The notes under the pieces: generated by a model
The model's input: the letters and a program-made list of their open reading frames with translations, nothing else
What the model was told of the DNA's origin: nothing
Database searches by the model: none
Made by a program: the position numbers and the translations under genes
NCBI RefSeq assembly: GCF_902825405.1
Contig: NZ_CADEAU010000011.1
Coordinates: 1 to 35,339 of the forward strand
Source of the DNA: Micromonospora maritima
Lineage (GTDB): Bacteria > Actinomycetota > Actinomycetes > Mycobacteriales > Micromonosporaceae
Direction of reading: 5' to 3'
DNA: 35,339 nucleotides
Part shown: positions 1 through 35,339 of the stretch, piece by piece
Layout: every line of letters starts with the position of its first letter
Position numbering within the stretch: the first letter of the stretch is position 1

Positions 1-145
1 CGCGGCGGAACGCGGCGGCGTGGGCGCGGACGTACGCCACGGCCGCGTCGGTGCGCGCGGCGCTCTCGTCGGTGAGGCGGTAGCCGCCGTCGTCGGCCAC
101 CACGCCGCGACCGAAGACCAGCAGGACGGTGGCGGGCGGCGTCAT
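1..145 (-). CDS. Partial YdcF/DUF218-like protein (N-terminal 48 codons only)
   Basis: Only the first 48 codons are inside the window; the gene runs off the left edge. The start ATG is the complement of 143-145, directly preceded by a G-rich stretch that can serve as ribosome binding site. The peptide opens MTPPATVLLVFGRGVVADDG, then shows a Leu-Thr-x-x-Ser-x-x-Arg pattern. A hydrophobic strand ending in a Gly-rich turn and followed by such a segment resembles the beginning of YdcF/SanA-type DUF218 proteins, which are Rossmann-like and often linked to envelope functions. It lies 20 bp after the 89-aa gene and reads the same way, so it is probably the third gene of the TetR-led transcript. The family call rests on a short piece and is tentative; that it is coding is more certain. 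Confidence 0.5.
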   Translation of the reverse strand, partial: MTPPATVLLVFGRGVVADDGGYRLTDESAARTDAAVAYVRAHAAAFRR

Positions 146-165
146 CCCCCCACGGTACGTGCGGC

Positions 166-435
166 TCAGTCCTCCTCCGCCGGCCAGGGCGGCGCGCCGA
201 CCCCGGTGACCCGCACGCCGCCCCACGGGTCCACCTCGGTCAGCCGGGCCCGGGCGACCCGGTCGCCGACGCGGACGTCCACGTCCCGCCGGCCGGAGCG
301 CAGCAGCCGCACCAGGCGCGGCTCCGGCTCGGTGCGCCCGGCCCAGTGGTAGCGCCCGTCGACCGGCTCCCACCGGCCACCGGCGTGCAGCCGGACCGGG
401 GTGCCGGCGATCTCGGCCGGGCCCTGCCAGCTCAC
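166..435 (-). CDS. Hypothetical 89-aa protein, translationally coupled to the TetR gene
   Basis: I do not recognise this protein. The start chosen is GTG at 433-435, whose last two bases and the next A form the TGA stop of the TetR gene (GTGA overlap), a strong sign of translational coupling. An upstream extension of this frame would lie wholly inside the TetR gene and is rejected. The sequence is rich in Arg, Val and Trp with alternating hydrophobic and charged residues (for example RDVDVRVGDRVARARLTEVD), which suggests a small beta-rich fold. There is no signal peptide, membrane segment or cysteine pair. Its tight coupling suggests it is made in fixed proportion to the regulator, but nothing shows a direct role in regulation. 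Confidence 0.65.
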   Translation of the reverse strand: MSWQGPAEIAGTPVRLHAGGRWEPVDGRYHWAGRTEPEPRLVRLLRSGRRDVDVRVGDRVARARLTEVDPWGGVRVTGVGAPPWPAEED

Positions 436-1139
436 CTGTCGATCCGCTCGTGCGCGCGGGTCAGCTCCGGCGGCAGGTCCGCGCCGCGCCGGACCCCCTC
501 GATGCCGCTCCACAGCAGGGTGGTCAGGTAGTCGGTGAGCGCGGCGCGGCTGATCGGCTGGCCGTGCGTGGTCCACCAGTCGCCGACCGCCTGGACGAAC
601 CCGACCAGCCCGTACGCCCACGGCTCGGCCGGGCCGGTGTCGAGGCCCAGCGCGCGCAGCCGGTCGCCGATCACCCGGGCCAGCCCGGTGGCGACCTGCC
701 GGCTGGTGCCGCTGACCACCTGCTGGAGGCCGGGGAGGCCGGACTCGTGCACCAGGAACCGGTAGAGCGTCGGCTCGGACTCGATCACGCTCAGGTACGC
801 GTCGATGGTCGCCTCCACCAGCGCCCGCTCCTCGCGTACCTGCTCCACCGCGGGCGCGATCGCGTCCACCACCCGCGCCGCGACCACCTCGCCGACCGCC
901 AGCCAGAGCTGCGCCTTGTCGGCGAAGTAGCGGTAGAGCACCGGTTTGCTGACTCCGGCGGTGGCCGCCACCTGGTCCATGTCGACGCCGGGCCCGTGCC
1001 GCAACAACGCCTGCACGGCCGCGGCGACCAGGTCCTGGCGTCGTTGCTCGCGATGGCCGGCCCAGCGGTCGCGCCGGCCGCCGGAGCGGGGCGCGGGCGG
1101 GGTGTCCGGGCCATTGACATCGGTGGAGGTGCGTCGCAT
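432..1139 (-). CDS. TetR/AcrR-family transcriptional regulator
   Basis: This 235-aa protein has a basic N-terminus, then a TetR helix-turn-helix at about residues 35-80: AAVQALLRHGPGVDMDQVA followed by AGVSKPVLYRYFADK, the classic recognition-helix signature. The rest is the helical ligand-binding and dimerisation domain. The gene is divergent from the diiron oxygenase at 1188, with 48 bp between the two start codons. That gap carries repeated GTAAC/GTTAC half sites between a likely -35 (TTGACG) and -10 (TACGAG) for this gene, so it probably represses both itself and the oxygenase and is released by the oxygenase substrate or a related molecule. Shine-Dalgarno is weak (GAGTGG). The ligand cannot be told from sequence. 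Confidence 0.9.
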   Translation of the reverse strand: MRRTSTDVNGPDTPPAPRSGGRRDRWAGHREQRRQDLVAAAVQALLRHGPGVDMDQVAATAGVSKPVLYRYFADKAQLWLAVGEVVAARVVDAIAPAVEQVREERALVEATIDAYLSVIESEPTLYRFLVHESGLPGLQQVVSGTSRQVATGLARVIGDRLRALGLDTGPAEPWAYGLVGFVQAVGDWWTTHGQPISRAALTDYLTTLLWSGIEGVRRGADLPPELTRAHERIDR

Positions 1140-1146
1140 GCTACCA

Positions 1147-1175
1147 CTCGTAACAGTTACCGGAAGTTACGTCAA
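1147..1175 (-). promoter_or_regulatory. TetR-gene promoter with embedded TetR operator candidate
   Basis: Reading the minus strand, TTGACG (1170-1175) and TACGAG (1147-1152) stand 17 bp apart, a plausible -35/-10 pair. Inside lies the palindrome GTAACAGTTAC (1150-1160; 5-bp arms, 1-bp centre) and a further GTTAC at 1166-1170, exactly 10 bp after the GTTAC at 1156-1160. One helical turn between repeats fits a TetR operator, possibly bound by two dimers, able to control both divergent genes. Confidence 0.6.
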
Positions 1176-1187
1176 CCTGGAGGGGTC

Positions 1188-2090
1188 ATGGAGCGGACGT
1201 CGGCCGGATTCCCTCGGGAGGCGGTCGCCGACCGCCTGCTCGCCGCCTCGGTGCGGACCAGCTACGACCCGCTGGTGGACCTCGACTGGTCGGCGCCGCC
1301 GGTGCCCGGGGCGTACTGGCTGCCGCCGCGGCGCAGCAGCCTCTACGGCACCCCGCTGTGGGACGGCATGACCGAGGAGCAGCGGGTCGAGCTGACCAAG
1401 CACGAGGTGGCCAGCGCCGCCAGCGCCGGACTGTGGTTCGAGACGATCCTCATGCAGATGCTGATCCGGCACTACTACGACGCCGACCCGACCAGCCGGC
1501 ACGCCCAGTACGCGCTCACCGAGGTCGCCGACGAGTGCCGGCACTCCATCATGTTCGGGCGGCTGATCGAGGCGATCGGCACGCCGGTCTACCGGGCCGA
1601 CCCGGTCGACCACCTGCTCGGCCGCTGGCTCAAGGCCACCGCGACCGGCCCGCAGATGTACGCCGCCATCCTCATCGCCGAGGAGATCCTCGACTCGTTC
1701 CAGCGGGAGATCATGGCCGACGAGTCGTTGCAGCCGCTGATCCGGATGGTGTCCCGGATCCACGTGGTGGAGGAGGCCCGGCACGTGCGCTTCGCCCGCG
1801 ACGAGCTGGGCCGCCAGGTGGAGGCGGCCGGCCCGGTCGCGTTGGGCTACGCCCGGCTGGTGATCGGCCGGGCGGCGCACTCGATCACCCGGCGCCTGGT
1901 GAATCCCCGCGCGTACGCGGCGGTCGGCATCGCGCCGGCGGTCGGCCTGGCCGCGGCCCGCGCGAACCCGCACTGGCGGGCCACCCTGCGCTGGTCCGCC
2001 CAGCGGATCGCCGAACACCTCACCGAGCTGGGGCTGATCGCCGGCCCGGGACGGCTGCTGTGGCGCCGGTCCGGGCTGATCGAGGGCTGA
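1188..2090 (+). CDS. AurF-like diiron oxygenase
   Basis: The ATG at 1188 follows a GGAGGGG ribosome binding site and gives 300 aa; this frame stays open upstream, but that part is antisense to the TetR gene. The helical protein carries the carboxylate/histidine ligands of ferritin-like diiron enzymes: E112, E116-C-R-H119, E165-E166, then E195-E196-A-R-H199. The spacing and flanking residues (ADECRHSIMF, VVEEARHVRFARDEL) resemble the AurF p-aminobenzoate N-oxygenase family. Family members oxidise aromatic amines or related substrates using two irons and O2. There are no biosynthetic genes beside it, so its substrate is unknown; the divergent TetR suggests an inducible, perhaps detoxifying or tailoring, role. 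The protein is cytoplasmic, with no signal peptide. Confidence 0.85.
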   Translation: MERTSAGFPREAVADRLLAASVRTSYDPLVDLDWSAPPVPGAYWLPPRRSSLYGTPLWDGMTEEQRVELTKHEVASAASAGLWFETILMQMLIRHYYDADPTSRHAQYALTEVADECRHSIMFGRLIEAIGTPVYRADPVDHLLGRWLKATATGPQMYAAILIAEEILDSFQREIMADESLQPLIRMVSRIHVVEEARHVRFARDELGRQVEAAGPVALGYARLVIGRAAHSITRRLVNPRAYAAVGIAPAVGLAAARANPHWRATLRWSAQRIAEHLTELGLIAGPGRLLWRRSGLIEG

Positions 2091-2125
2091 CCGGCGGCGG
2101 CCCGAAGGGGACGGACCGCCGCCGG
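2091..2125. terminator. Bidirectional stem-loop between convergent genes
   Basis: CCGGCGGCGG (2091-2100) pairs with CCGCCGCCGG (2116-2125): a perfect 10-bp GC stem with a 15-nt loop in the 43-bp gap between the diiron oxygenase and the cellulase stops. There is no U-tract, as is common in actinomycetes. Confidence 0.6.
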
Positions 2126-2133
2126 CCGCCCGG

Positions 2134-3597
2134 TCAGGAGGTGGGGAAGGAGTCGGGGGTGCGGATCCGGTTGCGCATGAACGCGCCGGACTCGGTGAGC
2201 ACCGAGGTGCCGGTGAAGGTGCCCGCCGCGCAGGTGCCGGGTCGCAGCGCCGCGCTGCCCTCGGGCGCGTCCGAGTACGTCCAGTTGGCGTAGCTGATCT
2301 TCAGTCGGTCGAGCAGGTCCAGCCAGGCGTTGCTGCTGGCCGTGTCGACCGCGCCGTCACCGGTGTAGGTCACCGTGCCGAACTCGGTGACGAACAGCGG
2401 CAGCCGGGCGGCGGCCCGCTGCACCTCGTTGCGGTAGTTGTCCTTGTGCGAGGCGGCGTAGAAGTGGAACGTGTACATGATGTTCTCCGCCCGCACCGGG
2501 TTGTTGACGATCTCGTCGGAGTTGCCGCCCTCGGAGACGCCCAGCGAGGACCAGCCCCGGGTGCCGACGATGACCACGGCGTCCGGGTCGTTGGCCCGGA
2601 TCACCGGGATGACCTGCTCGGCGTAGGTGCGGATGGTTGACCAGCTCACCCCGTTGGGCTCGTTGGTGATCTCGTAGATCACGTTCTTCTTGGCGGCGTT
2701 GCGCGCCGACACGGTGGCGAAGAAGGTCTTGGCCCGCTCCAGGTTGTACGTCGGGTCGCCGGGGGTCAGGGTGTGGAAGTCGACCAACGCGTACATGCCC
2801 CGCGCCTCGGCCTTGTCGACGAGCGAGTTGACCTGGGCGGTGAACCCGGCCGGGTTGGTCTCGTAACCCTGCTCCTGCACGTACATCGAGATGCGCAGCA
2901 GGTCGGCCTGCCAGTCGTCGGCCAGCGCGTCGAGCGAGGCGTCCGGGTAGCAGTTGGCGAACCACTGCAACCCGTGCGTGCTCATGCCGCGCAACTGGAT
3001 CGGCCGGCCGTACTGGTTGCAGAGGTTGACCCCGCAGACCCGGAGCTGACCGTTGATCGCCACCGGCGTGGTGCCGGTGGGCGGCGGGGTCGTCGGGGGC
3101 GGGGTGGTGGGCGGGGGAGTGGTCGGCGGTGGCGTGCTCGGCGGCGGGGTGCCGGTGCCGCCGGTGCAGGCCGTGCCGTTGAGCGTGAACGCGGTCGGGC
3201 TCGGGTTCGACCCGGCCCAGGACCCGTTGAAACCGACGGTGGTGCTGGCCCCGGTGCCGAGCGAGCCGTTGTAGTCCAGGCTGCGCCCGGTGACCGCGGA
3301 TCCGCTCTGCTGCCAGGTGGCCGACCAGCCCTGCACGACGCGCTGGCCGCTGTCGGGGAAGGTGAAGCCCAGGGTCCAACCGTTCACCGGGTCACCGAGG
3401 TTCTTGACCGTCACGGTGGCGGTGAAGCCGCCCTGCCAGGAGTTGGTGGTGTAGGTGACGGCGCAACCGGTGGCCGCCATCGCGTCCGGTGACGGCAGGA
3501 CGGCGGTCGCCGCCACGGCGAGCGCGCCAACGGCGGCGCCGACGAACAGGTGCCGCCGGGACGGGCGGGGGATCGAGAACATGCGGGAAGGTCCCAT
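2134..3597 (-). CDS. Secreted CBM2-GH5 endoglucanase (cellulase)
   Basis: This 487-aa protein starts either here or, with a better-placed GGGA, at the internal ATG at 3580-3582. A signal peptide containing an Arg-Arg pair ends near residue 41 (DAMA). Next come a CBM2 cellulose-binding module (about 42-143, bounded by Cys in GCAVTY and TACTG, with surface Trp residues), a Pro/Thr linker with repeated TPPPT units, and a GH5 catalytic domain (about 173-487). E313 in TNEPNG is the expected acid/base and E405 in FVTEFGT the expected nucleophile of this retaining family; the pattern is closest to subfamily GH5_2 endo-beta-1,4-glucanases. It acts outside the cell on cellulose. It stands alone, with its own promoter and a CebR-like operator, so cello-oligosaccharide induction is likely. 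Confidence 0.93.
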   Translation of the reverse strand: MGPSRMFSIPRPSRRHLFVGAAVGALAVAATAVLPSPDAMAATGCAVTYTTNSWQGGFTATVTVKNLGDPVNGWTLGFTFPDSGQRVVQGWSATWQQSGSAVTGRSLDYNGSLGTGASTTVGFNGSWAGSNPSPTAFTLNGTACTGGTGTPPPSTPPPTTPPPTTPPPTTPPPTGTTPVAINGQLRVCGVNLCNQYGRPIQLRGMSTHGLQWFANCYPDASLDALADDWQADLLRISMYVQEQGYETNPAGFTAQVNSLVDKAEARGMYALVDFHTLTPGDPTYNLERAKTFFATVSARNAAKKNVIYEITNEPNGVSWSTIRTYAEQVIPVIRANDPDAVVIVGTRGWSSLGVSEGGNSDEIVNNPVRAENIMYTFHFYAASHKDNYRNEVQRAAARLPLFVTEFGTVTYTGDGAVDTASSNAWLDLLDRLKISYANWTYSDAPEGSAALRPGTCAAGTFTGTSVLTESGAFMRNRIRTPDSFPTS

Positions 3598-3658
3598 CTG
3601 GTGGGTGGTGATCGGAGGATGCCCGACGCGAACCTGCCCGGAAGGTCGACGCGGCGCT

Positions 3659-3672
3659 GGGGAGCGCTCCCA
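3659..3672. promoter_or_regulatory. CebR-like operator
   Basis: GGGGAGCGCTCCCA contains the perfect 12-bp palindrome GGGAGCGCTCCC (3660-3671) and matches 13 of 14 bases of the known Streptomyces CebR site TGGGAGCGCTCCCA. On the minus strand it begins about 5 bp downstream of the predicted -10 of the cellulase promoter, over the expected transcription start, a position for repression. Confidence 0.8.
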
Positions 3673-3677
3673 CGCCG

Positions 3678-3706
3678 AGGGTAGAGGTGGACGCCGATGC
3701 GTGCAA
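3678..3706 (-). promoter_or_regulatory. Cellulase promoter
   Basis: On the minus strand TTGCAC (3701-3706) and TACCCT (3678-3683) are separated by 17 bp. The transcription start is expected near 3671, inside the CebR-like palindrome, leaving a leader of roughly 75-90 nt. Confidence 0.55.
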
Positions 3707-3729
3707 CCGCCGCGGCGTCGCGGCGCGGG

Positions 3730-4017
3730 TCAGCGCCCGGCGCGCCGCCCGCGGTAGAGCCGCAGCGCGTTGCAGACGTCGAACACGCCCGGCACGTCCC
3801 AGGCCAGTTCCGCGGCGACCCGGCGGGTCTCCGGATCCGCGACCATCCCGGCGAGGATGACCACCCGGTTCTGCACGGTCACCGTGATCTGCTGGCGCCG
3901 GGTGGTCCAGTCGGCGCTCAGGCGCTGCGCGACCAGCGACGCGAGCGCCACGTCCGCGTCGTCGGGCACGGGCCCGCCGGCGAACGGGAACTCCGGGTAC
4001 GGCCACGGCATCATCAC
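3730..4017 (-). CDS. BON-domain protein
   Basis: The ATG at 4015-4017 is preceded by AAGGAG (complement of 4026-4031) at 8 nt; a GTG one codon upstream is also possible. The 95-aa product begins with a Pro/aromatic segment (MMPWPYPEFPFAGG), then has a single BON-like alpha/beta domain (about residues 20-85) with the typical strand TVQNRVVILAGMVADPETRR and the VPGVFDVCNALRL end. BON domains bind membranes or phospholipids and often occur in stress-induced proteins; there is no signal peptide here. It is the last gene of a four-gene minus-strand operon with two STAS proteins and a GlsB-like membrane protein, 22 bp after the second STAS gene, which supports a general-stress role. Confidence 0.8.
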   Translation of the reverse strand: MMMPWPYPEFPFAGGPVPDDADVALASLVAQRLSADWTTRRQQITVTVQNRVVILAGMVADPETRRVAAELAWDVPGVFDVCNALRLYRGRRAGR

Positions 4018-4039
4018 GGGGAGGGCTCCTTCTGTGCGG

Positions 4040-4576
4040 TCAGGATCGGGCGGCGGGCGCGACACCCGACGCCGGGGCGGGGGCGTCGACGACGGTGAAG
4101 ACGCCGTCGAGCCGCATGGTGTGCAACACGGTGAGCACGAACCGGGACGGCGCCACCAGGCACAACCGACGACCGTCCCGCCGGGCCTCCTGGTGCGCCC
4201 GGACCAGCAGGCCGAGACCGGCGGAGTCGATCACCTCCAGCCCGGCGAGGTCCACCAGCTCCCGGTCGGCCCGCACCGACCGGTCGGCCAACGCCCGGCG
4301 TACCGCTTCGGCGGGGTCGGCGTCGGGAGTGGGCCGCGGGCCGGCCACCGCCTCCACGTCGTCGAGGCCCAGGCCGTCGTCGGCGACCGCCGCCCGGGCG
4401 CTGCACCGGGGGCAGTGGTGCGGCCCGGAGGCGAACGGCGAGCCGACCCAGTCGTGCTCGAAGACCAGCGTCCACACCACCTCGGCGTCGGGCAGCGTGG
4501 CCCCCGTGCCGGAGACGCTGTCACCGCAGGCGTCGCAGATGAGCATCATCAGGTGTTCCGCCGGTACGACCGTCAC
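4040..4576 (-). CDS. Zinc-ribbon plus STAS domain protein (anti-sigma antagonist-like)
   Basis: The start is GTG at 4574-4576, overlapping the TGA of the preceding gene (GTGA) with the very strong AAGGAGGAGG just upstream. The 178-aa product has two CxxC pairs, LICDACG near the N-terminus and HHCPRCS about 45 residues later, fitting a small zinc ribbon. A linker follows, then a C-terminal STAS domain with the diagnostic strand-helix GLEVIDSAGLGLLVRAHQEA; the Ser after Asp is the residue phosphorylated in classical anti-anti-sigma factors. STAS proteins of this type release sigma factors from kinase-like anti-sigma factors. The zinc-ribbon fusion is unusual and could make the switch sense redox state or metal. 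No anti-sigma kinase is encoded nearby. Confidence 0.8.
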   Translation of the reverse strand: MTVVPAEHLMMLICDACGDSVSGTGATLPDAEVVWTLVFEHDWVGSPFASGPHHCPRCSARAAVADDGLGLDDVEAVAGPRPTPDADPAEAVRRALADRSVRADRELVDLAGLEVIDSAGLGLLVRAHQEARRDGRRLCLVAPSRFVLTVLHTMRLDGVFTVVDAPAPASGVAPAARS

Positions 4577-4875
4577 ACCTCCTCCTTCCGCCGGGCCGCC
4601 GGGTCGGGCGACGCCTGCCGGCCGGCGGCGACCACCGCCAGCACGACCGCGACCGCGGCGAACCCGGTCTGCACCACCAGGGGCAGCAGCGGCGAGCCAC
4701 CGGGACGTCTGTCGACCAGCCCGACCACGATCGCGCCGAGCAGCGCCGCGGCCACGCCGAGCGCGAGGGTCAACCAGACCGGGACGGCCCTGCGCCCCGG
4801 TAGGACGAAGCGTCCCACCGCACCGACGGCGAGCCCCACGACGAGCGCTCCGACGAGCGTGCTGCCGGTCACCAC
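4573..4875 (-). CDS. GlsB/YeaQ/YmgE-family small membrane protein
   Basis: Two adjacent GTG codons (4873-4875 and 4870-4872) can start this gene of about 100 aa; the second sits at a better distance from GGAGGA (4876-4881). Three hydrophobic, Gly/Ala/Val-rich helices are visible: about residues 7-26 (VGALVVGLAVGAVGRFV), 33-53 (VWLTLALGVAAALLGAIVVG) and 64-85. The pattern with a Gly-Arg after the first helix matches the transglycosylase-associated/GlsB family of stress-induced inner-membrane proteins, whose exact function is unresolved. The C-terminus is basic (RRKEEV). It is sandwiched between two STAS genes with overlaps or a gap of a few bases, so the three products are surely co-expressed. 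Confidence 0.8.
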   Translation of the reverse strand: MVTGSTLVGALVVGLAVGAVGRFVLPGRRAVPVWLTLALGVAAALLGAIVVGLVDRRPGGSPLLPLVVQTGFAAVAVVLAVVAAGRQASPDPAARRKEEV

Positions 4876-4881
4876 TCCTCC

Positions 4882-5253
4882 TCAGCGCCGCGCGGACCCG
4901 ACCCGGGCGCGACCGCGCGCGGCCGGGCGGGGCGTGTCGACGACGGGTACGGACACGCCCAGCCCGGCGGTGGACAGGATCCGCCGGATCCGGGGGTGCG
5001 GGTTGCTCAGGATCAGGACCGCGTCCCGTCGGGCCAGGCGGCGGTGCACGTCCAGCAGCAGGGCGATCGCGGCGGCGTCGACGTGCCGGCACTGCGCCAG
5101 GTCGATGGTCACCTCCCGGGGCCGCAGCGCCAGGACGCGGTCCAGCACGTGCGCGACCTCGGACAGCCCGGCGAGGTCCAACTCCTCGGTGATGTCCACC
5201 CGCACGTGCGGCACGGTGGACTCCGGCGGGGAGGGCGGCAGGGTGCTGGTCAT
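4882..5253 (-). CDS. STAS-domain anti-sigma factor antagonist
   Basis: The ATG at 5251-5253 follows GGAA at about 8 nt and gives 123 aa; the frame is open further upstream but that part looks non-coding. After a short Pro-rich lead the STAS fold is complete: a first strand (HVRVDITEELDLAGL), the helix DRVLALRPREVTIDLAQC and the switch region HVDAAAIALLLDVHRRLARR. The usual phosphorylatable Asp-Ser is replaced by Asp-Ala (VDAAA), so phosphorylation of the normal kind may be impossible, which would leave it constitutively active or a scaffold. It heads the four-gene operon ending in the BON protein and is divergent from the response regulator. Confidence 0.85.
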   Translation of the reverse strand: MTSTLPPSPPESTVPHVRVDITEELDLAGLSEVAHVLDRVLALRPREVTIDLAQCRHVDAAAIALLLDVHRRLARRDAVLILSNPHPRIRRILSTAGLGVSVPVVDTPRPAARGRARVGSARR

Positions 5254-5318
5254 CTGGTCGCTTCCGTGACGGGTTCCGGTGCGGTTCCCACTCTGGGCAG
5301 CGATCTTGGAGGTCACCG

Positions 5319-5336
5319 GACGGTTGTATGACGGTT
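5319..5336. promoter_or_regulatory. Direct heptamer repeat, candidate response-regulator site
   Basis: GACGGTT occurs at 5319-5325 and again at 5330-5336, exactly 11 bp apart, in the 150-bp gap between the STAS operon and the response regulator. OmpR/PhoB-type regulators commonly bind such tandem repeats in one helical phase. I could not fix a convincing -35/-10 for either divergent gene in this gap. Confidence 0.4.
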
Positions 5337-5403
5337 CGGTGACAAAAACCGTGAACGGCCGACGCGATTGGGCGACCCGCGGCACGCCGGTCATGATGCC
5401 CCT

Positions 5404-6078
5404 ATGACGGCCGTACTGGTGATCGAGGACGACGACCGCATCCGGCTCGCGCTGCAGCTCGCCCTGGAGGAGGAGGGCTACGAGGCCTACGGCGCGGCGA
5501 CCGCCGAGGACGGCCTGCGCCGGCAGCGGGAGAACCCGGCCGACTACGTGCTGATGGACCTGATGCTCCCCGGCATGGACGGTTTCGCCGGTATCCGGCA
5601 GTTACGTCGCGACGACGACGTCCCCGTCGTGGTGATCAGCGCGCGCGACGACACCCACGACATCGTCGCCGCACTGGAGGCCGGGGCGGACGACTACGTG
5701 GTCAAGCCGGTCGCGATCAAGGAACTCTCGGCCCGGTTGCGGGCCCTGCGCCGCCGGGCCCGGACCATGGCCGGTCCCGCGCCCGCCCAGTTCTTCGGCG
5801 ACCTGGAGATCAGCGCCGAGGCCGGCGAGGTGCGACGCTCCGGCCGCCCGGTACCGGTGACCCGGACCGAGTTCCGGCTCCTCTGCGAGCTGGCCGAGCA
5901 CGCCGGCAAGGTGCTGTCCCGCCAGCAGTTGCTCAGCCGCGTGTGGGGCTACGAGACAGGTGACGAACGGTTGGTCGACGTGCACGTCGGTCGGCTGCGG
6001 CAGAAGATCGAGCCGGACCCGGCCAACCCCCGTCACCTGGTGACCCTGCGGGGTCTCGGCTACAAGCTCCAGCGATGA
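5404..6078 (+). CDS. OmpR/PhoB-family response regulator
   Basis: The ATG at 5404 opens MTAVLVIEDDDRIR, the canonical receiver start, giving 224 aa. The receiver domain (1-115) has the acidic pocket in IEDDD, the phosphoacceptor D52 in VLMDLMLPGMDG, and K101 in DDYVVKPV. A winged-helix DNA-binding domain (about 130-224) follows with TRTEFRLLCELAEHAG, the recognition helix near VDVHVGRLRQKIE, and a terminal LVTLRGLGYKL. Its stop overlaps the histidine kinase start by ATGA, so the pair is translationally coupled. Together with the kinase and the GerMN lipoprotein it forms a three-gene signalling operon, probably cell-envelope related. Confidence 0.95.
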   Translation: MTAVLVIEDDDRIRLALQLALEEEGYEAYGAATAEDGLRRQRENPADYVLMDLMLPGMDGFAGIRQLRRDDDVPVVVISARDDTHDIVAALEAGADDYVVKPVAIKELSARLRALRRRARTMAGPAPAQFFGDLEISAEAGEVRRSGRPVPVTRTEFRLLCELAEHAGKVLSRQQLLSRVWGYETGDERLVDVHVGRLRQKIEPDPANPRHLVTLRGLGYKLQR

Positions 6079-7424
6079 GCCGTCCCGGACTGCGCGCCCG
6101 GGTGACCGCCGCGTTCGCCGTCGGCGCCCTGCTGCTCGCCGCGCTGATGGCCCTCTTCTCGTACGACCTGACCCGCCGCTCGTTGCTGGACGAGCGCGAG
6201 CGCACCGCCGTCCGCGCCGCCTACTACGACGCCGCGGTGGTCCGGTCCGGCCTCGACACCGGCACCCCGGACGTGGTGGCCGTGCTGCGCTCGCTGGACA
6301 CCGGCAGCGCCCGGCGCCCGCTGCTGCACCTGCGCGACGGCTGGTACGCCCGTACCGCGGACGTGGGCGCCAGCTCGGTGCCGGTCGAACTGCAACGGGT
6401 GGTCGCCGACGGCCGGCCCGCCGTGCAGCGGATCCGGCTGGACGGGCAGCCGACGCTGCTCGTCGGTGTGCCGCTCCCGGGTGAGCTGGGTTACTACGAA
6501 CTGACCTCGCTGCGCGAGGTGGAGGACACGTTCCAGGTGGTCGGGCTGGCGCTGACCGCGGTAGCCATCATGATCGCGGGAGCCGGCGCGGCGCTGGGCT
6601 GGTACGCCACCCGGCACAGCCTCCGCCCGCTCACCGCGGTGGCCGACGCGGCCGAGCGGATCGCCGCGGGTGACTTCGCCACCCGGCTGGACCCGACCAA
6701 CGACCCGGACCTGACCCGCCTGTCCAGCTCGTTCAACGAGATGGTCGACGAGCTGGTGCGGCGGATCGACCGCGACCGGCGCTTCGCCGCCGACGTCAGC
6801 CACGAGCTGCGCTCACCGTTGCAGACGTTGGCCGCCGCCGCGAGCGTCCTGACCCGTCGCCGGGAGCACCAGGACGAGCGCACCGCCACCGCGGCGGGCC
6901 TGGTCGCGGACGAGGTGGCCCGGTTCCAGCGCCTGGTGGACGACCTGATCCAGCTCGCCCGCACCGAGCAGCCGGCACACCGGGAGACCGTCGACGTGGT
7001 CGAGTTGGCGCGGTCCACCTGCCGCGAACGGTCGCTGCCGGAGAGTCTGGTGGAGGTCTCGGACGGGTCGCCGCACCGATGGTGGGTCGATCGCCGCCGG
7101 TTCGCCCAGGTGCTGCTGAACCTGCTGGAGAACGCGCAACGGTACGGCGGCGGTCCGGTCGCCGTCCGGCTCGGCGCGCAGGGCGGCGTGGGTGTCCTGG
7201 AGGTCGACGACGACGGTCCGGGCGTACCGCAGGCGGACCGGGAGGCGATCTTCGACCGGTTCGTCCGGGGGCGGGCGGCGCACGCCCGGGCCGGCACCGA
7301 CGGGACCGGGCTCGGGCTCGCCCTGGTGGCCCAGCACGCGGCGGCGCACGGCGGGACGGCGGCCGTGCTGGAGCGGGACCGGGGCGCCCGGTTCCGGGTC
7401 GAGCTGCCCGGAGCGGTCCGATGA
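6075..7424 (+). CDS. Membrane sensor histidine kinase
   Basis: This 449-aa kinase overlaps the response regulator by 4 bp. It has a membrane helix at about residues 10-30, an extracytoplasmic sensor segment of about 120 residues with no recognised ligand motif, a second helix near 152-177 (GLALTAVAIMIAGAGAALGW), a HAMP domain with FNEMVDELVRRI, then HisKA with H243 in ADVSHELRSPLQTL. The ATPase domain shows the N box around N353 (LNLLENAQRYGG), the DDDGPG G1 box and GTDGTGLGLALV. All catalytic parts are present. The stop overlaps the lipoprotein start (ATGA). The sensor region is Asp/Arg/Leu-rich and probably folds as a PAS/PDC-like domain, but this is inference. Confidence 0.95.
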   Translation: MSRPGLRARVTAAFAVGALLLAALMALFSYDLTRRSLLDERERTAVRAAYYDAAVVRSGLDTGTPDVVAVLRSLDTGSARRPLLHLRDGWYARTADVGASSVPVELQRVVADGRPAVQRIRLDGQPTLLVGVPLPGELGYYELTSLREVEDTFQVVGLALTAVAIMIAGAGAALGWYATRHSLRPLTAVADAAERIAAGDFATRLDPTNDPDLTRLSSSFNEMVDELVRRIDRDRRFAADVSHELRSPLQTLAAAASVLTRRREHQDERTATAAGLVADEVARFQRLVDDLIQLARTEQPAHRETVDVVELARSTCRERSLPESLVEVSDGSPHRWWVDRRRFAQVLLNLLENAQRYGGGPVAVRLGAQGGVGVLEVDDDGPGVPQADREAIFDRFVRGRAAHARAGTDGTGLGLALVAQHAAAHGGTAAVLERDRGARFRVELPGAVR

Positions 7425-7984
7425 GGCGCCGGCTGGTCCCGACGCTGCTCGCGGTCGTGCTGCTCGCCGGCTGCGGCGTGCCGGTCGACGACGAGCCCCG
7501 GGTGGTGCAGCCGCCGCCCGGCCGGTTCCCGACACCGGCCGGCACGACGACCGCCGACCCGGAGGGCCGGGTGGACGAGCCGTTCTGCTTCGTCCGGGAG
7601 GACGGGCTGGCGGTGGTCACCCGTCCGGCGGACCGGCTGCCGGGCGTGGACGCCCACCTCCAGCATCTGCTGGCCGGGCCGGACCGCTGGGAGCGGGGTC
7701 GCGGGCTGACCACCGCCCTGCCGGGCACGGTCACGGTCGCGGGGGCCACGCTGGCTGGCAACGTCGCCACGGTCGACGTGCGCCAGGGCGGCGAGGAGAC
7801 CGGGCTGCGCAACGACGAGGTGCTCGCCTTCGGGCAGATCGTGTGCAGCCTCACCCAGCGCCCGGACGTGGACAGCGTGGCGTTCCGCCAGGACGGGCAG
7901 GCGCTGGAGGTGCCGCGCGCCGACGGGAGCGTCTCGGCGCTCCCGCTCACCGCCGCCGACTACCGGCCGCTGCTACCCCGCTGA
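7421..7984 (+). CDS. GerMN-domain lipoprotein
   Basis: The ATG at 7421 overlaps the kinase stop. The 187-aa product has a lipobox LLAGC with the lipidated cysteine at C18, a Pro-rich spacer, then a GerMN-type domain (about residues 60-165) with the usual DAHLQHLLAGP, TVTVAGATLAGNVATVDV and LAFGQIVCSLTQRPDVDSVAF segments. GerMN domains also occur in LpqB, the lipoprotein that modulates the MtrAB two-component pair in actinobacteria; here a short GerMN lipoprotein is coupled to a different kinase/regulator pair, so it probably tunes the kinase sensor at the outer face of the membrane. No Gmad or beta-propeller domain follows, unlike full-length LpqB. Confidence 0.88.
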   Translation: MRRRLVPTLLAVVLLAGCGVPVDDEPRVVQPPPGRFPTPAGTTTADPEGRVDEPFCFVREDGLAVVTRPADRLPGVDAHLQHLLAGPDRWERGRGLTTALPGTVTVAGATLAGNVATVDVRQGGEETGLRNDEVLAFGQIVCSLTQRPDVDSVAFRQDGQALEVPRADGSVSALPLTAADYRPLLPR

Positions 7985-8039
7985 CCGGATTCGACGCCAC
8001 GGTGTCCGGTATATCCGCAAATCTCCATCGTCCGTTCGG

Positions 8040-8069
8040 TTGATTTGCTGGTGACCTTTGGTCTAGTGT
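8040..8069 (+). promoter_or_regulatory. Sigma-factor gene promoter
   Basis: TTGATT (8040-8045) and TAGTGT (8064-8069) are 18 bp apart, close to actinomycete vegetative consensus, with the start expected near 8076, giving a leader of about 50 nt. This separates sigma-factor expression from the signalling operon ending at 7984. Confidence 0.5.
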
Positions 8070-8125
8070 GGCTGGCACGACCGGTGTGGGAGGCCACCCG
8101 TTCTCCGAAGGACAGGAAGGGCAGC

Positions 8126-8935
8126 ATGACCACGATGACCATGGCACCGTCCGCCACCGAGGTGCACCGCGCGCCGCAGACCGGTGAGGAGTCCCGCGCC
8201 AGCGAGCTGATCGGGGCGCTGGCCGCCCTGCCCGTGGGCCACCCGCAGCGGGCCGCCCTGCGTCATCAGGTCATCGAGGCGTGGCTGCCGTTGGCCAACC
8301 ACCTGGCCGCCCGCTACAGCGGTCGCGGTGAGCCGGCCGGCGACCTGGCCCAGACGGCGGCGCTCGGCCTGATCAAGGCGGTCGACCGGTTCGACGCCTC
8401 GCGCGGGGTCGACTTCGCCGGCTTCGCCATCCCGACCATCCTCGGCGAGATCAAGCGGCACTTCCGCGACCGCACCTGGAACATCCGGGTCCCGCGTCGG
8501 CTCCAGGAGCTGCGGCTGCGCATCTCCGAGGCGAACAGCACGCTGACCCAGACCCTCAACCGGGCCCCGACCGTGGCCGACATCGCCAGCCACCTCGACG
8601 TCACCGAGGAAGAGGTGCTGGAGGGCCTGGAGGGTGCCCGCGCCTACAACGCGGTCTCGCTGTCCACCCCGATCGGCGACGGCGACAGCGCCACCGAGCT
8701 GGGCGACACGCTCGGCACCGAGGACAACGAGTACGAGCTGGCCGAGCTGCGCGCCTCGCTGGGCCCGGCGCTGGCCACCCTCGACGAGCGCGAGCAGAAG
8801 ATCCTCACGCTGCGCTTCTACGGCAACCTGACCCAGAGCGAGATCGCCGCCCGGGTCGGCGTGTCCCAGATGCACGTGTCCCGCCTGCTCGCCCGCGCCC
8901 TGACCAAGCTGCGGGGTCAGCTCACCGAGGCCTGA
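8126..8935 (+). CDS. SigB/SigF/SigG-type (group 3) RNA polymerase sigma factor
   Basis: The ATG at 8126 follows GGAAGG at 5 nt and gives 269 aa. Region 2 is clear (LANHLAARYSGRGEPAGDL, DLAQTAALGLIKAVDRFD, then GVDFAGFAIPTILGEIKRHF and RDRTWNIRVPRRLQEL). Region 3 follows (APTVADIASHLDVTEEEV), then region 4 with a helix-turn-helix (LTQSEIAARVGVSQMHVSRLL). RDRTWxIRVPRRLQ is a hallmark of the stress/sporulation SigB/SigF/SigG group. Such factors are normally held by a kinase-type anti-sigma factor and freed by STAS antagonists; two STAS genes lie 3-4 kb upstream, but no anti-sigma gene is present here. It has its own promoter and ends in a strong hairpin. Confidence 0.93.
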   Translation: MTTMTMAPSATEVHRAPQTGEESRASELIGALAALPVGHPQRAALRHQVIEAWLPLANHLAARYSGRGEPAGDLAQTAALGLIKAVDRFDASRGVDFAGFAIPTILGEIKRHFRDRTWNIRVPRRLQELRLRISEANSTLTQTLNRAPTVADIASHLDVTEEEVLEGLEGARAYNAVSLSTPIGDGDSATELGDTLGTEDNEYELAELRASLGPALATLDEREQKILTLRFYGNLTQSEIAARVGVSQMHVSRLLARALTKLRGQLTEA

Positions 8936-8956
8936 TCCGCCCCGTTCTCCCCGTCC

Positions 8957-8993
8957 GCGACCGCCACCGGTGTCCTCGACCGGTGGCGGTCGC
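8957..8993 (+). terminator. Strong stem-loop after the sigma-factor gene
   Basis: A perfect 15-bp stem (GCGACCGCCACCGGT, 8957-8971, with its complement at 8979-8993) and a 7-nt loop lie 21 bp after the stop. Confidence 0.8.
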
Positions 8994-9040
8994 GTCGTTC
9001 TGACCACCCGTCGGATACCGTCGCGGGCCGCCCCGCCAGC

Positions 9041-9089
9041 TCGGGGAGGTGGCGGCATCGACGGCGCCTGGACCACGCCACCTCCCCGA
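9041..9089. terminator. Stem-loop at the 3' end of the first GH87 gene
   Basis: TCGGGGAGGTGGCG (9041-9054) pairs perfectly with 9076-9089, a 14-bp stem with a 21-nt loop, 12 bp beyond the stop of the minus-strand GH87 gene. It can end that transcript and also back up the sigma-factor terminator. Confidence 0.65.
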
Positions 9090-9100
9090 CGTGGTGTGGA

Positions 9101-11128
9101 TCAGGTGGCCGGTGGGGGCGGCGGTACGACCGGCGGTCGGTCGTCGCAGGTGATGGTGTTCGGCAGCAGCCACGGGGCGAGCCAGCCACCGTCGTTGCCG
9201 CCGAGGTCGGTGAGGCCGAACTCCGAGCCCGCCGGGGTGAAGTGGAACGAGCCGCAGTTGTTCACGCCGACCGCGCCCACGTTGCGCGCGTCGACGTCGG
9301 CGAAGCTGGCCCCGCCGGCGGTGCGGGCGCTCACCACCGAGGTGCCCGTGCCGTCGACCCGGATGTCGCGGAACCGCACGGTGTCGATCCGGACGCGGTC
9401 CTTCACCGGCCAGTCGCTGACCAGCATGATCGCGTTGTAGGTGTTGTCCAGGTAGGCGTCGCCGGTGACCTGGATGTCGGCGTCGATGCTGCGGTCCAGC
9501 GCGTAGAACCAGATCGCACCGAGGCCGATGTTCCAGTTGAGGTCGTACGTGCCGGCCCGGACCGTGGTGTTGCCGGTGATCCGGATCCGGCCGGCGAACG
9601 GCTCGGCTCCGAACCGGGAACCGATCTGGATGGCGCTGCCCTCGCGGACCGGGTCGGCGATCAGGTTGTGGGCGACGGTCAGGTCGGCGCCGCCGTAGAG
9701 CGCGATCCCGTTGGCGAGCACCGGCGACTGCACGGTGTTGTACGCGAACGTGTTGGAGGCGTTCGCGGTCCCCTCCGACCACATGGCCAGGGCGTCGTCG
9801 CCACTGTTGCGGACCACCGAGTCGGTGACCGAGGAGTGGGTGACGCCGGTGTGGAAGTTGAGTCCGTCGGCGATCTGGTCGGCGATCACGGTGTCGGTGA
9901 CCCGCAGCCCGGTCATCGGCCCGTCGAACCACATGCCGACCTTGGTGTGGTGCAGGTAGAGGCCGTCGACGGTGCTGTGGTTGAGCGCGCCACCGATCGC
10001 GTTGACCTGGTCGGTGTCGATGCGTTCGCGGACGTCGCCCTCGATCGCGAAACCGGAGAGGTGGACGTGGCGACTGCCGCCGTCGGCGGCGTCGCGCCCG
10101 TAGAAGCCGACGCCGGTGTGGCGGGACCCGTCGGGTGCCGGGGTGTCCAGTGCGACCTCGCGTCCCTTCACGACGGTGTACCAGCTGCCCGCGCCCACGA
10201 TCGTCACGTCGTCGACGATCACGTGCCGGTTCACCTGGAAGGTGCCCGGCGGCAGGTAGAGCGGGCGGTCCACCCGGCGGGCGTACGCCACGGCCCGGTC
10301 GAACGCGGCGGCGGACTCCCGCCGCCCGGTCGGGTCGGCGCCGAAGGCGAGCACGTTCACCGCGTGGGCGAGCACCCGGGGCGGGGCGACCAGGTGCGCG
10401 TCCAGCAGGTCGATCACGGTCCAGGCGGCGGCCGTGCCGGTGGGCGCGGTCAGCCGCACCACCTCGCCGGCCCGGTGGGTGCGCCCGAGCAGCAGCCGCT
10501 GCTCGTCGTAGAAGTGGTGCGGCCGGAACGGCTTGGTGATCACGGGTGCGGGCGTGGTGGCCGCCGGTACGCATGAGCACTCGGTGATCCACCAGTCCGG
10601 GTGCAGCAGGTCCGCGTCGGGGTCGTTGGTGAACGGGTACTGGTTGTAGAGCCAGGCGTACTGCGAGGTGAGCGTCATGGTGCGCGCGGGCGCGCGGCCG
10701 ACGGCGACCCGCAGCGGCGCGGTGATGCCGCCGCCGCCCGGCGCGTCCGGGATGCTGTAGCGCACGGTCAGCGCGTTGGTGGCCCGGGGGAGCGTGAACT
10801 CGACGTACTGGCCGGGGAGCAGGCGGACGGCCCGGCGGCCGGACGCCTCGCCGGCCAGCGTGTAGGCGGACCGGTCGGGGCCGATGACGGTGCCTGTGGT
10901 GCGGGCGTTCTCGGCCTCCTGCTCGACGTAGTCGACGGTGGCGCCGCGCCCGGCCACCAGCGCGGGCTCGAGGGCGGCCCGGGTGGTCGCCGGAGCCGGG
11001 CCGGGGGTCGCGGTCGCCGCGGCGGCGGAGCCGGGCGGTACGACCAGGGCGGCGGCGGTGACCGCCGCCGCGAGGATCCTCGGTACGCACGGGCGGCGGC
11101 CCGCGGTGCCTTCCACGCTCCGTCGCAT
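9101..11128 (-). CDS. Secreted GH87 alpha-1,3-glucanase/mycodextranase-type enzyme (first copy)
   Basis: The ATG at 11126-11128 gives 675 aa with a signal peptide (basic MRRSVEG, then a hydrophobic Ala/Val core ending in SAAAATA). A CBM6-like beta domain follows (about 50-250; VEQEAENARTTGTVIGP, YVEFTL), then a right-handed beta-helix catalytic domain with the conserved DQVNAIGG and WFDGP blocks. D421 (DGLNFHTG) and D444/D445 (SGDDALAMW) are spaced 23 and 24 residues apart, matching the reported catalytic aspartates of GH87 alpha-1,3-glucanase Agl-FH1 (1045, 1068, 1069, from memory). Unlike the second copy it has a roughly 25-residue insertion with WWITECSC and no C-terminal binding module, only a Pro-rich tail. 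It is divergent from the LacI gene and has its own promoter, so it can be induced separately. Confidence 0.85.
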   Translation of the reverse strand: MRRSVEGTAGRRPCVPRILAAAVTAAALVVPPGSAAAATATPGPAPATTRAALEPALVAGRGATVDYVEQEAENARTTGTVIGPDRSAYTLAGEASGRRAVRLLPGQYVEFTLPRATNALTVRYSIPDAPGGGGITAPLRVAVGRAPARTMTLTSQYAWLYNQYPFTNDPDADLLHPDWWITECSCVPAATTPAPVITKPFRPHHFYDEQRLLLGRTHRAGEVVRLTAPTGTAAAWTVIDLLDAHLVAPPRVLAHAVNVLAFGADPTGRRESAAAFDRAVAYARRVDRPLYLPPGTFQVNRHVIVDDVTIVGAGSWYTVVKGREVALDTPAPDGSRHTGVGFYGRDAADGGSRHVHLSGFAIEGDVRERIDTDQVNAIGGALNHSTVDGLYLHHTKVGMWFDGPMTGLRVTDTVIADQIADGLNFHTGVTHSSVTDSVVRNSGDDALAMWSEGTANASNTFAYNTVQSPVLANGIALYGGADLTVAHNLIADPVREGSAIQIGSRFGAEPFAGRIRITGNTTVRAGTYDLNWNIGLGAIWFYALDRSIDADIQVTGDAYLDNTYNAIMLVSDWPVKDRVRIDTVRFRDIRVDGTGTSVVSARTAGGASFADVDARNVGAVGVNNCGSFHFTPAGSEFGLTDLGGNDGGWLAPWLLPNTITCDDRPPVVPPPPPAT

Positions 11129-11204
11129 CGGAGCACCCACTTTCGCGAGGAGGGACGGTGGTGGCCTCGGCGCGGGTGAGGGGTGCCCGCCGACAAGGTG
11201 CCTC

Positions 11205-11234
11205 ATGTTATTCCCGCCCTCTGCAAACTTTCAA
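11205..11234 (-). promoter_or_regulatory. Promoter of the first GH87 gene with LacI-type half site
   Basis: On the minus strand TTGAAA (11229-11234) and TAACAT (11205-11210) are 18 bp apart, with a leader of about 70 nt. The spacer holds GTTTGCAGAG, whose TGCAA core on the plus strand (11222-11226) resembles the TTGCAA centre of the operator in front of the LacI gene, so the same repressor may act here. Confidence 0.55.
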
Positions 11235-11302
11235 GCATGGCTATGTTCGAATCTTTCAGGTGGGGTACCGCGCAGGACGTCAAGGATCGGGCGCAGACAC
11301 TG

Positions 11303-11332
11303 TTCATTTCTTGCAAGAACCCGACGTACGAT
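11303..11332 (+). promoter_or_regulatory. Autoregulated, probably leaderless lacI promoter with palindromic operator
   Basis: TTCATT (11303-11308) and TACGAT (11327-11332) are 18 bp apart. The perfect 12-bp palindrome TTCTTGCAAGAA (11308-11319, central CpG-type GC step) fills the spacer, the standard place for a LacI-family repressor. The -10 ends 7 bp before the GTG at 11340 and there is no ribosome binding site, so transcription should begin at the start codon itself. Confidence 0.7.
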
Positions 11333-11339
11333 TGCCGCC

Positions 11340-12341
11340 GTGACGAAACGCTTGACCGAGGTGGCCCGCAAGGCGGGCGTCAGTGAGGCGACCGTGAGCC
11401 GCGTGCTCAACGGTCGCGGAGGCGTGTCCGAGGCGACCCGGACGGCCGTGCTGACCGCCCTCGACGTGCTCGGCTACGAGCGCCCGACCAAGCTGCGCGG
11501 GGAACGGGCCCGGCTGGTCGGGCTGGTGCTGCCCGAGCTGCAGAACCCGATCTTCCCGGCGTTGGCCGAGGTGGTCACCGGCTCCCTGGCCCAGCGCGGG
11601 TTCACCCCGGCGCTGTGCGCCCGCACCATCGGCGGCGTGCCCGAGTCGGGCTACGTGGAGATGCTGCTGGACCACCAGGTCAGCGGCGTCATCTTCGCCG
11701 GCGGCTCGTACGCGCTGGCGGACGCGTCGCACGAGCACTACCGCCGCCTGACCGATCGCGGCCTGCCCGTGGTGCTGGTCAACGCCGGTGTCGAGGAGTT
11801 GGGCTTCCCCCGGGTGTCCACCGACGACGCGGTCGCCGTCGAGCAGGCGTACGGGCACCTGCGTTCGCTCGGCCACGAGCGGATCGGCATGGTGCTCGGC
11901 CCGGAGGACCACGTGCCCTCGCGCCGCAAGCTGGACGCCATGGTCCGGGCCGCCGGCTGGGGGGAGGACCGGGAGTTCGTCGAGCGGTCCAGCTTCTCCA
12001 TGGAGGGTGCCCGGGTCGCGGCGACCAAGCTGGTCGAGCGCGGCGTGACCGGCATCGTCTGCGCCAGCGACGTGCTGGCCCTGGGCACCATCCGGGCCGC
12101 CCGGCGGCTGGGGCGGGCGGTGCCGGCCGACGTGTCGGTGGTGGGCTTCGACGACTCCGCGTTCATGACCTGCACAGACCCGCCGCTGACCACCGTGCGC
12201 CAGCCGATCGAGACGATGGGCCAGGCCGCCGTCGACCTGCTGGTCACCCAGATCGAGGGGGCCGGCGTGCTGCACGACGAGCTGCTCTTCGAGCCCGAAC
12301 TGGTGGTACGCGGCTCCACCGCCCCCGCTCCGCGTACCTGA
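11340..12341 (+). CDS. LacI-family transcriptional repressor of the alpha-glucan locus
   Basis: The GTG at 11340 gives 333 aa and begins right at the LacI helix-turn-helix (KRLTEVARKAGVSEATVSRV, then LNGRGGVSEATR and a hinge helix near ALDVLGYERP). A periplasmic-binding-protein-like sensor domain follows, with LVGLVLPELQNPIFPALAE, GVIFAGGSYALAD, the sugar-site region CASDVLALGTIRAARRLG and VSVVGFDDSAFM. These proteins are usually released from DNA by a mono- or oligosaccharide. It lies between a GH87 gene (divergent) and the sugar importer (same direction), so nigerose or a nigero/malto-oligosaccharide is the most reasonable inducer. Operator candidates with TTGCAA centres are in front of this gene and of its two neighbours. 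Confidence 0.93.
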   Translation: MTKRLTEVARKAGVSEATVSRVLNGRGGVSEATRTAVLTALDVLGYERPTKLRGERARLVGLVLPELQNPIFPALAEVVTGSLAQRGFTPALCARTIGGVPESGYVEMLLDHQVSGVIFAGGSYALADASHEHYRRLTDRGLPVVLVNAGVEELGFPRVSTDDAVAVEQAYGHLRSLGHERIGMVLGPEDHVPSRRKLDAMVRAAGWGEDREFVERSSFSMEGARVAATKLVERGVTGIVCASDVLALGTIRAARRLGRAVPADVSVVGFDDSAFMTCTDPPLTTVRQPIETMGQAAVDLLVTQIEGAGVLHDELLFEPELVVRGSTAPAPRT

Positions 12342-12359
12342 TTCCGGCGCGCCACCCGG

Positions 12360-12395
12360 CCGCCGACCGCACCCGCGGTCGGCGGTCCTTTTTGT
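12360..12395 (+). terminator. Intrinsic terminator of the LacI gene
   Basis: CCGCCGACCGC (12360-12370), loop ACCC, GCGGTCGGCGG (12375-12385), then TCCTTTTTG: an 11-bp perfect stem followed by a T-run, the most classical terminator in the window. Confidence 0.92.
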
Positions 12396-12425
12396 TTCCT
12401 CGAACGACGTCGTCGCGATCAGCCG

Positions 12426-12491
12426 TTGCAAAGTCGTGTTCTTTCGTCATGAGGTCGAAACCTTGCTGCGAAGAGTCGGCGTCGCTACATT
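12426..12491 (+). promoter_or_regulatory. Promoter and operator candidates of the sugar-import operon
   Basis: TTGCTG (12463-12468) and TACATT (12486-12491) are 17 bp apart, placing the start near 12498. A TTGCAA core (12426-12431, in GTTGCAAAG) lies 32 bp upstream of the -35, and CTTGCTGCGAAG (12462-12473), an imperfect inverted repeat, covers the -35. Both resemble the palindrome in front of the LacI gene. Confidence 0.5.
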
Positions 12492-12563
12492 GGCTCCACC
12501 TACCAGCGGTCTCCGCACATCAGTGAAAGCCATCGATACATCCGTTCCCGAAGGGATGGACAC

Positions 12564-13940
12564 ATGTCCGTACCGCAGCATCGGAAGGTCGCGGCGGTCG
12601 CGCTCGCGGCCGGCCTCGGGCTCAGCCTGGCGGCATGCTCCACCAAGAGCGACGACAGCAAGGACGCCGGCGGCAAGGTCACCATCACCGTCGACTGCCA
12701 GCCGGTCGGCGCGCAGAAGGAACTGCTGAAGAACTGGAACGACGACGTCGCCGAGTTCCAGCGGCAGAACCCGAACATCGTGGTCAAGAGCGTCAGCGTC
12801 GGCGAGCAGTGCAACAACCCGCCGGACTTCACCGCCCGCCTCGCCGGCGGCACCGTCACCGACGTGTTCTACGGCTACATGACCGACCTCCAGCAGGTGC
12901 TGGACTCCGGTCAGGCGATGGACATCACCGAGTACGTCACCAAGGACACCGTCCCGACCTGGGACAGCGTGGACCCGGCGCTCAAGGAGGTCTTCACCGA
13001 CGGCGGCAAGCTCTACGGCGTACCGGTGAAGAACTACTCCATGGGCCTGATCTACAACAAGGCGCTGTTCCAGCGGGCCGGCCTCGACGCGGCCAACCCG
13101 CCGAAGACGTGGCCCGAGGTGCGGACCGCGGCCAAGAAGATCTCGGCGCTCGGCGGCGGCGTCGCCGGCTACTCCGAGTACAGCGCCGGCAACACCGGCG
13201 GCTGGCACTTCACCTCGCTGCTCTACTCGCAGGGCGGCCAGGTGCTCAGCGCCGACGGCAAGAAGGCCGACTTCAACAACCCGATGGGCAAGCAGGTCCT
13301 GCAGAACCTCAAGGACATGCGCTACGGCGACGACAGCATGGGCAGCCGCCAGCTGCTCCAATGGGGCGACCTGCTGACCAACGCCGGCGCCGGCAAGGTC
13401 GGCATGTTCATCGGCGCGCCCGACGCGACCCAGGCGATCGTCAGCCAGTTCCAGGGCAAGTACCAGGACTGGGCGATGGGCCCGCTGCCCGGCCAGGACG
13501 GCCCGGCCAAGGCGACGCTCGGCGGCGGCGAGGGCTACTTCTTCAAGAAGGGCCTCACCCCGGAGCAGGTCAAGGCCGGTCTGAAGTGGATCGCCTACCA
13601 GAAGCTCACGCCGGGCAAGGGCCAGTTCGACTACGTCCGCGCCAAGCCGCAGAACTACCCGGTCGGCCTGCCCCAGCCGCTGCTGTTCGCAGGCGGCAGC
13701 GACGCGCAGAAGCAGGAGCTGGACCTGCGCAAGGCCAACGCGAACGTCGACACCGCCAACTTCGCGGTCTTCGAGGCCAACCCCGTGCCGATCAAGGGTG
13801 AGCCGCGCAACGCCCAGGCCATCTACGCGGTGCTCGACGCCGCCATGTCCGGGGTGCTGACCAACCCGAACGCGAACATCGACGCCCTGCTCAAGACCGC
13901 CGAGGAGAAGGTCAACCAGCTCCTGGCCGCCGGCAGCTGA
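12564..13940 (+). CDS. ABC sugar transporter substrate-binding lipoprotein
   Basis: The ATG at 12564 follows AAGGGA at 7 nt. The 458-aa product has a lipobox SLAAC with lipid attachment at C25, then a family-1 solute-binding fold: VTITVDCQPVGAQKELLKNW, DVFYGYMTDLQQVLDSG, LYGVPVKNYSMGLIYNKALF, KTWPEVRTAAKKI. Aromatic residues (Trp, Tyr) throughout suit binding of oligosaccharides. It is the first gene of the importer operon, downstream of the LacI gene and followed by two permease genes. An alpha-glucoside or nigero-oligosaccharide ligand is inferred from the flanking GH87 and GH13 genes; the sequence itself does not fix the ligand. Two cysteines, in DCQPV and EQCNNP, may form a disulfide. Confidence 0.93.
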   Translation: MSVPQHRKVAAVALAAGLGLSLAACSTKSDDSKDAGGKVTITVDCQPVGAQKELLKNWNDDVAEFQRQNPNIVVKSVSVGEQCNNPPDFTARLAGGTVTDVFYGYMTDLQQVLDSGQAMDITEYVTKDTVPTWDSVDPALKEVFTDGGKLYGVPVKNYSMGLIYNKALFQRAGLDAANPPKTWPEVRTAAKKISALGGGVAGYSEYSAGNTGGWHFTSLLYSQGGQVLSADGKKADFNNPMGKQVLQNLKDMRYGDDSMGSRQLLQWGDLLTNAGAGKVGMFIGAPDATQAIVSQFQGKYQDWAMGPLPGQDGPAKATLGGGEGYFFKKGLTPEQVKAGLKWIAYQKLTPGKGQFDYVRAKPQNYPVGLPQPLLFAGGSDAQKQELDLRKANANVDTANFAVFEANPVPIKGEPRNAQAIYAVLDAAMSGVLTNPNANIDALLKTAEEKVNQLLAAGS

Positions 13941-13947
13941 CCCGACC

Positions 13948-13979
13948 GGGTGGGGGTCGGCCCCGGCCGGCCCCCACCC
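13948..13979 (+). other. Stem-loop between binding-protein and permease genes
   Basis: GGGTGGGGG (13948-13956) pairs with CCCCCACCC (13971-13979), extended inward by a U-G pair and three GC pairs around a 6-nt loop. It has no T-run and ends 9 bp before the permease ribosome binding site. Such stem-loops commonly protect the binding-protein message and lower expression of the permeases, giving excess binding protein. Confidence 0.6.
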
Positions 13980-13997
13980 CCTACCGCAGGAGTCGCC

Positions 13998-14957
13998 TTG
14001 GCGCTCACCACCGCCCCGGGTGCCACCCACCGGCCCGGCCGTCCCGCACCGCCGCCGCGGCAGACCGCCGCGCGTCGGGCCGGGCTCGGCCGGAAGGTAC
14101 GGGACAACCTCACCGGGCACACGTTCCTCATCGGCGCGGTCGCCTGCTTCGCCGTCTTCTCCTGGTACCCGATGGTCCGCGGCGTCGTGATGAGCTTCCA
14201 GCGCACCCGGCGCGGCGAGACCACCTGGGTCGGCTGGGACAACTACACCCGGATCATTGCCGATCCGAGCTTCTGGACCGCCTGGAAGAACACGTTCGTC
14301 TTCACCGGCCTGGCGCTGGTGCTCGGGTACGCCGTGCCGTTCTTCGTGGCGATCCTGCTCAACGAGCTGCGCCACGCCAAGGGCTACCTGCGGGTGCTGG
14401 TCTACCTGCCGGTGATGCTGCCGCCGGCGTCCGCGCTGTTCCTGTTCAAGTTCTACGCGTACGACCCGAGCGAGGCGGGACTGTTCAACGCGGTCCTCAC
14501 CGCGCTCGGACTGCCCACGTCGGAGTGGATGCAGTCGCCGACCATGACGATGCCGGCCATGGTGCTGGCGTCGACCTGGATGAACATGGGCGGCGCCGTG
14601 CTGATCTACCTGGCCGCGTTGCAGAACATCCCCGGCGAGCTGTACGAGGCCGCCGAGATCGACGGCGCCGGGGTGTGGCGGCGGATCGTGCACGTGACGA
14701 TCCCGCAGACCCGGCTGATCCTCGCGTTGCTGGCGATGCTCCAGATCGTGGCCACCATGCAGCTGTTCATCGAGCCGCTGATCCTCGCCAACGGCGCCGG
14801 CACGCAGGACTCGGCGACCTCGGTGGCCTACCTGATCTACCAGCACGGGTTCTTCCAGAACGACCTCAACGGCGCCGCCGCGCTCGGCGTGATCATGCTG
14901 GTGGTGCTGGCCGGGTTCTCCGCCGTCTACGTGCGACTGACCGCGAGACAGGACTAG
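13998..14957 (+). CDS. ABC sugar transporter permease (first, MalF-like)
   Basis: I choose the TTG at 13998, preceded by GCAGGAG at 5 nt, giving 319 aa; the frame stays open upstream but lies in the hairpin region. After a basic cytoplasmic N-terminus, membrane helices are visible from about residue 45 (TFLIGAVACFAVFSWYPM) to the end (LGVIMLVVLAGFSAVYVRL). The EAA loop that contacts the ATPase is ELYEAAEIDGAGVWRRIVHV. The size and layout match MalF/LacF-type permeases of the CUT1 family. It pairs with the next gene, whose start is 3 bp after this stop. No ATPase gene is present, so a shared MsiK-like ATPase must energise it. Confidence 0.93.
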   Translation: MALTTAPGATHRPGRPAPPPRQTAARRAGLGRKVRDNLTGHTFLIGAVACFAVFSWYPMVRGVVMSFQRTRRGETTWVGWDNYTRIIADPSFWTAWKNTFVFTGLALVLGYAVPFFVAILLNELRHAKGYLRVLVYLPVMLPPASALFLFKFYAYDPSEAGLFNAVLTALGLPTSEWMQSPTMTMPAMVLASTWMNMGGAVLIYLAALQNIPGELYEAAEIDGAGVWRRIVHVTIPQTRLILALLAMLQIVATMQLFIEPLILANGAGTQDSATSVAYLIYQHGFFQNDLNGAAALGVIMLVVLAGFSAVYVRLTARQD

Positions 14958-14960
14958 GAC

Positions 14961-15848
14961 ATGGCCGCCGATCTCACCACCCGTACCCTCGTCTCCCCGG
15001 CCCAACTGCGGCGCGGTCGCGGCCGGGTCCTCTACTGGACCGTGCTCGCCGTCGTCGTGGTGGCGTTCACGCTGGTCTTCCTCGGTCCGCTCTACTGGAT
15101 GGTCACCGGCGCGCTGAAGTCCGGCCAGGAGATCGCGCAGACCCCGCCGTCGCTGTTCCCGCGCGACCCGCGGCCGCAGAACTACGTCGACGCCTGGACC
15201 AACCTCGACCTGGCGAAGCTGCTGTTCAACACGTTCTACTACGCCACCGGCGCGGTGCTGTTCCAGCTCGTGTTCGACACCGCCGCCGCGTACGCGCTGT
15301 CGAAGCTGCGCCCGGTGCTGGGCAAGCTGATCCTCGGCATGATGCTGGCGACGCTGATGATCCCGGCCATGGTGCTCATCGTCCCGCAGTACGTGACCGT
15401 GATCGACCTGCCGATCGTGCACCTCAACCTGCTCGACTCGCCGTTCGCGATCTGGCTGCCGCTGGTCGCCAACGCGTTCAACATCTTCCTGCTCAAGCGG
15501 TTCTTCGACTCGATCCCCGAGGACCTGATGGCCGCCGCGGTGATGGACGGCGCCACGCCGCTGCGCACGCTCTGGTCGATCGTCCTGCCGATGTCCCGCC
15601 CGATCCTCGGCGTGGTGGCGATCTTCGCGGTGACGGCGGTCTGGAAGGACTTCCTCTGGCCGAAGCTGGTCATGCCGTCCCCGGAGACGCGGACCGTCAG
15701 CGTCGGCATCTACGCCTTCTCCGGCGGCACCCCGATGAACGTGGTGATCGCCGCCTCGGTCATCGCCGCGATCCCCACCGTCGTGCTGTTCCTGATCTTC
15801 CAACGGAACATCATGTCCGGCCTGACCACCGGCGGCCTCAAGGGCTGA
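14961..15848 (+). CDS. ABC sugar transporter permease (second, MalG-like)
   Basis: The ATG at 14961 lies 3 bp after the first permease stop with AGGACTAGGA overlapping it as ribosome binding site. The 295-aa product has about six membrane helices (VVVVAFTLVFLGPLYWMVTG first, VVIAASVIAAIPTVVLFLIF last) and a MalG-type EAA loop, EDLMAAAVMDGATPLRTLWS. Conserved Pro and Gly positions in PRDPRPQNYVDAW and in KDFLWPKLV are typical of CUT1 second permeases. It forms the membrane channel with the first permease. A 50-bp gap separates it from the GH13 gene, which has its own ribosome binding site and probably shares the transcript. Confidence 0.94.
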   Translation: MAADLTTRTLVSPAQLRRGRGRVLYWTVLAVVVVAFTLVFLGPLYWMVTGALKSGQEIAQTPPSLFPRDPRPQNYVDAWTNLDLAKLLFNTFYYATGAVLFQLVFDTAAAYALSKLRPVLGKLILGMMLATLMIPAMVLIVPQYVTVIDLPIVHLNLLDSPFAIWLPLVANAFNIFLLKRFFDSIPEDLMAAAVMDGATPLRTLWSIVLPMSRPILGVVAIFAVTAVWKDFLWPKLVMPSPETRTVSVGIYAFSGGTPMNVVIAASVIAAIPTVVLFLIFQRNIMSGLTTGGLKG

Positions 15849-15898
15849 CGGGCGCACCGCCCGCCGCATCAGAACCGACCCGCAGAAAGCAGGTGCCC

Positions 15899-17530
15899 GT
15901 GTCCACTGTCGACAGCAGCCCGTGGTGGCGTTCAGCGGTGATCTACCAGGTCTACCCGCGCAGCTTCGCCGACGGCAACGGCGACGGGATCGGCGACGTC
16001 GCCGGCATCCGCTCCCGCCTGGACCACCTCGCCACGCTGGGCGTGGACGCCGTCTGGTTCAGCCCCTGGTACCCGTCCCCGATGGCCGACGCCGGCTACG
16101 ACGTGTCCGACTATCGCGACATCGACCCGGTCTTCGGCACGCTCGGCGAGGTCGAGGCGCTGATCACCGAGGCGCACGCGCTCGGCATCCGGACCATCGT
16201 CGACGTGGTGCCCAACCACTGCTCGGACGCGCACCCGTGGTTCCAGGCGGCACTGGCCGGCGGCCCGGACGCCCCCGAGCGGGAGCTGTTCTGGTTCCGC
16301 GCCGGACGCGGTCCCGGCGGCGACCTCCCGCCCACCGACTGGACCGGCGAGTTCGGCGGCCCGACCTGGACCCGCACCACCGACCCGGACGGCACCCCCG
16401 GCGACTGGTACCTGCACTTGTTCGCCCCGCAACAGCCCGACTTCAACTGGGACCACCCCCGGGTACGCGCGGAGTTCGAGGACATCCTGCGGTTCTGGTT
16501 CGACCGGGGCGTGGACGGCATCCGGATCGACTCGGCCGGCCTGCTGGTCAAGGACGGCACGCTGCCCGAGGTCCACCCGGACCGGCCGCACCCGTTCCGC
16601 GACCAGAACGGCGTGCACGACGTCTACCGCGCCTGGCGGCGGATCGCCGACAGCTACCCCGGCCAGCGGGCGCTGGTCGGCGAGGTGTGGCTGCCGGACC
16701 GGCAGCGCTTCGCCCACTACCTGCGCCCGGACGAGCTGCACACCGCGTTCAACTTCGACTTCCTCGGCTGCGCCTGGGACGCCGGCGCGCTGCGGGACAG
16801 CATCGACGGCACGCTCGCCGCGCACGCGCCGGTCGGCGCGCCGGCCACCTGGGTGCTGTCCAACCACGACGTCACCCGGCACGTCACCCGCTACGGCCGG
16901 GCCGACACCCGGTTCAGCTTCGCCGCCAAGCGCGAGGGCATCCCCACCGACCTCGAACTCGGCACGCGCCGGGCCCGCGCCGCCGCGCTGCTGTCGCTCG
17001 CGCTGCCCGGCGCCGCCTACGTCTACCAGGGCGAGGAGCTGGGGCTGTGGGAGGTCGAGGACATCCCGTACGAGCTGCGGCAGGACCCGATGTGGGAGCG
17101 TTCCGGGCGGGTCGACCCGGGCCGCGACGGCTGCCGGGTGCCGCTGCCGTGGCAGGGCGACGCCCCGCCCTTCGGGTTCAGCCCCGACGGCGCGGCCACC
17201 GCGCCCTGGCTGCCGCAGCCGGCCGACTGGAAGGACCGCACGGTCCGCGCCCAGACCGGCGACCCGCACTCGATGCTGGAGCTGTACCGGGCCGCGCTGA
17301 CGCTGCGCCGGGCCGAGCCCGCGCTCGGTGACGGCCCGCTGAGCTGGCTGCCCGCACCGGACCGGGTGCTGGCCTTCGCCCGCGACCCCGGGTTCGCCTG
17401 CCTGGTCAACCTCGGCGACGAGGTCGTGCCGCTGCCGGAACACGACCGGCTGCTGCTGGCCAGCGGCCCGCTCGACGACGACCGGCTGCCACCGGACACC
17501 GCCGTCTGGCTGCGTACCCGGACGAGCTGA
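15899..17530 (+). CDS. GH13 alpha-glucosidase (cytoplasmic)
   Basis: The GTG at 15899 follows AGCAGG at 5 nt and gives 543 aa; an in-frame GTG two codons upstream is less well placed. No signal peptide. The protein opens WWRSAVIYQVYPRSFADGNG, diagnostic of GH13 exo-acting enzymes, and has all four conserved regions: DVVPNH, GIRIDSAG with nucleophile D211, GEVW with acid/base E262, and SNHD with D324. DGNGDGIGD may be a calcium loop. The pattern fits actinobacterial alpha-glucosidases (GH13_30/23-like). It should split imported alpha-linked oligosaccharides to glucose inside the cell; activity on alpha-1,3 bonds is inferred from the GH87 neighbours. A strong hairpin follows. Confidence 0.94.
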   Translation: MSTVDSSPWWRSAVIYQVYPRSFADGNGDGIGDVAGIRSRLDHLATLGVDAVWFSPWYPSPMADAGYDVSDYRDIDPVFGTLGEVEALITEAHALGIRTIVDVVPNHCSDAHPWFQAALAGGPDAPERELFWFRAGRGPGGDLPPTDWTGEFGGPTWTRTTDPDGTPGDWYLHLFAPQQPDFNWDHPRVRAEFEDILRFWFDRGVDGIRIDSAGLLVKDGTLPEVHPDRPHPFRDQNGVHDVYRAWRRIADSYPGQRALVGEVWLPDRQRFAHYLRPDELHTAFNFDFLGCAWDAGALRDSIDGTLAAHAPVGAPATWVLSNHDVTRHVTRYGRADTRFSFAAKREGIPTDLELGTRRARAAALLSLALPGAAYVYQGEELGLWEVEDIPYELRQDPMWERSGRVDPGRDGCRVPLPWQGDAPPFGFSPDGAATAPWLPQPADWKDRTVRAQTGDPHSMLELYRAALTLRRAEPALGDGPLSWLPAPDRVLAFARDPGFACLVNLGDEVVPLPEHDRLLLASGPLDDDRLPPDTAVWLRTRTS

Positions 17531-17537
17531 ACCGCGG

Positions 17538-17571
17538 CGGCGCCGGCGGCACCGTCCCGCCGCCGGCGCCG
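17538..17571 (+). terminator. Stem-loop after the GH13 gene
   Basis: CGGCGCCGGCGG (17538-17549) pairs with CCGCCGGCGCCG (17560-17571), 12 bp with a 10-nt loop, no T-run. No convincing promoter is seen between here and the next start at 17690, so it may attenuate rather than end transcription. Confidence 0.6.
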
Positions 17572-17689
17572 TGACACCGGGCGGCCCCTCCCGGCCGCCA
17601 CCGGAAGAGGACCTGGGGAGGACAGGAGGGAGACAGGAGCACCGCCGCACGGGGGGACCTGGCCACCGACGAAAGGGAGCACACCCCGC

Positions 17690-20545
17690 ATGGCCGAGCA
17701 CCGCACCGCGCACCGCCACCGCAGCACCGGGCTGGCCGCCCTGGCCGCCGCCGCGCTCGCCGCCTCGACACTGACAGTCGTGGCGTTGACCTCCACCGCC
17801 ACCCCGGCCCACGCCGCCGGACTGTCCCCGTTCGACATCGCCGGCCGCGGCGCCACCGTCGGATTCCGGGAGCAGGAGGCGGAACAGGTCGCACACACCG
17901 GCGCGAAGATCGGCCCCGACCGGCGCTACGGAACGCTGCCGTCCGAGGCGTCCGGCCGGGAGGCGGTCACCCTCGACGCCGTCGGCGAGTACGTCGAGTT
18001 CACGCTCACCGCCCCGGCGAACGCGGTCACCTTCCGCTACAGCCTGCCGGACAGCGCCGCCGGCACCGGCCGGGACGCCAGCATCGACCTGCGCGCCAAC
18101 GGCACGCTGGTCAAGGCCGTCTCGGTCACCTCCCGGTACGGCTGGTACTACGGCGGCTACCCGTTCAACAACAACCCGGGCGACACCAACCCGCACCACT
18201 TCTACGACGAGACCCGGACGATGTTCGGCACCACCTACCCGGCCGGCGCGAAGATCCGCCTCCAGGTCTCCTCGACCGCGCAGTCGCCCACCTTCACCAT
18301 CGACCTGGCCGACTTCGAGCTGGTCGGGGCACCGATCAGCAAGCCCTCCGGCGTGCTGGACGTGGTCACCGACTTCGGCGCGGACCCGACCGGCGCCACC
18401 GACTCGACCGCGAAGTTCCAGGCCGCGGTGGACGCCGGCAGGGCGCAGGGGAAGGCGGTCTGGATCCCGTCCGGCACGTTCACGCTCTGGGACCACGTGG
18501 TGGTCGACGGCGTCACGCTGCGCGGCGCCGGGCCGTGGTACTCGGTGCTCGGCGGCCGGCACCCCACCGACCGCAAGCGTGCCGCCGGCATCTACGGCAA
18601 GTACGTGCCCGGCGGCGGCTACTCCGGTGAGATCCGCTCGCACGAGGCGGGCGGACCGAGCCGCAACGTCACGCTGCGGGACTTCGCCATCATCGGCGAC
18701 ATCCGGGAACGGGTGGACGAGGACCAGGTCAACGCCATCGGCGGCGCGATGACGAACTCGGTGGTGGACAACCTCTGGTTGCAGCACACCAAGGTCGGCG
18801 CCTGGATGGACGGCCCGATGGACAACTTCACCATTCGCAACAGCCGGATCCTCGACCAGACCGCCGACGGGGTGAACTTCCACTGGGGCGTCACCAACTC
18901 CACGGTGACCAACACGTTCGTCCGCAACACCGGTGACGACGCGCTGGCCATGTGGGCGCAGAGCGTGCCGAACGTCGGCAACTCCTTCACCCACAACACG
19001 ATCGGCGTGACGATCCTGGCGAACCACCTGGTGACGTACGGCGGACGCGACATCACCATCGCGGACAACGTGACCGCCGACTCGGTGACCAACGGCGGCG
19101 GCATCCACGTGGCGAACCGGTATCCGGGGGTCACCGGGCCGACCGCCGTGGCCGGCACGATCACGGTCGCCCGCAACACGCTGATCCGCAACGGCAACTC
19201 CGACTACAACTGGCAGTTCGGCGTCGGCGCGATCTGGTTCTCCGCGCTCAACGAGCCGATCCAGGGCGCGGCGATCACCGTCACCGACACCGACATCCTG
19301 GACAGCTCCTACGCGGCCTTGCACTGGATCGAGGGACAGACCAGCGGCATCTCGTTCGACAACGTCCGGATCGACGGCGCGGGCACGTACGCGCTCCAGG
19401 TGCAGGCGCCCAGCCAGGTCCGGTTCACGAACGTCCGGGCCACCGGCATCGCCCAGGCCAACCCGATGCACAACTGCGTCGGCAGCGGCTTCCAGATCAC
19501 CCAGGGCACCGGCAACTCCGGCTGGTTCACGCCCACCCCGTACTGCGGGCCGTGGCCGCAGCCGCAGTGGGGCAACGGCCCGTCCAGCCCGCCGCCCACA
19601 AGCGTGCCCCCGACCACCGCACCCCCGACCACGACCCCGCCGACCAGCACGCCCCCGACCACCCCGCCGTCGACCGGCGGGAACCTGGCCCTGGGCCGGC
19701 CGGCGACCGCGACAAGCGTCAACCAGGTGTACGCGGCCGGCAACGCGGTCGACGGCAACGCGGGCAGCTACTGGGAGAGCGCCAACAACGCGTTCCCGCA
19801 GTCGCTGACCGTCGACCTGGGCGCGTCCCGCACCGTCGACCGGGTGGTGCTCAAACTCCCGGCCGGCTGGGAGCGCCGCACCGAGACGCTGTCCGTGCTC
19901 GGGTCCACCGACGGCTCGTCGTACAGCACGCTCGTCGCGTCGGCGGGCCGCGTGTTCGACCCGGCGGCCGGCAACAGCGTGTCGATCGCGCTGCCGTCCG
20001 GCGCCCGCCGGTACGTCCGGGTCACCGTCACCGGCAACACCGGCTGGCCGGCCGCCCAGCTCTCCGAGCTTGAGGTGTACGGCGACGGCACGACCACCAC
20101 CCCGCCGCCCACCACCGCGCCCCCGACCGGCAACCTCGCCGCCGGGCGGCCGGTCGCGGAGACCAGCCACGCCGACGTCTACGGTGCCGGCAACACCGTC
20201 GACGGCAACCCGAACACCTACTGGGAGAGCGCCAACAACGCGTTCCCCCAGTCGGTCACCGTCGACCTGGGCAGCGCCCGGCCGGTGTCCCGGGTGGTGC
20301 TCAAGCTGCCGCCGTCGGCGGCCTGGCAGACCCGCACCCAGACGGTGGCCGTGCTCGGCTCCACCGACGGCTCGTCGTTCGCCACGCTCAAGGCGGCGGC
20401 CGGTTACCCGTTCGACCCGGCGGCCGGCAACGGCGTGTCGATCGCGCTGCCCTCCGGTGACCGCCGCTACGTGCGGCTGACCTTCACCGGCAACACCGGC
20501 TGGCCGGCCGGCCAGCTCTCCGAGTTCGAGGTCTACGCCTCCTGA
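17690..20545 (+). CDS. Secreted GH87 enzyme with two C-terminal discoidin modules (second copy)
   Basis: The ATG at 17690 follows AAAGGGAG at 10 nt and gives 951 aa. A signal peptide ends near residue 42 (PAHA). A CBM6-like domain (about 43-215; FREQEAEQVAHTG) leads to a beta-helix GH87 domain (about 220-620) with DQVNAIGG, WMDGP, DGVNFHWG (D393) and TGDDALAMW (D416, D417), the same 23/24 spacing as the first copy. A Pro/Thr linker follows, then two F5/8 type C (discoidin) modules at about 663-798 and 813-951. The two modules are near-duplicates, each with YWESANNAFPQS and FDPAAGN. They probably bind insoluble glucan. It follows the GH13 gene and likely acts on alpha-1,3-glucan or nigeran outside the cell. 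Confidence 0.88.
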   Translation: MAEHRTAHRHRSTGLAALAAAALAASTLTVVALTSTATPAHAAGLSPFDIAGRGATVGFREQEAEQVAHTGAKIGPDRRYGTLPSEASGREAVTLDAVGEYVEFTLTAPANAVTFRYSLPDSAAGTGRDASIDLRANGTLVKAVSVTSRYGWYYGGYPFNNNPGDTNPHHFYDETRTMFGTTYPAGAKIRLQVSSTAQSPTFTIDLADFELVGAPISKPSGVLDVVTDFGADPTGATDSTAKFQAAVDAGRAQGKAVWIPSGTFTLWDHVVVDGVTLRGAGPWYSVLGGRHPTDRKRAAGIYGKYVPGGGYSGEIRSHEAGGPSRNVTLRDFAIIGDIRERVDEDQVNAIGGAMTNSVVDNLWLQHTKVGAWMDGPMDNFTIRNSRILDQTADGVNFHWGVTNSTVTNTFVRNTGDDALAMWAQSVPNVGNSFTHNTIGVTILANHLVTYGGRDITIADNVTADSVTNGGGIHVANRYPGVTGPTAVAGTITVARNTLIRNGNSDYNWQFGVGAIWFSALNEPIQGAAITVTDTDILDSSYAALHWIEGQTSGISFDNVRIDGAGTYALQVQAPSQVRFTNVRATGIAQANPMHNCVGSGFQITQGTGNSGWFTPTPYCGPWPQPQWGNGPSSPPPTSVPPTTAPPTTTPPTSTPPTTPPSTGGNLALGRPATATSVNQVYAAGNAVDGNAGSYWESANNAFPQSLTVDLGASRTVDRVVLKLPAGWERRTETLSVLGSTDGSSYSTLVASAGRVFDPAAGNSVSIALPSGARRYVRVTVTGNTGWPAAQLSELEVYGDGTTTTPPPTTAPPTGNLAAGRPVAETSHADVYGAGNTVDGNPNTYWESANNAFPQSVTVDLGSARPVSRVVLKLPPSAAWQTRTQTVAVLGSTDGSSFATLKAAAGYPFDPAAGNGVSIALPSGDRRYVRLTFTGNTGWPAGQLSEFEVYAS
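19681..20542 (+). repeat. Tandem duplicated discoidin-module coding repeats
   Basis: Two units of about 410 bp (about 19681-20087 and 20131-20540) are recognisably the same sequence at DNA level; TACTGGGAGAGCGCCAACAA is identical in both (19769 and 20220 region). Related copies lie in the next gene, near 20826 and 21244. This suggests fairly recent duplication and possible recombination between genes. Confidence 0.75.
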
Positions 20546-20550
20546 CCGGC

Positions 20551-20580
20551 GCGGCGGGGACCGCCCCGGGTCCCCGCCGC
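20551..20580 (+). terminator. Stem-loop between the two plus-strand GH87 genes
   Basis: GCGGCGGGGACC (20551-20562) pairs with GGTCCCCGCCGC (20569-20580), 12 bp with a 6-nt loop, no T-run. The 60 bp that follow show no clear promoter before the next start, so partial read-through is expected. Confidence 0.65.
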
Positions 20581-20640
20581 ACCACCCCCACCCCCGTCAA
20601 CGCCTCTCCACGTCCCCCGGGAAGAAGGTGTCCGTCCACC

Positions 20641-23600
20641 ATGTCCAGATTCCGTACCAGCGTGGTCGCGGTGCTCGCCGCGGTCGGCCTGGCCGTCACC
20701 GCGGCGCCCGCCCCGCCCGCCCTGGCCGCCGGCGGCCCGAACCTCGCCGCCGGTCGCACCGCCACCGCCAGCAGCGTCAACGGCCCCTACGTCACGGCGA
20801 ACCTGACCGACGGCAACCAGGGCAGCTACTGGGAGAGCAGCGGCACGCTGCCCCAGTGGGCCCAGGTCGATCTCGGCACCAGCCGCGCGGTCGACCAGGT
20901 GGTGCTCAAGCTCCCCGCCGCCTGGGAGGCGCGCAACCAGACGTTGTCCGTGCAGGCCAGCGCCGACGGCAGCGGCTTCACCACGGTCGTCGCCTCCGCC
21001 GCCCGCTCGTTCAGCCCGGCCGCCGGCAACACGGTGACGCTCGGCTTCTCCGCCACCGACGCCCGCTACCTGCGCGTGGTGGTCACCGCGAACACCGGCT
21101 GGACCGCCGCGCAGCTCGCCGAACTGGAGGTCTACGGCACCGCTTCCTCGTCGACCAACCTGGCGCTCGGCAAGACCATGACCGAAAGTGGTCACTCCGA
21201 CGTCTACCCGGCCGGCAACGCCAACGACGGCAACGCGGCCACCTACTGGGAGAGCCCGAACAACGCGTTCCCGCAGTGGATCCAGGCCGACCTCGGTGCC
21301 GCCACCAGCGTCAACCGGCTGGTGCTGCGCCTGCCCACGGGCTGGGGCGCGCGCACCCAGACGCTGACCGTGCAGGGCAGCACGAACGGCTCGACGTTCG
21401 GCACGCTCGTCGGCTCCGCGTCGTACGCCTTCGACCCGGCCGGGGGCAACACGGTGACGGTCACCGTGCCCACCGCGTCCACCCGGTACGTGCGGCTGCT
21501 GTTCACCGCGAACAGCGCCTGGCCGGCCGGGCAGCTCTCCGAACTGGAGATCTACGGCCCGGCCACCGGCGACACCCAGGCGCCGAGCGCGCCGGGCAAC
21601 CTGGCGTTCACCGAGCCGGCCACCGACCAGGTCCGGCTCACCTGGACCGCGTCCACCGACAACGTCGGCGTGACCGGCTACGACGTGTACGCCAACGGCG
21701 TGCTGCGCACCACGGTCGGCGGCTCCACGCTGACGTACACCGACACCCAGCCCGCCGGGACCACCGTCTCCTACTACGTCCGGGCGCGCGACGCCGCCGG
21801 GAACGTGTCGGCGAACAGCACCACTGTCACCCGCACCGGCAACACCGGCGACACCACCGCGCCCACCGCCCCCGGCAACCTGGCCTACACCCAGCCGGGG
21901 AGCGGGCAGATCCGGCTGACCTGGACCGTGTCCACCGACAACGTGGGCGTCACCGGCTACGAGGTGTGGGCCAACGGGTCGCTGCGCACCACCGTCGGCG
22001 GCTCCGCGCTCACGTACACCGACAGCCAGCCGGACACCGCCACCGTCTCCTACCAGGTGCGGGCCCGCGACGCGGCAGGCAACGTGTCCGCCACCAGCAA
22101 CACGGTCACCCGCACCGGCACCACCACAGGCGGCACCAACCTGGCGGTCGGCAAACCGGCCACCGCCTCGTCCGTGGTGCACGTGTTCAACGCGGCCAAC
22201 GCCGTCGACAACGACGTCACCACCTACTGGGAGGGCGCGCCGGGCGCGTACCCGAGCACGCTCACCGTCGCGCTCGGCGCGAACGCCAGCATCAGCGCGG
22301 TCGTGGTGAAGCTCAACCCGGATCCGGCGTGGGGCGCGCGTACCCAGACGTTCCAGGTGCTCGGCCGGGAGCAGTCCGCCTCCGGGTTCACCAGCCTGGT
22401 CGGCTCCGCGACGTACTCGTTCAACCCGAACACCGGCAACACCGTGACCGTTCCGGTGTCCGCGACCGCCGCGGACGTCCGGCTCCAGTTCACCGCGAAC
22501 TCCGGCTCGTCCAACGGGCAGATCGCCGAACTCCAGGTGATCGGCGTCCCGGCCCCCAACCCGGACCTCACCGTCACCGCCGTCACCGCGTCACCGTCCG
22601 CGCCGGTGGAGACCGACGCGATCACCCTGTCCGCCACCGTCCGCAACGCCGGCAGCGCGGCGTCCGCCGCCACGACCGTCAACCTCTACCTGGGTACGAC
22701 GAAGGTCGGCACCGCCTCCGTCGGCGCGCTCGCGGCCGGCGCGTCGAGCACCGTCTCGGCGGGAATCGGCGCGCGCAACGCCGGCAGCTACCCGCTCACC
22801 GCGAAGGTCGACGAGTCGAACGCGGTGATCGAGCAGAACGAGGCGAACAACTCCTGGACCGGTCCGACCGCGCTGACGGTCAGCCCGGTGGCGAGCTCCG
22901 ACCTGGTGGCCTCCGCGGTGACCTGGTCGCCGGGCACGCCGGCCGCCGGCGCCACGGTCAGCTTCGCGGTGACGCTGCGCAACCAGGGCACGATCGCCTC
23001 GGCCGGCGGATCACACGGCATCACGCTCACCGTGCTCAACGAGTCCGGCGCGGTGGTCCGCACGTTGACCGGCGCGTACTCCGGCACGATCGCCGCCGGG
23101 GCGACCGCCGGCCCGGTGTCGCTCGGCACCTGGACCGCCGCCAACGGGCGCTACACGGTGCGGGTGGTGCTCGCCGACGACGCCAACGAGCTGCCGGTGA
23201 AGCGGCAGAACAATTCGAGCGACCGGGCGCTGTTCGTCGGTCGCGGGGCGAACCTGGGCTACGACATGTACGAGGCCGAGGACGGCTCGGTCGGCGGCGG
23301 CGCGCAGGTGATCGGCCCGAACCGCACCATCGGCGACCTGGCCGGCGAGGCGTCCGGGCGACGCGCGGTCACCCTCAACACCACCGGCGCGTACGTCGAG
23401 TGGACCACCAGGTCGGCCGCGAACGCCCTGGTCACCCGTTTCTCCATCCCGGACGCGCCGGGCGGCGGCGGGATCGACTCGACGTTGAACGTCTACGTCG
23501 ACGGGGTGCTGCACAAACCGATCAGCCTCACCTCGAAGCACATCTGGCTCTACGGCGCGGAGGCCGGCCCGAGCGACTCGCCCAGCGCGGGCGCCCCCCG

Positions 23601-24927
23601 GCACCTCTACGACGAGGCGAACGTGCTGCTCAACTCCACCGTCCCGGCGGGCAGCCGGATCCGGCTCCAGAAGGACCCGGCGAACAGCACCACGTACGCG
23701 ATCGACTTCGTCAACACCGAGCTGGTCTCGCCCCGGGCCAACCCCGACCCGACCCGCTACAAGGTGCCCACCGGCTTCAGCCACGCCGACGTGCAGAACG
23801 CGCTCGACGCGGTCCGGATGGACACCACCGGCACGCTGGTCGGCGTCTACCTGCCCGCCGGCACGTACGAGACCGCGCAGAAGTTCCAGGTGTACGGCAA
23901 GGCCGTGAAGGTCGTCGGCGCCGGCATGTGGTACACCCGCTTCCAGACGCCGACGAACCAGCAGAACACCGACGCCGGTTTCCGGGTGGAGTCCTCGGCC
24001 AGCGGGTCGACCTTCGCCCACCTGGCGTTCTTCGGCAACTACACCAACCGGATCGACGGTCCGGGCAAGGTGTGGGGCGAGCTGAAGGACGTGGACGACC
24101 TGACGCTGGACAGCGTCTGGGTCGAGCACACCGTCTGCGCCTACTGGGGGGTGAGCGTGGACGGGCTGACCATCCGGGACAGCCGGTTCCGCGACACCTT
24201 CGCCGACGCGGTGAACATGACGAACGGCAGCACCAACGCCCTGGTCACCAACTCGGAGGGCCGGTCCAACGGCGACGACGCGTTCGCGTTGTTCTCCGCC
24301 ACCGACCAGGGAGGCTCGGGCGGCAACCACGGCAACGTGTTCGAGAACCTGACCGCCACGCTGACCTGGCGGGCGGCCGGCATCGCCGTGTACGGCGGCT
24401 ACGACAACGTGTTCCGCAACCTCTACATCGCCGACCAGCTGACGTACTCGGGCATCACCATCAGCTCGCTGGACTTCGGCTACCCGTTCGTCGGGTTCGG
24501 CGCCAGCCCGCCCACCCGGTTCGAGAACATCTCGCTGATCCGCTCGGGCGGGCACTTCTGGGGTGCGCAGACATTCCCGGCGATGTGGTTGTTCTCCGCG
24601 TCCAAGGAGTTCCGCGGCATCCGGGTGAGCGACGTGGACATCGTCGACCCGACGTACTCGGGGATCATGTTCCAGACCAAGTACACCGGCAGCCAGCCGG
24701 AGAACCCGATCACCGACACGGTCCTGACGAACGTCTCGATCTCGGGGGCGCGACGCAGCGGTGACGCGTTCGACGCGAAGTCCGGCTTCGGCATCTGGGT
24801 CAACGAGATGCCCGAGACGGGCCAGGGCCCCGCGGTCGGCGCGGCCACCTTCACCAACCTCCGCCTCACCGACAACGCCCAGGACATCAAGAACACGACG
24901 AGCACGTTCATCATCACCCGCAATTGA
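20641..24927 (+). CDS. Large multimodular secreted GH87 enzyme (third copy)
   Basis: The ATG at 20641 gives 1428 aa. After the signal peptide (ending near ALA, residue 29) come discoidin 1 (about 33-170), discoidin 2 (173-310), two Fn3 domains (about 318-400 and 405-490, each with STDNVGVTGY), discoidin 3 (497-635), two CARDB domains (about 640-750 and 752-865), a CBM6-like domain with YEAEDGSVGGGAQVIGP, and the beta-helix GH87 domain at the C-terminus (about 1035-1428). Catalytic positions are D1189 (DAVNMTNG) and D1212/D1213 (NGDDAFALFS), again 23/24 apart, but flanking residues differ from the other two copies (DGxNFHxG, DDALAMW), suggesting different linkage or product preference. Modules are N-terminal here and C-terminal in the second copy. 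It should act on insoluble fungal-type alpha-glucan. Confidence 0.86.
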   Translation: MSRFRTSVVAVLAAVGLAVTAAPAPPALAAGGPNLAAGRTATASSVNGPYVTANLTDGNQGSYWESSGTLPQWAQVDLGTSRAVDQVVLKLPAAWEARNQTLSVQASADGSGFTTVVASAARSFSPAAGNTVTLGFSATDARYLRVVVTANTGWTAAQLAELEVYGTASSSTNLALGKTMTESGHSDVYPAGNANDGNAATYWESPNNAFPQWIQADLGAATSVNRLVLRLPTGWGARTQTLTVQGSTNGSTFGTLVGSASYAFDPAGGNTVTVTVPTASTRYVRLLFTANSAWPAGQLSELEIYGPATGDTQAPSAPGNLAFTEPATDQVRLTWTASTDNVGVTGYDVYANGVLRTTVGGSTLTYTDTQPAGTTVSYYVRARDAAGNVSANSTTVTRTGNTGDTTAPTAPGNLAYTQPGSGQIRLTWTVSTDNVGVTGYEVWANGSLRTTVGGSALTYTDSQPDTATVSYQVRARDAAGNVSATSNTVTRTGTTTGGTNLAVGKPATASSVVHVFNAANAVDNDVTTYWEGAPGAYPSTLTVALGANASISAVVVKLNPDPAWGARTQTFQVLGREQSASGFTSLVGSATYSFNPNTGNTVTVPVSATAADVRLQFTANSGSSNGQIAELQVIGVPAPNPDLTVTAVTASPSAPVETDAITLSATVRNAGSAASAATTVNLYLGTTKVGTASVGALAAGASSTVSAGIGARNAGSYPLTAKVDESNAVIEQNEANNSWTGPTALTVSPVASSDLVASAVTWSPGTPAAGATVSFAVTLRNQGTIASAGGSHGITLTVLNESGAVVRTLTGAYSGTIAAGATAGPVSLGTWTAANGRYTVRVVLADDANELPVKRQNNSSDRALFVGRGANLGYDMYEAEDGSVGGGAQVIGPNRTIGDLAGEASGRRAVTLNTTGAYVEWTTRSAANALVTRFSIPDAPGGGGIDSTLNVYVDGVLHKPISLTSKHIWLYGAEAGPSDSPSAGAPRHLYDEANVLLNSTVPAGSRIRLQKDPANSTTYAIDFVNTELVSPRANPDPTRYKVPTGFSHADVQNALDAVRMDTTGTLVGVYLPAGTYETAQKFQVYGKAVKVVGAGMWYTRFQTPTNQQNTDAGFRVESSASGSTFAHLAFFGNYTNRIDGPGKVWGELKDVDDLTLDSVWVEHTVCAYWGVSVDGLTIRDSRFRDTFADAVNMTNGSTNALVTNSEGRSNGDDAFALFSATDQGGSGGNHGNVFENLTATLTWRAAGIAVYGGYDNVFRNLYIADQLTYSGITISSLDFGYPFVGFGASPPTRFENISLIRSGGHFWGAQTFPAMWLFSASKEFRGIRVSDVDIVDPTYSGIMFQTKYTGSQPENPITDTVLTNVSISGARRSGDAFDAKSGFGIWVNEMPETGQGPAVGAATFTNLRLTDNAQDIKNTTSTFIITRN

Positions 24928-24937
24928 TCCATCGATC

Positions 24938-24976
24938 GTCGCGGGCCGCCGGGAAGGCATCCTGGCGGCCCGCGAC
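24938..24976 (+). terminator. Terminator at the end of the alpha-glucan locus
   Basis: A 13-bp perfect stem (GTCGCGGGCCGCC, 24938-24950, with 24964-24976) and a 13-nt loop lie 10 bp after the stop of the third GH87 gene. Confidence 0.75.
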
Positions 24977-25100
24977 CGTCGGTCGGCAACTGCCAGGCGG
25001 CTGCCCCAGGGACAGCGGGATTGCGGAACGTCGTCTACCGTCGCCTTACACGCGATCATGTCGCCCGAACCCGGAGCGTCTGAGCCCAGGGAGAACCCCC

Positions 25101-25574
25101 GTGAAGCGGATCAAAGCCCTCATTGTCATGATGTTGGTCGCGACACTGTCGGCTGTGGTGGTGGCTCCCTTCCCGGCGCAGGCAGGGGCAACCTGGCAGA
25201 CATACACGCCAAACGCAGACTGGTCGTGCAGTACGGCTGTCACCGTAATGTCCAATGTGTACCAGAAATCGTGCGTAGTGGCGAACGCCTACGGCGACGC
25301 GCAGGCGGTCGTGGCGGTCTCGAACTACCGCGGTGTGAGTGTCCGGGTGCACGGCGGCCCAACCCTGTACAAGTCGCGTCCAGATGGCTTCTGGGATGTG
25401 GTGAATATGCACACCTGCCTCGACGCCAACATTCTTCCCGGCACGACCCGCGCCTGCTTCGGCCCCACGACCCACCTTCCCGGCAAGAGCATTTATTCGC
25501 TGGGAGAGGTCCAGTACAACGGCGACACGACGTGGAAGTGGACCACGTCCCCGATCGGATACGTCTACCCATGA
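25101..25574 (+). CDS. Small secreted protein of unknown function
   Basis: The GTG at 25101 follows AGGGAGAA at about 6 nt and starts MKRIKALIVMMLVATLSAVV, a clear Sec signal peptide ending near PAQA (residue 28); the frame is open upstream but that part has no coding character. The mature part of about 129 aa has four cysteines (WSCS, KSCV, HTCL, RACF), enough for two disulfides, and many Tyr, Trp and Thr residues, suggesting a small beta-rich extracellular domain. I do not recognise a family. Codon use is less GC-biased than in its neighbours, so it may have been acquired separately. It sits after the terminator of the glucan locus, so a link to glucan use is only positional. Confidence 0.75.
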   Translation: MKRIKALIVMMLVATLSAVVVAPFPAQAGATWQTYTPNADWSCSTAVTVMSNVYQKSCVVANAYGDAQAVVAVSNYRGVSVRVHGGPTLYKSRPDGFWDVVNMHTCLDANILPGTTRACFGPTTHLPGKSIYSLGEVQYNGDTTWKWTTSPIGYVYP

Positions 25575-25700
25575 TCGGGCTCTACCGGCGCACCCGATAG
25601 CGCGGGCACGGTTCAGCTCCGCTGCCGGGCAGCAGCGCGCTCCACTTTCGAGAGGACCAGGCCAAGCGTCTGGGAGTCGGGATCATCACGGCGTCGCGCA

Positions 25701-25826
25701 TCAGGTGCAGGACGAGCAGGTCGTGGCGGCGCCGACCACCACCTCGATCCGCCCGTCTCGGCGGGACTCCTCCGGTCCGTTCCGCGGTGCGGTTGTCTCT
25801 TCGAGTGTGCGGTGTGGAGGAACCAT
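25701..25826 (-). CDS. Candidate 41-aa peptide with Thr/Ser/Cys-rich C-terminus (possible RiPP precursor)
   Basis: An ORF of 42 codons starts 23 bp after the MocR stop on the same strand, with ATG at 25824-25826. It opens MVPPHRTLEETTAPRNG, has a charged middle (EESRRDGRIEVVV) and ends GAATTCSSCT. A charged leader followed by a short core of Thr, Ser and Cys is the general look of lanthipeptide or thiopeptide precursors. Against this, there is no good ribosome binding site and no dehydratase, cyclase or YcaO gene in the window. It may be co-transcribed with the MocR gene. It could also be a chance ORF; the family is not established. Confidence 0.35.
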   Translation of the reverse strand: MVPPHRTLEETTAPRNGPEESRRDGRIEVVVGAATTCSSCT

Positions 25827-25849
25827 CGTGGCGGCCCGATGGCCGGCCG

Positions 25850-27241
25850 TCAGCGGGCGAGCGCGGCGGCCAGCCGGCGGACGGCCTCGTCCATCAGGTG
25901 CGGCGGGGCGGCGGCGAAGGTGAGGCGCAGGTGCGGCGCCGGGGGTTCGGCGGCGTACCAGGGGCGGCCGGGGAAGACCGTGACGCCCTGGGCGGCGGCC
26001 GCGGTGGTCACCGCGACGTCGTCGGTGCCGTCGGGCAGGCGCACCCACAGGTGCAGGCCACCCCGGGGCACGTCGCGCGGGACGAGCGCAGGCAGGTGCC
26101 GGTCCAGCGCCGCGAGCAGTGCCTCCCGGCGGGCCCGCAGCTCCCGGCGCAGCGTACGGCGGTGCCGGTCCCACGCCGGCGCGGTGAGGAACTCCAGCGC
26201 GGCCTGTTGCAGCGGTCCCGCGACGAAGAGGTCGTCGAGCAGGCGGGCGGCGCGCAGCCGTGCTCCGGCCGGTCCCCGCGCACCGACTGCGGCGATCCGC
26301 AGGCCGGGCGCGACGGGCTTGGTCAGTGACCGCAGGTAGACGACGTGCCCGTTCGGGTCGTCCGCGGCCAGTGGTGGCGGGGCCTCGCCGTCGACGGTGA
26401 GGTCGCGGGCGTAGTCGTCCTCGATCAGGAACGCCCCGGCCTCGCGGACCGCCTCGGCGACCTGCGCGCGCCGGGCCGGCGCGAGTGTCGCGCCGTGCGG
26501 GTTGGCGTACAGCGGCTGGCAGTAGAACAACCGCGCGCCGGTGCGGGCGAACGCGGCGGCGAGCTGGTCGGGGCGTACCCCGTCGGCGTCGGCGGGCACC
26601 GGCACCACCCGCAGCCCGGCCGCGCGCGCGGCGGCGAGCGCGCCCAGGTAGGTGGGGGACTCGACGAGCACGGTGTCCCCGGGCGTGGTGAGCGCCCGCA
26701 GCGTGGAGGAGAGCGCCGCCTGACCGCCGGGGCAGATCACCATGTCCTCGGCGCGCAGGCCACCGCCCGCCTCGCGGGCGAACCAGGCGCGCAGGTCCAG
26801 GCGTCCCTCCACCGGGCCGCGCTGCCACGCCGCCGGCTGTCGGGCCGCGCGGGCGAGCGCCGCACCGAGCGCGGCGGCCGGTTGCAGGTCCGGGTCCAGG
26901 TAGCCGCCGGTCAGCGGGATCGCGCCCGAGGGCGGTAGCGCCAGCAGCGCCTGCATCTCCTCCTCGCCGCCCCGCCGCGAGCCGAGCGCGACCGTCTGCC
27001 AGGACAGGTCCGCCCGGGGCGGATCGGTGCGCCGGGTCGCCACGTACGCGCCCCGGCCCGGCCGCGTCTCGACCAGGCCGTCCGCGACGAGCCGCCGGGT
27101 CGCCTCGGCGACCGTGACGGGGGAGACGTGATGGTGCGCGGTCAGCTCCCGTACCGACGGCAGCCGCGTGCCGGGGGTGGCATCGGCCGCCAGCGCACCC
27201 AGGTGCCGGACCACGCGGTCGATAGCGCTACCATCGTTCAT
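25850..27241 (-). CDS. MocR/GabR-family regulator (GntR HTH fused to PLP aminotransferase fold)
   Basis: The ATG at 27239-27241 gives 463 aa. An N-terminal GntR winged helix (about residues 1-75; LPSVRELTAHHHVSPVTVAE, then ADGLVETRPGRGAYVA) is joined to a fold-type-I aminotransferase domain with CPGGQAALSSTLRAL, YCQPLYANPHGATL, EDDYARDL and the PLP-binding K308 in RSLTKPVAPGLRIA. MocR proteins sense PLP or amino compounds and usually activate or repress a divergent gene. Here the divergent gene is an EamA exporter whose start codon overlaps this one by two bases, a MocR/EamA pairing also known from Bacillus. The start lacks a ribosome binding site and TACTCT lies 8 nt upstream, so the message is probably leaderless. 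The frame runs on upstream inside the EamA gene but is unlikely to be used. Confidence 0.93.
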   Translation of the reverse strand: MNDGSAIDRVVRHLGALAADATPGTRLPSVRELTAHHHVSPVTVAEATRRLVADGLVETRPGRGAYVATRRTDPPRADLSWQTVALGSRRGGEEEMQALLALPPSGAIPLTGGYLDPDLQPAAALGAALARAARQPAAWQRGPVEGRLDLRAWFAREAGGGLRAEDMVICPGGQAALSSTLRALTTPGDTVLVESPTYLGALAAARAAGLRVVPVPADADGVRPDQLAAAFARTGARLFYCQPLYANPHGATLAPARRAQVAEAVREAGAFLIEDDYARDLTVDGEAPPPLAADDPNGHVVYLRSLTKPVAPGLRIAAVGARGPAGARLRAARLLDDLFVAGPLQQAALEFLTAPAWDRHRRTLRRELRARREALLAALDRHLPALVPRDVPRGGLHLWVRLPDGTDDVAVTTAAAAQGVTVFPGRPWYAAEPPAPHLRLTFAAAPPHLMDEAVRRLAAALAR

Positions 27242-27263
27242 GACAGCACAGAGTAGCGCTACT
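27223..27263. promoter_or_regulatory. Paired TAGCGCTA operators flanking overlapping divergent starts
   Basis: TAGCGCTA occurs at 27223-27230 and 27254-27261, 31 bp (three helical turns) apart; the second is part of the perfect palindrome AGTAGCGCTACT (27252-27263), and TAGCGCTAC is a 9-bp direct repeat. Each copy overlaps a TANNNT element: TACCAT (27229-27234) for the plus gene, TACTCT (complement of 27250-27255) for the minus gene. Both start codons (CATG, 27239-27242) lie between, an arrangement expected for a MocR dimer controlling both genes. Confidence 0.7.
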
Positions 27264-28169
27264 GAGCCAGTGACGGTAACGGTGAGACCGGGCGCCGGGA
27301 TCGCCCTCGGCGCGCTGGGTGTGCTGGCCTTCAGCATGTCGCTGCCGGCCACCCGCGTCGCGGTGCACACCCTCGACCCCTGGTTCGTCGCGTTCGGACG
27401 GGCGGTCGGTGCGGCGCTGCTCGCGTGGGCCTACCTGCGGTTGACCGACGCGCCGCGCCCCACCCGGGACCAGTGGCGGCGGCTGTCGGTGGTGGCGCTC
27501 GGCGTCGTGGTCGGCTTCCCGCTGTTCACCTCGCTCGCGCTCACCACCCAGACGTCCGCGCACGGTGCGGTCGTCGTCACCGTGCTGCCCGCCATGACCG
27601 CGGTGTTCGCGGTGCTGCGGGCCGGGGAGCGGCCACCACCGCTGTTCTGGATCGCCGGTGCCGCCGGCCTGGCCATGGTGCTCGCGTTCCTCGCCGTCAG
27701 CGGCTCGATCCGTGGGGCGTTGTCGCTCGCCGACCTGTTCCTGCTCGCCGCCGTGGTGCTCTGCGGCCTCGGGTACGCCGAGGGCGGCCGGCTGGCCCGC
27801 GAACTCGGCGGCGCCCGGACGATCTGCTGGGCGTTGCTGCTGTCGCTTCCGGTCACCGTGCCGGTCACGGCGGTCGCCGCGCTGGTCCATCGCCCCCAGG
27901 GTGGCGTCGCCGCCTGGACCGGGTTCGGCTACCTCACCGTGGTGTCGATGTTCCTCGGTTTCTTCGCCTGGTACGCCGGACTGGCCCGGGGCGGCATCGC
28001 CAAGGTCGGCCAGATCCAGCTCGTACAGCCGGTGCTCACGCTGATCTGGTCGGCCCTGCTGCTCGGCGAGGCGGTCACCCCGGCCACCGTCGCGGTGGCG
28101 GTGGCGGTGCTGGCCTGCGTCGTGCTCATCCAGCGCACTCGCGCCGGCGGGCCGAGGGTGGCGCGGTGA
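27240..28169 (+). CDS. EamA/DMT-family membrane exporter
   Basis: The ATG at 27240 gives 309 aa with about ten hydrophobic helices in two five-helix halves: IALGALGVLAFSMSLPATRV opens the first EamA repeat, GALSLADLFLLAAVVLCGLG the second. PATRVAVHTLDPWFVAFGRA and GIAKVGQIQLVQPVLTLIWS are typical DMT/EamA signatures, the latter ending in the conserved LLLGEAVTP. Members export amino acids, amines or metabolites. It is divergent from the MocR regulator with overlapping start codons; no ribosome binding site precedes it and TACCAT lies 5 nt upstream, so translation is probably leaderless. Substrate unknown, but the MocR partner suggests an amine or pyridoxal-related compound. It converges on the NB-ARC gene with only 37 bp between stops. 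Confidence 0.92.
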   Translation: MTAQSSATEPVTVTVRPGAGIALGALGVLAFSMSLPATRVAVHTLDPWFVAFGRAVGAALLAWAYLRLTDAPRPTRDQWRRLSVVALGVVVGFPLFTSLALTTQTSAHGAVVVTVLPAMTAVFAVLRAGERPPPLFWIAGAAGLAMVLAFLAVSGSIRGALSLADLFLLAAVVLCGLGYAEGGRLARELGGARTICWALLLSLPVTVPVTAVAALVHRPQGGVAAWTGFGYLTVVSMFLGFFAWYAGLARGGIAKVGQIQLVQPVLTLIWSALLLGEAVTPATVAVAVAVLACVVLIQRTRAGGPRVAR

Positions 28170-28206
28170 CGTGGCCCGAGTGACAACCGGAGCACCGGGG
28201 AGACTG

Positions 28207-31200
28207 CTACTGCGGCGCGGCGGGACTCGACCGCCCGGTCTCGGGCGGTGGATCGGTCGGTGCCGGATCCGGAGTGCCGTCTCGAGCCCTCCGCTCCCTC
28301 AGCGCTGCGTCGGTGTTCGCGCTGACCAGGCCAGTCAGGCGATGGCTCTCACCCAGCACCCGACGGCAGTGGGTGAGCGCCTGCTCGAACAGGTAGGCGG
28401 CCAGCTCCAGGTCGCCCGCGGCATGGTGGGCGCTGGCGAGGTTGTTGATCGAGACGAGGGTGTCGGGGTGGTCGTCGCCGAGTAAGCGGCGCCGGTCGGT
28501 GAGTGTCTGTTCGAACAGGGGGAGAGCCCGTTCGAGGTCGCCCGCGGCCTGGTAGGCGTTGGCGAGACAGTTCACTGAGGTGAGGGTGTTGGGGTGGTCG
28601 TCGCCGAGCACCCGGCGCCGGTCGGCGAGTGCCTGTTCGAACAGTGGGAGAGCCCGTTCGAGGTCGCCCGCGGCATGGTGGGCGTAGGCGAGGTTGTTCA
28701 TTGAGGTGAGGGTGTCGGGGTGGTCGTCGCCGAGTACCCGGCGCCGGTCGGTGAGTGTCTGTGCGAACAGGGGGAAAGCCCGTTCCAGGTCGCCGGCGGC
28801 ATGGTAGGCGGAGGCGAGGTTGTTGACCGAGGCGAGAGCATCGGGGTGGCCGTCGCCGAGTACGCGACGCCGGTCGCTGAGCACCTGGTGGAACAGGGGG
28901 AGAGCCCGTTCGAGGTCGCCCGCGGCCTGGTAGGCGTGGGCGAGGTTGTTGATCGAGGTGAGGGTGTCGGGGTGGTCGTCGCCGAGGACGCGGCGTCGGC
29001 CGGCGAGTGTCTGTGCGAACAGGGGGAAAGCCCGTTCCAGGCCGCCTGCCGCCTGGTGGGCGCTGGCGAGGTTGTTGATCGAGGTGAGGGTGTCGGGGTG
29101 GTCGTCGCCGAGTACCCGACGCCGGTCGGCGAGCACGCGTTCGAATCGGGGGATCGCCTGTTCCAGGTTGCCCGCGGCATGGAAGGCGTAGGCGAGGTTG
29201 TTGACCGCGGTGAGCGTGTCCGGATGATCGTCGCCCAGCACTCGGCGGTAGTCGACGAGCACCTGCTCGAACAGGCGGATCGCTCTCTTCAGATCGCCCG
29301 CCGCCTGGTAGGAGCTGGCGAGGTTGTTCACCGACGAGAGGGTCCGCGGATGGTCGCGGCCCAGTACCCGACGGCGGTCGGCGAGCACCCGGACGAACAG
29401 GGGAATCGTCCGTCCGAGGTCGCCGGCCGCGTGGTAGGCGTAGGCGAGGTTGCTCACCGAGTCCAGAGTGTCCGGATGATCGTCCCCCAGTATCCGGCGG
29501 CGATCGGTGAGCACCTGGGTGAACAGGGGGATCGCTCGTTCCGGGTCGCCCGCGCTCTGGTACGCGTAGGCGAGGTTGTTGACCGCGGTCAGGGTGTCCG
29601 GATGGTCGTCCCCCATGACGTGGCGGCGGTTGCTGATCACCTGTTGACACAGGGGGATGACCCGTTCCGGGTTGCCCGCCGCCTGGTAGGCGTAGGCCAG
29701 GTTGTTGACGCAGGCCAGGGTGTCCGGATGGTCGTCGCCCAACACTCGGCGGGTGTCGGCGACCGCGCGTTCGAGGTAGGCGGTCGACTGCGAGAGGTTG
29801 CCCTGGTCCAGGAGGAACATCGCGGCCAGGTTGAGCAGCAACGCCTCGGTGATGAGCCGCTCGGTGTCCGATGGGAGATCGCGGGAGTGGAGCACGACGG
29901 CCGCGTCCAGGTGGGGGAGCAGGGCACGCCAGCGAGGCCATGATGCGGGGTCGTGCCACTCACTCGGCACGACGCCGCGCAGGGTGGTCACGGCGTCGGT
30001 ACGGGCCGCCGCGATGTCGGCGGGTTGCCGGTGGGCATTGTCCTCGTCGGGGGTACGAGCGACGGCCTGCACCAGGCGATGCACGGTGATCTGTCCCGTG
30101 GCCGCTTCGACGGCGATCATGTTGTAGGCGGCCAGTCGCCCGATCGCCCGGTTGATCGCCGCCGTGTTCGTCCCTGCGAGAGCGTTCACCACCATCCGGG
30201 GAATCGGCTCCGGCGCGTACCAGGCCATCAGCCGCAACAACCGCCCCGGCAGCGGGTCGTCCGCCAGGGCGTCCAGGGTCACCTGCCACACCCGCGCGAC
30301 CGTGCGCTGTCCGGCGCGGCCCTCTTCGCCGTCGCGGTAGATGTCGGCCGGATACCGGGCCAACAGTTCCAGGTAGCCGGTCGGCGACGTGCCGGTCTGC
30401 GCCATGTACGCCCCGGCCTGTTCCACGGCCAGGGGCAGGCAGCCCAACTCGGTGCAGACCGCCTCCGCCTCCACCTCGGCCACGTCCACCCCGCCACGGG
30501 CGGCGACACGCGCCAACAACGTGACCGCCTCGGGAAGGTCGAGCACGTCCAGCCGCACCGTCGTCACGAACTCCGGCCACCCCGTCGCCCGACGACTGGT
30601 CACCAGGATCCGCCCCTGCGGTAACCGCGCCACCAGGTCCGCCATGTCGGCCGGGTCGTTCACGTTGTCCAGCACCAGGAGCCAGCCCTCGTGCGAGGCC
30701 AGCCACCGCACCGCCCACTCCCGTAACACCGTTGCCGGCATCACCGCTGCCAGCCCGGGCTGGAGCCCGCCGGCCAGCGCCGCCAACCCCGCGTCCAGAC
30801 CGGTCCGGCTGTCCGCCGTGATCCACCAGACCGGGGCGAACACGCCGGCGTGCAGACCCGCCCACCGCGCCGCCAATGTGCTCTTACCGACTCCGCCGAG
30901 CCCGTGCACCGCCTGCACGACGACGACACCTGATGACGCGGCGGTCGCGTCGAGCCGCCTCAGTTCCTCCTCGCGACCGAGGAACAACTCGTGCCGCCCC
31001 GGCAGGTTCGTCAGGCAGGCCGGCGCGGGGACGGATTCCGGCGTCGACATCGCCTCGGGCGGCAGCACCATCGCCTGATCGATCCGGGTCTGCACGTTGA
31101 TCGCGTAGTCACCGGTCGACGCGATACCGGGTACGTCGCCAGTCGCCGAGATTCTCCGCGATCCCGCCGGGTCCGGTCGCGCGCCTTCCGGTACGGACCT

Positions 31201-31239
31201 GTCAGCACCCCGACGACGTCTTCGGGACGGCCATCTCAC
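28207..31239 (-). CDS. NB-ARC/TPR (NLR-like) STAND ATPase
   Basis: I choose the GTG at 31237-31239, which overlaps the TGA of the membrane-protein gene (GTGA), giving 1010 aa; the same frame extends upstream but there it is antisense-like and out of register with the real upstream gene. After an Arg-rich start comes a short motif GIASTGDYAINVQTR (residues 38-52). The NB-ARC domain follows: P-loop GLGGVGKS with K119, Walker B GWLLVLDNV, sensor ILVTSRRA and the GLPL-like CLPLAVEQAGAYM. After a helical winged region come eleven 42-residue kinesin-light-chain-type TPRs plus a degenerate twelfth, with consensus GDDHPDTLTSVNNLA. Such STAND proteins oligomerise on sensing a trigger, often a phage or stress signal, and activate an effector. 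The upstream membrane protein is the likely partner. Confidence 0.88.
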   Translation of the reverse strand: MRWPSRRRRRGADRSVPEGARPDPAGSRRISATGDVPGIASTGDYAINVQTRIDQAMVLPPEAMSTPESVPAPACLTNLPGRHELFLGREEELRRLDATAASSGVVVVQAVHGLGGVGKSTLAARWAGLHAGVFAPVWWITADSRTGLDAGLAALAGGLQPGLAAVMPATVLREWAVRWLASHEGWLLVLDNVNDPADMADLVARLPQGRILVTSRRATGWPEFVTTVRLDVLDLPEAVTLLARVAARGGVDVAEVEAEAVCTELGCLPLAVEQAGAYMAQTGTSPTGYLELLARYPADIYRDGEEGRAGQRTVARVWQVTLDALADDPLPGRLLRLMAWYAPEPIPRMVVNALAGTNTAAINRAIGRLAAYNMIAVEAATGQITVHRLVQAVARTPDEDNAHRQPADIAAARTDAVTTLRGVVPSEWHDPASWPRWRALLPHLDAAVVLHSRDLPSDTERLITEALLLNLAAMFLLDQGNLSQSTAYLERAVADTRRVLGDDHPDTLACVNNLAYAYQAAGNPERVIPLCQQVISNRRHVMGDDHPDTLTAVNNLAYAYQSAGDPERAIPLFTQVLTDRRRILGDDHPDTLDSVSNLAYAYHAAGDLGRTIPLFVRVLADRRRVLGRDHPRTLSSVNNLASSYQAAGDLKRAIRLFEQVLVDYRRVLGDDHPDTLTAVNNLAYAFHAAGNLEQAIPRFERVLADRRRVLGDDHPDTLTSINNLASAHQAAGGLERAFPLFAQTLAGRRRVLGDDHPDTLTSINNLAHAYQAAGDLERALPLFHQVLSDRRRVLGDGHPDALASVNNLASAYHAAGDLERAFPLFAQTLTDRRRVLGDDHPDTLTSMNNLAYAHHAAGDLERALPLFEQALADRRRVLGDDHPNTLTSVNCLANAYQAAGDLERALPLFEQTLTDRRRLLGDDHPDTLVSINNLASAHHAAGDLELAAYLFEQALTHCRRVLGESHRLTGLVSANTDAALRERRARDGTPDPAPTDPPPETGRSSPAAPQ
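28330..29790 (-). repeat. 126-bp tandem coding repeat array (TPR units)
   Basis: A 126-bp unit recurs eleven times in strict register; the marker around GTGTCGGGGTGGTCGTC falls near 28462, 28588, 28714 and so on to 29722, with a degenerate copy near 28336. Units in the first half (28440-29150, the C-terminal repeats of the protein) share stretches of more than 40 identical bases, while the N-terminal ones have diverged, so the C-terminal repeats look younger. Confidence 0.9.
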
Positions 31240-31544
31240 CGGCGTTGGACGTTCCGTGCGTTGTCCCCGGTCGAGGCGATCCCGCTGATCCCATGAGCAG
31301 TCACCGACCGGTCTTCGGACCTCCCGGCGGAACCCGCCGGGAGGGAAGCCGTAGGCGACGGAGCCAGGACCACGGCGGCCACGGCTACCACCAGGCCCGC
31401 GACCGCGGCCAGCCAGCTGGCGACCTCCACTCCGCGCAGGCCGAACACCACGGCAACCGTTGCCAGGGCAGTGGCAACCGCCGAACCCATTCCGATGATC
31501 GCCCGCCGTCGTCTCCGCACCACCACATTGTGGAGCGGGCCCAC
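31236..31544 (-). CDS. Small two-helix membrane protein coupled to the NB-ARC gene
   Basis: This 102-aa ORF starts with GTG at 31542-31544 (GTGGGCCCGCTC; no clear ribosome binding site, and an ATG at codon 19 is an alternative). A basic N-terminus (VVVRRRRR) precedes two hydrophobic helices, GMGSAVATALATVAVVFGL and ASWLAAVAGLVVAVAAVVLA, then a Ser/Ala-rich tail. The last 15 residues, GIASTGDNARNVQRR, repeat the motif found at residues 38-52 of the NB-ARC protein (12 of 15 identical). The stop overlaps the NB-ARC start. A membrane-active effector with the same terminal motif as its NLR fits a homotypic-contact system. Exact start and function are uncertain. Confidence 0.65.
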   Translation of the reverse strand: MGPLHNVVVRRRRRAIIGMGSAVATALATVAVVFGLRGVEVASWLAAVAGLVVAVAAVVLAPSPTASLPAGSAGRSEDRSVTAHGISGIASTGDNARNVQRR

Positions 31545-31554
31545 CCGCGTTCAC

Positions 31555-31867
31555 CAGTCAGGATCGCCGGTGTCGAGAACGTGACCGAGATCGTCGGACA
31601 GATGAGCGTGATCGCGTGGTCGATCGCCGCGGTGACCGACCGACTCATGCCCGCGGAGCAGTGCAAAAAACCTGCAAACGCCAGCCCTTGTCCTGGGCGA
31701 AAGCGCTTTCTTACGATTGCGTCACATCGATGTTTCGTTCGCGGGCCGGGCGCCGCGAATGGACGAACGCCGCTGACGGCGCGCCTGATCGCGTCGCGGC
31801 AATCCATCCTTTCCTGTTCGGCGACCGCCGGTCGATCCGGCGTGCGCGAAAACGAATCGAGGCGTCA
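31555..31867. other. Intergenic region between divergent NB-ARC unit and pectate lyase
   Basis: About 310 bp without a supported gene. It contains the predicted pectate-lyase promoter and palindrome (31688-31717). A minus-strand frame crosses it but has no recognisable protein content and runs into the membrane-protein gene out of frame. Base composition around 31660-31740 is less GC-rich than the genes, as expected for a regulatory stretch. No clear promoter for the minus-strand unit was found. Confidence 0.6.
31688..31717 (+). promoter_or_regulatory. Pectate-lyase promoter with LacI-type palindrome
   Basis: TTGTCC (31688-31693) and TACGAT (31712-31717) are 18 bp apart. GAAAGCGCTTTC, a perfect 12-bp palindrome (31699-31710), fills the spacer. 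Its CG-centred shape and position match a LacI-family repressor site. It differs from both the CebR-like site at 3659 and the TTGCAA sites of the glucan locus. The leader would be about 145 nt. Confidence 0.65.
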
Positions 31868-33433
31868 ATGAGACGACCAGTCGCACTGAGACTTCAGGCC
31901 CTCCTCGCCACGGCGGTGGTGGGCGGCGCGGTGGCGGTGACGATGCCGTCCCCGCAGGCGTCGGCGGCGGCCGTGACCGCCACCGGCTTCGCGAGCCAGA
32001 ACGGCGGCACCACCGGCGGCGCGGGCGGCCAGACGGTGCGCGCCACCACGGGCACCGCCATCCACGCCGCGCTCTGCGGCCGGGCCAGCAGCAGCACCCC
32101 GATCGTCATCGAGGTGACCGGGACCATCAACCACGGCAACACCAGCAAGGTCTCCGGATCGAGCTGCAACACCGCCGACGGCGTGATCGAGCTGAAGCAG
32201 ATCAGCAACGTCACCATCATCGGCGTGGGCAGCGGCGCCGTCTTCGACCAGCTCGGCATCCACATCCGCGACTCCCGCAACATCATCATCCGCAACGTGA
32301 CGGTGCGCAACGTCAAGAAGTCGGGCTCGCCCACCTCCAACGGCGGCGACGCGATCGGCATGGAGAGCAGCGTCCGCAACGTGTGGGTCGACCACGTCAC
32401 GCTGGAAGCGTCCGGCGGCGAGTCGGAGGGCTTCGACGGCCTGTTCGACATGAAGGACGACACCCAGTACGTGACGCTGTCGTACAGCATCCTGCGCAAT
32501 TCCGGCCGGGGTGGCCTGATCGGATCGAGCGAGAGCGACCGCGGCAACGGCTACGTCACCTTCGAGCACAACCTGTACGAGAACATCGACTCCCGGACGC
32601 CGCTGCTGCGCGGCGGCGTCGCCCACATGTTCAACAACCACTACACCGGGCTGCACGAGTCGGGCATCAACTCCCGGGCCGGCGCGCGGGCCAAGGTGGA
32701 CAGCAACTACTTCCGCAACTCCAAGGACGTGCTCGGCACGTTCTACACCAGCGAGCGCGGCACCTGGCAGGTCAGCGGCAACATCTTCGACAACGTGACC
32801 TGGTCGGCCCCGGGCGGCGACAACTACCCGGCGGGGCCGAACGTGACCTCGACGACCACGGTGAGCGTGCCGTACTCGTACCGGCTCGACGCGGCGAGCT
32901 GCGTGCCGGACGTGGTGCGGCAGACGGCGGGCGCCAACACCGGCCTGCGGGTGTCCGACGGCAACTGCACGCCCCAGTCCCCGCCGCCCACCACGCCGGG
33001 GCCGACCACGCCCGCACCCACCACGCCGCCGCCCGGCACGACCACCCCGCCGCCGTCCGGCGGGACCAACCTGAGCCTCGTCTCCGGCGCCGGCGCCGAC
33101 GGGTCCAGCAAGGCCGACGGCACCAGCTACGGCAACGTGCGCGACGGCAACCTGAGCACCTACTGGTCGCCGTCCGGGTCCACCGGCACCGTCTCGATCA
33201 AGTGGGGCTCGGCCACCACCGTGTCCCGCGTGGTCATCCGCGAGCCGTCCGGCACCTCGGGTTCGATCGGGTCGTGGCAGCTGGTCAACAACGACACCGG
33301 CGCGGTGCTCGCCTCCGGCAGCGGGGCCGGCCAGATCACCTTCGGCGCGACCTCGCTGAAGAAGATCAACTTCAAGATCACCAGCTCCAGCGGTACGCCG
33401 AGAGTCGGCGAGTTCGAGACGTACGCCGGTTAA
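31868..33433 (+). CDS. Secreted PL1 pectate lyase with C-terminal carbohydrate-binding-like module
   Basis: The ATG at 31868 follows GAGG at 5 nt and gives 521 aa. A signal peptide ends near SAAA (residue 33). The parallel beta-helix lyase domain (about 35-370) carries NIIIRNVTVRNV, GGDAIGMESSVRNVWVDH, FDGLFDMKDDTQYVTLSYS and RTPLLR (R243, R248), where PL1 enzymes carry the catalytic arginine. A Thr/Pro linker (about 372-398) leads to a C-terminal beta-sandwich with TYWSPSGSTGTVSIKWG and VSRVVIREPS, like a discoidin or CBM module. It cleaves pectin homogalacturonan outside the cell by elimination; calcium-binding Asp residues are present in the GGDAIGMES and DMKDD segments. It ends in a hairpin shared with the GH30 gene. 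Confidence 0.92.
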   Translation: MRRPVALRLQALLATAVVGGAVAVTMPSPQASAAAVTATGFASQNGGTTGGAGGQTVRATTGTAIHAALCGRASSSTPIVIEVTGTINHGNTSKVSGSSCNTADGVIELKQISNVTIIGVGSGAVFDQLGIHIRDSRNIIIRNVTVRNVKKSGSPTSNGGDAIGMESSVRNVWVDHVTLEASGGESEGFDGLFDMKDDTQYVTLSYSILRNSGRGGLIGSSESDRGNGYVTFEHNLYENIDSRTPLLRGGVAHMFNNHYTGLHESGINSRAGARAKVDSNYFRNSKDVLGTFYTSERGTWQVSGNIFDNVTWSAPGGDNYPAGPNVTSTTTVSVPYSYRLDAASCVPDVVRQTAGANTGLRVSDGNCTPQSPPPTTPGPTTPAPTTPPPGTTTPPPSGGTNLSLVSGAGADGSSKADGTSYGNVRDGNLSTYWSPSGSTGTVSIKWGSATTVSRVVIREPSGTSGSIGSWQLVNNDTGAVLASGSGAGQITFGATSLKKINFKITSSSGTPRVGEFETYAG

Positions 33434-33445
33434 CCGGCGCGACGA

Positions 33446-33474
33446 GCGGGGGCGGCCGATCCGGCCGCCCCCGC
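33446..33474. terminator. Bidirectional terminator between pectate lyase and GH30 genes
   Basis: GCGGGGGCGGCCG (33446-33458) pairs perfectly with CGGCCGCCCCCGC (33462-33474) around a 3-nt loop, in a 58-bp gap between convergent stops. Confidence 0.85.
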
Positions 33475-33491
33475 CCTGGTTCGTGTACCCG

Positions 33492-35222
33492 TCAGAGGGT
33501 GAGCACGACGGTGGAGATGCTCCGCGCGCCGACGTTCACCGTCACCTGGTTGCCGTTCACGCCGACCGGCTGGCTCGCCGCACTGGCGTTCTGCGACGTG
33601 GCCACGTACTCCGCCCGGCTGACGTTCTGCGGCGCCTGGATGATCGCGTTGTTCACCGCGCTGGTCGACCGGTTGAGGATCACCAGCGTGACCTTCCCGT
33701 CGCCGGAGTAGGCGGTCACCTCCAGCGGCGAGGCCTTCGAACTCTTGGTCAGCGCGACCCGCTGGTAGCCGGGCCGCACGTACTTCGCGTACTGCGCGAA
33801 CGCGTAACCGCGCTTGAGCGGCGCCCCCGCCACGGTGCCGTACGCGGATTCCCCGTCACCGATGAACGAGTAGTAGCGCTTGCCGTACCACCAGACGTAC
33901 GCGCTCCAGTTCGACTCCATCGACCTGTGCACGGTGCGCATGATGTCGTCGAGCGTCTCGTTCCAGACCGTGGCGTTGGCCGGGTTGCCCCAGATGTTCG
34001 CGCCGCCGCCGTCGGCCTCGTGCAGGTTCCACTCGGTCATCCAGACCGGCTTGTTGTACTGCTGCGCCAGCGGATACGGCTTCAGCCGGCCGGACGCCTC
34101 GGTGCCGTACAGGTGCCCGCCGATGTAGCCGATGTTGGCGCGGGCGGCCGCGTCGTTGAGCGTCGGGTCGGTGTAGCCGTAGTTCAGGTTCACCGCCTCG
34201 GCGACCATCAGCTTGGTGTTCTGCACCTTGGCCCCCTGCTCCCGCACGAACGTCTGGAGTTCGGTGCCGCTCCAGTCCATCGAGTCGTAGTCCGGGTGCC
34301 AGTCCGGCTCGTTCTGCACGGACGTGACGTCGATCGTCACGCCCTGGTTGCGCATGTACTGGACGTAGCTGTTGAGGTGGTTGGCGTAGTCGTCGTAGTA
34401 GTCGGTGCGCAGCTTGCCGCCGTTGATCCGGCTGTTGTTCGTCTTCCAGGCCGCCGGCGCGGTCCACGGCGACGCCATGATCTTCACGTTCGACCCGTAC
34501 GACTTCGCCGTCCGCAGCGCGCCGACCTGGGTGCCCCACTCGCCGGACACCGGCGAGATGCCGGTACGCACGATGGACAGGCCGAGCTGGTTGGGGCCGA
34601 GCCCGACGAGCGTCTGCGTCTCGGCCGTCGACCACGCGCCGCCCCAGATCGACACCGCGGCCCCGAACCCGTCGACCGTCTGGTACTTCGTGGCGGTGTT
34701 CACCGTGATGTCCGCCGGCCCGCCCGGCGGTGGGGCGGACGGCGACGACGTCGGCGTCGGCGACGGCGGAGGCGAGCTGGTCGGCGACGTGGTCGGCGTC
34801 GTCGTGCCACCGGTGCAGGTCACCCCGTTGAGCGCGAAGCTGGTGGGCGCGGGGTTGCTGCTGGTCCAGTCCCCGTTGAAACCGAACGACGTGCTGCCGT
34901 TCGTGGGGATGGACCCGTTGTAGTCGACGTTGCGGGCGGTGACCGCCGCTCCGCTCTGGGTCACCGTGGCGTTCCACGCCTGGGTGACGGTCTGACCGGC
35001 GGCGTAGGACCAGGTGAGCGTCCATCCGTTGACCGGGTCACCGAGGTTGGTGACCGTGACGTTGGCGCCGAAGCCGCCCTGCCACTGCGACGACACGGCG
35101 TAGGTCACCGCGCAGCCGGCGGCTGCCGCGCCGGCCGGCACCGCCACCGCCGCGGCTGCCGACGCCAGCAGGACGGTCCCGGCCGTGACCAGGGCGGTAC
35201 GGGGTGCGCTGAGTCTTCTCAT
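33492..35222 (-). CDS. Secreted CBM2-GH30 enzyme (GH30_8-like xylanase)
   Basis: The ATG at 35220-35222 with GGACGAG upstream gives 576 aa. The signal peptide ends near residue 33 (AGAAAA); a CBM2 module (about 34-140, [20 protein letters not shown] to GVTCTGG) and a Ser/Pro/Thr linker lead to a GH30 domain from about residue 169. E305 in [12 protein letters not shown] is the expected acid/base and E397 in [13 protein letters not shown] the expected nucleophile; GHLYGTE is also typical. A C-terminal beta-sandwich ([15 protein letters not shown]) completes the GH30 fold. The motif set resembles GH30_8 glucuronoxylan hydrolases, though another GH30 activity such as galactanase is possible. It lies 19 bp after the end of the upstream partial gene, so the two form a transcript from outside the window. 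Confidence 0.88.
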
Positions 35223-35241
35223 CGGATCTCGTCCTCCGTGG

Positions 35242-35339
35242 TCAGCGCTGCAGGGTGAGCAGGCCGGGCCGGTAGGGGAGCAGGCCGTAGTCGCCGCCGG
35301 AGTTGGGGGCGCGGCCCTGGTAGAGCAGTTGCAGGTTGC
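35242..35339 (-). CDS. Partial gene, C-terminal 31 codons of a probable secreted glycosidase
   Basis: Only the 3' end is present. The last codons read [20 protein letters not shown], then [11 protein letters not shown] and TGA at 35242-35244. The rest lies beyond the right edge. A terminal SGGDYxxLPYRxGLLTL is reminiscent of the ends of some GH43-type arabinofuranosidases/xylosidases, which would fit next to a xylanase, but this is a memory-level resemblance on 31 residues. The close spacing (19 bp) to the GH30 gene indicates one operon. Confidence 0.55.

What the first reader, a model, noticed from the sequence alone, without database searches (positions are those of the whole stretch)
9101..24927. 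A self-contained alpha-1,3-glucan/nigeran utilisation locus
Seen: three GH87 genes, a LacI regulator, a CUT1 binding protein with two permeases, and a GH13 alpha-glucosidase sit together with no unrelated gene between. Known: GH87 contains only alpha-1,3-glucanases and mycodextranases. Inference: this is an actinobacterial counterpart of a polysaccharide utilisation locus for fungal cell-wall alpha-1,3-glucan or nigeran, with degradation, import, intracellular hydrolysis and regulation all encoded. Single GH87 enzymes are described; an integrated three-enzyme locus with importer and repressor is, to my knowledge, little described.
Basis: partly seen in the sequence, partly recalled or inferred. 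Interest (0 to 1): 0.85.

Follow-up and report, generated by a model that had tools for sequence, protein, structure and literature searches.

The report
Conserved alpha-1,3-glucan utilisation locus, actinomycetes
An actinomycete carries, in one stretch of DNA, secreted enzymes, a sugar importer, an internal sugar-splitting enzyme and a repressor that look made for eating alpha-1,3-glucan (a fungal wall polymer), and the same gene set recurs in many related genera, though it has not been tested at the bench here.

Summary
In detail: 9101-24927 holds three GH87 genes, LacI, a CUT1 binding protein (SBP), two permeases and a GH13, with no other gene between. All three GH87s keep the catalytic Asp triad.

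The reading as a co-regulated alpha-1,3-glucan-type locus is supported:
- LacI-SBP-permease-permease-GH13 is complete in 56 of 60 order loci and 74 of 80 named loci.
- GH87 occurs in 55 of 61 genomes with this SBP and 9 of 237 without.
- GH87 lies inside the operon in 23 of 80 named loci.
- TTKC boxes 21 bp apart precede the SBP in 120 of 141 loci and lacI in 83 of 132; at control genes 0 of 137 and 0 of 139.
- The genome has a separate maltodextrin-type locus.

Limits: no ATPase in the locus, so not self-contained; sugar imported and GH13 linkage are inferred; 6 of 61 SBP genomes lack GH87; the SBP-side repeat is missing in 13 of 23 in-operon loci. It fits the published Gram-positive PUL definition. 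Six searches of an open-access library listed no description of it.

The parts
9101..11206 (-). GH87A, secreted by eye, 701 aa, catalytic unit only (no Pfam binding module found)
   Evidence: CatAgl_D1 117 bits, CatAgl_D2 66 bits; closest solved chain 7c7d alpha-1,3-glucanase, 318.6 bits; motif ADGLNF...NSGDD
11308..11335 (+). Putative LacI operator 1: perfect palindrome TTCTTGCAAGAA (11308-11319) and a second TTGC 21 bp on; lies between divergent GH87A and lacI and ends 4 bp before the lacI GTG
   Evidence: Palindrome found once in the genome at up to 1 mismatch; 28-bp pattern has only two exact matches in the genome; 21-bp repeat in 32 of 34 genus lacI upstreams, exact palindrome in 11 of 34
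11340..12341 (+). LacI-family regulator, 333 aa
   Evidence: LacI HTH and Peripla_BP_3; a paralogue 56% identical sits on contig C16
12439..12466 (+). Putative LacI operator 2, TTCTTTC-N16-CTTGC, overlapping the -35 of a promoter-like TTGCTG-N18-TACATT (promoter read by eye)
   Evidence: The other exact genome match of the operator pattern; 21-bp repeat in 33 of 34 genus SBP upstreams
12564..13940 (+). CUT1 solute-binding lipoprotein, 458 aa
   Evidence: SBP_bac_1 122.5 bits; lipobox-like LSLAAC (by eye); model pLDDT 85.5
13950..14957 (+). CUT1 permease 1, 335 aa
   Evidence: BPD_transp_1 55.6 bits
14961..15848 (+). CUT1 permease 2, 295 aa
   Evidence: BPD_transp_1 50.5 bits
15899..17530 (+). 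GH13 alpha-glucosidase-like enzyme, 543 aa, no signal peptide seen by eye, presumed cytoplasmic (an in-frame GTG at 15893 is also possible)
   Evidence: Alpha-amylase domain 316.6 bits on the longer frame; closest solved chain 8yif alpha-glucosidase, 535.5 bits; region II reads RIDSAG where the C16 and C44 paralogues read DVAH
17690..20545 (+). GH87B, secreted by eye, 951 aa, with two C-terminal F5/8 type C modules
   Evidence: CatAgl_D1 156 bits, CatAgl_D2 64 bits, F5_F8_type_C two stretches; 7c7d 379.4 bits
20641..24927 (+). GH87C, secreted by eye, 1428 aa: F5/8 type C modules (three stretches), fn3, CARDB, then a C-terminal GH87 unit
   Evidence: CatAgl_D2 351 bits, CatAgl_D1 259 bits; closest 6k0m, 405.8 bits

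Best explanation
The locus is a Gram-positive polysaccharide-utilisation locus for an alpha-1,3-linked glucan (fungal wall alpha-1,3-glucan, mutan or nigeran). Secreted GH87A, B and C cut the polymer; B and C may be held on it by F5/8 type C modules. The lipoprotein and two permeases import the short alpha-glucosides, powered by a shared MalK/MsiK-type ATPase encoded elsewhere. The cytoplasmic GH13 splits them to glucose. The LacI protein represses its own gene and the SBP-permease-permease-GH13-GH87B-GH87C unit by binding TTKC half-sites 21 bp apart, and an imported or derived sugar releases it. Shown here: the genes, catalytic residues, conservation, co-occurrence and operator-like repeats. 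Inferred: substrate, inducer, LacI binding itself, transcript extent into GH87B/C, control of GH87A from the shared intergenic region, and ATPase sharing.
For: Domains and catalytic motifs. Core five genes complete in 56 of 60 order loci and 74 of 80 named loci. GH87 in 55 of 61 SBP-positive against 9 of 237 SBP-negative genomes of the order, and in 32 of 34 against 0 of 10 within the genus (compared by hand from the listings; Fisher values). In a class-wide sample all 47 GH87-bearing genomes of 394 hold an SBP relative at E<=1e-45, and 28 of 35 high-scoring SBP hits have GH87 within 10 kb. GH87 lies inside the operon between permease and GH13 in 23 of 80 named loci, and follows GH13 in the same direction within 1.2 kb in 29 of 60 order and 25 of 80 named loci (two in-operon GH87s confirmed by Pfam). 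The 21-bp TTKC repeat precedes the SBP in 120 of 141 and lacI in 83 of 132 loci, against shuffle means near 2 and 0 of 137 and 0 of 139 before GH13 and the second permease; after removing repeats of the same upstream sequence, and without the window, 107 of 127 and 80 of 127. In Amycolatopsis the stricter form precedes the first of two tandem GH87 genes in 4 of 5 loci, and in the fifth the two TTGC boxes are also 21 bp apart with one flanking letter changed. LacI is nearer the window's LacI than the mal-type one in 76 of 76 named loci compared. A separate MalE/MalF-like locus exists in the genome.
Against: GH87 is absent from 6 of 61 SBP-positive genomes, and 22 of 60 order loci have no GH87 in the fetched stretch, some because contigs end, so the core cassette exists without GH87 beside it. 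Nine GH87-bearing genomes of the order lack the SBP at E<=1e-60. No operator-like repeat lies upstream of GH87B or GH87C; of 152 GH87 genes examined only 9 have the 21-bp spacing (mean 1.7 per spacing) and 5 the stricter form. In the 23 in-operon loci the SBP-side repeat is found in only 10 (lacI side 20 of 23), and LacI there is only 48-67% identical to the window's. The repeat overlaps the -35 region, so promoter conservation may explain part of it. No ATPase is in the locus. The solved GH13 relatives are plain alpha-glucosidases and the SBP fold does not discriminate linkage. Related genomes are not independent, so the Fisher values overstate significance.
Confidence: 0.77

Rival explanations
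1. The locus is mainly a maltose/maltodextrin or broad alpha-glucoside uptake system (malR-malEFG-aglA type), beside which secreted GH87 genes have settled.
For: Gene order resembles a LacI-malEFG-alpha-glucosidase set; the LacI is 56% identical to the C16 LacI and the GH13 57-61% to two paralogues; the half-sites resemble the CTTGCAG core of S. lividans MalR (PMC5526262, passages); core genes without nearby GH87 exist; alpha-glucosidases are the closest solved GH13 relatives.
Against: The genome has its own MalE/MalF-like locus on contig C16, whose SBP is 20% identical to this one and whose lacI-SBP stretch lacks the 21-bp repeat; GH87 presence tracks this SBP within one genus, 32 of 34 against 0 of 10; GH87 is inside the operon in 23 of 80 named loci.
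Confidence: 0.15
2. A sub-case of the best explanation: the true polymer is nigeran (alternating alpha-1,3/alpha-1,4) or another mixed alpha-glucan. GH87A and/or B are mycodextranases, and the importer takes nigerose and nigerosylmaltose.
For: GH87 includes mycodextranases from actinomycetes (PMC10696023; PMC11475409; passages); GH87A and B score far lower than C against the Paenibacillus-type chain 6k0m; GH13 alpha-glucosidases often act on alpha-1,4 bonds (recalled).
Against: The closest solved relative of A and B is the S. thermodiastaticus alpha-1,3-glucanase 7c7d, and C is closest to the alpha-1,3-glucanase chain 6k0m. No mycodextranase sequence was compared.
Confidence: 0.3
3. The three GH87s serve mainly as antifungal lytic weapons; the adjacent importer is incidental salvage.
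For: A GH87 enzyme, Agl-EK14, hydrolyses fungal wall alpha-1,3-glucan (PMC10696023, passages); some genomes carry GH87 away from the importer.
Against: Conserved linkage to a regulator, importer and cytoplasmic hydrolase is what nutrition predicts.
Confidence: 0.12

Closest known systems
Gram-positive polysaccharide utilisation loci (gpPULs) of Roseburia/Eubacterium rectale (PMC5320581; listing and passages seen)
   Different: Different phylum and substrate; no ATPase in this locus; GH87 does not occur in that paper's text by the term count
malR-malEFG of Streptomyces and AmlR-AmlE/AcrC of Actinoplanes (PMC5526262, PMC6828939; passages seen)
   Same: LacI-type repressor, CUT1 importer or GH13 alpha-glucosidase; TTGC-centred half-sites resembling MalR's CTTGCAG
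   Different: SBP and first permease only 20-25% identical to this genome's own mal-like locus; linked to secreted GH87; 21-bp-spaced repeat absent from the C16 stretch
Prevotella melaninogenica GH87 PUL (PMC13421300, passages seen)
   Same: GH87 grouped with a regulator, a transporter and other glucan hydrolases
   Different: Bacteroidota type: TonB-dependent transporter and SusD-like protein, GH97 and GH71/99, no ABC importer listed
GH87 alpha-1,3-glucanases with solved structures: 7c7d (S. thermodiastaticus, per PMC11475409), 6k0m and 5zru (AglFH1 and Agl-KA; PDB-to-name match recalled)
   Same: Same two-domain catalytic unit and Asp motif
   Different: The passages and titles seen describe single enzymes; no surrounding locus was described in what I saw

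Membership tests
GH87 | CatAgl_D1 and CatAgl_D2 above curated cut-offs | tested here: met
   GH87A, B, C
GH87 | Catalytic Asp triad (AglFH1 D1045, D1068, D1069) | tested here: met
   Alignments; motifs; residue roles from PMC10696023
GH87 | Hydrolysis of alpha-1,3-glucan or nigeran | not testable with these tools
   Needs enzyme assays
Gram-positive PUL (gpPUL) | Polysaccharide-degrading enzyme in the locus | tested here: met
   Three GH87 genes by domain
Gram-positive PUL (gpPUL) | Carbohydrate transport system in the locus | tested here: met
   SBP and two permeases; ATPase outside
Gram-positive PUL (gpPUL) | Transcriptional regulator in the locus | tested here: met
   LacI; operator-like repeats
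Bacteroidetes PUL | TonB-dependent transporter/SusD pair | tested here: not met
   No such domain among the locus proteins scanned
malEFG maltodextrin transporter | SBP and first permease of MalE and MalF type | tested here: not met
   MalE model 20 bits here against 218 bits for the C16 SBP (cut-off 291, reached by neither); MalF model 66 bits here against 340 for C16 (cut-off 392, reached by neither); TM_PBP2_N absent here, present in the C16 permease
CUT1 ABC importer | SBP, two permeases and a MalK-type ATPase | tested here: inconclusive
   SBP and permeases in the locus; three OB_MalK matches elsewhere in the genome; pairing untested
LacI/GalR regulators | LacI HTH plus periplasmic-binding-like domain | tested here: met
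   PF00356, PF13377
MalR regulon | CTTGCAG half-sites before the target operon | tested here: inconclusive
   Similar TTGC-centred half-sites but a 21-bp direct-repeat layout

The most novel reading that the evidence does not exclude
Actinomycetes share an undescribed, dedicated regulon for alpha-1,3-glucan: a LacI repressor kin to MalR that reads TTKC boxes exactly two helical turns (21 bp) apart, a nigero-oligosaccharide importer, and a GH13 clade whose changed region II (RIDSA in place of DVAH in the window's genus and several others) marks a nigerose/alpha-1,3-glucosidase specificity. In the window's genus the importer was exchanged in place between a conserved repressor and a conserved GH13.
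Probability: 0.33. Interest if true: 0.65.

Novelty: new member of a known kind. Interest (0 to 1): 0.52.

Why it matters
Alpha-1,3-glucan is a fungal wall and dental-plaque polymer, and the bacterial GH87 papers I saw mostly treat single enzymes. A conserved locus with enzyme, importer, hydrolase and repressor would explain how filamentous actinomycetes feed on fungal walls, give a sequence signature (the 21-bp repeat) for finding further members, and supply candidate nigerose-specific binding proteins and GH13 alpha-1,3-glucosidases.

Tried and rejected
Maltodextrin identity was tested by locating the genome's own MalE/MalF-like locus and judged less likely. The idea that GH87B and C have their own operator was tested and not supported. 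A GC-rich hairpin-like stretch after the GH13 (about 17536-17570, by eye) is not kept throughout the genus alignment, so I did not build on it. In 12 loci, mostly without GH87 beside the core genes, I looked for other polysaccharidases by reading ORF starts only, with no domain search; none stood out, which is weak evidence. The SBP model comparison (two searches were waiting) ranks maltose, sucrose, cycloalternan and beta-1,2-glucan binders within a few Z units and does not decide specificity. Rfam gave no match at gathering scores. ARAGORN gave no tRNA. The paper search for PDB 8yie/8yif gave nothing useful; QsGH13 (passages) gave no nigerose data; the GH13/nigerose search was seen as a listing only.

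Errors of mine: one search used a LacI query in the wrong frame (start 11342); redone. One search printed wrong class-level Fisher tables through a script fault; corrected ones are (per-hit counts are unaffected). Order-level counts entered were compared by hand from the listings. After the recount I lowered two confidences slightly, because the SBP-side repeat is missing in 13 of 23 in-operon loci.

Dropped or unexamined rows: of the 62 SBP matches outside the window I fetched 60 (not G079:C260 nor the half-length G033:C1). The 20 class loci were chosen by me, mostly with GH87 nearby, and are not a random sample. The 80 named loci are the best 80 of 567 relatives, themselves from a capped candidate list, ranked by likeness to the sister-genus SBP; three of them repeat order loci. 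Trees used subsets (31 to 35 rows each).
Full report
Observation. The ORF lists and domain scans confirm eight genes in 9101-24927 with nothing unrelated between. GH87A runs leftwards from 11206, divergent from lacI (GTG 11340). SBP, two permeases, GH13, GH87B and GH87C run rightwards with gaps of 9, 3, 50, 159 and 95 bp. GH87C is closest to chain 6k0m, GH87A and B to 7c7d, the S. thermodiastaticus enzyme (organism of 7c7d from PMC11475409). The Asp and Asp-Asp positions described as catalytic in AglFH1 (PMC10696023, passages) are present in all three. The genome (G000, 6.2 Mb, 986 contigs) has three PF22815 matches, all here.

Conservation of the grouping. In a sample of 298 genomes of the order, the SBP (E<=1e-60) occurs in 61 and GH87 (PF22815) in 64. 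Comparing the two listings by hand, 55 genomes have both, 6 SBP only, 9 GH87 only. In the window's genus (44 genomes), GH87 is in 32 of 34 SBP-positive and 0 of 10 SBP-negative genomes. In a class-wide sample of 394 genomes (overlapping the first; of its 47 GH87-bearing genomes only two, the window's own and G028, carry order-sample handles), 67 have an SBP match at E<=1e-45 and 47 have GH87; all 47 are among the 67. Of 35 high-scoring SBP hits, 32 genomes have GH87 and 28 have it within 10 kb; of 56 weaker hits only 7 have GH87 within 10 kb. Related genomes are not independent events.

Locus anatomy elsewhere. Of 60 order loci fetched, 56 have all five core genes and 38 a GH87 in the stretch. 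The 22 without include short contigs but also complete neighbourhoods, among them four genomes of one genus (L070-L073) that have no GH87 match anywhere. Of 80 named loci (Micromonospora, Actinoplanes, Asanoa, Catellatospora, Streptomyces, Kitasatospora, Amycolatopsis, Saccharothrix and others), 74 have all five core genes and 59 a GH87. In 23 of the 80 GH87 lies between permease and GH13, inside the operon; in none of the 60 order loci. Pfam confirms GH87 with CBM6/CBM35-type modules there in Streptomyces fulvorobeus (L192) and Catellatospora sichuanensis (L172). These in-operon loci are a variant: their LacI is 48-67% and their GH87 37-42% identical to the window's, but LacI is nearer the window's than the mal-type LacI in 76 of 76 named loci compared. 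In 29 of 60 order and 25 of 80 named loci a GH87 follows GH13 in the same direction, as in the window.

Regulation. A perfect palindrome TTCTTGCAAGAA lies at 11308-11319, found once in the genome at up to one mismatch; the exact palindrome is kept before lacI in 11 of 34 genus loci. What is widely kept is two TTKC boxes exactly 21 bp apart, before the SBP (33 of 34 in the genus, 87 of 107 elsewhere) and before lacI (32 of 34 and 51 of 98). Over all loci the repeat precedes 120 of 141 SBP genes and 83 of 132 lacI genes; shuffles give about 2 (at most 5), and starts of GH13 and of the second permease give 0 of 137 and 0 of 139. Counting each upstream sequence once, without the window, it is 107 of 127 and 80 of 127. 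Of 31 named genera, 26 have it before most SBP genes; Catellatospora (1 of 7), Hamadaea (0 of 2), Streptosporangium (0 of 1), Dactylosporangium (0 of 1) and Actinophytocola (1 of 2) do not. In the 23 in-operon loci it precedes the SBP in 10 and lacI in 20. In the window it overlaps the -35 region of the SBP promoter, so part of its conservation may reflect the promoter. A 28-bp pattern has exactly two exact matches in the genome, both in this locus; at one mismatch there are three more, against four for the reversed-pattern control. In five Amycolatopsis loci with two tandem GH87 genes upstream of lacI, the stricter form precedes the first GH87 gene in four and in the fifth the TTGC boxes are also 21 bp apart, which ties regulator and GH87 directly in that genus. 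Across 152 GH87 genes, however, only 9 have the spacing and 5 the stricter form. In the window GH87B and C have no such site, so they are presumably reached by read-through; GH87A shares only the intergenic region with operator 1.

Distinct from the maltose system. The genome carries on contig C16 a LacI 56% and a GH13 61% identical to these, divergent from a MalE-like SBP, a MalF-like permease and, further on, a maltodextrin-glucosidase-like gene (scores below the curated equivalog cut-offs). On C44 there is another SBP-permease-permease set with a GH13 57% and a LacI 36% identical. The C16 SBP is 20% identical to the locus SBP, and its lacI-SBP stretch lacks the 21-bp repeat. The locus GH13 has RIDSAG in conserved region II where both paralogues have DVAH; other families show RIDSA(A/V) or RIDVAD (rows shown). 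That is consistent with a changed specificity but does not show one. A MalK-type ATPase on C177 has no permease frame called beside it in the stretch read and is a candidate shared ATPase; the MsiK role in Streptomyces is recalled, not looked up.

Evolution. In the window's genus LacI is 91% and GH13 78% identical to a sister genus (L068), but SBP and permeases are only 50-57%. Trees of the concatenated importer reject the genus grouping with that sister genus (AU p 8.8e-8) or with it and L069 (2.9e-6). The lacI tree places L068 next to the genus, but tests of the importer-like grouping on lacI and GH13 do not reject it (p 0.12 and 0.13). An in-place exchange of the importer, or its strong divergence on a long branch, is likely; no close donor turned up. 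Micromonospora rosaria (L150) has the sister-genus type importer (SBP 79%) with a LacI 93% identical to the window's.

Literature. Six searches aimed at such a locus and passages read gave GH87 enzymes, a Bacteroidota GH87 PUL (PMC13421300), mutan-growing Streptomyces (PMC11475409) and the gpPUL definition (PMC5320581), but no description of this actinobacterial locus in the listed rows. The listings are capped and the library is open-access only, so absence there is weak.

Verdict. A real, conserved gpPUL that most likely serves an alpha-1,3-linked glucan: a new member of a known kind with a clear regulatory signature. Substrate, inducer and linkage specificity remain to be tested.

Noticed in passing
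12564-15848 compared with L068, L150: Importer genes of the window's genus are only 50-57% identical to those of a sister genus whose lacI is 91% identical, suggesting an in-place importer swap; M. rosaria has the other type.
   Followed up: partly
L066: In one genome of the genus (G163) the locus is rearranged: GH87C inverted after GH13, with a divergent lacI (69%) and GH87A further on.
   Followed up: no
11327-11340: A -10-like TACGAT lies 7 bp before the lacI GTG, so the lacI transcript may be leaderless; the stretch recurs in many genus loci.
   Followed up: no
2134-3597 and 31616-35339: Other likely secreted carbohydrate enzymes flank the locus: a CBM2-GH5, a pectate lyase-like protein and a CBM2-GH30-like protein.
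   Followed up: no
450-2090: AurF-like N-oxygenase frame overlapping an opposite-strand TetR-like frame at 432-1139; the true start at the overlap was not settled.
   Followed up: no
25850-31554: A GntR-aminotransferase regulator, an EamA transporter and a large NB-ARC protein with many TPR repeats follow the locus.
   Followed up: no
L205: A record titled Rhodococcus rhodnii carries the core locus (SBP 54%, LacI 69%) like those of Pseudonocardiaceae-type genera; possibly mislabelled or transferred.
   Followed up: no
L166, L168, L171-L175, L177: Several Catellatospora/Hamadaea loci carry a LacI gene of the same kind after the GH13/GH87 genes, most of them in addition to one before the SBP.
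   Followed up: no
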